Shown here piece after piece: positions 1 to 64,000 of a stretch of DNA of 64,000 nt (its first letter is position 1; every line of letters starts with the position of its first letter). The stretch lies in assembly GCF_026151205.1 (NCBI RefSeq), contig NC_087074.1, positions 20,676,765-20,740,764 of the forward strand, given 5' to 3'. A program made the translations under genes and the position numbers. This stretch comes from Bolinopsis microptera. Lineage: Eukaryota; Ctenophora; Tentaculata; Lobata; Bolinopsidae. Under the pieces are notes generated by a model. It was not told the origin of the DNA and searched no databases. It saw only the letters and a list, made by a program, of their open reading frames with translations.

Positions 1-100
1 GAAAGGGCCATCTCTCATTAGACATTTGAATAGCAAAATATTTGAATAGATTATGCTAGCTTACAAAACAAAACCCTGGAGCAGATTAGAGGGCTGAGGT

Positions 101-512
101 GCTACGGAATTGTAACCTAGTAACCAGCCAGTAACCTAGTAACCAGCCAGTAACCTAGTAACTACGGAATTGTAACCTAGTAACCAGCCAGTAACCTAGT
201 AACCAGCCAGTAACCTAGTAACTACGGAATTGTAACCTAGTAACCAGCCAGTAACCTAGTAACCAGCCAGTAACCTAGTAACTACGGAATTGTAACCTAG
301 TAACCAGCCAGTAACCTAGTAACCAGCCAGTAACCTAGTAACTACGGAATTGTAACCTAGTAACCAGCCAGTAACCTAGTAACCAGCCAGTAACCTAGTA
401 ACTACGGAATTGTAACCTAGTAACCAGCCAGTAACCTAGTAACCAGCCAGTAACCTAGTAACTACGGAATTGTAACCTAGTAACCAGCCAGTAACCTAGT
501 AACCAGCCAGTA
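101..512. repeat. 60-bp minisatellite, about 7 copies
   Basis: A 60-bp unit built from TAACCTAGTAACCAGCCAG blocks separated by CTACGGAATTG is repeated about seven times with almost no divergence. A flanking phrase (TTAGAGGGCTGAGGTGCTAC) recurs at about 85, 523 and 736. No gene is visible in it. Confidence 0.95.
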
Positions 513-532
513 GGTGCTACATTAGAGGGCTG

Positions 533-1031
533 AGGTGCTACGGAATTGTTTGTTGGCGTATAAATACTTACTCTAGGTTGGTTTGGCAGGGATTGCTTCT
601 GGACAACAGTAAGTAGTACGTCCTCCATTCATTCCTGGTTCAGATCTTTCTGTAGATTCCATTCCAAGAGTGAGTTGTTGGTGATGGCGGTGTATCCTTT
701 GGTTGGCGGGGTACCGGGTATCGGGAAACGTCTCCTTAGAGGGCTGAGGTGCTACGGAATTGTTTGTTGGCGTATAAATGCTGGCCCTTTCTACACAACA
801 ACTTTAATTATGAGACATGATGATACGCTTTGAGTCGAACTCAATTTATGTATTGACTGGCAATGTAAAATGCTTTCCGGCCTTTTATATGATAATAAAT
901 TTGACAATTTTTCGTTCCAAATTTCTAATGAAAGTTCTGCATATAAATTTCCGAATCAATCTTTCGAAATTCATACGTGGTATCTGACAAAAAATTTAAT
1001 TTTTACTTGCAAAATATCATCACGACTCCAG
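533..1031. other. non-coding stretch upstream of first zinc-finger exon
   Basis: About 500 bp with no supported gene. It contains two copies of a phrase ending GGCGTATAAAT (near 554 and 766) and then AT-rich sequence ending in the 3' splice site of the first zinc-finger exon. Confidence 0.6.
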
Positions 1032-1222
1032 GTATTTGCTGTTATTGCAACAAAAGATTTAGCACAAAAGGGAATCTGAACAAACATGTTGCTTCCATCC
1101 ACCTCAACGTAAAGCCTTTCAAGTGTCATGGATGTCAGCAGAGATTTTCTCAAAGAGTTCACCTCAAAGTTCACATAGAACGGGCTCAGCGGAACGGGGC
1201 GTGCTTCATAAAATATTCATAG
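1032..1222 (+). CDS. alternative terminal zinc-finger exon A
   Basis: A terminal exon of a probable sequence-specific DNA-binding protein. It begins after GACTCCAG with two bases completing a split codon, then runs open to TAG. First finger: CCYCNKRF then H-x4-H, classical C2H2. Second finger: CHGCQQRF, His in LKVH, and a Cys nine residues later (ERAQRNGAC), so C-x2-C-x12-H-x9-C. The linker VKPFKC is typical of C2H2 tandems. There is no upstream start codon of its own, so it should be spliced to a shared 5' region that lies left of this window. Most similar to exon B. The function of the parent protein is inferred from architecture only. Confidence 0.8.
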
Positions 1223-1758
1223 AAATATCTTTGAACACGACGCTAAAAACACTACTGTTCAGAATCAGAGTAATGTCATTAATTTTGTTTAGTTTGTTTG
1301 ATATTGAATGCAATTGAAGTTATGCTCTGCTAAATGGTGGTTTTTGATGAGTTCTGAACGTCGTTGTTAGATTAATCTGGTTTTAGATGGAATAAGATTG
1401 GAATATGCATAAGATTAGGAATTTCCGATTTAATTCTGAAATATCCATTCTTAATAATTTCTTAATGAATATTTAAGACAAGATCAAATGTTGACTTTCA
1501 AAATTGCTAAGTTATTGGAAATAAATGATTCACTTTGTTTTCGGTGCTGCACCAAATTGAATGTATGTTTTTATCTATATTTTTGGTATGACATGGCCTT
1601 ATGGTACAATAATATAAAGGTGTTTAATTTGTATATTTCAAAATTTAACAATGACAAAAACTTACTGATAATTAATTAGTGATCTTTAAGGATATGTTTT
1701 TTAAAGTAACAAGAAATTTTTGCAATTTCAAATACATAATATAATTACTTCTTCTCAG
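1223..1758. other. intron-like AT-rich spacer
   Basis: AT-rich sequence between exons A and B. It contains an AATAAA near 1518 that could serve as the poly(A) signal of exon A. Nothing else recognised. Confidence 0.5.
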
Positions 1759-1952
1759 ATATCACTACTTGTCGGTATTGCAACAAGAGGTTCAGTCACA
1801 GAGGAAATTTGAACCAACATGTGGCGACAATCCACCACAAGGTCAAGCCCTTCCAGTGTAACTGGTGCCATCAGAGGTTCTCACAGAGGATTACCCTCAG
1901 GATACACATGGAAAGGTCTGAGAAGAACGGGAGCTGCTACATCAAGAAGTGA
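1759..1952 (+). CDS. alternative terminal zinc-finger exon B
   Basis: Begins after CTTCTTCTCAG and enters the frame in the same phase as exon A (AT, then ATC ACT ACT). It encodes finger 1 CRYCNKRF...H-x4-H and finger 2 CNWCHQRF with His in LRIH and a Cys nine residues on (MERSEKNGSC), ending KK-stop. Residues shared with exon A (RGNLNQHV, HKVKPF) show that the two arose by duplication. Longer open frames that cross this exon in other frames are shadows. Confidence 0.82.
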
Positions 1953-2320
1953 TTTACATTCCTTTAATTATATTATATATTCTTTTAATTATATATATTA
2001 TACATATTTATCAGAACATAAGTTATGCCACTTTTTGTTTTTAAAATAATTAGCAAGATCTCAGCGACCTGTAACAATTTTAAGAGATAAGGATGGGTAG
2101 TGTTTTATGGGCCACCCTGTATATATGATGCTTTTTAGAATTAGGTTTGATATTAATTTGGACTTACCGCAAAATATGTGATCAGTCCCTTTCTCGGATG
2201 AAATATTAACAAGAATGATAGATTTCACAACAAATGTAAATTAGTTAAAAAGAACACTTTTCGATCAATTGAACCCTATTATTCACACCGATGACGCAAA
2301 TTATAATTGTCCCCTTGCAG
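1953..2320. other. spacer between zinc-finger exons B and C
   Basis: AT-rich, no gene. It starts with a short repeat of TTTAATTATAT and ends in a good polypyrimidine/AG acceptor (CCCCTTGCAG) for exon C. Confidence 0.5.
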
Positions 2321-2577
2321 GTAAACACGACTTAGATTCAGCGAAGAGTTTAGAAGCGGTATCGTGTCCACTCTGCTACAAAGTGATCAGCAACAGAAGG
2401 AACCTAAAGCTACACATCAAGCGTGTCCACCAAAGGGACAAACCATTCCAATGTTCCAAGTGTCATCAGAAGTTTTCCCAGAGACACCATCTCAGAGACC
2501 ATGAGAATAGGTCGGAGAAGAGGGGGTATTGTTATGTTATGGCAAGAAAACAGGAGACACCATCTCAGAGACCATGA
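2321..2577 (+). CDS. alternative terminal zinc-finger exon C with triplicated 3' end
   Basis: Starts after CCCCTTGCAG in the shared phase (GT, then AAA CAC GAC). Finger 1 is CPLCYKVISNRRNLKLH with H-x4-H; finger 2 is CSKCHQKFSQRHHLRDH followed by the RSEKRGYC tail (H-x9-C). The last 73 bp of coding sequence are tandemly triplicated (copies start at about 2481, 2554 and 2627). Because 73 is not a multiple of three, the present frame ends early as ETPSQRP-stop inside copy 2. With a single copy the exon would end KQDER-stop near 2711, which looks ancestral. The fingers themselves are intact. Confidence 0.82.
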
Positions 2578-2699
2578 GAATAGGTCGGAGAAGAGGGGGT
2601 ATTGTTATGTTATGGCAAGAAAACAGGAGACACCATCTCAGAGACCATGAGAATAGGTCGGAGAAGAGGGGGTATTGTTATGTTATGGCAAGAAAACAG
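2481..2699. repeat. 73-bp tandem triplication of exon C 3' end
   Basis: Three near-identical 73-bp copies covering the finger 2 tail and the C-terminal coding sequence of exon C, each able to encode the HHLRDH...GYC segment in a different reading frame. Confidence 0.95.
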
Positions 2700-2711
2700 G
2701 ATGAACGATGA

Positions 2712-3058
2712 ATGTTGATAACAGTTTAGCCGAAATACAGCCAGATAAACATTAAACGTATTATGAAATATTATAACAGTATCTGCAAGAAATTTCGTTA
2801 AGATGTGGACCGTTCTGCACTTTCAAAAAATAAAAATTCTCGCGCACGACAGTCGGTAAATTACCAATCTACCATGAAAGTTTAAACGCGATATTAACCC
2901 GAATGTCAATATATTTAATTCACAGATTCATCAGTCAGCATGTTCTATGCAGTGAATAAATTGATGATATAAACGTTCTAAAGTGCTAAAAATATGGTAG
3001 AACTACATAATCTCTGGTCGAAAAATATCGTGTCAATTAATGTCAGTATTCCAAAATT
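2712..3058. other. spacer, no gene seen
   Basis: AT-rich sequence between exon C and the decamer minisatellite. It contains AATAAA near 2828, a possible poly(A) signal for exon C. Confidence 0.5.
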
Positions 3059-3060
3059 TT

Positions 3061-3350
3061 GCAAAACTGACATTGACATTAATTGACATTAATTGACATT
3101 AATTGACATTAATTGACATTAATTGACATTAATTGACATTAATTGACATTAATTGACATTAATTGACATTAATTGATATTAATTGACGTTAATTGACATT
3201 AATTGACATTAATTGACATTAATTGACGTTAATTGACATTAATTGATATTAATTGACGTTAATTGACATTAATTGACATTAATTGACGTTAATTGACATT
3301 AATTGACATTAATTGACGTTAATTGACATTAATTGACATTAATTGACGTT
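3061..3350. repeat. 10-bp minisatellite (ATTAATTGAC)
   Basis: About 29 head-to-tail decamers with scattered ACA-to-ACG and ACA-to-ATA variants, ending just before the splice acceptor of exon D. Confidence 0.97.
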
Positions 3351-3362
3351 GCATCACCCCAG

Positions 3363-3604
3363 ATTCATCAGACAGCATGTTCTCTGCAGCATGTCCCCTG
3401 TGCAACAAAGTACTGAGCTCTAAGTACAAGGTTAAAGTGCACATTAAGAGGGTTCACCAGGGTGAGAAACCTCACAGGTGCTCCAAATGCCTCAAACCCT
3501 TCAGTCAAAAACATCATCTGAAGGATCACGAGGCAAGATCAGAAAAGAGGGGGTACTGTTTACATTCCATACGCATGGAGTTTATGTCTACCAACAATGA
3601 ATAA
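3363..3604 (+). CDS. alternative terminal zinc-finger exon D
   Basis: Acceptor GCATCACCCCAG, then AT TCA TCA GAC: the shared phase. Finger 1 CPLCNKVLSSKYKVKVH with H-x4-H; linker EKPHRC; finger 2 CSKCLKPFSQKHHLKDH and tail ARSEKRGYC (H-x9-C). Ends STNNE-stop. The acceptor directly abuts the decamer minisatellite, which has replaced the usual polypyrimidine tract, so splicing efficiency may be affected. Confidence 0.8.
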
Positions 3605-3621
3605 TTAAGATGAGATCAATG

Positions 3622-3698
3622 GTGCATGACAACACATGACAACACATGACAACACATGACAACACATGACAACACATGACAACACATGACAACACACT
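3622..3698. repeat. 10-bp minisatellite (ATGACAACAC)
   Basis: About seven copies of a decamer immediately downstream of the exon D stop codon. Confidence 0.93.
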
Positions 3699-4326
3699 TG
3701 AACTTGCTTAAGGATGAATTTTGATTCTTGGCACTTTTGAGGAAGTCTTTTAATGGGTTGACCCCAAGTTATTATTATCATTATAGCTCTTATAGGATGC
3801 AGGACTTTACTAGCTATACAATGTTATCGTTTTAATTACCGTTGTGTGGAGTGTGATAAAGGTATTTAAAGAGAATTATTTTGATCGTGCGTTGATTTTA
3901 CTTGGGGGATTAAATTATTTTTCCGTATATGAAGAGTACGAGAAAATGAAACGGACCAATTGTTTAATTATACATAAGCCATATTTATTGTTAACCTAAT
4001 GCGTTATTATTAGTATCATTTAAATGGTTTAAAACATCGTTATATTAATTTTTTGACATGAAGAGTATTTTAACATAAAAAACTAGCATTTTTTTCGAGG
4101 AAATGCTTCAAGATTTGATCCGACGGAAAATTCGCAAAATGAAACAACTACGACGATATGACGAAAATATAAGTATCATTTTTGTCGGTAAGATCCTGTT
4201 TTATAATAATAATAAGTGTTGAAACTTGAACGGTACCTTTTCATTCCGAGAGATCCAAATAAAATCGTTGGGGATCAGAGGTCAAAATCTGCCATCAAAG
4301 TTTTCATAATAAGATCTATTTCGCAG
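3699..4326. other. spacer, no gene seen
   Basis: AT-rich sequence with no supported gene, ending in the TATTTCGCAG acceptor of exon E. Confidence 0.5.
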
Positions 4327-4622
4327 AATTAAAGTTTAGGTTGAGCCCAACGAGAAATGAGTCGAGTCAGCCGAAAAGTCATCCGAGAACCGGCCCTGGG
4401 TTTGAGGCGCCGTGTCCTCACTGTGATAAAATCCTCAGCAACAAATGGAACCTGAAGCAGCACATCAACGTGGTGCACAAGCGGGCCAAACCATTCGGGT
4501 GCCCCAAATGTGGGAGATGTTTCTCTTTGCGACATCACCTGAAAGTTCATGTTGAGAACTCCGAACTGAAGGGGAATTGTTTCGTCAAATATCCTGCTGG
4601 GAATAAGTACACCTGGGAATAA
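4327..4622 (+). CDS. alternative terminal zinc-finger exon E
   Basis: Acceptor CTATTTCGCAG, then AA TTA AAG TTT: the shared phase, open throughout. Finger 1 CPHCDKILSNKWNLKQH with H-x4-H; linker AKPFGC; finger 2 CPKCGRCFSLRHHLKVH and tail ENSELKGNC (H-x9-C). Ends KYTWE-stop. The 67 bp from about 4556 to the stop, covering the finger tail and C-terminus, are the founder sequence of the 2.5 kb minisatellite that follows. Confidence 0.85.
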
Positions 4623-7040
4623 GAACTCCGAACTGAAGGGGAATTGTTTCGTCAAATATCCTGCTGGGAATAAGTACACCTGGGAATAAGAACACCGAAC
4701 TGAAGGGGAATTGTTTCGTCAAATATCCTGCTGGGAATAAGTACACCTGGGAATAAGAACACCGAACTGAAGGGGAATTGTTTCGTCAAATATCCTGCTG
4801 GGAATAAGTACACCTGGGAATAAGAACACCGAACTGAAGGGGAATTGTTTCGTCAGATATCCTGCTGGGAATAAGTACACCTGGGAATAAGAACACCGAA
4901 CTGAAGGGGAATTGTTTCGTCAAATATCCTGCTGGGAATAAGTACACCTGGGAATAAGAACACCGAACTGAAGGGGAATTGTTTCGTCAAATATCCTGCT
5001 GGGAATAAGTACACCTGGGAATAAGAACACCGAACTGAAGGGGAATTGTTTCGTCAAATATCCTGCTGGGAATAAGTACACCTGGGAATAAGAACACCGA
5101 ACTGAAGGGGAATTGTTTCGTCAAATATCCTGCTGGGAATAAGTACACCTGGGAATAAGAACACCGAACTGAAGGGGAATTGTTTCGTCAGATATCCTGC
5201 TGGGAATAAGTACACCTGGGAATAAGAACACCGAACTGAAGGGGAATTGTTTCGTCAAATATCCTGCTGGGAATAAGTACACCTGGGAATAAGAACACCG
5301 AACTGAAGGGGAATTGTTTCGTCAAATATCCTGCTGGGAATAAGTTCACCTGGGAATAAGAACTCCGAACTGAAGGGGAATTGTTTCGTCAAATATCCTG
5401 CTGGGAATAAGTACACCTGGGAATAAGAACACCGAACTGAAGGGGAATTGTTTCGTCAAATATCCTGCTGGGAATAAGTTCACCTGGGAATAAGAACTCC
5501 GAACTGAAGGGGAATTGTTTCGTCAAATATCCTGCTGGGAATAAGTACACCTGGGAATAAGAACACCGAACTGAAGGGGAATTGTTTCGTCAAATATCCT
5601 GCTGGGAATAAGTACACCTGGGAATAAGAACACCGAACTGAAGGGGAATTGTTTCGTCAAATATCCTGCTGGGAATAAGTACACCTGGGAATAAGAACAC
5701 CGAACTGAAGGGGAATTGTTTCGTCAAATATCCTGCTGTGAACAGGTAAACCTGGGAATAAGAACACCGAACTGAAGGGGAATTGTTTCGTCAAATATCC
5801 TGCTGGGAATAAGTACACCTGGGAATAAGAACTCCGAACTGAAGGGGAATTGTTTCGTCAAATATCCTGCTGGGAATAAGTACACATGGGAATAAGAACT
5901 CCGAACTGAAGGGGAACTGTTTCGTCAAATATCCTGCTGTGAACAGGTAAACCTGGGAATAAGAACTCCGAACTGAAGGGGAATTGTTTCGTCAAATATC
6001 CTGCTGGGAATAAGTACACCTGGGAATAAGAACTCCGAACTGAAGGGGAATTGTTTCGTCAAATATCCTGCTGGGAATAAGTTCACCTGGGAATAAGAAC
6101 ACCGAACTGAAGGGGAACTGTTTCGTCAAATATCCTGCTGTGAACAGGTAAACCTGGGAATAAGAACTCCGAACTGAAGGGGAATTGTTTCGTCAAATAT
6201 CCTGCTGGGAATAAGTACACCTGGGAATAAGAACTCCGAACTGAAGGGGAATTGTTTCGTCAAATATCCTGCTGTGAACAGGTAAACCTGGGAATAAGAA
6301 CACCGAACTGAAGGGGAATTGTTTCGTCAAATATCCTGCTGGGAATAAGTACACCTGGGAATAAGAACTCTGAACTGAAGGGGAATTGTTTCGTCAAATA
6401 TCCTGCTGTGAACAGGTAAACCTGGGAATAAGAACACCGAACTGAAGGGGAATTGTTTCGTCAGATATCCTGCTGGGAATAAGTACACCTGGGAATAAGA
6501 ACACCGAACTGAAGGGGAATTGTTTCGTCAAATATCCTGCTGGGAATAAGTACACCTGGGAATAAGAACTCCGAACTGAAGGGGAATTGTTTCGTCAGAT
6601 ATCCTGCTGGGAATAAGTACACCTGGGAATAAGAACACCGAACTGAAGGGGAATTGTTTCGTCAAATATCCTGCTGGGAATAAGTACACCTGGGAATAAG
6701 AACTCCGAACTGAAGGGGAATTGTTTCGTCAAATATCCTGCTGGGAATAGGTACACCTGGGAATAAGAACACCGAACTGAAGGGGAATTGTTTCGTCAAA
6801 TATCCTGCTGGGAATAAGTACACCTGGGAATAAGAACACCGAACTGAAGGGGAATTGTTTCGTCAAATATCCTGCTGGGAATAAGTTCACCTGGGAATAA
6901 GAACACCGAACTGAAGGGGAACTGTTTAGTCAAATATCCTGCTGGGAATAAGTACACCTGGGAATAAGAACACCGAACTGAAGGGGAATTGTTTCGTCAA
7001 ATATCCTGCTGGGAATAAGTACACCTGGGAATAAGAACTC
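4556..7040. repeat. 67-bp minisatellite derived from exon E, 37 copies
   Basis: The unit begins GAACTCCGAACTGAAGGGG and ends at the exon E stop (GGGAATAA). First and last unit starts (4556 and 7035) are 2,479 bp apart, exactly 37 x 67, so no unit has gained or lost a base overall. Variants (GAACACC versus GAACTCC; GTGAACAGGTAAAC versus GGGAATAAGTACAC) recur in scattered units, suggesting conversion or unequal exchange. Each unit carries stop codons, so it is not an extension of the protein. Confidence 0.97.
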
Positions 7041-7346
7041 CGAACGACAATAATAGTTCAGTTTGGTTACGTTGTTTATGATATTCTAAGGATTTAGTCA
7101 AATTGATAGGATTTTGATGGTATTGTACTACTCTATTTTGTTTTTGGGATAAATTTGTAAGAATATTATTAATTAGGGTTTAGTAAGTCGACGAATGTAC
7201 GGTTTTTCATGATACAAATTACTCATTACTGTTGAGGTATTTTCACAAGTGACAGCGATTATCATTTACTGATCATCATCCTGCATCGATCGTTCAAATA
7301 TTTATAAAGTCCCTTCGTTGGCAACGTGCAAAGTTCTAACCTCCCC
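7041..7346. other. spacer between two minisatellites
   Basis: About 300 bp of AT-rich unique sequence with no gene recognised. Confidence 0.5.
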
Positions 7347-10300
7347 TCTGTCACACGGCTCATTGTCACACGGTCTACTGTCACACGGCTCACTGTCACA
7401 CGGCTCACTGTCACACGGCTCACTGTCACACGGCCCACTGTCACACGGCCCACTGTCATACGGCTCACTGTCACACGGCTCACTGTCACACGGCTCACTG
7501 TCACACGGCTCACTGTCACACGGCTCACTGTCACACGGCTCACTGTCACACGGCCCACTGTCACACGGCTCACTGTCACACGGCTCACTGTCACACGGCT
7601 CACTGTCACACGGCTCACTGTCACACGGCTCACTGTCACACGGCTCACTGTCACACGGCTCACTGTTACACGGTCTACTGTCACACGGCTCACTGTCACA
7701 CGGCTCACTGTCACACGGTCTACTGTCACACGGCTCACTGTCACACGGCTCACTGTCACACGGCTCACTGTCACACGGCTCACTGTCACACGGCCCACTG
7801 TCACACGGTATACTGTCACACGGCTCACTGTCACACGGCTCACTGTCACACGGCTCACTGTTACACGGTCTACTGTCACACGGCTCACTGTCACACGGTC
7901 TACTGTCACACGGCTCACTGTCACACGGCTCACTGTCACACGGCTCACTTTCACACGGCTCACTGTCACACGGCTCACTGTCACACGGCTCACTGTCACA
8001 CGGCTCACTGTCACACGGCTCACTGTCACACGGCTCACTGTCACACAGCCCACTGTCACACGGCTCACTGTCACACGGTCTACTGTCACACGGCTCACTG
8101 TCACACGGTCTACTGTCACACGGCTCACTGTCACACGGTCTACTGTCACACGGCTCACTGTCACACGGCTCACTGTCACACGGCTCACTGTCACACGGCT
8201 CACTGTCACACGGCTCTCTGTCACACGGTCTACTGTCACACGGCTCACTGTCACACGGCTCACTGTCACACGGCTCACTGTCACACGGCTCACTGTCACA
8301 CGGCCCACTGTCACACGGTATACTGTCACACGGCTCACTGTCACACGGCTCACTGTCACACGGCTCACTGTTACACGGTCTACTGTCACACGGCTCACTG
8401 TCACACGGTCTACTGTCACACGGCTCACTGTCACACGGCTCACTGTCACACGGCTCACTGTCACACGGCTCACTGTCACACGGCTCACTGTCACACGGCT
8501 CACTGTCACACGGCTCACTGTCACACAGCCCACTGTCACACGGCTCACTGTCACACGGTCTACTGTCACACGGCTCACTGTCACACGGCTCACTGTCACA
8601 CGGCTCACTGTCACACGGTCTACTGTCACACGGCTCACTGTCACACGGCTCACTGTCACACGGCTCACTGTTACACGGCTCACTGTCACACGGCTCACTG
8701 TCACCCGGTATACTGTCACACGGCTCACTGTCACACGGCTCACTGTCACCCGGTCTACTGTCACACGGTCTACTGTCACACGGCCCACTGTCACACGGCC
8801 CACTGTCACACGGCCCACTGTCACACGGCTCACTGTCACACGGTCTACTGTCACACGGCTCACTGTCACACGGCTCACTGTCACACGGCTCACTGTCACA
8901 CGGTCTACTGTCACATGGCTCACTGTCACACGGCTCACTGTCACACAGTCTACTGTCACACGGCTCACTGTCACACGGCCCACTGTCACACGGCTCACTG
9001 TCACCCGGTCTACAGTCACACGGTCTACAGTCACAAGGCTCACTGTCACACGGCTCACTGTCACACGGCTCACTGTCACACGGCTCACTGTCACACGGCT
9101 CACTGTCACACGGTCTACTGTCACACGGCTCACTGTCACACGGCTCACTGTCACACGGTCGACTGTCACACGGCTCACTGTCACACGGTCTACTGTCACA
9201 CGGCTCACTGTCACACGGCTCACTGTCACACGGCTCACTGTCACACGGTCTACTGTCACACGGCTCACTGTCACACGGTCTACTGTCACACGGCTCACTG
9301 TCACACGGCTCACTGTCACACGGCTCACTGTCACACGGCTCACTGTCACACGGCTCACTGTCACACGGCTCACTGTCACACGGCCCACTGTCACACGGTC
9401 TACTGTCACACGGTCTACTGTCACACGGCTCACTGTCACACGGCTCACTGTCACACGGCTCACTGTCACACGGCCCACTGTCACACGGCCCACTGTCACA
9501 CGGCTCACTGTCACACGGCTCACTGTCACACGGTCTACTGTCACACGGCTCACTGTCACACGGCTCACTGTCACACGGCTCTACTGTCACACGGCTCACT
9601 GTCACACGGTCTACTGTGACACGGCTCACTGTTACACGGCCCACTGTCACACGGCTCACTGTCACACGGCTCACTGTGACACGGCTCACTGTCACACGGC
9701 TCACTGTCACACGGCTCACTGTTACACGGTCTACTGTCACACGGCTCACTGTCACACGGCTCACTGTCACACGGCCCACTGTCACACGGCTCACTGTCAC
9801 ACGGCTCACTGTCACACGGCTCACTGTCACACGGCTCACTGTCACACGGCTCACTGTCACACGGCTCACTGTCACACGGCTCACTGTCACACGGCTCACT
9901 GTCACACGGCTCACTGTCACACGGCTCACTGTCACACGGCCCACTGTCACACGGCTCACTGTCACACGGCTCACTGTCACACGGCTCACTGTCACACGGC
10001 TCACTGTCACACGGCTCACTGTCACACGGTCTACTGTCACACGGCTCACTGTCACACGGTCTACTGTCACACGGCTCACTGTCACACGGCTCACTGTCAC
10101 ACGGCTCACTGTCACACGGTCTACTGTCACACGGTCTACTGTGACACGGCTCACTGTTACACGGCCCACTGTCACACGGCTCACTGTCACACGGCTCACT
10201 GTGACACGGCTCACTGTCACACGGCTCACTGTCACACGGCTCACTGTTACACGGTCTACTGTCACACGGCTCACTGTCACACGGCTCACTGTCACACGGC

Positions 10301-13300
10301 CCACTGTCACACGGCTCACTGTCACACGGCTCACTGTCACACGGCTCACTGTCACACGGCTCACTGTCACACGGCTCACTGTCACACGGCTCACTGTCAC
10401 ACGGCTCACTGTTACACGGTCTACTGTCACACGGCTCACTGTCACACGGCTCACTGTCACACGGCCCACTGTCACACGGCTCACTGTCACACGGCTCACT
10501 GTCACACGGCTCACTGTCACACGGCTCACTGTCACACGGCTCACTGTCACACGGTCTACTGTCACACGGCTCACTGTCACACGGTCTACTGTCACACGGC
10601 TCACTGTCACACGGCTCACTGTCACACGGCTCACTGTCACACGGTCTACTGTCACACGGTCTACTGTCACACGGCTCACTGTCACACGGCCCACTGTCAC
10701 ACGGCTCACTGTCACACGGCTCACTGTCACACGGCTCACTGTCACACGGCTCACTGTCACACGGTCTACTGTCACACGGCTCACTGTCACACGGTCTACT
10801 GTCACACGGCTCACTGTCACACGGCCCACTGTCACACGGCTCACTGTCACACGGCTCACTGTCACACGGCCCACTGTCACACGGCTCACTGTCACACGGC
10901 TCACTGTCACACGGCCCACTGTCACACGGTCTACTGTCACACGGTCTACTGTCACACGGTCTACTGTCACACGGTCTACTGTCACACGGCTCACTGTCAC
11001 ACGGCTCAATGTCACACGGTCTACTGTCACACGGCTCACTGTCACACGGTCTACTGTGACACGGCTCACTGTCACACGGCTCACTGTCACACGGCTCACT
11101 GTCACACGGTCTACTGTCACACGGCTCACTGTCACACGGCTCACTGTCACACGGCCCACTGTCACACGGCTCACTGTCACACGGCTCACTGTCACACGGC
11201 CCACTGTCACACGGCTCACTGTCACACGGCTCACTGTCACACGGCTCACTGTCACACGGCTCACTGTCGCACGGTCTACTGTCACACGGTCTACTGTCAC
11301 ACGGTCTACTGTCACACGGCTCACTGTCACACGGCTCACTGTCACACGGTCTACTGTCACACGGCTCACTGTCACACGGTCTACTGTGACACGGCTCACT
11401 GTCACACGGCTCACTGTCACACGGCTCACTGTCACACGGTCTACTGTCACACGGCTCACTGTCACACGGTCTACTGTCACACGGCTCACTGTCACACGGC
11501 TCACTGTCACACGGCTCACTGTCACACGGTCTACTGTCACACGGTCTACTGTCACACGGCTCACTGTCACACGGCCCACTGTCACACGGCTCACTGTCAC
11601 ACGGCTCACTGTCACACGGCTCACTGTCACACGGCTCACTGTCACACGGTCTACTGTCACACGGCTCACTGTCACACGGTCTACTGTCACACGGCTCACT
11701 GTCACACGGTCTACTGTCACACGGTTTACTGTCACACGGCTCACTGTCACACGGCTCACTGTCACACGGCTCACTGTCACACGGCCTGCTGTCACACGGC
11801 CAACTGTCACACGGCTCACTGTCACACGGCTCACTGTCACACGGCTCACTGTCACACGGCTCACTGTCACACGGTCTACTGTCACACGGCTCACTGTCAC
11901 ACGGCTCACTGTCACACGGCTCACTGTCACACGGCTCACTGTCACACGGATCACTGTCACACGGTCTACTGTCACACGGTTTACTGTCACACGGCTCACT
12001 GTCACACGGCTCACTGTCACACGGCTCACTGTCACACGGTCTACTGTCACACGGCTCACTGTCACACGGTCTACTGTCACACGGTCTACTGTCACACGGC
12101 TCACTGTCACACGGCCCGCTGTCACACGGCCAACTGTCACACGGCTCACTGTCACACGGCTCACTGTCACACGGTCTACTGTCACACGGCTCACTGTCAC
12201 ACGGCCTGCTGTCACACGGCCAACTGTCACACGGCTCACTGTCACACGGCTCACTGTCACACGGTCTACTGTCACACGGCTCACTGTCACACGGTCTACT
12301 GTCACACGGCCCTCTGTCACACGGCTCACTGTCACACGGCTCACTGTCACACGGCTCACTGTCACACGGTCTACTGTCACACGGTCTACTGTCACACGGC
12401 TCACTGTCACACGGCCCGCTGTCACACGGCCAACTGTCACACGGCTCACTGTCACACGGCTCACTGTCACACGGTCTACTGTCACACGGCTCACTGTCAC
12501 ACGGCCCGCTGTCACACGGCCAACTGTCACACGGCTCACTGTCACACGGCTCACTGTCACACGGCTCTACTGTCACACGGCTCACTGTCACACGGTCTAC
12601 TGTCACACGGCTCACTGTCACACGGCCTCTGTCACACGGCTCACTGTCACACGGCTCACTGTCACACGGCTCACTGTCACACGGTCTACTGTCACACGGT
12701 CTACTGTCACACGGCTCACTGTCACACGGCTCACTGTCACACGGCTCACTGTCACACGGCCCACTGTCACACGGTCTACTGTCACACGGCTCACTGTCAC
12801 ACGGCTCACTGTCACACGGCTCACTGTCATACGGCTCACTGTCACACGGTCTACTGTCACACGGCTCACTGTCACACGGCTCACTGTCACACGGCTCTAC
12901 TGTCACACGGCTCACTGTCACACGGCTCACTGTCACACGGCTCACTGTCACACGGATCACTGTCACACGGTCTACTGTCACACGGTTCACTGTCACACGG
13001 CTCACTGTCACACGGCTCACTGTCACACGGCTCACTGTCACACGGCCCACTGTCACACGGTCTACTGTCACACGGCTCACTGTCACACGGCTCACTGTCA
13101 CACGGCTCACTGTCACACGGTCTACTGTCACACGGCTCACTGTCACACGGTCTACTGTCACACGGCCCACTGTCACACGGCTCACTGTCACACGGCCCTC
13201 TGTCACACGGCTCACTGTCACACGGCTCACTGTCACACGGCTCACTGTCACACGGTCTACTGTCACACGGTTTACTGTCACACGGCTCACTGTCACACGG

Positions 13301-13570
13301 CTCACTGTCACACGGCTCACTGTCACACGGCTCACTGTCACACGGCCCACTGTCACACGGTCTACTGTCACACGGCTCACTGTCACACGGCTCACTGTCA
13401 CACGGCTCACTGTCACACGGTCTACTGTCACACGGCTCACTGTCACACGGCTCACTGTCACACGGCTCACTGTCACACGGCTCACTGTCACACGGATCAC
13501 TGTCACACGGTCTACTGTCACACGGCTCACTGTCACACGGCTCACTGTCACACGGGTCACTGTCACACGG
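7347..13570. repeat. 15-bp minisatellite (CACACGGCTCACTGT), about 415 copies
   Basis: A 6.2 kb array of one 15-bp unit with a few recurrent variants (GGTCTACTGT, GGCCCACTGT, GGTATACTGT). Because the period is a multiple of three and the unit lacks stop codons in most frames, very long open frames appear on both strands (pentapeptides such as GSLSH, VTRLT, CHTAH, SRVTV and DSEPC). These are artefacts of the repeat. Occasional single-base shifts (for example GGCTCTACTG near 9580, 12563 and 12895) move the frames together. It lies between zinc-finger exons E and F. Confidence 0.97.
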
Positions 13571-13592
13571 CCGTCGGCTTCATACATTGTCA

Positions 13593-14036
13593 CTAGTAGA
13601 GTCAGAGTATCCGCTGTAGGCTAAAATAATCGGCGTTAGTTCAAAAATGTAGGAAAATCGAAAAATCGTATTTGTAGTTATCAGTATAAGCTTCACTGTC
13701 CGTCAATTTCCGGTGAACTAATAAGTAATAGTGCTTATGCAATGGACGGAAACAGCCATCAAAATATCTTTAAAAATAAAATTTGGGAAAGTCTTGGTCA
13801 TTAAGTAGGCCACCAAATTCGCTTGTCGTAGGCTCGTTCTAGAGAACCGCTGATATGCTACTTTGTTGATCCGAATCTGGTTACTGTAGGTCTTGTAGGA
13901 TATCTTTTAACCTAAACCTTGTAATAGGGACTAATTATAAAATCTAACTTATGATAAAAATGATCAAACTTCGAATTATCAGTGATCCGTTGTTCCGACC
14001 TCCTCACCTCCTGGCTTATGTATTTTCTTATCGCAG
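13593..14036. other. spacer before exon F
   Basis: AT-rich unique sequence with no gene recognised. It ends with a strong pyrimidine tract and acceptor (TTTTCTTATCGCAG). Confidence 0.5.
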
Positions 14037-14728
14037 GTTTTATTAATCGCAGAAAGACTACTGGCCCAGCTCAAACAAGTATTGACCCGTTTGCAGAAAG
14101 CTTCAGGCTAATAAAATGTCCGATTTTAAACTGCAACAAAACTCCCTCGGTTACAAAAGAGAAGAGAATACGAGTGACACACCTAGTTACCCCCTAGTTA
14201 CCACCTAGTTACCACCTAGTTACCACCTAGTTACCACCTAGTTACTCAACATTTACTTAAACAACCGAGACTCCCTCGGTTACAAAAGAGAAGAGAATAC
14301 GAGTGACACACTATCACTGTCCGTTTTGTTGTTACAGCAAGCACCGTCTCACTAGGGTACTGAAGCACGTGAAGCGGTGTTACATCAAGAAGCTGAGACG
14401 AAATGACAAGAGTAGGACTAGTCAGTGTACGTGTGAGGTGTGTTCTGGAGTTGGGGCTGGTGATTCCTGTTCCCGGGGGTGGAGACCATGTAGGGAGAGA
14501 AAGGAAGGTTGTAAATCTGAGCAGCGTTTGCATTACCACTGCACCAAGTGTCAAGATTACACTGCACTTGACAGACGACGTGTGGAGAAACATTACGCTA
14601 AATGTTATAAATCCAGTGAAGTTCCTGAACCATCTCCTGGTAATGGTATCGGACATGGTAACCATGGTAATGGTATCCCTGGTAATGGTATCGGACATGG
14701 TCATTATACGAGGGGCACTCAGATGTAG
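14037..14728 (+). pseudogene. zinc-finger exon F, interrupted by a minisatellite insertion
   Basis: Acceptor TTATCGCAG, then GT TTT ATT AAT: the shared phase. The frame runs to about 14,182, where a 129-bp insertion brings a TAG stop (14,195-14,197). The insertion consists of an 11-bp CTAGTTACCAC minisatellite flanked by a 42-bp direct duplication (14,141-14,182 and 14,270-14,311). Since 129 is 43 codons, the original frame resumes after it and encodes a different kind of finger: CPFCCYSKHRLTRVLKH followed by C (C-x2-C-x12-H-x3-C), a Cys-rich stretch (CTCEVC), and a second CTKCQDYTALD...KHYAKC finger, ending in a GNGIGHG-rich tail. As it stands the exon would give only a short finger-less end unless the stop is bypassed. 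Confidence 0.72.
14183..14311. repeat. 129-bp insertion: 11-bp minisatellite plus 42-bp duplicated flank
   Basis: Six or so CTAGTTACCAC units followed by a second copy of the preceding 42 bp of coding sequence, so the exon sequence itself behaves like a long target-site duplication around the repeat. Confidence 0.9.
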
Positions 14729-14737
14729 CTGGAACTT

Positions 14738-15915
14738 TGTCAAGCTGTGTGTTAGCCAGTACTACTCTGCTCAGTCCCCCGCATCCTCTCAAGCTGTGTG
14801 TTAGCCAGTACTACTCTCCTCAGTCCCCCGCATCCTCTCAAGCTGTGTGTTAGCCAGTACTACTCTCCTCAGCCCTCAGTCCCTCGCATCCTCTCAAGCT
14901 GTGTGTTAGCCAGTACTACTCTCCTCAGTCCCCCGCATCCTCTCAAGCTGTGTGTTAGCCAGTACTACTCTCCTCAGTCCCCCGCATCCTCTCAAGCTGT
15001 GTGTTAGCCAGTACTACTCTCCTCAGTCCCCCGCATCCTCTCAAGCTGTGTGTTAGCCAGTACTACTCTCCTCAGTCCCCCGCATCCTCTCAAGCTGTGT
15101 GTTAGCCAGTACTACTCTCCTCAGTCCCCCGCCTCCTCTCAAGCTGTGTGTTAGCCAGTACTACTCTCCTCAGTCCCCCGCCTCCTCTCAAGCTGTGTGT
15201 TAGCCAGTACTACTCTCCTCAGTCCCCCGCATCCTCTCAAGCTGTGTGTTAGCCAGTACTACTCTCCTCAGTCCCCCGCATCCTCTCAAGCTGTGTGTTA
15301 GCCAGTACTACTCTCCTCAGTCCCCCGCATCCTCTCAAGCTGTGTGTTAGCCAGTACTACTCTCCTCAGTCCCCCGCATCCTCTCAAGCTGTGTGTTAGC
15401 CAGTACTACTCTCCTCAGTCCCCCGCCTCCTCTCAAGCTGTGTGTTAGCCAGTACTACTCTCCTCAGTCCCCCGCATCCTCTCAAGCTGTGTGTTAGCCA
15501 GTACTACTCTCCTCAGTCCCCCGCATCCTCTCAAGCTGTGTGTTAGCCAGTACTACTCTCCTCAGTCCCCCGCATCCTCTCAAGCTGTGTGTTAGCCAGT
15601 ACTACTCTGCTCAGTCCCCCGCATCCTCTCAAGCTGTGTGTTAGCCAGTACTACTCTCCTCAGTCCCCCGCATCCTCTCAAGCTGTGTGTTAGCCAGTAC
15701 TACTCTCCTCAGTCCCCCGCATCCTCTCAAGCTGTGTGTTAGCCAGTACTACTCTCCTCAGTCCCCCGCATCCTCTCAAGCTGTGTGTTAGCCAGTACTA
15801 CTCTCCCCCGCATCCTCTCAAGCTGTGTGTTAGCCAGTACTACTCTCCTCAGTCCCCCGCATCCTCTCAAGCTGTGTGTTAGCCAGTACTACTCTCCTCA
15901 GTCCCCCGCATCTTC
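14738..15915. repeat. 49-bp minisatellite, about 24 copies
   Basis: Unit begins TCAAGCTGTGTGTTAGCCAG and contains TACTACTCTCCTCAGTCCCC; about 24 copies with few variants. Each unit has a pyrimidine run plus CAG that resembles a 3' splice site. Confidence 0.95.
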
Positions 15916-16190
15916 TCTATGACTGCAACCACCATTTGCATTACTACTAATCAACGTTAATCCGCCCACCTTCAGATTGAGCAGGGTCTTCAGACTGTTT
16001 AAAGACTGCTCTTGAAATTTAGAATTATCAGTTTAATTACACTTAAATTAGGTAAATTCAGCTTATTTTCTTAATATTTTAATCGAAACTACTATTTTTC
16101 TATAAAAGTTTAGATTAAACTCAGCACTAGATTCATCAAATGATATAACGTATAGTAATAGACCAAATCTCCAGAACATACAAACTTCAG

Positions 16191-16437
16191 GAGTGGACGA
16201 TTGTATGAAGAGATCTCGTGTTCCTCAGACGGCCCAGACTGCTTGCCCCCACTGTTCTAAGATGCTGTGCTCTAAGAGCCTCAATAGGCACATCAACACA
16301 GTCCACCGAAAACCAAGCCATATCTGTGCCCAAAGTGCTTGCAGTCGTTCGCTATGAAGCATCACCTTCATAACCATCTGGTCAAAGCTGAGAAAAATGG
16401 ATTTTGTGCTAGAATCCGCCCGAGACACTTTACCTAG
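16191..16437 (+). pseudogene. zinc-finger exon G, frameshifted
   Basis: Acceptor AAACTTCAG, then GA GTG GAC GAT: the shared phase. Finger 1 reads CPHCSKMLCSKS-LNRHINTVH and lacks one residue before LNRH compared with its relatives. After VHRK the frame is lost: finger 2 (CPKCLQSFAMKHHLHNH and tail VKAEKNGFC, H-x9-C) lies in a frame that needs one extra base at about 16,311. The end of the exon (ACCTAGCTTGCTAG) is the start of a dispersed repeat also seen at 28,630. It is either a decayed exon or an assembly indel; two separate defects favour decay. Confidence 0.7.
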
Positions 16438-16520
16438 CTTGCTAGTCTATTGCTCGCTCCTCTCACGTATGTTCAGGAAGCTTGAAAAGAGCGCCGCGCA
16501 CAGGATTGGCGTGTCGGGTA
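16432..16520. repeat. dispersed repeat, copy 1
   Basis: ACCTAGCTTGCTAG...CTCTCACGTA...AAGCTTGAAAAGAGCGCC is shared, with divergence, with 28,630-28,700. The family is not recognised; it supplies the stop codon of exon G. Confidence 0.6.
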
Positions 16521-17030
16521 AAAGACACTGAGACAGTAGGGGCCGCATTCAATGCTTCACGACTTCTTAACATATGTTATGAACATATGGCAGATTAGAA
16601 TTTCGTGAGAATATTAAGAGATTGTGAACATTTTCAAGACATTGGTGGGAATTTGATTATGAATTTTGAAAGTCTCGATCGACGATCAGTAACTTACTTA
16701 ATCGCCATTCAATTTAAAATGGGAATGTGTTATGAAGTGGGAATATTATGAATTTTAACACTTTTTAATCCATTTGTCAGCCTATTTCAATTTTCAACTG
16801 ACTTTTACATTTAACACCTCTGAACGGATTGGATCATTAGCTATTTAGAGAATTCTCTGGTTTGTCAGTAGCTATTTAGAGAATCCTCTGGTTTGTCAGT
16901 AGCATCAATGATGAAGGTCGGGGTCGATATCTAATGAACCAATATTTCAAACAAAATACAATTTGGCTGTTGAAGTGTTGGGTACTTCACTAATATCAGG
17001 AGTTTCAAACCTTGAAAATGAGAATTTCAG
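16521..17030. other. spacer before exon H
   Basis: AT-rich; contains a direct repeat of AGCTATTTAGAGAAT...CTCTGGTTTGTCAGT at about 16,840-16,900. No gene. Confidence 0.5.
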
Positions 17031-17269
17031 AAGAGAGAAAAGCTGGGAACTCTGACCAGGCCCAATGCCCACATTGTCCCAAGGTTCTTTTCCACATGAG
17101 CAACCTACGAAGACATATCCGAACGATCCACCTTCAAGCTAAGCCGTTTGTGTGCCACAAGTGTAAGCAGTCCTTCTCGATGGGGCACCATCTCCGTGGT
17201 CATCTCGCTCGGTCTGAGAGGAAGGGACAGTGCTACATAATGGCTAGAAATAGCAATAAAACGTTGTGA
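17031..17269 (+). CDS. alternative terminal zinc-finger exon H
   Basis: Acceptor GAGAATTTCAG, then AA GAG AGA AAA: the shared phase. Finger 1 CPHCPKVLFHMSNLRRH with H-x4-H; linker AKPFVC; finger 2 CHKCKQSFSMGHHLRGH and tail ARSERKGQC (H-x9-C). Ends NSNKTL-stop. Nearly identical to exon I over both fingers, so this pair is a recent tandem duplication. An ATG upstream of the acceptor is in frame but is not needed if the exon is spliced. Confidence 0.85.
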
Positions 17270-18003
17270 AAGAAACTAAAGATGTTGAATTATAAACTGC
17301 AATATTCAGGAGACTATGTTTCTAGACGGGGCATGGTTTATATTTTACATTGTAGCTATTATATTATAATTATATGTTATTGTGAATGAGTTAATAAAAT
17401 GAGATTGAGTAGAGATGTTTGACCTTCTGACCGAATCTTCTCGATATCATGATACTGATCGACAATCTGATTTACATTATATGGGTACCAAAGTTTGGGT
17501 TGAGATAAGCTGTAATTTATAAATTTTAGAAGATTTTGTTTCCTTCCAGTCAAGAATCGTAAGCTTAAATGAATTCTGAAAAACTTATGGCAGAGGTACT
17601 CGTACAATAAAGTCGAATTGTATATTGTATTATGTTGATTTTATATTTTGGATAATATAACAACATGGCCCTGAGAATTTAAAGATATTATTTTATAATA
17701 ATTACGTTCGTTAAGTTATATGTTTAAAAGTATCATGTGTCTTTACGTTCACATTATATCCGCGATGTAAATTATTGATTATCGCCGATGAATAAAACCT
17801 CCAAAATATTATTCATGGATACCGTACTTTAAGTTTAATTCAAAATATCATTGATGATAGGTTAATGGTTATGTATGAAAATAGGGATCATGAAGATCAG
17901 AACCTATTATAGTTGGTTCTCAAATTTTTTTCTTGTATGATCGATTACAGTGATCACCTCATTTCCAACGAAAAGAATTTCGAATTTCGAACTACTTTTT
18001 CAG
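17270..18003. other. spacer between exons H and I
   Basis: AT-rich, no gene. TTAATAAAATG near 17,391 could be the poly(A) signal of exon H. Confidence 0.5.
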
Positions 18004-18239
18004 AGTCCGATGAGAGGAAAGCACTTGACCAGGTCCAATGTCCTCATTGTCCCAAGTTGCTCTGCAGTATGGGCAACCTAAGGAGACACATCAAAGCAGT
18101 CCACCTCCAGGCTAAACCGTTCCTGTGCCACAAGTGTAAGCAGTCCTTCTCGATGCGACACCATCTTCGAGATCATCTCGCTCGTTCTGAGAGGAAGGGA
18201 CAGTGCTACATAATGGCCAGAAACTTCAAAAATAAGTGA
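18004..18239 (+). CDS. alternative terminal zinc-finger exon I
   Basis: Acceptor CTACTTTTTCAG, then AG TCC GAT GAG: the shared phase. Finger 1 CPHCPKLLCSMGNLRRH with H-x4-H (KAVH); linker AKPFLC; finger 2 CHKCKQSFSMRHHLRDH and tail ARSERKGQC (H-x9-C). Ends ARNFKNK-stop. Sister of exon H; the differences sit mainly in finger 1, the residues that would change DNA specificity. Confidence 0.87.
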
Positions 18240-18825
18240 CATCGGAAATGGTAGATCAAGCGGAAAATTGGAGGCAAATTTGACAATTATTTAGTGACAA
18301 GAGAGTCATTGTAGATTGGTTATTTTGAATCGCATAGATGCTCCATAAATATTTATAAAGTAGTATAGTGCAGTTTGTTTAGTATTCGTCTGTATTACTT
18401 AATTGTAGAATCCGGATCTTGTCTGAACAATGAATCTAAAGTATTTATCTTTATCTTTAATATCACGTTGTATCCTCATATAATCTCAGTAGAATATTTA
18501 CATTTTCTAGTCGAGTTTATTGTTACTTTGTGTGTATCCAATTTAGTGTGAAGCATATTTGCATATTTGCATATATTTGCAGTTTTAGTTTATTAACCTA
18601 ATGATCGCTTTTTATTTATCAAAATTATAATTTACGTAGCTAGTTTAGTTATAAAATCCTCACCCCACCTAATTGGTAGTTTAATGAAGTGTAAAGATTA
18701 AATAATCAAAATAAAAAAGGTTTTCACTTTTCGGAGGACTCCTCACTGCAAATTTCATGCGCTTGAATTATTTTGAGATTGCGATTACTCTTCCTAGTGT
18801 TCCTAAGTATCTGTATTATTTTCAG
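18240..18825. other. spacer between exons I and J
   Basis: AT-rich, no gene; a CAAAATAAAAAAGG element near 18,707 is a candidate poly(A) signal for exon I. Confidence 0.5.
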
Positions 18826-19163
18826 ATAACGGTAACTCTTCTTCACAAATTTCTGGATGGAACTCTGGCATTCCTTCTCAAGGACGACGTATTCGTGCTG
18901 GTCCCTTTGCTTGCCCTCAATGTGACAAACTTCTGAGCACCAAAGGGAACCTCAAACAACACATCAACATGGTGCACAAGCGGGAGAAGCCCTTCCAGTG
19001 TGATCTGTGCAAGAAGTGCTTCTTCTTACGGAGTCATCTGAAGCGGCATCTTGTTCGCTTCCAGATAAACGGGACCTGTGCGAGGCGAGGTCAGAGGATT
19101 GATGATTTTCCTGTTACCTTGGTTATATTGCCGGAAGGTCCTACCAATCCTAATATAGTCTGA
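18826..19163 (+). CDS. alternative terminal zinc-finger exon J
   Basis: Acceptor GTATTATTTTCAG, then AT AAC GGT AAC: the shared phase. A Ser/Gly-rich leader of about 25 residues precedes finger 1 (CPQCDKLLSTKGNLKQH, H-x4-H, NMVH); linker EKPFQC; finger 2 CDLCKKCFFLRSHLKRH with the Cys nine residues on (LVRFQINGTC). The C-terminal tail (about 25 residues, ending NPNIV) is longer than in the sister exons. The exon spans the full frame from acceptor to TGA. Confidence 0.85.
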
Positions 19164-19509
19164 TAACTAAGCTGTTTAATTCAGAGAATGGAGTTATTCG
19201 AGGTATTTACTGAGCATTTTTATTTGATCGATTGAAGTGATTTTCAAAATGAAACACCAGAGCATTTCTAAAAGTTCAAACTGTTTTTCAAAATGAATTG
19301 ATTAGACTGGTTAATGACTGGATAATGGCTGATTGACAAAAGGCTGGTTAATGTTTCAATTTTTCTTTTTACCACTTTTTTGCCTGATCGATGAGAATAA
19401 TCCGAATCAATCGCCATCACCGCTAGATCATTTGTTCTATGATCACCATTGGAATCACCACTGACAAATTATCACCAACAAACACCAATGCATTCTTTCC
19501 ATATTACAG
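19164..19509. other. spacer between exons J and K
   Basis: AT-rich with TCACCA-type short repeats near 19,440-19,480. No gene. Confidence 0.45.
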
Positions 19510-19836
19510 GAGAAGATATCCAATACCCAGTAACATGAACAGTACAGAGTTTCCACCAAATATTCCAAAAGGAATACAACAGAACCACTACTCACTCTCA
19601 CCTTCAGACAGAATCTTACCCTTGTGGTCACTGCGGCAAGCCCTTCAGTACAAAGGGGAACCTAAAACAGCACATCAGCACAGTACATCTGCAGATAGCG
19701 CCCTTTCAGTGCCACAAATGTAGACAGATTACAGAATTTCTCTACTCGGCAGACCCTAGAGAGGCATTTGGCGAGATCAGAGAATAAAGGGGCTTGCCAT
19801 TCTAAAAAGTCCAAAGATTACTATCAGCGAAGGTAG
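19510..19836 (+). pseudogene. zinc-finger exon K, broken by a 7-bp insertion
   Basis: Finger 1 (CGHCGKPFSTKGNLKQHISTVH) and the start of finger 2 (CHKCRQ) are readable from about 19,612. The frame then shifts: after CAG there are seven extra bases (ATTACAG, about 19,729-19,735). Beyond them, another frame resumes FSTRQTLERH and tail ARSENKGAC (H-x9-C) to a TAG at 19,834. In the current frame the exon stops at 19,785-19,787. If splicing uses the TTACAG at 19,509, the shared phase also runs into TGA quickly; an acceptor at CTTCAGACAG (19,611) restores the shared phase. It is best seen as a decayed member. Confidence 0.68.
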
Positions 19837-20385
19837 CGGAACGTGGTGTCTTATTTCAGAATGCCATTGACTCATTCCAGGCCACAGCTGTATAGGAGCC
19901 ATAAGTGAGGATAATCTCGCATGTAACATGGTGGAACGTTGCTTTTAAAGTATGTTAATCTCTCGAATCTTGAGTGATAAGAAATTTCCACTAGGTATTC
20001 CTTACCTCACATCAATTCAGCGCAATGTTTTATTTTATTATTCTTACTTGGTTGCTATGGTTACTTAGTTAATATACCGAAAAGCTAATACCTAGAACAC
20101 TGCTCAAACTCTATTTACGCCTTTAAATTAACGTATTCAGATGCCAACCATTTATTTTAACACCATCCATCCAGGACTTTACTTTTTGATTACTGCTATG
20201 GTCTGGGCTCGTGACTAGTGTTACAATAAAGCATTGGATTACACAATATCAATAGGATATAGTCAAAAATGCTGAGGATTGAATAGTTCCAAATCCCTAT
20301 AATTTGGTATTTACTGTACCGAATGTTTCTCATTTGATGCACATTAGTTACCATAGTTACACTACTAGTTACCATAGTAACATGC
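19837..20385. other. spacer between exons K and L
   Basis: AT-rich, no gene. At 20,340-20,380 it holds a few ACTAGTTACCATAGTTAC units, the same motif that forms the coding tail of exon L. Confidence 0.5.
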
Positions 20386-20728
20386 ACATTACATATAATT
20401 ACTGCACAGTAACCATGGTAACAAGGATTGCTACATTACATATAATTACTGCACAGTAACCATGGTAACAAGGATTGCTACATTACATATAATTACTGCA
20501 CAGTAACCATGGTAACAAGGATTGCTACATTACATATAATTACTGCACAGTAACCATGGTAACAAGGATTGCTACATTACATAAATTACTGCACAGTAAC
20601 CCATGGTAATAAGGATTGCTACATTACATATAATTACTGCACGAGTAACCATGGTAACAATGATTGCTAATTACATATAATTACTGCTCAGTAACCATGG
20701 TAACAAGGATTGCTACATTACATATAAT
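20386..20728. repeat. 47-bp minisatellite, about 7 copies
   Basis: Unit contains ATAATTACTGCACAGTAACC and ATGGTAACAAGGATTGCTAC; small indels in copies 5 and 6. Confidence 0.95.
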
Positions 20729-20912
20729 TCAGTTATCCTACCTAACGTGACGTGTTTCAATTTTCCAAAGGTTAAATTTCAGACATTAATAAAGCATAGG
20801 AAAAACAGTAAAACTAAGGTTTTGATTATTCAAATCGAAATTTCGTCAAAAAAATGTATCATTTAGATAAAGTTGTGTCAAGTAAATTATCCTAAAATTC
20901 CAAACTTTTGAG

Positions 20913-21205
20913 ATAGATACCAACCTCCTGGGAGGTGCCCGTTCTGCGACAAAGCAATTGGAAGACGGCACGACCTCAAGAGGTACATCCTAAACATTCA
21001 CCAGCACGTCAAGCCCTTTCAGTGTGAGAGTTGCAAACAAACCTTTGCACGGCGACACCACCTTCATAGCCACCAGAGGAAGTCTCGAGTCGTCGGGTTT
21101 TGTCGGGGCCGCCCTCCCGCTGAGGATAAAGATTCATGGTACACTACTAGTTACCATAGTTACACCACTAGTTACCATAGTTACACTACTAGTTACATGG
21201 TATGA
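20913..21205 (+). CDS. alternative terminal zinc-finger exon L, with repeat-derived tail
   Basis: A weak acceptor (CAAACTTTTGAG) gives the shared phase (AT AGA TAC CAA). Finger 1 is CPFCDKAIGRRHDLKRYILNIH: the first zinc-binding His is replaced by Tyr (KRY), so this finger is probably impaired. Finger 2 CESCKQTFARRHHLHSH and tail RKSRVVGFC (H-x9-C) are intact. The C-terminus is encoded by an ACTAGTTACCATAGTTAC minisatellite and reads as repeated YTTSYHS. The suboptimal acceptor and the lost ligand suggest an exon in decline, but the frame is open. Confidence 0.7.
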
Positions 21206-22014
21206 TTGGATGCAAAGCTTGACTCACCCGACCCCTGAATGATTATTATTCCGCCATAGGACAACTGGAGTCGGCGAGCAGCGTGCTTATTTTGGTTTTG
21301 GACTTTTTATTGGACAATGTTTTGCATGGTGTTACTTCACCTTATATGCTTTTATATATTCATTAAATTATTGACTTGTTTTGGATTATTAAAAGACGGA
21401 AGTAAAATCAATTTAAGTTTTGAAGATTTTATTAAATCGAAAAATATGTAAATTGACTCTTCGTTCTTCCATTTTCTATTCTGTTCGTTAAATTTTACAC
21501 AAATATTATTTCCGATCATACCTTGTTAAATATATTTATAGTATTTTACATTTAGATTAAAGTTACTGCATGTAGGTATGTGGTGTTGGAACCTTTTCGT
21601 TCCGCATCCTGCGTAACCTGGTAACCTGCCGGTTGTTAATTTTTATCAGCATGAAGATATAGTTTTTTAGATTTTGTCTCGGACCGAAAAGGTGGCGAGA
21701 GATAGCTAGTAGTAGTAGATAGCAATCTTTAAAATAAGGTTGAAACGTTATCTGAATAATCTTTTGTAGATTATTATTGGATCTGAAGTTAATTAGTTAA
21801 ACTTGACGGCTGATATTGTTCGCGACTGGAGATTTTAAATAAGTATTTGTAGGTTAAAATCTACGATAGTTAATAAATTTTTGGTCGTGGTTTGAGATCC
21901 AATCAAAAGCACGCGACCCGATAAAAATTACAGCGTAAAAACAGTAGTGCTATTAGCAAACAATAAACATAAATAATGATGAATCGCTGTTCAGTGTGTA
22001 GGATCTCCAAAACT
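21206..22014. other. spacer before exon M
   Basis: AT-rich, no gene recognised; a short GGTAACCTGGTAACCTG run occurs at about 21,616. Confidence 0.5.
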
Positions 22015-22185
22015 CTCCCTATTTTAGACTCTTTGCTCACGTGGTAACCTGGTAACCTGGTAACCTGGTAACCTGGTAACCTGGTAACTCTCCCTATTTT
22101 AGACTCTTTGTTCACGTGGTAACCTGGTAACCTGGTAACCTGGTAACCTGGTAACCTGGTAACCTGGTAACTCTCCCTATTTCAG
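22015..22185. repeat. 8-bp minisatellite (CTGGTAAC) with duplicated splice acceptors
   Basis: Two runs of CTGGTAAC, each preceded by a copy of the exon M acceptor and exon start (CTCCCTATTTTAG then ACTCTTTG). The decoy acceptors end at 22,027 and 22,102; the real one is at 22,185. Splicing into either decoy meets a TAA within about six codons. Confidence 0.88.
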
Positions 22186-22451
22186 ACTTTTTGCTACGAA
22201 GCAGCGGTGGTGTCCCCGTCGGTGAACAATGTCCTTACTGCACCAAGATGATCAGTAGCCGATCCAACCTCAAGAAACACATCCGGTCCATCCACCAGCA
22301 ACTCCGTCCGTTCCAGTGTGGAGACTGTAAGCAGACCTTTGCACATCACCATCATCTTAAGGCTCATCGGAAGGCGGCGGAGAGGAAGGGAAGGTGTTTT
22401 CCTAACCGCAAGACTCCTGATGATCCACTGAAATTCCTGTTTCTGGAGTAG
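22186..22451 (+). CDS. alternative terminal zinc-finger exon M
   Basis: Acceptor CTCCCTATTTCAG, then AC TTT TTG CTA: the shared phase. Finger 1 CPYCTKMISSRSNLKKH with H-x4-H (RSIH); linker LRPFQC; finger 2 CGDCKQTFAHHHHLKAH and tail RKAAERKGRC (H-x9-C). Ends KFLFLE-stop. The last 75 bp or so and the following sequence are duplicated once downstream (22,480-22,554). Confidence 0.86.
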
Positions 22452-22554
22452 TAATAGGGGGACTGGGGAGGGTAGTAATGTTTTCCTAACCGCAAGACTC
22501 CTGATGATCCACTGAAATTCCTGTTTCTGGAGTAGTAATAGGGGGACTGGGGAG
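22397..22554. repeat. direct duplication of exon M 3' end
   Basis: TTTTCCTAACCGCAAGACTC through GGGGGACTGGGGAG occurs twice in tandem (22,397-22,470 and 22,480-22,554). Confidence 0.9.
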
Positions 22555-23711
22555 CAGAGGCGGCCTCTGCTGGGGAGGGTGGTAATGAATAATGTAACGA
22601 GGAGGCTTCTATCTTGTGGACTGTGGAGTTGTTGCCGTAACGAGAATTGAACCAATCTTGCTCAACATTTAATACTTTTCATTTTACCTCATGGTTTATC
22701 GGAAACTCTCGGCGGGAGCTCGATGAAATGTGCCATTAAGGGGGGGGGGGGGGGGGGGGGGGTTCCATTAGCTTGAATTGTAAATTCTATCAGTCCAAAT
22801 TTGTGTAATAATATGAGTGAGAGTTCAGGATTGATGAAAACTGGTTGCAAATTCTAAAGGTTCCGATTGAGGCTGAAGCATGACGAGGCTGATCATTCGA
22901 TGGGGTAATTTCAATAGTGATGCCGGACTTTACGATCAATTTACTAACACTTGCCTGAATGTTGATCGTTGGCTGATAATTGTGTTAACTGATGAATTGT
23001 ATCTGCGTTTAATCGGAACAAGAGTTTTAGGAGTTGCTATTAAGGAGCGTCAAGTAGTGTTGCCATGGTAACAAGTAGTGTTATCCAATACACGAGAATT
23101 TACCAGATCTACAGTTAATGAGTAGTATTTAATAGAATTAGATAGAGTACAAATTACAATAGGAAATTGGGAGATAAGGTCTGGCCTAAGGCCAATATAC
23201 AATGTTGATACAGACGATATTCATATAGATTGCTTGGTTAAATGATAGCTTGATAGGGTGGTAATGCGGCATGTGCCCTATTTCCCAAGTTCCTATCGCA
23301 ATGAAGGCTGTATCCAGCCTCTACGAATCAAAATAATCTTAATATGTACGCACTGCAATCTATAACATAAATTAACTTTAATCGTAATATCATAGCTTTA
23401 ACCAGCGTCCCTACTACAAAGTATTTAATTATCAAATATATAATATTATGTGTTTTAATTAAGTATCAAAATATTTGTTAATGCGTTCAACGATGCATGT
23501 GTTTGTTTTAATTTAGAATACTGAATATTGAAATTTGGTTTCACGATATAATTATATAAATAATTTTTACTTAGCTGTTAGACATTAATATTAGTAAAGT
23601 TGTTTTATTTTGTTTTCCAAAAGGTTTGGTATAATGGTATAATCTACTATTGAATCGTGTGAATTCAACGTCAATCCTTAAATTTTCAGCTCTTGAAAAC
23701 GTTATTTTCAG
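22555..23711. other. spacer between exons M and N, with a 22-bp G run
   Basis: No gene supported. It contains a homopolymer of G at 22,741-22,762, a short GTTGCCATGGTAACAAG palindrome near 23,058, and AT-rich sequence ending in the exon N acceptor. Confidence 0.5.
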
Positions 23712-24130
23712 GCTCTGCAAAACACACGGCCTCTCCCTGGCCCTATACCACTGGAAGCGGTAGTACCAGTACCGCTACCTTTGCTCAGTGTACCACGTGC
23801 GGACAACAACTCAGTTGCTCGGGAGCACTGAGGAGACACGTGAAGCTTGTTCACCTCAAACAGAAGGACTTCGTGTGCAAGTACTGCAGCCGCGCATTCA
23901 GCACGTGCAGCAACATGAAGAAACACGTGCAGACCATGCATATCGACTACAGACCATTCAAGTGCTTCTTCTGCGATAAGACGTTTAAGAAGCCCCACAG
24001 TCTGAACTCTCACATGTTTACAGAACATGGAGGTAAACGTGTTTCTTCTGAGCAGTGGGATGAGTTGCGGAGGATTGAGATGCAGATGAAGGGAGGTAAT
24101 CAGAGTTCCTCCAACGTGAATACGGACTAA
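23712..24130 (+). CDS. alternative terminal zinc-finger exon N (three C2H2 fingers)
   Basis: Acceptor AACGTTATTTTCAG, then GC TCT GCA AAA: the shared phase. After a Ser/Thr-rich leader come three classical fingers: CTTCGQQLSCSGALRRH-x4-H, CKYCSRAFSTCSNMKKH-x4-H and CFFCDKTFKKPHSLNSH-x4-H, then a 35-residue tail ending NVNTD. It lacks the H-x9-C finger of exons A-M, and the SCxxALxRHVKxVHLxQ finger resembles exons O and P, so it belongs to a second subfamily of the array. It is the largest intact exon of the set. Confidence 0.87.
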
Positions 24131-24731
24131 TAACTGAAGCTGTAAGGTCACCACGTTGTCCTGTGGCTGTTGTTCGATGGGATATTTCGCCGTAAGCGTT
24201 TTTGCACACTATAGCTAGGATGTAATACACAAGTTAACTTTTTTCTATTGGCTGTAAGTATTTAACATCTATTAATACGCAAGTATTTGTTTTTCTACTT
24301 TTAAATATTTTCTTTGTATAGAGACTTATATAATATATAGGTGATGGGAGCTTTAGTTTCGGATAGTCTGCCTTAAGTAAATATAATGTATAGAGCTCCT
24401 TAACTTAATTCTATGGTAATTATTATAAAGTAGTGCACCAGAAACGATCAATCAGCACAGAAAGTAGTGGTTACCTTTAACAGATTATTTAAAGACTGGA
24501 TGTGATTGTTTCAAGATTTAATAGACTAACCTTACTCTTTAAAATGTCGTTCCATTTAAAACGTAATTAGTTGAATTTTAAACGTCAAGTATTTCAAGCC
24601 CACAGGGCGTCTTGTTTAATAATAATAGTTATAGTTCACGCTCTTTCTATTTTAGCTTTTGATGACATAATGTGTTTTGCTTAAAGAAAAAAGTTGTTAA
24701 ATTTTAATCAAAGGAACTTTCCGAACTAGCC
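24131..24731. other. spacer before the HDHD3-like gene
   Basis: About 600 bp of AT-rich sequence. It should hold the 3' untranslated region of exon N and the promoter of the next gene; no clear promoter motif is seen. Confidence 0.45.
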
Positions 24732-25454
24732 ATGAGACGAGTGATATCGCTGGATTCTACTGGCACCCTCTTAAACATATCCAAATCAGTTGGACACCAG
24801 TACCTCCGAATCTTAGATAGCTTCTTTCCCGGTTCCCTCTCTGCCCAAGATAAAACACTCCTGACTAAAGAATTCAATGTAAACATGCCCCTACATTACA
24901 AGGAGGCTCTCAAGAAGAATCCCAATTTTGGACATGGTAGTATAGGGGTTTATGAATGGTGGAAAGGGCTAGTTCGGCAGCTCTACCTGTCCTCTCACAT
25001 CGACATGAAGGATTACCAGTTTTCTCTTCTCTTTGACGACACTTACAATCAGTTCAGGACGACAAACTGTTGGGACATGTACCCGGAAACAATCCCAGTT
25101 CTTGAGGAGATCCAGGCTCGTGGTATTGATGTGGTGGTTACCAGTGATTTCGATGTGGGTCTTGTGAATATTCTCCGACAACACGGACTGTTTAAACCTG
25201 ATGACATCTCCAGCTCTCTTGTCAAAGAGGTGATCACCTCCTATGAGCAGGGTCTTGCTAAGCCGGACCTTCTCAAGTTGGTGAAAGAGAAATGGGACAT
25301 TACTGTGCACGTGGGGGACAGTTACGAGAGAGATGTGGTGGGGGCTGAGAAAATAGGGGTGTTGCCCATTTTTGTAGATAGGGGGAACAGTGGCATTTGT
25401 AAACTTCACCCTTCCGTTCAGACGTTATCAGGGATTTTAGATTATATCAAGTGA
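24732..25454 (+). CDS. hdhd3: HAD-superfamily hydrolase, HDHD3-like, intronless
   Basis: A single-exon, 240-residue protein of the haloacid dehalogenase superfamily. Its length (human HDHD3 is 251) and its landmarks match HDHD3: an N-terminal strand with LDSTGTLL (motif I, residues 7-14), a cap with NFGHGSIGVYEWW, motif II VVTSDFD (about 136-142), the motif III lysine in AKPDLLK, and motif IV VHVGDSYERDVVGA. In motif I the usual second Asp (DxD) is absent (D-S-T), as in human HDHD3 (D-V-K), so ordinary phosphatase chemistry is doubtful; the substrate is unknown for the family. ATG at 24,732 is the first in frame and directly precedes the motif I strand. It lies within the zinc-finger exon array on the same strand, between exons N and O, so it is nested in an intron of that locus for isoforms using later exons. 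Confidence 0.88.
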   Translation: MRRVISLDSTGTLLNISKSVGHQYLRILDSFFPGSLSAQDKTLLTKEFNVNMPLHYKEALKKNPNFGHGSIGVYEWWKGLVRQLYLSSHIDMKDYQFSLLFDDTYNQFRTTNCWDMYPETIPVLEEIQARGIDVVVTSDFDVGLVNILRQHGLFKPDDISSSLVKEVITSYEQGLAKPDLLKLVKEKWDITVHVGDSYERDVVGAEKIGVLPIFVDRGNSGICKLHPSVQTLSGILDYIK

Positions 25455-25788
25455 CACATTGTGGGTTTTCAGAGCTTAAAGGGTTTTTATATGATTTGAA
25501 TGTGATCGAGCTTCATTTTCAAGCACATCCATAAATACCCCAATAGTTAACTTTGAATTTCCTATGAATAGTCTGTACAATGATTTGGTGTATAAATGTA
25601 TGGTTATTAAGCATAATTTCATTGAAGTCAATTTATGATTATCAATTGTTTTTGTTACATTGCCTGCTATTCCTTTTTAAACCGATCAACGTTGAAGTAC
25701 AAAGTCACTCTGTGTTCCGGATTGGAGTCTGGGATTGTTTTTGGATCTTGAAACCTAAATTAACCAGTTCCATGTCCACTTGTCTCAG
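25455..25788. other. spacer between HDHD3-like gene and exon O
   Basis: No gene seen; ends in the acceptor TCCACTTGTCTCAG of exon O. Confidence 0.5.
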
Positions 25789-25994
25789 GGCCCAAGATCC
25801 ATCACCGCTGTGGTGAATGTGGCAAAATGCTGAGCTGCCGGGCTGCTCTGGGTAGGCACATCAAAGTGGTGCACCTCCGGCAGAAGAAGTGGCAGTGTCA
25901 GTTCTGTGACAAACTGTTCGGCCAAAACTCTGATAGGATAATCCACGAGAATAGGAACCACGGAGTGCAAGTGGCGGGATATTTTGAGAATTAG
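25789..25994 (+). CDS. alternative terminal zinc-finger exon O
   Basis: Acceptor CACTTGTCTCAG, then GG CCC AAG ATC: the shared phase. Finger 1 CGECGKMLSCRAALGRH with H-x4-H (KVVH); linker LRQKKWQC; finger 2 CQFCDKLFGQNSDRIIH with H-x4-H (ENRNH). Ends AGYFEN-stop. Both fingers are classical C2H2, resembling the finger pairs of insect Broad in spacing. It is almost a duplicate of exon P. Longer open frames on the opposite strand here are shadows. Confidence 0.85.
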
Positions 25995-26443
25995 TGGTTC
26001 TGTAAGCTGCTGATTTTAGTGTTTTGTTTTTAGGTAAGTTCTGTTGTTCAAAAGTTGTTTTTTTTCTGATGGCATGTCTGAATGTTTGTAGATCTTGTAA
26101 CCCTAAGATTTGATACATTTTATATTTGTTAGAGTTGATAAACTTGATGACTTTGTATTTGGACGGATAACTGAAAGTTAGAATGATGGAATATCTCTTA
26201 TGACCTATCTACTATATCTCATTTAGACGTTAGTCAACTGTGACGGACGTAGCCTCCCAATAGGGAGGTAAAGTGGGTGCCCCAACATAAAAAAAAAAAA
26301 AAAACTCATTTAAATCCCGTCGACACAATTTCCATACTGAATTTGATAGAAGAGGATGAAAATATGAATTTCAATAATCCTAAAACTTTGGGGCCACACA
26401 CAATTTTACATCTCAGATAATATAATTCCTATTTTCCCAGCAG
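25995..26443. other. spacer between exons O and P
   Basis: Contains GACGGACGTAGCCTCC, a short CCTCCCAATAGGGAGG inverted repeat and an A20 run near 26,289 (possibly the tail of a small retroposed element). No gene. Confidence 0.45.
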
Positions 26444-26637
26444 GTGACCACGTGTTGAGTCACTCATGTCAAACTTGTGGTAAGATACTGAGCTGCAAAG
26501 CGGCACTCATCAGACATGTTAAAGTAGTGCACCTTAGACAGAGAAACTTTGTCTGTAGACACTGCGGCAAGCCGTTCGGACAGAACTCCGATAGGATCAT
26601 TCACGAAAACTCTGTCCATTCTAAGACTGATAACTGA
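26444..26637 (+). CDS. alternative terminal zinc-finger exon P
   Basis: Acceptor CTATTTTCCCAGCAG, then GT GAC CAC GTG: the shared phase. Finger 1 CQTCGKILSCKAALIRH with H-x4-H (KVVH); linker LRQRNFVC; finger 2 CRHCGKPFGQNSDRIIH with H-x4-H (ENSVH). Ends SKTDN-stop. It shares AALxRHxKVVHLRQ and GQNSDRIIHEN with exon O. Confidence 0.86.
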
Positions 26638-27171
26638 TAGAGTTACTGGGTGTCCCTAAAAAGGGCGATCAAGTGATTACTTTTTAATTTTATAGCCCAA
26701 GAACAGGTTATAGTGTTATATATTATTTACAGTGTCCATTCTGATTACTTTTTTGTGGTATGTAATGGTTCGTGGTAACTGGTATGTAATGTTTCAGAGT
26801 TGTTTTATCAATTGTGATTTACAATGATTTGCAATACATCATTTTAGAACGTCGCTTTTAGTAAGTTTTATTTTGGCCTTAATTTCGCTGTATTTGTGTA
26901 TTTTGATCAATTTTTATAACAGTTGACTGATTTCCCCATGCATATTTTCGGCTGATTTTGTCCTATCTATTTAATATTCAGTTTAAAATATCATCAGTGA
27001 ACATTTAAAAAAAATTATGACAGTCTATTTTATTGAACATTTAAAATGTTGCGATTCTATCACTAAAATCATCCGAAAATTTGATCAATTGAAAAAATTC
27101 GTTCTTACTTTTTTGAGGAAACTGTAAAGAAATAATTCTACTAATACTCTTAACCCAGCCCCCAATTTCAG
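26638..27171. other. spacer between exons P and Q
   Basis: AT-rich, no gene; ends in the pyrimidine-rich acceptor CCCCCAATTTCAG of exon Q. Confidence 0.5.
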
Positions 27172-27376
27172 AGCTGAGATCGACAACGTGCGAACAATGT
27201 GGTCTAACGCTAAGTACGAAACAAGCCCTAACAAGACATATCAGAGTAGTACACCACCGAATCAAGATGGGTCACGTGATGCCCATATAAGGAGTGTCAA
27301 ATGTCGGTACTGCAGCAGAGCGTACAGACACCTCCATGAACAGAACCGTCATCGCAACACTCAATCACGTCGCTGA
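27172..27376 (+). pseudogene. zinc-finger exon Q, split by a 26-bp insertion
   Basis: In the shared phase (AG, then CTG AGA TCG) finger 1 reads CEQCGLTLSTKQALTRH with H-x4-H (RVVH) and runs to a stop at 27,288-27,290. Finger 2 (CRYCSRAYRHLHEQNRH) and the terminal stop at 27,376 lie in another frame. The two frames are separated by 26 bp (27,269-27,294) that recur exactly at 29,052-29,077; without them finger 1 and finger 2 would be joined by a seven-residue linker of normal length. The exon as present yields only one finger. Confidence 0.72.
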
Positions 27377-28627
27377 AAAAGAAATAACTGTGGACCATAA
27401 TAGTTGTAGTATCCATATTTAGTTTTGATGATTTGTTTTTAGAACGAACTTTTTACTTTTTACTCTAATACGATTGACTGTCAGTGCATCACATGCTCAA
27501 ATGAGCTGGGATCAAAAGATATGGTGTATTAATGAATGTGCAGTGATTAACTTTTAGAACACATGAAAGATTTTTATCAAAATGCACAAAACATTACAGC
27601 TCACGATTAATGGCGAAAATATTCTACTAAGGTCCGCAACATTTTTCGGCGGAACAATGAATATATATATTCTTCCAGCTAGTGCCAGTGGCTTTGCAGA
27701 ACCCGACGGGTTTGACGCGGAATTCACTTCAAAATTTTCTCTGTTGACTCCGGCAGTCAAGCTTATATTATTACGTTCACCCAAAATTATCACATTTTGG
27801 TTTATACTGCAGATGGACAAAACGGTTTTTACAAAACCCTAACCATAACCCCGAAACTAGTCATAACCGGAACCCTAACGTGTAACGGCCCTAACGGTAA
27901 CCCATAAAAATCGAATACAGAATACGCGTTTTACCAGCCTGTCACGTTCAACAAAAACACCTTTTTGTTAATAACTCCCCAGATAACTTCCCACATAACC
28001 CCCATAACTTCCCTTACAGGGACGCATTTTAACATAACATTAACCTTTCGTCATGGAGGGTGATTCTGAATCAGCGTCCAAAAATACATCGACCGTAATT
28101 ATTTGTATATCCACAGGGGGCAGGGCCCTCTTACAAGATATAAAAAATTGTCGAGCGATTTAGTGGGAGTGCTTGACTCATATCCTATTTACAATTAAAC
28201 TTTACTCCGGCCTTGGATCATTATATTTTAGTTTATGAGGTTCCGTTGACGCGAAATCTGTCAGTCGGAGACAAACCCGCACGCACCTGACGATTTAATG
28301 AGTCAGCCGTAGGATCTGCGGTTAGAATTTTGAGTTCGTCAAAAATTAATCCTGCGAACCCTTGATAGTACTGTGTACCAATTCACATAGCCAATAAAGC
28401 CATGTGCCTTCTGGGCTCTGGTTAGAGCAACTATGTACCAGAACTAACCATTTTTAGACAAATATATCATCGGCGTCATATTAAAACAAAATTAGAAGTT
28501 TCGACCCACAATCGGACAATCCTGTTACATTAAGTACTAGTACAGAGGGAGCAAATCACTATAATGTTAATAAATTAAGTAATTATCCCAGAAATGAGTA
28601 AGGCGTCACTTAACATTATTATTAGTA
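27377..28627. other. long spacer, no gene seen
   Basis: About 1.25 kb without a supported gene. At 27,836-27,905 there is a degenerate run of CCCTAACC/CATAACC-like words. The remainder is unique AT-rich sequence. Confidence 0.5.
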
Positions 28628-28945
28628 TTACCTAGCTTGCTAGGTTATTGCTTGCTTCTCTCACGTAATCGCAAGACTAGAAGCTCGAAAAGAGCACCAC
28701 GCATACTCATAGGGATAATAGGCACGCCTGGTAGTGGTAACACTTAGTAGTAGTTTTTAAACTAGTAACACACTACTTACTTACACACTACTCACACACC
28801 ACGCATAGGGATAATAGGCACGCCTGGTAGTGGTAACACTTAGTAGTAGTTTTTAAACTAGTAACACACTACTTACTTACACACTACTCACACACCACGC
28901 ATAGGGATAATAGGCACGCCTGGTAGTGGTAACACTTAGTAGTAG
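28628..28945. repeat. dispersed repeat copy 2 and 96-bp tandem repeat
   Basis: The stretch at 28,630-28,700 is related to 16,432-16,520. It leads into about 2.5 copies of a 96-bp unit beginning CACCACGCATAGGGATAAT and containing GTAACACTTAGTAGTAG. Confidence 0.85.
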
Positions 28946-29019
28946 TACGGAAATTTTAAGGGTCAATTTCTCGACGATTGTGTTTCCAGTTTCCAATTTT
29001 ATTAAAACTAACTGCCCAG

Positions 29020-29124
29020 GTTTGGAGGCGCTCCAGCTCGCTGATGACTACGGGTCACGTGATGCCCATATAAGGAGGTTTGAAGCTTTTGGAGATATAG
29101 ACCCTGGCTCCGCAGCAAATGGAG
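29020..29124 (+). CDS. possible internal exon R of the zinc-finger locus
   Basis: A 105-bp open segment between an acceptor (AACTGCCCAG) and a donor (GGAG then GTTAGT). It enters in the shared phase and leaves in the same phase, so it could be spliced between the common region and exon S without changing frame. The peptide (LEALQLADDYGSRDAHIR, then FEAFGDIDPGSAANG) has no recognised domain. It contains the 26 bp found also in exon Q. It is a prediction only; it could equally be chance. Confidence 0.4.
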
Positions 29125-29333
29125 GTTAGTACCTAAATCTAGGATTCTCTATGCGCTATGGCAATTTATAAAAATTATCATCTGAAAACAGAAAACGTGC
29201 AATCAGGGATTCTAAGTGGGGCAACTTTTCAAACCCCCCTCCCGGACAACCTTACACAATGTCAAATGTGTCCCTAAACTATCTCTTGAAGTTGCCACAG
29301 TAGCTAAGACGATGAATAATAAAACCTCTTCAG

Positions 29334-29548
29334 GACCAGGCAAACACGACGTATCAGAACGCTCCTGTCAGCTTTGTGGGAAGATATTCACGAAGAAATG
29401 CGACTTAAAGCGGCACATAAACCAGGTACACTTGAAACTGCGACCCTACAAATGTGATCAGTGCTACGCCAGCTTCCCTCGGAGACCTCAGCTCAGAGCT
29501 CATATTGTCAAGCATCATGAGTCCGTCACTTCGGATGCAAACGATTGA
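29334..29548 (+). CDS. alternative terminal zinc-finger exon S (last of the array)
   Basis: Acceptor AAACCTCTTCAG, then GA CCA GGC AAA in the shared phase; a second AG six bases on (GACCAG) keeps the same phase, so either may be used. Finger 1 CQLCGKIFTKKCDLKRH with H-x4-H (NQVH); linker LRPYKC; finger 2 CDQCYASFPRRPQLRAH with H-x4-H (VKHH). Ends TSDAND-stop. The leader GKHDVSER resembles exon C (GKHDLDSAK). No further finger exon is seen before the convergent ACADM gene. Confidence 0.85.
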
Positions 29549-30968
29549 AGAAAAATAATGTGGTTGATTTGTAAATGGGTGAAAGTCAGAAAGCGGTGCA
29601 CAGTCTATATTCACTATGAACTGACGAATCAGTTTGCAGTATTAACTCATGGGTACCTAAAACACAGCTAATTTGTAATTACGGGTACGCTTACTAATAT
29701 GTAATAACTGGTAACGCATGGAATTAAATATTCTTATCGGTATTGATACACGTTGCATTCCCCTTTTTGCGAAAGGGATATGCAACGTGTATTATAGCAA
29801 TAATCGTTATAATATACATCATTATTTGTATACTTATTAATTGGAAGTGCATGTACATTATTGATTGATTTATAGTTTATAATTTAACACTTACTATCTA
29901 TAATTCCTGCCGAATTTTTATCTGGGCTAATTTTAAGATATGATGTATTATTTGCAAATTACAATCACGTTAAATAGGTAACTCGATAAATCTACCAATT
30001 CTAAATCGGTGCACTATATTGTGAAAATATTAAGTTGATGTGATATGTCCATTAAGTAATTCATGACAGAACTATATTAATATTATTCAATAAACAATAA
30101 ACATTTATGATTTAACCACTGTTTCATTTCGTAAACGAATTTCACTATGAGCGAATGTCTCATTTATTGAAGAATTGGGCATTTACAAATTTCCCGTTGA
30201 CTGACCAAGTGTCACTTTCATCTGATAATTGTTCAAGTGAAGCAAATGAAATCTTAGGTGATCGCACACAAAGTAATATACAATACTTGCATACAATATA
30301 TATACTCGATTTATTCGTGAACAAGAAGTTCCCACGCGCGCGCGTGGTATGTCGGCGTGCGCTAAAAAATGGTGTGCTACCATACAATTATGTCTGGCGG
30401 CTCACAGATATTACAGTCAAAGAAGGACTTTGGTACAGAAAGTCCAACTGACCCACTCTAGTATCCTGTATTCAGCTACATAATTCGATTGTATTACCAG
30501 TTTATCTGACGCAACAGTCACGTTCTTAATATCAAACGCCAGTGAAAGTACCGGTCGTTATCTTAAAATTTGATGTAATTTGTAAACGGAGCAAAACATA
30601 ATAACGGACAATCGAAAATCGCATGTTTGAAATATTTTACTAATCAGTGTTAAACAAAAATACAAAACAATTATTCATTAATGGGCACTAGGTAACAATC
30701 TTAATTCATAGATGCACAATTGAAAAATCAAAGTTAGTAAATCGATACAGTTAATTTAATCAAAAGAGCCCTACTCATTAAAAATAAGGGACGGCTAATA
30801 TACTCTGAATAAAATTCAAGCAATAGAAACATGCTGTACAACAAATCATAAGAATCGATGAAAGTTATGTAATAAATAGGGTCAGTAGTTTTTAATTAAG
30901 ACAGTTTATAGTTTTGAATCGAAACAAAAATGCAATGTCTGCTTTTAAGTTTCGTAAAAAGTACTTAT
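29549..30968. other. intergenic stretch between convergent genes
   Basis: 1.4 kb of AT-rich sequence separating the end of the zinc-finger locus (+) from the 3' end of ACADM (-). Two AATAAA words near 30,087-30,100 could end the + strand transcripts. It contains a hairpin at 29,746-29,792. Open frames at 30,155-30,451 show no recognisable protein features and are not called. Confidence 0.5.
29746..29792. repeat. strong hairpin
   Basis: ATACACGTTGCAT at the left arm is matched by ATGCAACGTGTAT at the right, with further pairing of CCCCTTT and AAAGGG around a short loop. The origin is unknown; it may be a transposon remnant. Confidence 0.8.
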
Positions 30969-31234
30969 TTAAAAGTATTTGGTCATGTGCTCTCGGCCGA
31001 TGATAAGTTTTTGAATCTGATCCGTTCCCTCGTAGATCTGGAAGATCTTTGCGTCCCTCATAAGCTTTTCTACTGGATAATCCTTGTTGTAGCCGTTCCC
31101 ACCGAACACCTGCACTGAATCGCTTGCGTTTTTGTTAGCGGCGATAGCGCCGTACAGTTTACCGATAGAGGCGTAGTAAGTGTTTCTGCGTCCCTCATCA
31201 TAATCGGCACACGATCTCCAAACAGCAAGTTTAG
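30969..31234 (-). CDS. ACADM: ACADM exon 7 (terminal)
   Basis: 266 bp to TAA; encodes [15 protein letters not shown], the flavin-contact [20 protein letters not shown], and IYEGTDQIQ with the catalytic Glu. Confidence 0.93.
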
Positions 31235-34200
31235 CTGAAATACACCACACTTAGTGATAAGATAACGGATAATTTATCGGTTCTTATGAAAGCGCAGTAA
31301 GTTAGCTTATCAAACACATGGGAGCTATGATAGCGTTTTGCGAACAGATAAAAATAATGACGCAAATAAATCTAACACCCACCCAGTTCGTATCTCATAG
31401 CCATGTCAGATAACATAAAGAGAACTGCTTGGTGCTTGAATATCTGCTTGCCCATCGTCTTACGCTCCATCGAGTATTTTGTAGCCTCATCTAGTGCCCT
31501 CCTAGCCAACCCTACCAGAAACAAAAAGTTAGTTCAATGTAAACATATAAACAGTACACCAAAATATCTGTTAAAATGTTGCATATCAATAATTCTAAAG
31601 TAAAAACAGTCCACAAAATATAAGCCACTAACCCAGACTCATAGCACCAACAGTAGGCCTGGTCTTATCGAAGCACTTCATAGCAACCTTAAAGCCACCT
31701 CCCGGCTCCCCTACAACATTGTCAGCTGGGACTACCACCTCGTCAAATGTTACACCTCTGGTGTCTGATGCTCTGAAAGGGAGGCTTGTTTAACTACACC
31801 ACGTGACTACACCATGTGAGTACACCACGTGACTACACCACGTGACTACACCACGTGACTACACCACGTAACTACACCACGTGACTACACCACGTGACTA
31901 CACCACGTGACTACACCACGTGACTACACCACGTGACTACACCACGTGACTACACCACGTGACTACACCACGTGACTACACCACGTGACTACACCACGTG
32001 ACTACACCACGTGACTATACCACGTGACTATACCACGTGACTATACCACGTGAGTATACCACGTGAGTACACCACGTGACTACACCACGTGACTACACCA
32101 CGTGACTACACCACGTAACTACACCACGTGACTACACCACGTGACTACACCACCACGTGACCACACCACGTGACTACACCACGTGACTACACCACGTGAC
32201 TACACCACGTGACTACACCACGTGACTAGACCACGTGACTACACCACGTGACTACACCACGTGACTACACCACGTGACTACACCACGTGACTACACCACG
32301 TGACTACACCACGTGACTAGACCACGTGACTAGACCACGTGACTACACCACGTGACTACACCACGTGACTACACCACGTGACTAGACCACGTGACTACAC
32401 CACGTGACTACACCACGTGACTACACCACGTGACTACACCACGTGACTACACCACGTGACTACACCACGTGGCTACACCACGTGACTGGCACTACCAGCT
32501 CGTCAAATGTTACCCCTCTGTTGTCTGATGCTCTGGGGGGGGGGGTCAACTTGTTTAACTCTCTTCAAAACAACTCATATATATATATTATATTATGCTC
32601 TAGTGAACACATTGCAATTATCTTTAAATCGAGGATAACTGCAAATCAATTTCTTTCAACTATGTTCAATATTACACCACGTGACTACACCACGTGACTA
32701 CACCACGTGACTACACCACGTGACTACACCACGTGACTACACCACGTGACTACACCACGTAACTACACCACGTGACTACACCACGTGACTACACCACGTG
32801 ACTACACCACGTGACTACACCACGTGACTACACCACGTGACTACACCACGTGACTACACCACGTGACTACACCACGTGACTACACCACGTGACTACACCA
32901 CGTGACTACACCACGTGACTACACCACGTGGCTACACCACGTGACTACACCACGTGGCTACACCACGTGACTACACCACGTGACTGGCACTACCAGCTCG
33001 TCAAATGTTACCCCTCTGTTGTCTGATGCTCTGGGGGGGGGGGGGGGTCAACTTGTTTAACTCTCTTCAAAACAACTCATATATATATATTATATTATGC
33101 TCTAGTGAACACATTGCAATTATCTTTAAATCGAGGATAACTGCAAATCAATTTCTTTCAACTATGTTCAATATTACACCACGTGACTACACCACGTGAC
33201 TACACCACGTGACTACACCACGTGACTACACCACGTGACTACACCACGTGACTACACCACGTAACTACACCACGTGACTACACCACGTGACTACACCACG
33301 TGACTACACCACGTGACTACACCACGTGACTACACCACCACGTGACTACACCACGTGACTACACCACGTGACTACACCACGTGACTACACCACGTGACTA
33401 CACCACGTGGCTACACCACGTGACTACACCACGTGGCTACACCACGTGACTACACCACGTGACTGGCACTACCAGCTCGTCAAATGTTACCCCTCTGTTG
33501 TCTGATGCTCTGGGGGGGGGGGGTCAACTTGTTTAACTCTCTTCAAAACAACTCATATATATATATTATATTATGCTCTAGTGAACACATTGCAATTATC
33601 TTTAAATCGAGGATAACTGCAAATCAATTTCTTTCAACTATGTTCAATATTACACCACGTGACTACACCACGTGACTACACCACGTGACTACACCACGTG
33701 ACTACACCACGTGACTACACCACGTGACTACACCACGTGACTACACCACGTGGCTACACCACGTGACTACACCACGTGACTGGCACTACCACCTCGTCAA
33801 ATGTTACCCCTCTGGTGTCTGATGCTCTGGGGGGGGAGGGTCAACTTGTTTAACTCTCTTCAAAACAACTCATATATATTATATTATGCTCTAGTGAACA
33901 CATTGCAATTATCTTTAAATCGAGGATAACTGCAAATCAATTTCTTTCAACTATGTTCAATATTACACCACGTGACTACACCACGTGGCTACACCACGTG
34001 ACTGTACTATGTAACTAACCGTTGTCCCATATTCCATTCCTTCCTCCCGACAGTGACTCCTGGTGAGTCTGCGTCCACAACAAAAGCCGTGAAAGCTTTA
34101 GCAGCCGGGCACTTTGGGTCGGGGTCCGATCGAGTGAAGACAAAGAACCAGTTCGCGTGTCCACAGTTGGTTATCCACATTTTACTTCCGTTTATTACGT

Positions 34201-37200
34201 AATCATCACCAACTGAAGTAAATTGTATGTCAGCGGGGATCTTTTATTCATTATATCCGTTCAATCCTTCCACATTCCACAACAACCAACTGATTGGCTA
34301 TTAGAATTTATTGGGGTAATTTATCAGTAAATCAATGGCATAGTGATTATAACCCAAATCATACTTTTTCTAGAGCTAGTTCTCGTAGAAGCAACATCAG
34401 ACCCTGCAGAAGGCTCGGTCACACCGTACGCTGCAACTAGCAGTTCCTCCGTCATTCTTCCCAGGTACTTCTTCTTCAACTCGTGGCTACCTGCTATTAT
34501 AACTGGCGACTCAGCTAGACTGAAATTTGAGAATGTTACTGGGTCAAATATAGATTATAATAAGATGCATTGTAAATTTCTGGGGCAAAATTTGTAGTGT
34601 TCCCGTTTATTGCGACAAGGAAAAGGCTGTCATCACGATAAGGAATTGTTCTACGTTTCAATGTAACAAGGTCATATTTATGATATAAAAAGATGTTTAT
34701 CAAAATGGCATATCCAGCACATCATGTTACCAACCTGTTTCCACCGAGAGCGGTTGCAATACCAGTACATCCGAACCCGATCTCTTCTTGTACGATACAA
34801 GCTTCCAATAGGGACAAACCTGACGAATTATATTTCTTGTGAAACTAATTGATGAAAGTTTACGTAATGAAAGCCATAGCTCTGCCGTTTTCTGACAAAA
34901 GTGCTTAAGTAACATTTTGGAAATTTCGGGTTTTTTGGTCTAACTTTTGTTTTTGGGTCAAGTTCAACTATCCCTGAGGACCATTGGATACATTCGCCGA
35001 CCCCCCAAAACCCCCTTTTTGGAACCCCCTAAAATGCAAAAAATGGTCATTTTTCTGAGAAAAGTGCTTAAGTAACATTTTGGAAAACGGGTGCCGTTTA
35101 TTTCAAAAATGGTGCCATTTCGGGAACTGAAAACGGTGGCATTGTTTTCTACGTCCAAAACTGGCCTAGTGACGGCAATTTGGTGATCGTGGGTCTTTTG
35201 GCCTGGGAAAAAACAATTTATGTCACTTAAGCACTTTTGTGAAAACGGGCTCGTTTTCTCACAAAAGTGCTTAAGTGCCATTATACGTTTAATTAAATGT
35301 TGATTCTGCCAACTGAAACTATATAATCGGTACTAACAAATCTAAATTTTCACGGCGGATCGATTGGTGATGGTCATAAACTTCAGAAACGCTAGCTTCG
35401 CCGTCAAAATTGCCGATTTGTCAATGCAGAACGTTTCAAAATATACGTCATAATTTGCTTTAAAATTTTTTATTCTCTTATAAGTTGAGACTGGCGGGAT
35501 TATCGACAGGCAAGGGAACATTACCAAAGAGATAGAAGTAATTTGCTTCACTGCTCCTTCTCTGTTGATATGGAGAAAGTTCTTTTACTACCATACATGC
35601 CGGAGTACAAGGAGGCGATTTTAACAAGACGCCTTGTCACATTTAACGAGACCTTCGCGAGGCTGGGGTCAGACGGAGCTCCTTTAGCGATTCTTTGGAA
35701 TGAGTCAATCGCAGGAAGGAAAGATGAGAATGTGTCCTCGACTTGGATAAGGGCAATAAAACATTTTGCCAGTTGGCAAGATTGGTGGTAGCAGGGAGAT
35801 CATATTTTGGGCAGACAATTGTTCTGCTCAAAACAAGTGTTGGACTTTATTTACTGTATTAGATGTTCAATTATCAACAGCCCAGATGTTGACCTGGACA
35901 AGATAACGGTCAAGTATCTAGAGCCAGTGCACACCTTTATGAGTGCAGACTCATTCCACCATAAAGTGGAGTTGTCCATTAAACAATCAGGTCAACATCA
36001 TGATTATAAGGACTTTGTTCAGGCAGTTGAACAGGTGGGTACTGCGATAAGCATGAACTGCACAGACTTTGAATCGTGGCCAAGGTCCTACGGAACAAGC
36101 AACTAAAAAACTAAAGATGTTAAAGTTGTAAGTTTCCAGCGTGGGTCTGTAGAAATGGAATGGAAAACAAATCATGACGAGGTTTCTTTTCATTTCACTC
36201 CATTTCTCAGACAAAAAGACGAGAGAATCATTTCCATAGGTTGCAAAATAGCTTTCGCCCAGGAAGAGCCCCGGGGGATAGCTACTCCCAAAAAAAGACA
36301 TTATACGTAAACTGTGCAGGCTTATGTAGGGTATCCTGGATGAACTTGCCTGATAGTGCAGATATAACAGATCTTAATCGAGTGTTTGACTAAAAATCAT
36401 ATATTTCTTGTATTATTTACCATTTATTTATGTACAGCATTACTTACAATTATGTTACATTTTTATACGCTTGTTTTTCTTTGCCTCGCGTTACGATATC
36501 AATAATTCGCAAATCATTGGTCTTTATGAAGAAAGCCTCATCTGAGTTCTTAATTTAATTTCTAAAAAAAGAAACTTATTTATTATTATCCCGTTCTTTC
36601 ACCAATCAACTCTTCGTTGAAATGCTGGTAGAATTCCGACTATTTTTTAATCCGCTGGGGAGAAGGGAGGGTTTTCGTGTTCTTAAACCACCACCAATCA
36701 ATTTGTCGTAAAATTTTAGGTCAGAATGATCGCAGATAAAGTTCCCACTAATGTGGCTGTACTTAAGCACTTTTCTCAGAAAACGAAATTTTTAAATTTT
36801 CTATTTCAGCGTGTCCCCTATTTACAACCAATGTTTCATCACAACAGTTTTAGGCTAATTTTTCGTTTCACTTTCGATGACCAATGGTTTGAACGGGTCA
36901 TTTTCATCAGAACATGGAGCTTTTGCTGATGTGGCTGTACTTAAGCACTTTTTTCAGAAAACGAAATTTCAAATTTTATATTTCAGCGTGTCCCCTATTT
37001 ACAACCAATGTTTCATCACAACAGTTTTAGGCTAATTTTTCGTTTTACTTTCGATGACCAATGGTTTGAACAGGCCATTTTCATCAGAACATGTAGTATT
37101 TGTCGATGTGACTGTACTTAAGCACTTTTCTAAGAAATTCAAACTATAATTTGTGATTTTGAGGCACTTTCCGAGAAGTTAGGATGATGAAACCTTGTCA

Positions 37201-37871
37201 TAAGTTTCAAAAGTCGACAAAGTACCTTAGAAACATAGTGGGTGCAGTTTAAGTTGGACAGTAGCTAGCCCAGAGCAATTACAGAATTGAAATCTTTAAA
37301 GTCAATTTGCACAAAATGAACCTTGTGTTACTTAAGCACTTTTGTCAGAAAACGGCAGAGCTGGTGTAGCCACATCCCTATTCTCAAAAAAATAAAATCA
37401 TACAAATCTAAAAGTAATTTTTCATTTTACAATCCAAAACTCATATAAAAAGTATATCATGTGAATATATATATATATGTATATTGTATATATTATATAT
37501 AGATATATATATAAATAAATATATAATAATATAATATATATATAGAAAGCTCAGGGCACTGAACTCCAAAGCACTATCACAAACCAACTAACCAAGACAA
37601 TAAACTAACCCAAGCCTCCATAGTCCTCAGATATAGTGGTATTCATGAGGCCTAGATCAAAAGCTTTCTGTAGCACTTCCCAGGGATAATCCCCGGTCTC
37701 GTCATAGTGGGCAGCTGTAGGAACTACCTCGTCCAGAGTGAACTTTCTTGTAGTTTCTAGTATTTCGGTCTGCTGATCATTCAGGTTGAAGGAGATGTTT
37801 CTGGCTGAGGAGCTGACAACAGGGTAGAGTCTTGGGAAGAGTTGACGGGAGATTCTACCTACAAGTGCCAT
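30969..37871 (-). CDS. ACADM: medium-chain acyl-CoA dehydrogenase, 7 exons
   Basis: Mitochondrial matrix flavoenzyme for the first step of beta-oxidation of medium-chain fatty acyl-CoAs; it passes electrons to ETF. Exons on the - strand: 37871-37610, 34819-34735, 34519-34365, 34212-34020, 31772-31633, 31511-31383 and 31234-30969; all junctions fit GT-AG and phases match. They sum to 1,230 bp, giving 409 residues (human ACADM 421). The N-terminus ([17 protein letters not shown]) is a plausible mitochondrial targeting peptide. The flavin-binding MWITN, the ARSDPDPK-like segment (TRSDPDPK), DKTRP, and the catalytic glutamate of the C-terminal IYEGT are all present. It is close to human ACADM throughout, with every gap accounted for. 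It is convergent with the zinc-finger locus and downstream of HTATSF1 on the same strand. Introns 1 and 4 are swollen by a DNA transposon and a minisatellite. Confidence 0.93.
31383..31511 (-). CDS. ACADM: ACADM exon 6
   Basis: 129 bp; encodes [20 protein letters not shown] and [18 protein letters not shown], the C-terminal helical domain that contributes to the tetramer and flavin contacts. Confidence 0.92.
31633..31772 (-). CDS. ACADM: ACADM exon 5
   Basis: 140 bp from acceptor CCTTTCAG to donor CTGG-GTTAG; encodes [31 protein letters not shown] and TVGAMSL. Its first 45 bp plus acceptor are the source of four duplicated copies within intron 4. Confidence 0.92.
31797..34003. repeat. 13-bp minisatellite (CACGTGACTACAC), about 110 units in blocks, ACADM intron 4
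   Basis: Five blocks of a 13-bp unit, each unit carrying the palindrome CACGTG. Blocks are separated by four near-identical segments (starting about 32,487, 32,985, 33,464 and 33,781) made of a copy of the ACADM exon 5 start, a G run and an AT-rich spacer containing TTTAACTCTCTTCAAAAC. Higher-order units are about 498, 479 and 317 bp. Confidence 0.95.
32487..33830 (-). repeat. four duplicated ACADM exon-5 starts with splice acceptors
   Basis: Copies at about 32,487-32,536, 32,985-33,034, 33,464-33,513 and 33,781-33,830. On the - strand each reads a C-run, CAG, then AGCATCAGAC(A)A... and about 45 bp of exon 5, before running into CACGTG repeats. If spliced from exon 4 in place of the real exon 5, all reach a TAG within about 25 codons. 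Confidence 0.88.
34020..34212 (-). CDS. ACADM: ACADM exon 4
   Basis: 193 bp from acceptor TTACTTCAG to donor CAACG-GTTAGT; encodes [34 protein letters not shown] and [14 protein letters not shown]. The donor lies only a few bases from the last CACGTG repeats of intron 4. Confidence 0.92.
34365..34519 (-). CDS. ACADM: ACADM exon 3
   Basis: 155 bp from acceptor ATTTCAG to donor AAAAA-GTATGA; encodes [22 protein letters not shown] and [13 protein letters not shown]. The TEPxAGSD motif binds substrate and flavin in the family. Confidence 0.9.
34735..34819 (-). CDS. ACADM: ACADM exon 2
   Basis: 85 bp from acceptor CGTCAG to donor AACAG-GTTGGT; encodes [17 protein letters not shown] and [10 protein letters not shown], matching the LGTFDACLISEELAYGCTG region of human ACADM residue for residue in length. 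Confidence 0.88.
34878..37362 (+). mobile_element. DNA transposon with 36-bp terminal inverted repeats, in ACADM intron 1
   Basis: Perfect 36-bp inverted ends: AGCTCTGCCGTTTTCTGAC... at 34,878-34,913 and its complement at 37,327-37,362. AGCT at both outer edges could be a 4-bp target duplication. The motif CTTAAGCACTTTT recurs at least eight times in both orientations in the subterminal regions, and a 178-bp segment is duplicated at 36,751-37,105. It contains a decayed transposase-like gene. Confidence 0.8.
35543..36106 (+). pseudogene. decayed transposase-like gene
   Basis: Two overlapping frames carry one protein: [28 protein letters not shown], then in a shifted frame [37 protein letters not shown] and YKDFVQAVE. 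The DNC-x2-QNK block followed about 60-70 residues later by H-x-x-M-x-x-D-x-x-H-x-x-V-E matches a recurrent protein family in animal transposable elements, and the D, D and E positions suggest an RNase H-fold (DDE) nuclease; that assignment is inference. Stops, a frameshift near 35,790 and loss of Gly in the usual GHT show it is dead. Confidence 0.6.
37610..37871 (-). CDS. ACADM: ACADM exon 1
   Basis: Start codon, targeting peptide, and the first N-terminal helix of the dehydrogenase, from [16 protein letters not shown] to SEDYGGLG. Donor TTGG then GTTAGT. Confidence 0.93.
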
Positions 37872-38954
37872 TCTACTTCTGTGAGAATTGGAATATTATT
37901 ATTAGAAAGTGAGGTAGTAAAACTTCAACGTGTTTAAATTTTAACAAGTATAGGGGGGGGTTCAAGCTGAGGCATGAACCTAATTGGTTAATTTCGATCT
38001 CGTGTTAACTAAATATCTCCTCACATCTCTACCAGAATCCACACTTATATTTAAAAAATGATATATTTAAGTCATAAGCAAAGCATAGTCAAAACAATAC
38101 TGCATCAGTTCAGGCTACATGAATAGGTACATGGATTATGGAGGTAAACATATTGAGAATTTAAGTTTACTAACATATTGAGAATTTAAGTTTCTGATAT
38201 GTTATAATATATAAATGTGTTGTGTGGGTCTGTGGAGTAGTAGCGGGAAGGTATCGTATACTTTTTGATTTTTTCTCTTGATTATTTATTAATGATTTTA
38301 TGTAGGGTCGGCACCAATGTTATTATGGTTTTACCACCATGTTTTGGTTCAGCCAAAATAAATTTTACTATATGTTGTTACATAATTTTTCTCACTTCAG
38401 CTGCAGTCTGGTAGTGTTGAGTTTCTATTTTTTCTAGCTCTCTTTTTCCATGTTTTTGCCTCACAGGAGATATTGTGGTCTTTTCTAAATATAATTGTAA
38501 TACATTGATGTAAAGTTTATTTGAATTTTGATATAAAAGATGCCAGATAAATACAGAATTTTCTCAAACTTTACTTTTTAAGTGAAACTTAAATGTTATA
38601 ATGAAACTCATTTGCATTGGTCAAATAACGAAATATTTTCATACAATATCACAATTTAGATAGTTAAAATAGGTCTTATAAAAACAGCGAACATCATTGG
38701 ATGAACTCCAAATAATGAAGACGGAAAATGACTGTCTAATATGGTTATGACATCCCTTAGAAATGTTCACAAAATAGTGCTGACGTGACATGCTATAAAA
38801 TACTCAAAAATCCAGGTACAGAACTGCACCACATAGCCATTATTGTACAATAACCAGAATTTGAAGTTCAAATTTCAGAACAACGATATAGTTTTCCTTG
38901 GCACAGCATGGTCACAACGGTTAAATTGAGAAGAATTTGAATTATACAGGATCA
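37872..38954. other. intergenic region between ACADM and HTATSF1
   Basis: About 1.1 kb. It holds the 5' flank of ACADM and the 3' flank of HTATSF1 (both on the - strand). AT-rich; no promoter motif can be assigned with confidence. Confidence 0.5.
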
Positions 38955-40280
38955 CTATGCTGTAATATTATGATCTTCAGTATTTACTGATAATTGTTCT
39001 GAAGGTTTGTTTGAGGGAGTAGCAGGGGCAGTCTCATCCACTTCCCCATCTCCAATGAACTTGTGCCAGCTGGCTAACCTAACTTCACGGTCTTTAGCCG
39101 TTTCTTCTATCGCATAATCGGTCACACCATCCCACTGGTGAGCTTGTATTTGCTGGCCACCAAACCACCTTTTGTCAAAACCTTTGACTGCATCCTCAGC
39201 AGCTTCGTGAGTATCAAATTTAACTGAGACTACACCATCAGGATGTCGATCAAACAGTAAAACCTTTTTCACTGGTCCAAGCTTCTCACATTCTTGTTTT
39301 ATGTCATCTCGAATTTCAGTGATCATACAAGCATCTTCGAGAAACTCTTTAGGATCGAAACAGTGTTTCATGATAACAATTTTGGCGTGTTTCGGTCGTA
39401 GATCATTACCACCAGCCCTATCCCTCCAATCTAACATATTATCTTGTTTCTTACGCTTTTTCTTATTCTTATTGTTTTTCTTCTTTGGTTTTAATTTAGG
39501 GTTGAATTCACCTTTCAAAACGAAATTCGCCTGTTCAACTTTTACTTTATGAGTTGATCCCGGAAGCTTAGTCCCGTTTAACATTTGAATTGCCAGTGGT
39601 ATTGACTCTTTCCTATAGTAACAGCACTTTGCATCACCTTTAAAGTTTCCTTCGTCGTCGGTATACATTTTGAATCTTTTCTTCTCGGTGTCTGGGTCCT
39701 CCATAACTAAACCATACTTTCCAACTAATGCAAGAAATTCATCAGAGTTCATCGACAGAGGAAGTCCAGACACATAAATCCATGTGTTCTTATCTGCATC
39801 CATTTGAAACCATTCAGGTTCCTTTTTCTGTTTCTTTGGCACAGATTTTTCTTCAACAGTTTTTGAACAGTCACTTTCTTCATTTTGATCAACTTGAACA
39901 GTGTCCTCTTTCTGTTCAGAAATAGGTAAAGATTCCTTGACATCAGTTGACTCCACAGATTTGGTGTCCTTGTCAGGACTTGAGGACTGGTTGTCTTGGG
40001 TCACACCATAACTCATTTGATATGCTGCCAAAAAGTCTTCTGTGATACGTGGAAACCAGGCCCTCTGACTCTCATCCCATTCATAACATGTACCATCATT
40101 GGGATCTGTGTAGTAATGTCCTGCTGCAATTTTTTCTTTTTCTCTGAGTTCAGCCTGTAACTGGTATTCAAGTTCATCTTTAGGAGGAACTATGTCTGGT
40201 CTTGTAGTTGTTTCCCTCACTACAGTTATCTTATCTTCCCCTTCGTCCGATTCATCACTTGAGAGACCTTTCTCAGCCAT
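38955..40280 (-). CDS. HTATSF1: HTATSF1/CUS2-like U2 snRNP splicing factor, intronless CDS
   Basis: 441 residues from ATG at 40,280 (MAEKGLSSDESDEGED). An upstream in-frame extension is possible, but TTTAACCCCAG just before the ATG looks like a 3' splice site ending a 5'UTR intron. Order: acidic N-terminus; Y-x-DPNDGT-x-YEWDE...AWFP segment (about 56-80); RRM1 with WIYVSGLP (about 165-253); Lys-rich linker (about 267-278); UHM-type RRM2 with HAKIVIMKH, LLFDRHPDGVVSVKF and the RWFGG (R-x-F) loop that binds ULM tryptophans (about 298-382); then a short tail. The family acts with SF3B1/U2 snRNP in branch-site recognition. Compared with human HTATSF1 (755) it lacks the long acidic C-terminus and is nearer to CUS2 in plan. 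Confidence 0.92.
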   Translation of the reverse strand: MAEKGLSSDESDEGEDKITVVRETTTRPDIVPPKDELEYQLQAELREKEKIAAGHYYTDPNDGTCYEWDESQRAWFPRITEDFLAAYQMSYGVTQDNQSSSPDKDTKSVESTDVKESLPISEQKEDTVQVDQNEESDCSKTVEEKSVPKKQKKEPEWFQMDADKNTWIYVSGLPLSMNSDEFLALVGKYGLVMEDPDTEKKRFKMYTDDEGNFKGDAKCCYYRKESIPLAIQMLNGTKLPGSTHKVKVEQANFVLKGEFNPKLKPKKKNNKNKKKRKKQDNMLDWRDRAGGNDLRPKHAKIVIMKHCFDPKEFLEDACMITEIRDDIKQECEKLGPVKKVLLFDRHPDGVVSVKFDTHEAAEDAVKGFDKRWFGGQQIQAHQWDGVTDYAIEETAKDREVRLASWHKFIGDGEVDETAPATPSNKPSEQLSVNTEDHNITA

Positions 40281-40760
40281 TTTTCCTGGGGTTAAATAAT
40301 ATATTAATTCTGCAAGAAGTTTATTATTATCAAACAGAATCATAGACAAAAAGAATTAATAAATCTATAACACAGTAAATATTCAAAAAATATATTTTAA
40401 GAATAAATTCCTAACATGAAGATCCATTTCTAAAACTGAAAATAAGTTTGTCCGTGTTGAATCAAACAAATCTCTTGGAGATTTTTATAAAATAGAAACA
40501 ATATACACAGATAAATTCAGTAATGGTACAGGGTGGGCCAAAAGTCAGTGTGAAACGTTGGCCTTTTAATAGCTCAGTCACAGTGGCCAATTGAAATAAT
40601 TCCGTGCTCCAATATCCTTACATGAGGGTTACACATGTTCGTCAAGGAAACCCTGCCTTCTAATCTGTCAGGCAGACCCACCTGACAACCACAACACTAG
40701 ATCAACCAAAATTGTTAACATTTTAACCCCAAAGTTCAGAATGACTGACTTTACTAAGTT
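40281..40760. other. 5' flank of HTATSF1
   Basis: AT-rich; likely 5'UTR, a possible 5'UTR intron and promoter of HTATSF1 on the - strand. No distinct motif assigned. Confidence 0.45.
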
Positions 40761-40762
40761 TG

Positions 40763-43700
40763 TGGATACAAGGATACAAGGATACAAGGATACAAGGATA
40801 CAAAAGTGATAATTACTTTATTGAGTACACAATAGTTGTAATTCTGAAATAATTTAAGTTACACAATTCTAATTATTTACAAGTGTGTAGGGATAATTTA
40901 GAAATGTTATATAATGCTAGTTTTAGAAAAATAGATAAATCGAGTTTGTATGGTTCAATTTTATTTTAAGGTCCTATAGCATTATGCACTTGCCAGTATT
41001 TGAGTGGAAATCTGGGCTCTTATAATAGGCTGTATATTGTTCGTTCACAGAGAGAATTGAATGGATTGCTCTTGCTGTGGCAGTGAGTGTGGTAGGATCT
41101 AGAGTTTTGTTGGAGAGCAAACCGACTAGGTCAGTAATGTTTTGGGGATGGAAATTGAATTTTTCCCTAACTGAGGAGTAGAGCAAACAGTCAATCAATA
41201 CGTGACTTTCGTCCTCAATAGGCTTGAGCCCTTTGCTGAAAAAGCAGTAGGTGCACCAACGTTCTTCTCTTGGTACAAGGGGGGTTTCGTATCTGCCCCT
41301 TTCGATGTAGAGGTTGTGGCAGCTGATACGAAACCTTGTCAGACTTTTTCGAACATCAGGTATTTTGATAATTCGTAGATATGCCTCTGGTTCGAAATCA
41401 TGTTTAATTAAGTTATAGAATTCTAGTTTTGGCGAGGAGGCCTTGGCAGCTTTCCAGGTATTTACGAATTCTTCCCTCATGTTATGACTGATTTGGGTGG
41501 AGAGCTTAGATTTTGAGGAAGATGAGGGGGTGAAGTTGTATTTGGTGAGAAGCTTTGAGATGTTGGTATACCAAGGAAGTCCCAACATGATTTGTTCGTG
41601 AAATGCAGCACAGAGTAGTTCGTTTTCAGTGTTTTCAAGGCGACTATAGTAATCTATTGCAAGTTTGCAGGCTTCAAAGAATAGGGGGTGGCGACCGCTT
41701 TCGCCCCAGCAACCTATATTTGATGCTTTTGAATGGACAGACAAAGACCACTTGATAAACTTTAGGTGGAATTTTTCATAGTGGTCTTGTGCAATGTACT
41801 TCAAGGTATGCTGGGGGTTGGCTTTGTCATCTATTTTTGAAAGGTATCTCATGGTTTTTGAGTGAGGGCATAAGACTTGACAGCCATAAAGCAGGATCGG
41901 TTTTATTAAGGAGTCAAATAGAATATTAAGGGCACGGTGAGAGAGGGCATCCTTAACTATTTTGCCTTTGAGGCCATAGAGAGCACGGAGAGCCTTGGCC
42001 CTCAGCTCAGTATTTGCTGCTGTGAACGATCCATTTCTGTGGAATATTATGCCAAGATAGCAGTATTTATCGGTGTGCTGGATGGGCTGACCTCCCAATG
42101 TGAATGTTTCATAGGACTGCTTTCGTTTGGGAGGGCTGAATATTACAATCTTGGTTTTCTTAATATTTACTTCAAGGCCCATGGAGTTACAGAAATCAAA
42201 TAGAATGTTGATATTGACTTGCAAGGCCTTGGGAGTTAGAGCAAGAAGGACAAGATCGTCAGCCCACAGCAGATGTGATATCAGAACGTCAGCAAGAACT
42301 GGATAGTCACCAACAGATTTCAGGAGAGATGAAAAGTCATTAATGTAGATTTTAAAAAGGTCTGGCGATAGGGGGTGTCCTTGCTCCGTTCCTTTGCCAA
42401 TATCAATTTTAGGCGACAAGAGTTTGGAAATTTTTATATGGGCAATAGAGTTTTTGTACATATCACTTAGGCAGTTGAAGAAGTTACCGGTTATTCCAAG
42501 GCATGTAATTTTGTGCAGAAGGAGGTCCCTACATACAGTGTCAAAGGCCTTTCTTAGATCAACAAAGCATGCATAAAGACGAGCCTTTTTAGCTTTTGTG
42601 TATTTGTCAATTACTGTCTTGAGGGTGAAAACGTGATCGTTAGTTTGGGCACCTTTCGAAAATCCAAGCTGTTCTTTTGGGTCAGGACAGTAGAGCTTTT
42701 TGAAGTGTAACAGACGTTCAAGTAAGATGCTAGAGAACAGCTTACCCATACAACTGCCAACTGCTATTGCTCTGTAATTGTCTGGGCTGAAGGGGTTGCC
42801 TGATTTATAGATAGGAGTGATGATACTGGTATGCCATGGATAGTAGCCTGAGACCAGAGAGTGGTTGAATGTTTTGAGGATGACTTGGAAACAAAGCGGA
42901 GTTAGGCTCTGAAGCATCTCGTTTGAAATCAAGTCATTTGAGCAACTTTTACCCTTTTTGAGCTTTTTTATTGCGGAAGTAAGTTCAGAATCAGATATGA
43001 GCTTGTTTAGGATGTCCAGATCTGGTGGTTCAGGGTAATGTCTGTGATTGTGGTGAGTGAGATCTGGTTCCTGGTCAGGTTTATTATAGAGGGAAGCAAA
43101 GAAATCATGAAAGCTAGCAAGATCGAATTTGTCTAGTAGGGGACTAGTGTCATGTTCTTGTTTTAGCCTTTTAAATTTTTTCCAGTCAAGAATATGACCC
43201 TCTTCAATAGCTTCATTTAGCTTCCTAAGAAAGGATAATTTCTTACTGTTAACAAGATTGCTGTGCTTATTGCGTTGCTTATAATATTCTCGTCTGAGAA
43301 TGTTGTTGCAGTGTTTACTACCTAGCCGGTTTGCTAGCCTATTTAGATTGCGTCTCGAGGAGTTGACTTGTGGATCAAACCATTTCTTTTGGGCGGAATT
43401 TTTAGGAGGTTTTTTCACTTTTAATGCTATATCAGCAGCACTGTGGAGACAGTTAGTAATTGCATCGTTCAGTTCATTATTGCCCTCCAAGGTGCCGCTA
43501 AATTCGTTTGCTACAATGTTTTCCAGGTTATGGACAATTCCGGGCAAGTTGAGGGCTGCTTTAAATAGTAAGTGGGAGTTGTTGTTGTCCCACTTATAGC
43601 CACAAGGTAAATTAGAAAAGTCTGGGAGCTGGAAGTTGGCAACAAATGGTTCGAATGTGGTGAGTTTCAAGACTAAGGGACAGTGGTCAGAGTATGATGT

Positions 43701-43950
43701 AAACTCTTTAACTTGAAGAGAGTTTACATGATCTCTTGCCCACGAGGTGATTACAAAATAATCGACCACACTGCTTCCATTATATTTGTGACAGGTCATT
43801 TTTCCAGTGGTGTCCCCGAGGGTACGCCCATTAAGAATTTTCAGTTGGTTATTTATAACCATGTCAAGAAAGTGTTGGCAATGGGGTTCAGATATAGTCA
43901 GGTCAGAGTTGTTTCTGGGTTCTTCAATGTCATGTGCTTGCGAGGAAAGC
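40763..43950 (-). mobile_element. 5'-truncated non-LTR retrotransposon (LINE)
   Basis: Reads on the - strand from about 43,940, inside the endonuclease domain (a stop at about 43,950 marks the loss of the 5' part), to a 3' tail of about five CTTGTATC octamers (40,764-40,803). A microsatellite 3' end of this kind is typical of several LINE clades. The clade is not assigned. Confidence 0.85.
40974..43862 (-). CDS. LINE ORF2 fragment: endonuclease C-terminus and reverse transcriptase
   Basis: 962 residues from the first ATG, but homology begins about 25 residues earlier, so the ATG is not the true start. It holds the C-terminal half of an APE-type endonuclease (ILNGRTLGDTTG, SSVVDYF, YSDHCPL with the catalytic S-D-H), then a complete reverse transcriptase: GKSCSNDLISNEML, NYRAIAVGS, LYACFVDLRKAFDTV, GTEQGHPLSPDLFKIYIND and LLWADDLVLLA (catalytic ADD). 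The C-terminal CTYCFFSKG...DESHVLIDC is a CCHC-like knuckle common in these ORF2 proteins. No stop interrupts it, so the insertion is fairly recent, but it cannot move without its 5' end. Confidence 0.92.
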   Translation of the reverse strand: MVINNQLKILNGRTLGDTTGKMTCHKYNGSSVVDYFVITSWARDHVNSLQVKEFTSYSDHCPLVLKLTTFEPFVANFQLPDFSNLPCGYKWDNNNSHLLFKAALNLPGIVHNLENIVANEFSGTLEGNNELNDAITNCLHSAADIALKVKKPPKNSAQKKWFDPQVNSSRRNLNRLANRLGSKHCNNILRREYYKQRNKHSNLVNSKKLSFLRKLNEAIEEGHILDWKKFKRLKQEHDTSPLLDKFDLASFHDFFASLYNKPDQEPDLTHHNHRHYPEPPDLDILNKLISDSELTSAIKKLKKGKSCSNDLISNEMLQSLTPLCFQVILKTFNHSLVSGYYPWHTSIITPIYKSGNPFSPDNYRAIAVGSCMGKLFSSILLERLLHFKKLYCPDPKEQLGFSKGAQTNDHVFTLKTVIDKYTKAKKARLYACFVDLRKAFDTVCRDLLLHKITCLGITGNFFNCLSDMYKNSIAHIKISKLLSPKIDIGKGTEQGHPLSPDLFKIYINDFSSLLKSVGDYPVLADVLISHLLWADDLVLLALTPKALQVNINILFDFCNSMGLEVNIKKTKIVIFSPPKRKQSYETFTLGGQPIQHTDKYCYLGIIFHRNGSFTAANTELRAKALRALYGLKGKIVKDALSHRALNILFDSLIKPILLYGCQVLCPHSKTMRYLSKIDDKANPQHTLKYIAQDHYEKFHLKFIKWSLSVHSKASNIGCWGESGRHPLFFEACKLAIDYYSRLENTENELLCAAFHEQIMLGLPWYTNISKLLTKYNFTPSSSSKSKLSTQISHNMREEFVNTWKAAKASSPKLEFYNLIKHDFEPEAYLRIIKIPDVRKSLTRFRISCHNLYIERGRYETPLVPREERWCTYCFFSKGLKPIEDESHVLIDCLLYSSVREKFNFHPQNITDLVGLLSNKTLDPTTLTATARAIHSILSVNEQYTAYYKSPDFHSNTGKCIML

Positions 43951-44785
43951 TAAAACGTGCGCTATTAGCCAATCAACATAACCACGCCCTGCTTGATTGG
44001 ACCACAAAAGATTTTGACTGCACAAATGTTATTTTCCAAACATTATAACCGGCTGGTCACACACATCTCAATTAAATTCCCTAGGCTACTGTTTTCCAAG
44101 TCTTGTCCTGTGAGTAAAGTATGCGTGAGAAAGTTTTAATAAAATAAATGTATATTTTTGAATTTTCTAAATTTAATCTGAGAAGTAAGTAAAACAAACT
44201 GCAACCTATAGTAACAACTATAAACAGAACCCCTAATGTCTACTAACAAATTTCTTCTAGTCCTAATATGAGCCTTGTCTCTAAAAACCTAACTGAACTA
44301 GCGTTTCGGTGTGTGCAAAAGCTTTAAGGCATGCGCATTCCTTGCCCCGTTTGTTACCTGTCCTTCCAAACCCAAACTAGCAGTCAAGGACAAATTTAGA
44401 GTTAACATTTGCTGACCGAAATAACAAAAAATTATGGAGTGTAATGAATTATTAACCTCAATTTTATTTACCTCAATGTTGTATAGTCAATTTTGTGAAA
44501 ATCGGTTAACCTCAATTATTAAAAAAAGTTAAGCAGCTACAAATATGTGAATAGCAGCAATGTTTTTGTCATCAAAAATTATATTGATTTAGAAAATAAT
44601 ATTTTGGTCGATGTTTTTGACCCCTTAACCCCCCCCCCCCCCCTCTGGCCTTAATCTTCACTTCTTCACCTTTCCATGGACCTAGCAAAAGGAGGGGGAG
44701 ATCTGTGAACTCTCGTAGTCAGGAAGTGAGAACTGAATAGCCGGAGCCTCAACCATGAGTGAACAGATTCCAGATTTATATATTT
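43951..44785. other. spacer with CCAAT-like cluster
   Basis: At 43,966-44,008 an AGCCAATCA and an inverted GATTGG flank CCACGCCC, resembling a promoter module. No gene is attached to it in the window. The rest is AT-rich with a C16 run near 44,628. Confidence 0.4.
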
Positions 44786-44965
44786 TTTAAGTAAAGTAAA
44801 GTAAAGTAAAGTAAAGTAAAATTTATGACATCACATCATCACACATGTCTACAAACTATCATCGCACTGTGTGAAAAAATATATAATAAATATTTCCCCA
44901 CCAACATTAAATAATTATCAAATACAATATTTAAAAACAATTTCATCAAAAACATTATCCTATTT

Positions 44966-46540
44966 TTAAAACTTCCCAGTGGAATAAAGATTTATAAAAC
45001 GCTTCTTTGCCACATAAGGATGGAACCAAAGATAATTGTTATGTTTCTCTTTATTACTGACATAACTGGCTCCCTCAATTCTTACTAAAACTTCATTAGA
45101 AATATTCCAAAAAAAGCAATCATTTGTAATACTTTTAGAAATCATATCTATCTTATATCCTTCTAATTTAATTTTAAAACCTAAAACTGTCACAGAGTTC
45201 TTGACGTCCGGAGGGAGTTTGTTCCAATATGGAATAACTCGCTCCGGGAGAAAAGACTTCTGGATATTCTTGACCTTTGTCACACTTTTACTACATCTAT
45301 TGGATGAAACCAGATTAAGACCTGATCTGCTTGGTCTGAACAAGTCTGAACCATAATCAGTCATAGCATTAATAACCTTAAAAGCTTCAATAAGGTCCCC
45401 ACGTATTCGCCGCTCTGCCAGCGTTGTCAAATTGAGGATTTCCAGTCTACGGCTGTAAGGAAGAGTACCCACCTCATCAATCAGACGGGTAAACCGCCTC
45501 TGGACGCTCTCCAGCTCCAAAACAGTCCCCCAACTTCCATGAGCCGCAGGTGGATTCCACAATTGGACACAATACTCAAGATGAGGTCTTATTAAAGCTT
45601 TATATATAGCAATCATAACAACCTTTTCTCTAATAACTAAATTCCTTACAATCCAACAAATCATACGATTTGCCTTAGCGATACATGCTTTGATCTGTTC
45701 GTTCCAAAGCAGGGAGCTATGGGTAATAACCCCCAAATCTTTTTCCTGTGCAGATACTTCAAGTTCTATACCATTTACCTTATAATTTAAATTAGGATTG
45801 TTGTTAAAATTAATGTGCACTACTTTGCACTTGGCAGGATTAAATTGTAAAAGCCAAATACTTTCCCAAGCTTCTAATTCTTCGATATCTTCAGCAACAC
45901 TACCGTGGTTAGCTGCATTACCAATTAATTTAAGATCATCAGCAAATAACTTTATCTTATTTTTTACAAGGTCAGGCAAATCATTAATATACAGAATGAA
46001 TAGGAGAGGGCCTAGAACTGACCCCTGAGGAACACCAGATAAAACATGTTTAACCTCGGACCATTGTCCTTCTACAGAAACCCTCATAGTCCTGTCTGTC
46101 AGAAAATCTTTAATAACATTTAAAACCTTTCCTTTGACACCAAAGCCTTCCAATTTAGACAGAAGTCTAAAGTGGGGGACTGTGTCGAATGCCTTACTAA
46201 AATCAAAGTATAGAAGATCAACCGGGGCACCTTCATCTAAAATGTCAAGAATGTCATCAAATGTCTCTACAAGATTAGATAAACACGATTTACCCTTAAC
46301 AAATCCATGCTGATGCTTCGAAATTCGATGTTCTAAAAAATTTAATACATGTGCTCTCACCAACTTTTCATACACTTTGCACAAAATACACGTTAATGAA
46401 ACTGGTCTATAATTTAAGGGGTCCGATTTAATACCCTTTTTAAACAATGCTACAACAGATGCAGATTTCCACACTGCAGGTAAAGATCCTGTATCTGAAC
46501 ACTTTTGAAATAATTTAGTCAATGCTTCAACAAAATTGTT
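44966..46540 (-). CDS. CR1-like ORF2, distal half (reverse transcriptase)
   Basis: About 520 residues. Motifs in order: FVEALTKLFQKC, ASVVALFKKG, DPLNYRPVSLTC, KHQHGFVKGKSC, LLYFDFSKAFDTV, LSGVPQGSVLGPLLFILYIND and KLFADDLKL (catalytic FADD), then thumb and C-terminal region (LGVITHSSLLWNEQ, LEYCVQLWNPP, RRLEILNLTTLAERRIRGDL). No stops inside. The first ATG is not the native start; this is the continuation of the half at 52.6-54.3 kb. Confidence 0.92.
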   Translation of the reverse strand, partial: NNFVEALTKLFQKCSDTGSLPAVWKSASVVALFKKGIKSDPLNYRPVSLTCILCKVYEKLVRAHVLNFLEHRISKHQHGFVKGKSCLSNLVETFDDILDILDEGAPVDLLYFDFSKAFDTVPHFRLLSKLEGFGVKGKVLNVIKDFLTDRTMRVSVEGQWSEVKHVLSGVPQGSVLGPLLFILYINDLPDLVKNKIKLFADDLKLIGNAANHGSVAEDIEELEAWESIWLLQFNPAKCKVVHINFNNNPNLNYKVNGIELEVSAQEKDLGVITHSSLLWNEQIKACIAKANRMICWIVRNLVIREKVVMIAIYKALIRPHLEYCVQLWNPPAAHGSWGTVLELESVQRRFTRLIDEVGTLPYSRRLEILNLTTLAERRIRGDLIEAFKVINAMTDYGSDLFRPSRSGLNLVSSNRCSKSVTKVKNIQKSFLPERVIPYWNKLPPDVKNSVTVLGFKIKLEGYKIDMISKSITNDCFFWNISNEVLVRIEGASYVSNKEKHNNYLWFHPYVAKKRFINLYSTGKF

Positions 46541-46645
46541 GTCATTTTAATACTTTCAACACTACTATATAACAAATAATTTGAGGACCCGAAACCGCTG
46601 AGCAGTCTCTATCTTGAACTTGCTCAACCCCATCTCACTTTGAGA

Positions 46646-48619
46646 ATGGTGGAATCCGGTCAAACCGATCAACAGCCAGTGGGGCTGGGTACCTCAAATT
46701 ATGTCTTTCAGGAAGATAACAAAGGAAATGACAATGAAAGGCATGATTTGGGGTCCCAGATTAAAGACAATCAGACATCAGCCCCTGCTGCACCTGAATC
46801 CTCAGAAGCTGTTGCAGAGAACAGAACCCCTGAGGACTGTGAAGCAGACGTAAGCAGTTTTGTTTCATTTTGTACCAATGCTTCAACACCTTTTGATACA
46901 ATTCTTTTGGCCCATTCAAAAAACTTACGATCTGAAGTAGACAATATCAAACTGAACTTTTGTAGTACTTTGAAAGTAGAAGTAGACCAATTTGCAACGT
47001 TGACCCCTACAATCATCAAAAACTGTTCAACACTTAACAAATATACCCTGGCAGACGGCCTTCTGTCCCTACTTTCTCTGTCAGAGAAAGTATGTGCAGT
47101 AATAGGGGGTAAAAGGTTGTCTATCGGTGACAACCCCATCGATGAAGCAGCAGTTGCTTCTTCCGTAGCTGCTGACTCCATTTCTGGAAATGCTACCCTC
47201 CATGAATCCCTTCAGGCTATTCAAAATAGCATTCTTAAGAGAGATAAGGTGCACAATGACACTCTCAAATCAATCAGTGGCCAGCTTAACACCCTGACTC
47301 TCTCCATTGATCAGTACATGAAACCATCAGATATGTCAACTCCAGATGTACCACGTAACACTGCATTTCCTTCTTTCCCAATAGGCCTTCCTAATATCAA
47401 TATCGAAAAACCAGATCCTAAGATTGACTTACATACAGTGCAAAATCCTATAGACACCTCCATTGGTCACATTGAGTCATTCACACCAGATTTTGTTGCC
47501 CAAGAACTTTCGGATAAACTCACTGAATACCTTGACACATTCAGTGAACAGTTTGATGCAAACTCAGAAAGAGGACATGGTGTCATAAGCTTTGGGGATG
47601 CATACAACTATCCAGGAGCCAAAGCTGCAAAACCTATATCCAAAAACATCCCTAAACCCCTAACTGAACTTGTTTCGCTCATCCAGGCCAAATTCCCTGA
47701 AAGTGTCATTAATCAGTGTTTAGTGAATCGCTACCTTGACGAGAAATCAGAGCTGCCGAAGCATTCCGACAACGAAGCCTCACTAATGTTTGATAGTAAC
47801 ATCTTCACTATATCACTAGGCAGTACCTGTGATGTTCTATTCAGTAAAATCGAAGGATCTGAAACCAAAACTGTATCAGCTACTGGAAAAAGTCTATATG
47901 TTATGAGTAAGCAATCTCAGTCTGTTTGGCAACATCAAATAGATCAATCTCCAACCACACGTGAGAAAAGATATAGTGTTACATTTCGTTATGTTACATC
48001 TAACAACGAAAATGCAACAATAATAATAGGAGACTCCAACACCAGATTCTTGAAATTCGGTAGTGGGAAAGGACGTTTCGGTCATAGAATGCCAGGGAAA
48101 AGGGTAGAATGTTTTACTATTGATATGATTAACCCAAGTTTGTGTGAAGGTTACAGAAATATTTTTATTCATTGTGGAGTAAATGATATTAAGAAACGGA
48201 GCTCAAATATCGAGCAGTGTGCCAGTGATCTCAAGGTAAAACTTGATGATATATGTCGTAAATGTCCATACTCCAAGGTTACCGTTTCGCCAGTACTACC
48301 CACTAAGTTTGGCTGGTTGAACGAGAAAGCATTATATTTTAACAAACTTATATTTCAATATGTTGACATGAACCCAAGGGTGGGAACTCTAGATTTTAAT
48401 GAATTTGTTGGTGAAGATGGTAAACTAGCTGACCAGTTCGGTCGTTTCAAGGATAAAAGTGATGCCATCCATCTTGGGTCTACTGGTATCTTTAAGTTGT
48501 CTAGGCTAATAGTGGATAAAATACAGCGCAATCCAATAGATGGGCGCCAATTTAGTGATATTGCTAGGAGTAAAGTTGGGATGTTCAATTCACGTGTTCA
48601 AAGAGCTCCGAAACCATGA
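46646..48619 (+). CDS. LINE ORF1: AlkB-like dioxygenase fused to SGNH hydrolase
   Basis: 657 residues from ATG at 46,646. Residues 1-270 are low-complexity and helical, with no recognised domain. About 284-450 match the AlkB fold of Fe(II)/2-oxoglutarate oxygenases: VISFGDAYNYPG, NQCLVNRY, then H-S-D (His373, Asp375), His430 in WQHQID, and Arg442/Arg448 in KRYSVTFR for 2-oxoglutarate. About 457-632 are an SGNH/GDSL hydrolase: IIIGDSNTRF (nucleophile Ser464), HCGVNDI (Asn513), DAIHLGSTG (Asp606, His609). All catalytic positions are retained. SGNH (esterase) domains in ORF1 are established for some CR1-group LINEs; the AlkB domain is the odd part. A role in repairing methylated template RNA/DNA is speculation. 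The stop codon overlaps the ORF2 start (ATGA). Confidence 0.87.
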   Translation: MVESGQTDQQPVGLGTSNYVFQEDNKGNDNERHDLGSQIKDNQTSAPAAPESSEAVAENRTPEDCEADVSSFVSFCTNASTPFDTILLAHSKNLRSEVDNIKLNFCSTLKVEVDQFATLTPTIIKNCSTLNKYTLADGLLSLLSLSEKVCAVIGGKRLSIGDNPIDEAAVASSVAADSISGNATLHESLQAIQNSILKRDKVHNDTLKSISGQLNTLTLSIDQYMKPSDMSTPDVPRNTAFPSFPIGLPNINIEKPDPKIDLHTVQNPIDTSIGHIESFTPDFVAQELSDKLTEYLDTFSEQFDANSERGHGVISFGDAYNYPGAKAAKPISKNIPKPLTELVSLIQAKFPESVINQCLVNRYLDEKSELPKHSDNEASLMFDSNIFTISLGSTCDVLFSKIEGSETKTVSATGKSLYVMSKQSQSVWQHQIDQSPTTREKRYSVTFRYVTSNNENATIIIGDSNTRFLKFGSGKGRFGHRMPGKRVECFTIDMINPSLCEGYRNIFIHCGVNDIKKRSSNIEQCASDLKVKLDDICRKCPYSKVTVSPVLPTKFGWLNEKALYFNKLIFQYVDMNPRVGTLDFNEFVGEDGKLADQFGRFKDKSDAIHLGSTGIFKLSRLIVDKIQRNPIDGRQFSDIARSKVGMFNSRVQRAPKP

Positions 48620-51600
48620 ATAGAACAAATATATGTGAGAACTGTATCTGCTGCAGCAAACCTATTCGTGCTGGACACCCATTTATAAATTGCAATAAGT
48701 GTGATTGCATCATTCACAAGAGATGTAAAACACAGGAAAACATTGCCACTTTTAGAGAAAAAACTTACTGCTCAAATTGTATTCAAAATCATGATATAAT
48801 TCGTTATAATCCATTCTATCAAGCACCTCACTTTTCAAACAACGAACTACTTGACAATGAACCTCACGACTATATAGACTCAATAGGTACAATCTCAAAA
48901 ACTCTTGAGAACTGTCAATCATATTCTACTAAAAACTTCAACAACCTCATAAAGCAGATTCCTCAAACAACATCAAAGCGCATACTCTCACACTACTTTC
49001 GAAATATTGATGGAAATGGTACTAACTTTGACAAATTGGCCTTAGAATTAGCCTGCATAGACCACAAATTTTCTGTGATAGGTTTAGCAGAAACAAACAT
49101 TGATCCCTGTAATAGTCAGCTGTACCAAATTAAAGACTATACTTCATGTTACCAAAAACGCTTCGTTTCTAATAAGACACAACAGGTAAAAAGTAAAGGA
49201 AGTGGAGTTTCTCTCTACATTCACAACTCCTTTAACTTTAGTGTGATTGAAAAGTTATCTGTTTGTACAGAGCAATTTGAGTCCCTATTCGTAACAATAA
49301 GTAATGCTCCAGAACCAGTAACAGTTGGAGTTGTATACCGCTCACCAAGCAATCCACTTGCTAACTTCAATGCACAGTATAAAGAAGTTCTTACTGCACT
49401 GAAAGGACATAAAGCATACATATTAGGGGACTTCAATGTTAACATAACCAATTTATCAGGCCCAGATGAAGATATATTCGAAGAAGTTATTTATAGTCAC
49501 GGGTTCACGCCCACAATATCCATTCCCACACACCAAATGCCCCACTGCTCAAAAACGTGCATTGATAACATACACACTAATGACATTCACTCATCAACTA
49601 TATCTGGAGTAATTCAGGATAGTGCTTCACATCACCAGCCCATTTTCTGCCTTCAAGTAATGAATTCTGATACTAGTTCGGAACAGAATAAATCACCTGA
49701 AAAAACAACCATTTATTATAACTATAGTAATGCAAACCTTGATAAGCTCTGTGAAGAAATTGAAAACGACATAGATACATTTTACCACAGATGTGACTCT
49801 TTTGAATCCTTCATGGATCTGTTTCAAGAAAAGATAGATATATCTTGCAAATTGGCTTCACCAAAAACCACCAAACGAAATAATATAACAAATCCATGGA
49901 TCACAAACGGCCTTATCAACTCTGTAGAGAAAAAAGCCAGACTTTATTTTGAATGGAAAAAAACAAAAACATTGTTAATTCCAGATGGGGATCTGGAAAG
50001 ACATAATGTTTACAAGGACTACTCAAAATATCTTAAAATTGCCATAAAAACTGCCAAAACCAGGTATTATGCTGAAAAGTTTGAGAAAAATAGCCATAAC
50101 TCCAAAAAAACCTGGCAAATAATTAACGAGCTTCGTGGCAAAAAGAAGAATCAGCTAAAAGATGACTTCATTATAGATGGAACTAGAGTAATTTGTAGGC
50201 GGACAATTGCAAACAAATTCAATAGTTACTTTACATCTTTAGCTAGTAATTTAAATGAGAAGGTTTTGTCCGAGAACCAACTGTCTATCCAACCAATGCA
50301 ATCATTTGTTGAGTTTATGTCGAAATCAGTCAACAGTTCAATACATCTAGAAGAAACTCATCCTGAGGAGATTCTTGAAATAATTCAAGAATTCGTTAAC
50401 GGAAAAGCCAGTGATATACCAATAGCAGTTATCAAGAAACCGGCTCATCTCTTATCCAACATATTAGCAAATTTGTATAATACATGTATTCAAAAAGGCA
50501 CGTTCCCATCCATATTCAAAATAGGCAAAGTAACTCCTATCCATAAAAAAGATAATAAAGAAAATATTGAAAATTATAGACCTGTGTCAATATTGCCAAT
50601 CTTTGGTAAAATATTTGAAAAAATAATATACAAACGGCTTTATACCTTTTTCACTGCTAATGACATTCTCAGTAATGAACAATTTGGTTTTCGAAAAGGC
50701 CACTCAACCTCACATGCACTCCACAAATCAGTTCATTCAATCACAACATCAACATCCAGTGGTAATCATGTTCTAGGAATCTTTATTGACCTAAGCAAAG
50801 CTTTTGATACTCTTGACCATGGCATTCTCCTGAGGAAACTGGAAAATTATGGGGTTAGAGGTCTAGCTCTAGGACTTCTAAAAAGCTATTTATCCGATAG
50901 ATCACAGTATGTTTCATTTCTCAACACTACATCAGAGACTATGAATGTAAAATATGGAGTTCCCCAAGGTTCCATACTAGGCCCTCTACTTTTCTTATTA
51001 TATATGAACGACATAATAAACTGTTACAAAGGCGATGAATGCAAATTTGTGCTCTATGCTGATGACACAAATATATTTATCACTGGACCGTCCAAAGAAG
51101 CAACATACTTGAAGGCCAATAAAGTTCTTGATTTCGTATGCAAATTCATGAGAAGTAATCTCTTACATATAAATATGTCTAAATGCTGCTACATACATTT
51201 TCTACCTGCATACGAATCTGATGAAACCTGCGCCAGGGTTAGGCCGTATGCCAATGAACATGACAAATCACAAGGAATATTTATAAATGGACACAAAATT
51301 GTCAAGGTTAGCAACACCAAATTTCTTGGTGTAGTAATTGATGAAAAACTTAGCTGGGGCCCACATATAGAATATCTAAGAAAAAAAATTAGATCCACTA
51401 CAGGAGCACTTAACAGGATTAAACATTCAGTTCCAGGGGAACACTACCAAAAAATATACTCTGCATTATTGGAATCACATCTTGCTTACGGAATAAGTGT
51501 TTGGGGCTCAGCTCTCAAAGACCAACCAAACGATAAGCTGTTCATAACTCAGAAACGTTGTATAAGAATCCTTTTTGGAGACCTAAATGCATACCTCGAC

Positions 51601-52119
51601 AAACATGCCACTTGTGCACGAGCCAGACCTTATACAAAACAGAGGTTAGGAGCTGCTTTTTTCGAAAAAGAGCACACCAAGCCCATTTTTAATCGACTAA
51701 AATTGCTTACTGTTCAAAACTTGTACAAATACCACTGTATATCTGAGATATTTCGAATTATGAAATTTCGCACTCCATACTCGTTGTATTGTACTATAGA
51801 CTCATCAAAACGTGATACAAGCAATGTCATAATCCTCCCAAGAAAAACCAACACTTTTCTTTATATAGCCTCCAAATTGTGGAATAGCATACATAAACGG
51901 ATTCTAAATGAGAATGGGGAAATCCTCACTACTTCTGTAGCTTTGGTTAAATTACGCTGTAAAAGTATCATCCTGGGATCTCAATCCATCAACAATAATA
52001 ACACCTGGACTTACCACAACTTTCACATCGCCCCTCACTCAATCACAGACCAAACCATTTCATCACTCACTCACCAAATTGCCGACCCAATATCTATTGA
52101 AGTGGCGAAAATTTTCTAG
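48616..52119 (+). CDS. LINE ORF2: zinc finger, endonuclease, reverse transcriptase
   Basis: 1,167 residues. An N-terminal Cys/His-rich finger of PHD/treble-clef type (CENCICCSKP, INCNKCDCIIHKRC, YCSNC; residues 5-56). APE-type endonuclease: IGLAETNI (Glu), VGVVYRSPS, ILGDFNVNI (Asp/Asn), CIDNIHT and SASHHQPIF (the usual SDH is SHH, so Asp is replaced). Reverse transcriptase: KVTPIHKKDN, NYRPVSILP, NEQFGFRKGHST, GIFIDLSKAFDTLDH, GVPQGSILGPLLFLLYMND and FVLYADDTNIF (catalytic YADD). Two CARxRPY segments flank the region KFLGVVIDEKLSW. Translation probably by termination-reinitiation at ATGA. Confidence 0.93.
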   Translation: MNRTNICENCICCSKPIRAGHPFINCNKCDCIIHKRCKTQENIATFREKTYCSNCIQNHDIIRYNPFYQAPHFSNNELLDNEPHDYIDSIGTISKTLENCQSYSTKNFNNLIKQIPQTTSKRILSHYFRNIDGNGTNFDKLALELACIDHKFSVIGLAETNIDPCNSQLYQIKDYTSCYQKRFVSNKTQQVKSKGSGVSLYIHNSFNFSVIEKLSVCTEQFESLFVTISNAPEPVTVGVVYRSPSNPLANFNAQYKEVLTALKGHKAYILGDFNVNITNLSGPDEDIFEEVIYSHGFTPTISIPTHQMPHCSKTCIDNIHTNDIHSSTISGVIQDSASHHQPIFCLQVMNSDTSSEQNKSPEKTTIYYNYSNANLDKLCEEIENDIDTFYHRCDSFESFMDLFQEKIDISCKLASPKTTKRNNITNPWITNGLINSVEKKARLYFEWKKTKTLLIPDGDLERHNVYKDYSKYLKIAIKTAKTRYYAEKFEKNSHNSKKTWQIINELRGKKKNQLKDDFIIDGTRVICRRTIANKFNSYFTSLASNLNEKVLSENQLSIQPMQSFVEFMSKSVNSSIHLEETHPEEILEIIQEFVNGKASDIPIAVIKKPAHLLSNILANLYNTCIQKGTFPSIFKIGKVTPIHKKDNKENIENYRPVSILPIFGKIFEKIIYKRLYTFFTANDILSNEQFGFRKGHSTSHALHKSVHSITTSTSSGNHVLGIFIDLSKAFDTLDHGILLRKLENYGVRGLALGLLKSYLSDRSQYVSFLNTTSETMNVKYGVPQGSILGPLLFLLYMNDIINCYKGDECKFVLYADDTNIFITGPSKEATYLKANKVLDFVCKFMRSNLLHINMSKCCYIHFLPAYESDETCARVRPYANEHDKSQGIFINGHKIVKVSNTKFLGVVIDEKLSWGPHIEYLRKKIRSTTGALNRIKHSVPGEHYQKIYSALLESHLAYGISVWGSALKDQPNDKLFITQKRCIRILFGDLNAYLDKHATCARARPYTKQRLGAAFFEKEHTKPIFNRLKLLTVQNLYKYHCISEIFRIMKFRTPYSLYCTIDSSKRDTSNVIILPRKTNTFLYIASKLWNSIHKRILNENGEILTTSVALVKLRCKSIILGSQSINNNNTWTYHNFHIAPHSITDQTISSLTHQIADPISIEVAKIF

Positions 52120-52294
52120 ACAAATGATATTTCGATATTATTGCTGCAGCAGATACAAATACCAACATTATTATATTCCCAAACGTTTGAACCTTTAAAT
52201 TAACTAGGAAAGTCAATCCTCAACTTGACTTTTACTGTTTTAAACAGATATGATGATATTAACTTAATTTATTATTATTATTATTATTTATTTT

Positions 52295-52639
52295 TTTTTT
52301 ACATACTCCTTCTTAGTGTGGTGACTTGGGGTCCATAAATATAACAATACAAGCTGATAAACCAAAAAGAACAACTGGGGTAGGTAGGTAGCCCTGGTGG
52401 GTGCGTAAACTTTACGGTCTGCTCTCTCCAAGATCAGCCTGCTTCTCCATTTTACCGTGAAGCCTAATTTCTAGTTTTTATAAAATATACAATGCAAGTG
52501 CAGGTTTACTAATCTTAATCTACTTAACAACTCAATAGCCCAAGTCACCATACCCGTAGTATATTCCATGGTAATAGAAGAGCTTTAAAGTTTTTCAAAT
52601 TGTTGCTATAATTGATTTAAATAAAAATTTGTTGTTTTC
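52295..52639. other. segment between the two LINEs, unassigned
   Basis: About 340 bp between the (ATT)n tail of the inserted LINE and the resumed CR1-like ORF2. On the - strand it ends in a short A run (52,291-52,302), so it could be a small retroposed element; it contains GGTGACTTGGG twice in inverted form. Alternatively it is the true 3'UTR of the inserted LINE. Confidence 0.35.
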
Positions 52640-54315
52640 TTGAAAAATTTGTTGTTTTCTTGATAAGCTAGCGATTTCAACAACTTCGGATGAACACCAT
52701 CCGGACCAGAACTCTTAAAAATGTTAAGCTTTAAAAGTTGCTTTTTTATATCAGAACTGCTGACTTCCATATCATCAATATCATCAATACTCTCATTGTC
52801 AGGTCTTAAATTCTCAGTTTTAGGGAGAGGGCCAGGTGGTTCACGCACAAAAACAGAGCTAAAGGCACTTGCGAGTACCTCAGCTGACTCAGTCGAACTA
52901 TCTGTGCGTGTACCATCTCCTCTATCTAAAGAAACCACACTAGACTTAACTTGACGTTTATTTCGTAAATAAGAGTAAAAAGACTTACAATTCTGCTTCA
53001 GATTAGATGTAATTTTCTTTTCATAATTAACTTTAGCTTTAATTTCTGCTACTTCATAAGTATGTTGTTTGCTACTTGCATAACTAAAATTAACATCAGA
53101 TGGATTAATATCAAACTCAGCCCATGCTTTATCTTTGTTTTTTCTCATTCGTTTAAGTGCAGATGTACTCCATGGCAACTTGACAGGTCTGTTGTCGAGA
53201 TAAACCGAAGCAGTCGGAACAGCAGCAGCAACAGTCTCCAGTTTACCATGTAATTCAGCCCACATATCTTGAACATCATTGGTAGAACTATAATCCCAGT
53301 CGATATTTTTCAAACTAAAATTTAATAACTCTTCAGAGGAAATCTTACCCCATATAGGTTTGATAATCTTCTCTTTTAAACATTTGCTAGTATCCGGCGA
53401 AACAACTAGTTCGACAAGTATCCCAACATGATCACTCTTACCAAGCGGAGAAACGATCTTACAACCGTTGACAAGAGCATCATTTGTATACAGGACCTGA
53501 TCAAGAAGACTCTCCTGGAGAGTATCCTTCACAAGCCGTCTTCTAGTTGTCTCGTTGGTGAAATACCAAGTTAAACCACTGTCATTGAAAACATCCATGA
53601 ATTTCTGTTGAGTAACTAAAAACTGGTTCTTGCTAACAATATTACTATTTATGCTACCAGTTTCCCATAAAACATTTGGTAAATTAAAATCTCCTAAAAG
53701 GAGTGTTTCAAAATCATTCCTTTCACTACAGATGCTCTTGATACAAGATATTAACGCATTATTCTGTTCTAAATTCAATGAAGTGGATCTGTAAATACAA
53801 CAAATACTAATCAGTCCACCTGATGTGTTGATATTAACAGCTAAAGAATCCGGTGCCTTTAAAAAAGAGTTCACTAATGAAGCATTACAACAGTTTTTAA
53901 CATAAATTATAGAGCCCCCTCCACCACTTATACTGCCAGTGGAATTGTCAATTCTAAAATCTCTATCTTTTCTAAACATACTAAATCCTTCAATATAAAT
54001 TTCGGCATCTAATATATCACTACTAAAATGAGTTTCTGTTACACAAATTACCTCAATAGATTTATACATTGATAAAATACATTTTAGTTCATCAATTTTA
54101 TTAAATAGGCCGTTAGCATTGGTATAAAAAATATTTAACGGCTGGGCACTGCGGCCTCCGCTTTGTCCTCTGTCTTCTCTGGCTCTCTTTTCTTTGCTTC
54201 CTCCTTCGTCTTCTCTGTCTCTCTTTTCTTCGCTTCCTCCTGCCTCTTCTTCCTCTCCTTTCTGGCTAAAAAACGAATATCTCTGTCTGCCTTGCAGAGG
54301 TCCAAGTTGATCCAA
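52640..54315 (-). CDS. CR1-like ORF2, proximal half (endonuclease and start of RT)
   Basis: The protein homology starts near NIFYTNANGLFNKIDEL (about 54,160) and runs through an APE-type endonuclease: VTETHF (metal-binding Glu), CCIYRSTS, LLLGDFNLPNVLW (Asp/Asn), KSDHVGI (Ser-Asp-His). A linker with YSYLRNKR follows, and then the RT start SSGPDGVHPKLLKSLAYQ. After that the frame enters the junction with the inserted LINE (an approximately 20-bp duplicated CAAGAAAACAACAAATTTTT) and stops at 52,606. No clear ATG: it overlaps ORF1 in another frame, so translation would need reinitiation or frameshift. Confidence 0.88.
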
Positions 54316-55112
54316 TAAGTTGACTCTTTCCAGCCCTTACCATGGTCAGCGTAGAAATTTACTGACTCTTCATCTCGTGTCTGGATGATGAGCGGGCGAC
54401 GGTGATCTGGCTTGTCAGCATCAAGCTTGCCAGAGCGATGGCAACTTATCATGTCGTCCTTCTTAATCTTTAGGGTCTCCCTGCAGAACTTGGAGTCGTC
54501 CTCCTGGCGTTGCTTAGAGGTAGTCTTTTTGCTCTCTGGAACCTTGAGCACACACAGATTGAGTTTTCGTTTGTTTCGCTCAAATGTATCAGTGTGCATC
54601 TTCATTTGCACTTCCGAAATAACAGTTTCAGAAGCTTGTTCACGACTCATGTCATCGAGAACCTTCTTCTGGGTTTGTGCTGTTACCTCAGAATAGAGAC
54701 GAACAGCTTTATCAACTGTTTTCTCTGCGCTTCCTTTAATAGCTTCCTTAATCGAGTTAGTCAGGGCTGGGGTCAAATGTTGGAGTTCCTCTTTAATAAT
54801 AGCCCTGACAGCCCCGTTTTCCTTAGTGTCAGCTGAGGTATGAGGCGCCACAAAACAGTATGGGCACTTCCAGTTTGTTAAATTCAGTAACATCTCGTTT
54901 TCAAGTCCAGATAAACCAACACAACTCAGGTGCCAAAATAATTGGCAAGCTTCACATTCAACTGATAGTTCTTCTGACATGTAAACATCACATTGGCAGT
55001 ATTTTTCCTCTGGCACTGGGACATTATCAGAAGATGAATCCTTAGGGGGACTCGTCTTGACTCCACGTTTTTTTCGTATCGACACCCTCTCGGGTACATT
55101 GCTACTTGCCAT
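54135..55112 (-). CDS. CR1-like ORF1 with PHD finger
   Basis: 325 residues from ATG at 55,112 (MASSNVPERVSIRKKRG). Residues about 37-92 form a PHD-type zinc finger: CQC, CEACQLFWH, LSC, NWKCPYC, i.e. C4-H-C3 spacing. Next come helical segments (KEELQHLTPALTNSIKEAI), a region with RKLNLCVLKVPE and CHRSGK, VNLDLCKADRDIRFLARKER, and a highly charged Lys/Glu tail, as in LINE ORF1 proteins with RRM-like cores. PHD fingers in CR1/L2-type ORF1 are known; the target here is unknown. It overlaps ORF2 by about 180 bp. Confidence 0.82.
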   Translation of the reverse strand: MASSNVPERVSIRKKRGVKTSPPKDSSSDNVPVPEEKYCQCDVYMSEELSVECEACQLFWHLSCVGLSGLENEMLLNLTNWKCPYCFVAPHTSADTKENGAVRAIIKEELQHLTPALTNSIKEAIKGSAEKTVDKAVRLYSEVTAQTQKKVLDDMSREQASETVISEVQMKMHTDTFERNKRKLNLCVLKVPESKKTTSKQRQEDDSKFCRETLKIKKDDMISCHRSGKLDADKPDHRRPLIIQTRDEESVNFYADHGKGWKESTYWINLDLCKADRDIRFLARKERKKRQEEAKKRETEKTKEEAKKREPEKTEDKAEAAVPSR

Positions 55113-55165
55113 CCCTGAACTCAAATTATTTGTTATATAGTAGTGTTGAAAGTATTAAAACTGAG

Positions 55166-56895
55166 TGATATTTAATAAATGATTAAAAGAAGCAATTTTA
55201 AAGTTGCCATAGTAAAGCCTTTAGGTCCAAAAATATACCCATTATGCTCAGTTAAAAACAACTCTAAATCAGTAAGCTGTCACTCTATTAATGCACCACA
55301 CCGCTTCCTCCACTGCACTAAAAGTTATACAATAAATTCTACAATCCTAATTTTGTATCGTGATGGAGACCGGTGTCCATACAAAACATTTACTAGGTTG
55401 CCGTTTGGTGTGAGCAATAGCGAACAGCACGCACACCCCTTTGCCCCGTCAACCTATATCTAATCTATTTAAAGAGTGACAACCATACTACACATTGAAT
55501 TAGGATTCCTTTAAATATCAAATTGATTTATTGTAAACTTGTTTACTCTGTAATAAATGGCATAAAATTGAATTTTTGTTTAACTGAATTTTTTGTTTAA
55601 CTGATTACTTTTTGCTCATCAACTTCACTCCTTATCTCTTTAATCGCTGCCGTGACTTTACTGGGCCGCGCTCAGCCTGTCATTCCGCCTAATCTCTATT
55701 CGGTTGTGTTTATGAACATAATAGCCTGAGGTCCCCAGGTAACCGTGACTAGGTCGTCTTCTCTTTGGCTTCCTGTAACATCAATTAAGGGCTAGTGGTG
55801 GTGTTTGTCGTACGTTTCGCAGTTGCGAATGCCGGTCCATCGAGGAACATCTTTTTACTTTGCTTTGTTTTTTAAAAATTATAAAGTATGATTAGTCGGA
55901 TATAATAATGGGTTCAAACAGTTCCCGAAACGAAAAAGCAATCATTTGATTTTTGTTTCGGCGACTGAATCGTCGATGGGCCGGCAAATATTTGTTGTCG
56001 AGTAGTGTTGAATACTCATATTAACATGATTATTGATTTAATTTAGGAATTGCTGCCGAAAAGATTCCGCGCGCGTTCAGCGTACGGCTTTTCGTTTTTG
56101 ATTTTACAAAGCAACTTTTAATGATTATTAATGGAATTATCGGATATTTATAATTCAATATGTATTGATTCTTCTGTGGAAAATAAAAATTGTATTTTAC
56201 TTTAAAAAATTGTATTTTACTTAATACAAATTTATGATTGAGATAAATTTTCGAGCAGTATATATGATATAGTAAAAAGCGTATTTTATCGATTGACGAT
56301 GCGAAGCAAGAATGCTAGTTTGCGCGGCGCGGCGAAGTCCTCCAAGAGCATATCTAATTTTTACGAGTTTATTATCTGATGTTTATGTTTAAGTATGTTT
56401 ATTATGATATTGTAGCGCGATGCACTACTGGGTCGCGCGCGCATCAAATAATGCTTCTCGCAACCACATCATCTTCTTAAGCAGATCGGCGAGATGCGAA
56501 GGATTGACATCGTCAATCAAATTATGATATTATTATTCATTGTAATATGGCAATAAAATTTAAATTTTGTTTTACTTAAATTTAAATTTTTTTTTAAATA
56601 AGGCACGATAAAGGCACAATAAAGGTTTTATGTTAACACAAAGTTTTTTTAGACCATACTCTGAGACATGAAGTTGGTCTTCCTTTTGACCATTGTTAAT
56701 GGTCTGGCCCGACCCGTAGCACTTGCCATCGGGCCATTTGAGAAGAAAGCGGCGCGCGCTACTTCGAAGAAATTTAGACGAGTAACATCCGTCAATCTTC
56801 CTTCAGTGGGTTAGGAGAGTCTTGGGGTGGCCCGGCAGCAGAGATGGCACGGCCGGAAACGTTTCCAGTGTTGTTTACAGTGAAGAGGGGCCGGT
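55166..56895. other. non-genic stretch
   Basis: No gene supported. It contains a diverged inverted motif pair (ATGCCGGTCCATCGAGGAAC near 55,829 and ATCGTCGATGGGCCGGC near 55,968) related to a motif in the large inverted repeat, and GC-rich spots such as GCGCGGCGCGGCG near 56,321 and GGGCCGCGCTC near 55,661. Confidence 0.4.
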
Positions 56896-56974
56896 ACCCA
56901 ATTTGTCTCCACTAAAAGAGAACTAAATGACTTATTAAGTCACTTAGTTTTCTTTTAGTGGAGACAAATTGGGT
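56896..56974. repeat. 79-bp near-perfect palindrome
   Basis: ACCCAATTTGTCTCCACTAA at the left end is the complement of TTAGTGGAGACAAATTGGGT at the right, and pairing continues to a centre near 56,935 with about four mismatches and no loop. Confidence 0.93.
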
Positions 56975-57163
56975 GATTTCCGAAACAAATTGTTTTGTTA
57001 GATCACTTAATGGGCCAGGAGTTGGAGTGGGCAGGGAGACGACGATCTTAGCACTGGAGCTAGAGAGGAGTGTGTCAATGGCTTTTTTTGCATCCTCGAC
57101 TGCTTTATTGTCTGTGATTTCTAACTGGTTGTTAGTTATGACGGACTTAAATGTATGGGTCAA
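56912..57163 (-). pseudogene. possible retroelement ORF1 fragment (SGNH-like)
   Basis: An 83-residue frame with AVEDAKKAIDTLLSSSSAKI, VVSLPTPTPG and LTKQFVSEITQF. The K-I-V-V-S-L-P-T-P pattern resembles the strand-and-loop part of SGNH-type domains in LINE ORF1 proteins, but no catalytic block is included. Its 3' end runs into the palindrome. Assignment is tentative. Confidence 0.3.
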
Positions 57164-57174
57164 CTACTGAAACT

Positions 57175-57947
57175 GTATTGTTTACTATCTTATTCATTAT
57201 ACTGGACATGAGATGACGAAGTATCTTAAGCAGCACTTTATACCTCCACTTAGAACTTGATTAGTCACGAACAATAGAATCATAAAAAACCAATACAATA
57301 AAACATCTTGATCAATAAATGCCTAGCAGCACCAGACAGCGGCCGTGTACCTTTTTCGACTCCACGGAGTCCCTGATGGACTTTTGTTTACTTTTGTTAA
57401 TAATCGGACCAACCTTTCTTTCTCGAAACATGTATCCTATTGTATTTCATTATTGTATTAAGATGTGAAGATATACTAAATATTACAACGAAATAGAGGT
57501 ATACCAAATTGGCCCTTGATATTAACTATAACCGTGTTGATGGTTTTAAATTTTGTATGTTGTAAGTATTTTAGTTTGTGAAGCGTTTACTCCTCCCCCT
57601 CAGCAAGACAGTTAGATTGTAGATTAATCTTACTATGTATAAAGCGAGACGATATATATATATATTTATCCGTGCCATTTTACTGACACCACGGCATCAA
57701 CTTTAACACGACTTTCTGCAAAAACCGTAAAATATATACAACTGAAACTTTTTGACTGGGTCAAATGCTTTAATGGCCTTCAAATCAGCATGAAAAAATA
57801 AAAAATTGGCCAAGAAATAGGAGTTTTAAAACCCAAAATTTGGACCCCCAAGTGGTGTCAAAAACGCGAATTAAATAGGTAATAATTGTTTTAGTCTCTT
57901 GAGTCTTGACACCACTTAAGGGTTAGACGGGTTCCTGCTAGTGATAA
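57175..57947. other. unique sequence left of the large inverted repeat
   Basis: No gene. It may belong to the inverted repeat arm, since the matching right arm beyond 64,000 lies outside the window. Confidence 0.4.
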
Positions 57948-59627
57948 TAATTGTCAAATGACGTTATATATTATATAACAGTTATAAATGTTCAATAGTT
58001 GTAGAGCGATTTCAAGAGTAGTGGTCCACAGGGGTCCGAAAAAGCCGTACAGGCACTTGGGTCCTTATCCTTGTCACTAATCTCAATTGGATTCGGTTTA
58101 CACAAAACATGAACATTTAGACGTACACATTGACACGATATTTATTAGAAAGCCGCGCCGCATAAGAACGGATGCGTGCAGGGGCTGGAGTACGCTTGTA
58201 TGTAGATTAATGAAATGTTGCATTGTAAATATTTAGAATTGACGATATATTATGATCTAATAGTAAATTTTACAAAGCTGGCTTTGGATTTAGGTAAGAT
58301 TATAATTTATTTAAAAAAACCACGGATAGTTTTAAATTTATTTCTATTTGTCGTATAATCATATTAAACAAGTTAATCCTGTTAACTTAAAAGTTATTCT
58401 TAAAAATTTTAAAATTAAGAAGATTGCTCTATGACTTAAAATTTAAAATTTAGCAAAAGATATCTAATTTTTAAATAGTTGGTTACAGTTTATGACAGTA
58501 CTGGCATGACCAATTTTATTGTGGCTGGTAAAAGGACCCAGTTGCCTGTAAGGGCTTTACCGAACCCCTGGTGACCACAATGTGATAGGATCAGGCCAGA
58601 TGTTTCTATGTAGAGCAATTTATTTATTTCGGAGCTATGGTTACGTGGTATAGCTGGTGGTCATGTTTAAAGGTCAGTTTATCCTTGTGTGCTAATTATC
58701 CATCCAGATGCTTAGTGATGTGAGTAAATCATGCCCTTCTACGATATATAACGTTTAACTATAAATTTGTTTTTACCACAGAAACTGTGGCACTCAGGTC
58801 AAGAATTAAAAATTACTCTTATTGATAGTTAAAGCGTGTTTTTTCCCCAGCACTACTACACAACAAAAACCTGTCGGCCCACCGAGGAAACACGGTCGCA
58901 GAACAAAGAGCCCAATTGTGCTCCTCTATTCTGCGATCGTGTGTATTTACTATAAACTAGCTAAATGCAGTAAGTAAAATTTTCTGGAATCATTAAAGTC
59001 GTTTGATTAGTTTATATTGTGTCAAAGTAATGTCACTGGTGCGATCACATAGGTGAAAATTATACCACCGCTAATTCGCAAAGTTTTGTATTGTATGGGG
59101 TTAATATTTCGAAAAAAGGCACGCGCTGCTTAGAAAAAATGTAAACATGCACTATCTGACAAATTAACAACGATCTTATTATATGGTGTTGGTATCGGTA
59201 ATTTCTGGACTCCCCTCTTGAAATTGTTGTTTTCTTGTGGTTGTTTTTTTTCACATAGAATAACTCATTTTGTTTTTATATTAGTAGGTGGTCCATAAAA
59301 ACAGGAATGGTACAGTAAATAAATCTTCGTTAAGTTGGCATACCTTCTATCCAAGGTCATTAAGTTTAGCACATTATAAATGATAATGGAGGATTGAGAT
59401 TTGAAGTTCCCAAAAGGTTTATTATCTATCCCTTCTAACTGTGGTAATCCGTCGTAATCTGTCTGCCCATAGCGCAATTGATCTGGTTTGTATTCCATTT
59501 TCGAAGATCATCTTTGTCTTGTCTAATACTTTCGTTGTTCACTTTACAGTTACTCTAACAGCCGATCAATTTTGTGCCTTTTTTTTCAGTTTGAGTATGT
59601 GACCTATTACATAAAAAAGTGTATTTC
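57948..59627 (+). repeat. large inverted repeat, left arm
   Basis: 1.7 kb arm. It includes a smaller internal palindrome (CACGGTCGCAGAAC ... TTCTGCGATCGTGTG, about 58,889-58,942). A 64-codon frame on the - strand (59,060-59,254) is repeated in the right arm; no domain is seen, so it is not called as a gene. Confidence 0.92.
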
Positions 59628-61672
59628 TTTTTTTTTAAAATAAAAAAAAAAAACAAATATTTATTTTACGCACAATCAAGGGGGGGGTTGGGGGGGGGTG
59701 CACGTCCGTCTATGTCGCTTGTCATCATAGAAGCCAAAAAGGACAGGAATAGGCGGAATAGGCGGGGGACATAGCGGACTTAGGCGGATCATAGGCGGAC
59801 ATGGCGGGACATAGACGGACATTAGGCGGACATAGACGAACATAGGGGACATTAATGGACACCTAAATTGCTAAATTAAAATGTTCAATTTTGCTGTAAT
59901 AGGGGGGATCTTGTTTTTTGTTTCGTTCGTTACCCAATTATTTTCACAAACGGACCCAAAAATAGAGCGGACAAAAACGGGACAAAAAGGGACAAAAAGG
60001 ACAAAAAGGGATATAACATTTATATGCTTCCTCCTCCTACTCTTCATCCTTCCTCCCCGGGGTCTCCGGAACTCCTCAGTCCTCTGCCGCCGTCCCTCCA
60101 TCATCAGTCCTTCTCCCTACTACTCCTCCTCAGCTCCCGGACCGCTTTCAGGCTCAGCAATGAAAGTGATAAACAGCGAGGGCTCTCTCAATGCAGTTAA
60201 ATACTCAGGGAAAACAAAAGTACCACTCCTGGGCAGCCTGGGCAGCACCAGGGGCGACCAGGGGGTCCCAGCCCGGCAGGGTCTCTTACATGAAGAATGA
60301 AAAATCCAAGGGAACCCCCCCCCCAGTAACAACAGAACAACCCCCATAGCCGCAGGGCCCTGGGGGAACATGTTTGTTTCACTTCCACTACCCTATCCAA
60401 ACAAAACATGTCCTTCTCCTCCCCCACCCGTCCAGAGGCGTTGGGGGCCCAGTCCCAGGGAGACCTCTCACTGTCCTCTGTGGGGAGTTTCTACATCTCT
60501 GGGGTCCTAACGCCCAAGGACCTCTCTTACATCCAGGACCACTCAGGGCCTCTTCCTCCTCGTCCTCACGCCGTCCTCCCCCTAGAGGTCACCTTCCTCC
60601 TCTCCTAAGGACCCCAGGCCCATCCCAGATAAAAAAAAAAAAAGGATAGGAAGATCTAAGAGGAAAGAGAGGATCTATGGAAGAGAGAGTAGGAGGGAAG
60701 AAAAAAAAAAGAAAAAAAGAGGGAAAGGAGGGAAAGAGGACTGAGGAAGGACAAGGCGGGAAGCGAGGAGAAGAAGATCAGGATAAATAAAAAAAAGAGT
60801 AAGAAAAAAAAAAACGGCCCCCCCCCAAAATAAGACCCCCTACCCCACCACCCCCCCTCCTCCCATATGGAGAGGTGTGGAGGAAGATGTAGTTTGGAGG
60901 AGGAGAAGGTAAGGATTAGATTATTGAGGCATGATGAGCGCAGTGCATTTAAGCAAAAACCAAAAGTTTTGTTGAGGGAATAGAAGTAGATTGAATCATG
61001 TCTTGAATTATTTGAAGATTCGATCACTGAAAAGTAGTGATTACCATGTGTAACATAAACAAAGTTATAGACTGTAGAAATATATCCATCTTGGTGAAAC
61101 GTAAGGTAGGTTAGATTAGAGAAAGAAAGTAAGGTAGGGTTAGAGAAAGAGAATAAGATGGTAACCAACCTGTATTTTGTTGATGGGAACTAGAAGTAGC
61201 CAGCTCTGAATCATGTCTTGAATTATTTGAAGATTCGACCACTGAAAAGTAGTGATTACCATGTGTAACATAAACAAAGTTATAAAATGTAGAAGTATAT
61301 CCATAGATATGTAATTTAGTGTTGGTTGTGCTACTTTAAGAAGGTTCGATATCTCCAGACATTACTCCAGTCTCTAACCTGTTTGGTCTAGCTGAAGGGT
61401 TAATGGAACTGTTTCTTCAGTCATTATCTCTTTGTAGTTCGGGATTCTTTTAACACATTCTAGAAATTTGTATGTCAGTTTAATGATTCAAAAACCATTC
61501 CTTCATTTGTTTAATTGGTTAACAAGAAGAGTTTTACAGCTTGGCTTGCTACTTTAGATTCTCCTTTCTCTAATTTATTGTCTTGATTGATCCAACTTGT
61601 ACAAATATTACAAATATATTGAATTTATTTTCCGATATTCACTTTCAACAAGTACACTTGACAGTTCAAACA
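59628..61672. other. centre of the large inverted repeat, low complexity
   Basis: Contains short degenerate AGGCGGACATAG repeats (about 59,750-59,850), C-rich and Pro-coding sequence (60,040-60,620), a purine-rich tract (60,630-60,800), and a direct repeat of about 100 bp (60,992-61,091 and 61,208-61,307, starting GAATCATGTCTTGAATTATT). Open frames here have biased composition and no recognised domain. Confidence 0.6.
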
Positions 61673-64000
61673 GAAATACACTTTTTTATGTTAATAGGTC
61701 AGCATACTTCAAACTGAAAAAAAAGGCAGCAAAATTGATTGGGCTGTTAGAGTAACTGTAAGAGTGAACAACGGAAAGTTTAGACAGAGATCAAGATGAT
61801 CTTCGGAAAATGGATACAAACCAGATCATTGCGCTATGGCAGACAGATGACGACGGATTACCACAGTTAGAAGGGATGATTAATAAACATTTTATTACGG
61901 AACTTCAAATCTCAATCCTCCATTATCATTTATAATGTGCTAAACTTAATGACCTTGGATAGAAGGTATGCCAACTTAACGAAGATTTATTTACTGTACC
62001 ATTCCTGTTTTTATGGACCACCTACTAAAAACAAAATGAGTTATTCTATGTGAAAAAAAACAACCACAAGAAAACAACAATTTCAAGAGGGGAGTCCAGA
62101 AATTACCGATACCAACACCATATAATAAGATCGTTGTTAATTTGTCAGATAGTGCATGTTTACATTTTTTCTAAGCAGCGCGTGCCTTTTTTCGAAATAT
62201 TAACCCCATATAATACAAAACTTTGCGAATTAGCGGTGGTATAATTTTCACCTATGTGATCGCACCAGTGACATTACTTTGACACATAAACTAATCAAAC
62301 GACTTTAATGATTCCAGAAAATTTTACTAACTGCATTTAGCTAGTTTATAGTAAATACACACGATCGCAGAATAGAGGAGCACAATTGGGCTCTTTGTTC
62401 TGCGACCGTGTTTCCTCGATGGGCCGACAGGTTTTTGTTGTGTAGTAGTGCTGGGGAAAAAACACGCTTTAACTATCAATAAGAGTAATTTTTAATTCTT
62501 GACCTGAGTGCCACAGTTTCTGTGGTAAAAACAAATTTATAGTTAAACGTTATATATCGTAGAAGGGCATGATTTACTCACATCACTAAGCATCTGGATG
62601 GATAATTAGCACACAAGGATAAACTGACCTTTAAACATGACCACCAGCTATACCACGTAACCATAGCTCCGAAATGAATAAATTGCTCTACATAGAAACA
62701 TCTGGCCTGATCCTATCACATTGTGGTCACCAGGGGTTCGGTAAAGCCCTTACAGGCAACTGGGTCCTTTTACCAGCCACAATAAAATTGGTCATGCCAG
62801 TACTGTCATAAACTGTAACCAACTATTTTACCCGGGAGAAAGCTACCTTATTCTTTGTATTTTGTCTCAAGTACTAGAGCATCTTTTTTCTTCTCTTTTT
62901 TCACTGTCTCTACTTTTATGTTGCCCAGATTGTTTGGTATGACTGTATTGGATTTTCAGATATAATCTTTATCATCAGTTACTGTTCTGCAGTAAACTTT
63001 TTCAATCAATTTTTATTGTATATTGGAAACTTCAGATTGTTTGTGTATTTGGAGTCTATAGAATTTCTATGGATTTTTTAAAGAATTTTTATAGAGTTTT
63101 TATAGAATTTTTAATATATCAGGGAATTTCATTTTTATTAACCTGATTTTTAAATTTGTTAGGCTGCTGAGTTTCATACTACGATTTCTTGTAGTCATTA
63201 TCCTTTCCTTTAGCCCTCTGTTAGAAAACCTGCTAACCCTTCTTGGATATCTGCTTGTTAGGTGCATCTGCCTTATTTAGTCACGTTATATTTTACAGTT
63301 TTTATCTCCTGTTTTCTGAACAGTTTCTTGTTCCACCTCCGTCTAAGGCAAAGATGCACACTCTCGTTAATTTAAGTATCATTTACAGCTGTGCATAAGG
63401 GTTAAATTTAAATTATTTAACCTTTTGGTGCTGTATAAAAATAACATTAATTTATTATTATTATTATTATTATTTAAAAATTAGATATCTTTTGCTAAAT
63501 TTTAAATTTTAAGTCATAGAGCAATCTTCTTAATTTTAAAATTTTTAAGAATAACTTTTAAGTTAACAGGATTAACTTGTTTAATATGATTATACGACAA
63601 ATAGAAATAAATTTAAAACTATCCGTGGTTTTTTTAAATAAATTATAATCTTACCTAAATCCAAAGCCAGCTTTGTAAAATTTACTATTAGATCATAATA
63701 TATCGTCAATTCTAAATATTTACAATGCAACATTTCATTAATCTACATACAAGCGTACTCCAGCCCCTGCACGCATCCGTTCTTATGCGGCGCGGCTTTC
63801 TAATAAATATCGTGTCAATGTGTACGTCTAAATGTTCATGTTTTGTGTAAACCGAATCCAATTGAGATTAGTGACAAGGATAAGGACCCAAGTGCCTGTA
63901 CGGCTTTTTCGGACCCCTGTGGACCACTACTCTTGAAATCGCTCTACAACTATTGAACATTTATAACTGTTATATAATATATAACGTCATTTGACAATTA
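61673..64000 (-). repeat. large inverted repeat, right arm
   Basis: Inverted copy of 57,948-59,627, interrupted by an insertion at about 62,829-63,471. It continues past the window edge. Confidence 0.92.
62829..63471 (+). mobile_element. about 640-bp insertion in the right arm, probable LINE 3' end
   Basis: Present in the right arm and absent from the left arm at the matching position (left arm AATTTTTAAATAGTTGG is uninterrupted). It ends in GCTGTATAAAAATAACATTAA followed by (TTA)n, like the 3' end of a CR1/L2-type retrotransposon copy, with no coding sequence left. It dates the duplication as older than this insertion. Confidence 0.7.

Follow-up and report, generated by a model that had tools for sequence, protein, structure and literature searches.

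What are eighteen zinc-finger frames doing side by side in a ctenophore genome? The question is raised by a stretch of 64,000 nucleotides of Bolinopsis microptera (Ctenophora), hereafter the window, in which 18 such frames, all on the + strand, span positions 1032-29548. A preliminary description of this DNA had regarded them as alternative 3'-terminal exons of one gene resembling lola and mod(mdg4) of insects. Our results lead us to consider the window as the 3' part of a very large transcription-factor gene, LOC134813369, in which common exons are spliced to one of about 115 candidate terminal exons, and which would put out a protein family with a common N-terminus and many different DNA-binding ends; to this whole explanation we give a probability of about 0.94. 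RefSeq lists the gene of this array as an uncharacterized protein, the names of its proteins give no function, and the array is described in none of the titles and abstract openings listed by searches of the ctenophore literature.

Exons of the window and extent of the array

The features are as follows, where a slash marks the splice site.

1032..1222, +, terminal exon A (C2H2 and C2HC finger), acceptor CCAG/GT, own stop
1759..1952, +, terminal exon B, acceptor TCTCAG/AT
2321..2577, +, terminal exon C, acceptor TTGCAG/GT, 3' part recurring in a tandem repeat of 73 bp (2481-2701)
3363..3604, +, terminal exon D, acceptor 3363 (CCCAG/AT) or 3390 (TGCAG/CA), either leaving two bases
4327..4622, +, terminal exon E, acceptor TTCGCAG/AA, 3' end expanded to 7045 by a 67-bp repeat
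14037..14728, +, exon F, C2HC-like fingers by eye, probable acceptor ATCGCAG/GT
16191..16431, +, exon G, reading frame broken, the second finger lying in a different frame (16309-16431)
17031..17269, +, terminal exon H, weak acceptor ATTTCAG/AA, assigned by aligning the exon to I
18004..18239, +, terminal exon I, acceptor TTTTCAG/AG
18826..19163, +, terminal exon J, acceptor TTTTCAG/AT
19612..19800, +, exon K, frame-broken past the first finger
20913..21205, +, exon L, His to Tyr in the first finger (zinc ligand lost), weak acceptor
22186..22451, +, terminal exon M, acceptor TTTCAG/AC, 3' end present twice (repeat of 84 bp, 22395-22554)
23712..24130, +, terminal exon N (three fingers), acceptor TTTTCAG/GC
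24732..25454, +, unrelated HAD-hydrolase gene in one open frame, PF00702 at E 1.6e-10, protein P0001 95% identical
25789..25994, +, terminal exon O, acceptor TCTCAG/GG
26444..26637, +, terminal exon P, acceptor CCCAGCAG/GT (or 26441)
27172..27376, +, exon Q, frame broken by insertion of a segment that R1 has too
29020..29124, +, exon R1, internal to the last isoform (RefSeq X6, P0011), acceptor CCCAG/GT, donor GGAG/GTTAGT
29334..29548, +, terminal exon R (R2), the last finger exon of the array, acceptor TCTTCAG/GA

When all 18 finger frames were compared with the whole window by tblastn (E up to 0.05), the - strand gave no match, in agreement with the earlier view that every finger exon lies on the + strand, and the sequence past exon R on the right gave none either. 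The earlier inventory is right in its 18 frames; it omitted R1, and about 5 of the 18 exons are damaged (G, K and Q frame-broken, F interrupted by an 11-bp repeat beside a duplicated flank, L altered), hence about 13 look intact. Exon F has no match in Pfam, exons H and I are 80-83% identical, and a full-length protein search for exon I with a length scaffold gave 6 candidates, of which 0 were scored. The HAD-hydrolase gene sits in the gap from exon N to exon O and shares the strand of the array. Minisatellites arise from exon ends in the window, and an Rfam scan of the window at gathering scores gave no match.

The window is only the tail of a larger array, of which it holds the last eighteen ends. 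This array keeps to one strand for about 126 kb (C3:20,580,449-20,706,309), and a pattern search revealed 113 zinc-finger frames on C3, 16 of them inside the window, where the pattern missed G and L. The former count of at least 18 exons therefore holds and is an understatement, even before a second array on C10 is added.

Splice phase and the common exons

The preliminary description had relied on splice phase, holding that essentially every acceptor leaves two bases before the first whole codon and that such a match by chance was very unlikely. Within the window, the best-scoring AG leaves two bases in 13 of the 18 frames, the exceptions being G, H, K, L and Q (for H, the best-scoring AG at 17000 leaves 0). 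The test is far stronger over the whole C3 array, where the best AG, scored blind with an untrained acceptor matrix as in the window, leaves two bases in 99/112 frames, 0 in 10 and 1 in 3. With AGs drawn at random from the heads of these frames, the mean is 69.4 and the maximum 85 (5000 draws). For frames with at least three AGs of mixed phase the figure is 70/83, against a null mean of 41.5 and a maximum of 56, and the YYYCAG sites of the array fall into phases 0/1/2 as 8/4/83. Thus the array is phase-locked and a chance match is indeed unlikely. The other phase of the best AG in 13/112 frames counts against our explanation. One more C3 finger frame beyond the 112 has no AG. A selector motif ahead of the acceptors was sought in 99 exons, and no strong k-mer appeared.

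The common exons, which had been expected left of the window, were found there. Four of them, belonging to LOC134813369, lie at C3:20,573,027-20,575,868, and the last ends at C3:20,575,868 in ...CCA A/GTAAGA, the phase-1 donor that had been looked for. Their translation is identical over 373/373 residues to the RefSeq isoforms X15, X8, X5 and X6, which are machine models. The tails of X15, X8 and X5 map to array exons at 20,585,551, 20,610,866 and 20,587,019, and that of X6 is R1 plus R2 of the window, 130 kb downstream, so that four isoforms use four array exons, one of them in the window, and the reading as alternative 3'-terminal exons of one gene is borne out. A fifth array exon is represented in P0007 (472 aa), where the common part is joined on a 1,496-base contig to the counterpart, identified by eye, of an array exon that lies about 43 kb past the hub; the junction residue is A+TC = Ile as the phase predicts, and since the two parts stand together on a contig of 1.5 kb, spliced RNA exists. 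The P0008 cluster has 27 member sequences. Altogether five array exons only are confirmed in the proteins read (P0007-P0011).

These proteins also bear on whether each finger exon might be a separate small gene with a trans-spliced leader as its 5' end. We consider this very improbable, because the RefSeq proteins and P0007 carry the common part, because so strict a phase lock speaks against it, and because no more than 15/111 frames of the C3 array have an in-frame ATG in the interval from the chosen acceptor to the first Cys. In the window the claim that no exon needs its own ATG stands for 13 of the 18 frames, where no in-frame ATG precedes the first Cys; such an ATG is present in D, G, H, I and R.

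The common part of LOC134813369 begins with a conserved module, FYxKQKxEFHFxQ..FLLDTAVRVISIVQHLAPV, which is split over exons 1-2 by a phase-1 intron, colinear in C3 and C10 and predicted to be helical; a long middle, predicted to be disordered and bearing KxE motifs, follows. The alignment of the module comprises 11 proteins, and its six named relatives are all ctenophore proteins. In the AlphaFold2 model of P0008 (11 rows, mean pLDDT 50), helices are placed at 15-27 and 35-66 with pLDDT about 63-81 by block, which suggests at low confidence that the N-terminus is all helical; the model is too weak for a fold search. A search for relatives of the module in the PDB gave one match, at E 0.12, taken as chance.

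The module is not the BTB/POZ domain that had been anticipated. Pfam finds no BTB domain in the common part of P0008, and when the genome itself was searched for the BTB family (150/309 candidates scored), no match on the + strand near the locus is among the 148 listed; the nearest of these, in frames of 254-584 aa, are on the - strand and about 266 kb to the left of the window. A BTB exon just left of the window was accordingly rejected. FLYWCH was absent from the six array exons scanned and from P0008 and P0016. Shared 5' exons with alternative 3' finger exons do follow the logic of lola, according to passages of PMC1947980, yet the organism is a ctenophore and both BTB and FLYWCH are absent; the common-exon sequence thus rules out a lola or mod(mdg4) gene of insect type whose common part is a BTB one.

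Moreover, the module recurs at other loci. On C10 a paralogous hub, colinear with that of C3, has about 75 finger places together with helix-turn-helix (HTH, CCDC106-like) exons, and its last common donor, A/GTAAGT, has the same phase. In both loci finger exons were found only on the hub's own strand. A third hub gene, LOC134821797 (C10:11,558,0xx, -), has the same N-terminal module and a C2H2 terminal part, with two further finger frames, putatively linked, 9-11 kb downstream on the same strand. The module and a C2H2 terminal part are likewise present in ACHWQZ_G001731 of Mnemiopsis, which places the module in another ctenophore genus. Few endings are seen in these two, as compared with LOC134813369. 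One related protein has a SIX homeodomain.

Use of the exons and mode of joining

As to the mechanism, the single base A of the last common exon before GTAAGA would be spliced to one of the about 115 candidate terminal exons, which occupy some 126 kb right of the hub. Each of these would typically supply an acceptor of the TTTCAG type, the two bases that complete the split codon, a pair of zinc fingers and its own stop; in one case seen, the terminal exon would supply a CCDC106-like HTH instead of fingers.

Are these exons really in use? The array might mostly be a decaying graveyard of duplicated exons of which few are used, and the damage in G, K, Q, F and L, the minisatellites emerging from exon ends and the count of only five exons in the proteins read agree with this. 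Purifying selection on similar exon pairs argues against it: pN is below pS in 16/16 pairs with identity of at least 60%, and Ka/Ks is 0-0.21 in the 5 pairs with unsaturated Ks, with 0.12-0.21 for the four whose Ks is 0.7-1.5. We therefore regard a graveyard as quite unlikely, and most intact exons of LOC134813369 are probably used. The exons probably bind different DNA sites. The helix positions -1, 2, 3 and 6 are no more variable than other positions, though contact quadruplets differ in 133/155 cases. AATAAA/ATTAAA occurs within 300 nt behind the stop in 34/112 frames, as compared with 26% at random positions, and in the 300 nt ahead of the frame in 49/112, and AATAAA per 100 nt is near background. 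The motif, not clearly enriched behind stops, is no evidence for own poly(A) sites, and this counts against our explanation.

The choice of exon would be made through alternative splicing of a long pre-mRNA. The HAD-hydrolase gene, on the same strand between the hub and exons O-R, is awkward for a single simple pre-mRNA. Trans-splicing as in mod(mdg4) might act instead, whereby terminal exons, at least those past this gene, have own promoters and are joined to the hub transcript. In its favour, X6 uses R even though the HAD gene stands between N and O-R; PMC8527503 describes widespread spliced-leader trans-splicing for the ctenophore Hormiphora; and since the last base and phase are equal in the hubs of C3 and C10, joins between the loci would keep the frame. 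However, the finger exons found lie on the hub strand in both loci, as cis-splicing requires, and PMC8527503 also reports parallel nested genes inside introns of Hormiphora. On balance trans-splicing seems rather unlikely to us.

Comparison with lola and mod(mdg4)

To our knowledge, only insects are known to offer alternative terminal exons for DNA-binding domains in such masses, and Ctenophora branched off near the base of animals. Here the same logic is met in that phylum, with another common domain and in at least two loci, which raises the question of how a single donor picks one among more than 100 acceptors, some past another gene. The ctenophore nervous system is argued to have evolved separately, and it can therefore be asked whether the same molecular solution to cell diversity was reached twice. 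Fly lola regulates neuron identity and targeting (title of PMC1947980).

A wider scenario is that ctenophores, independently of insects, evolved a modular system in which a phylum-specific N-terminal module, present in several hubs, is spliced to about 190 candidate DNA-binding ends, with arrays possibly shared between hubs by trans-splicing; we put it forward tentatively, at somewhat less than an even chance. The candidate ends are C2H2 and CCDC106-like HTH, and the base and phase of the last donor are equal in the two hubs checked. If true, arrays serving both hubs via trans-splicing would provide a large combinatorial code for cell identity.

In Drosophila, lola has a common 5' part and alternative 3'-terminal exons, mostly zinc fingers, with at least 20 isoforms (PMC1947980, in part). 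Passages of PMC5000498 give about 180 alternates for Nasonia on one hub exon over 350 kb, with a median spacing of 1.4 kb, and 58 for Apis, each alternate having one or two 3' exons; the scale of the ctenophore array is comparable to these largest loci reported. LOC134813369 likewise has many 3'-terminal zinc-finger exons on shared 5' exons, the joining being seen in proteins for five, and its last isoform has two 3' exons. The variable exons of lola share one splice phase with the hub donor; those of LOC134813369 match theirs too, with 13/112 best AGs deviating. Inter-allelic trans-splicing is a further trait of lola. In contrast to lola, the ctenophore common part is without BTB and has a predicted helical N-terminus, the gene is from Ctenophora, HTH exons stand besides the fingers, and the N-terminal module is found at several loci, of which two have large arrays. 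The BTB of the Tramtrack group is called Arthropoda-specific in the title of PMC11426971.

As for mod(mdg4), parts of PMC4667647 and PMC12692577 describe common exons with dozens of alternative 3' exons in Diptera and Lepidoptera, and independent 3' transcripts. Common exons with many alternative 3' exons are shared by LOC134813369, whereas mod(mdg4) has BTB and, in most variable exons, a FLYWCH finger where the ctenophore gene has C2H2 fingers and no BTB, and its variable exons lie on both strands in several species while the ctenophore finger exons keep to one. Hence the likeness proposed at the outset is one of gene logic and not of kinship: LOC134813369 works like lola and mod(mdg4), yet is not a member of either, and its array looks like an independent invention of the trick known from insect lola.

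Zinc-finger exons and their acceptor phase

The preliminary description listed 18 or more plus-strand zinc-finger exons at 1032-29548 (bare positions are those of the window), each having an acceptor and a stop of its own. Eighteen finger frames were found, named A to R, all on the plus strand. When these were run by tblastn over the entire window (E up to 0.05), no minus-strand copy appeared, and R was followed by no further copy. In the ten of these 18 exons that were aligned, a C2H2 finger is followed by a C2HC finger, and 13 of the 18 have no in-frame ATG before the first cysteine. The two bases said to be left over between acceptor AG and first whole codon in essentially all exons hold for the best AG in 13 of 18, the exceptions being G, H, K, L and Q (acceptors were scored with an untrained matrix and no phase prior). 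The frame is broken in G, K and Q, exon F is split by an 11-bp repeat with a duplicated flank, L lacks one zinc ligand, and H was positioned by alignment to its close paralog I; therefore about 13 of the 18 look usable.

Several repeats accompany these exons. Three minisatellites each begin within the 3' coding end of an exon and copy that end: 2481-2701 in C (73 bp, 3 copies), 4555-7045 in E (67 bp, 37 copies) and 22395-22554 in M (84 bp, about 2 copies). A 26-base segment, GGGTCACGTGATGCCCATATAAGGAG, was recognized by eye in both Q (27269-27294) and R1 (29052-29077), the additional exon upstream of R; in Q it breaks the reading frame, and in R1 it forms part of the coding sequence. The 6.2-kb array of a 15-bp unit at 7348-13571 stays open in several reading frames, so naive finger searches match there. 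The right border of the exon array is formed by minus-strand frames at 30972-40355, namely an acyl-CoA dehydrogenase exon (PF00441) with further exons and an HTATSF1-like frame assigned by eye; beyond it, at 40977-54336, lie long open frames which by eye look like LINE-type reverse transcriptase/endonuclease.

To the left of the window (positions 20,676,765-20,740,764 of contig NC_087074.1, here C3), a long run of finger exons like those inside it continues in the adjoining 200 kb. When the 264.65-Mb assembly was searched with exon I, the 150 of 763 candidates that were scored included related frames on the plus strand along C3:20,581,834-20,706,279 and on the minus strand along C10:10,738,901-10,839,188 on another contig, together with weaker scattered matches elsewhere; on the minus strand of the 264 kb examined, none of 13 pattern matches was finger-like by eye. 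By pattern, 113 finger frames lie between C3:20,580,449 and 20,706,309, including a few partial or broken copies; 16 of them fall within the window, where G and L escaped the pattern. An AG occurs in the head of 112 frames, and the best one leaves two bases in 99, none in 10 and one in 3, with a median spacing of 757 bases between chosen acceptors. Random choice among AGs of the same heads (5000 draws) gave a mean of 69.4 and a maximum of 85, the mean being high because two-base AGs are over-represented there (322 of 620). Of the 83 frames whose heads contain three or more AGs not all in one phase, 70 leave two bases, against 41.5 (maximum 56) under the null, and YYYCAG sites leaving 0, 1 and 2 bases number 8, 4 and 83. 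Two further terminal exons were recognized by eye:

about C3:20,579,952: one-finger terminal exon, two left-over bases
about C3:20,619,627: helix-turn-helix terminal exon, two left-over bases (PF15794, CCDC106; E 5.8e-7, 30.0 bits against a cut-off of 30.2)

A gap within the array, C3:20,666,556-20,669,132, holds a long open frame with, by eye, a LINE-type reverse-transcriptase/endonuclease look.

In all 16 exon pairs of at least 60% identity, which are mostly array neighbours as expected from tandem duplication, pN is below pS, and Ka/Ks is 0-0.21 in the five pairs with unsaturated Ks (0.12 for the window pair H/I). The 155 fingers that have the simple C2-C-x12-H spacing show 133 different contact quadruplets (-1, 2, 3, 6), but variability at these four positions does not exceed that at the others; the claim is therefore one of different finger surfaces, not of specially diversified ones.

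Common exons and joined transcripts

Two left-over bases imply that a common exon must end one base into a codon. In a tblastx comparison, the DNA preceding the C3 array and that preceding the C10 array shared conserved pieces in colinear order, whose exon ends were fixed by eye from frame and splice signals:

C3:20,573,027-20,573,183: common exon 1, with ATG
C3:20,574,194-20,574,310: common exon 2
C3:20,574,674-20,575,460: common exon 3
C3:20,575,810-20,575,868: common exon 4 (last)
C10:10,849,218 down to 10,846,622: six common exons of the C10 locus

Thus the expected common exons with a phase-1 donor do lie to the left, and the BTB domain attributed to them is absent. The last donors (C3 ...AAC CCA A|GTAAGA; C10 ...AAT CCG A|GTAAGT) both leave one overhanging A in the predicted phase, so that the junction codon can never be a stop. 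At about C3:20,573,600-20,574,200, a row of about 62-bp copies repeats the acceptor and first codons of common exon 2, and the full exon follows only the last copy.

With region 1-100 of the joined common protein as query, 11 proteins were retrieved. Four are isoforms X15, X8, X5 and X6 of NCBI's "uncharacterized protein LOC134813369" of Bolinopsis microptera, a lobate ctenophore; the gene is therefore already in RefSeq, without a functional name. These are machine models; the translation of common exons 1-4, made before the comparison, agrees with each of the four at 373 of 373 residues. Their tails are as follows:

X15: array exon C3:20,585,551
X8: array exon C3:20,610,866 (the acceptor matrix had favoured another phase)
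X5: array exon C3:20,587,019 (a two-base site, different from the two-base site chosen by the matrix)
X6: last window exon R, via the additional exon 29,020-29,124

The four isoforms are cluster heads, the cluster of X15 having 27 member sequences. Separate from the RefSeq models, the protein P0007 (472 aa, from a 1,496-base contig) consists of the common part and the counterpart, matched by eye, of exon C3:20,618,613, with Ile at the junction as A+TC predicts. It carries sequence differences and so comes from another individual or species, and we infer that its contig must derive from spliced RNA, since the same pieces cover about 46 kb in the genome.

We propose that in each transcript the last common donor would be joined to one terminal exon (for R, a pair). 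In this way the shared N-terminal part, which probably mediates interactions, would receive one of many DNA-binding ends. Such joining is shown for five exons and most likely holds for the remaining ones. Neither an upstream motif common to the array acceptors nor a clear enrichment of AATAAA behind the array stops was found. A HAD-hydrolase gene (24732-25454, plus strand like the array) separates exon N from exon O, yet exon R, which lies beyond this gene, is used by X6; either the transcript passes through the gene, or R is trans-spliced. Trans-splicing of terminal exons such as R seems to us possible though rather unlikely. In the ctenophore Hormiphora, leader trans-splicing is common, and so are parallel nested genes (PMC8527503).

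Relatives of the common module

Exons 1-2 gave nine genome matches (E up to 1), which we read as seven places: C3, C10:10.85 Mb, two on C5, two further on C10 and one on C13. Two exons matched at each of the first two; one place on C5 (E 6e-4) and that on C13 (E 0.002) are weak. The place at C10:11,558,0xx is LOC134821797, which has a Mnemiopsis relative. Further exon-1-like modules, two of them weak, lie at:

C5:17,721,694
C5:6,454,144
C10:9,664,979
C13:8,458,134

Directly right of the C13 module there is a 442-aa frame with several fingers. Six of the 11 proteins retrieved with the common part are named relatives, five from Bolinopsis and one from Mnemiopsis. P0014 (ENA; longest contig 6,868 bases) carries a SIX domain and a homeodomain behind the N-terminal module, and hence the module is also combined with other DNA-binding domains.

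The C10 locus (10.74-10.85 Mb) has at least 75 distinct finger places in the union of two genome searches, and six matches to a helix-turn-helix exon, query counted (CCDC106, PF15794, E 1.3e-7). For 13 terminal exons scanned there, the best acceptor leaves 2, 0 and 1 bases in 10, 2 and 1. Four finger frames at C7:13,884,036-13,885,950 (plus strand) have the same scores and frame lengths as four at C10:10,797,919-10,799,804 (minus strand), which suggests a recent copy of an array piece on another chromosome.

Comparison with lola and mod(mdg4)

The picture of a locus built like insect lola, with BTB encoded on the left, does not fit this ctenophore genome in its domains: BTB and FLYWCH are absent from the scanned exons and proteins, the BTB matches listed for B. 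microptera lie elsewhere than at this locus, and a low-confidence model of the common part shows nothing but helices at the N-terminus. Among the listed titles and abstract openings on ctenophores or lola-type loci, a set with most subscription papers and preprints outside it, no description of such a locus in a ctenophore was found, and the words "zinc" and "isoform" are absent from the main text of PMC8527503. In the respective papers, fly lola is given at least 20 isoforms (PMC1947980), lola alternates number about 180 over 350 kb in Nasonia and 58 in Apis, non-hymenopteran insects not showing a similarly large expansion (PMC5000498), and fly mod(mdg4) has at least 31 (PMC4667647, PMC12692577). 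In its logic, this ctenophore gene comes nearest to lola and mod(mdg4).
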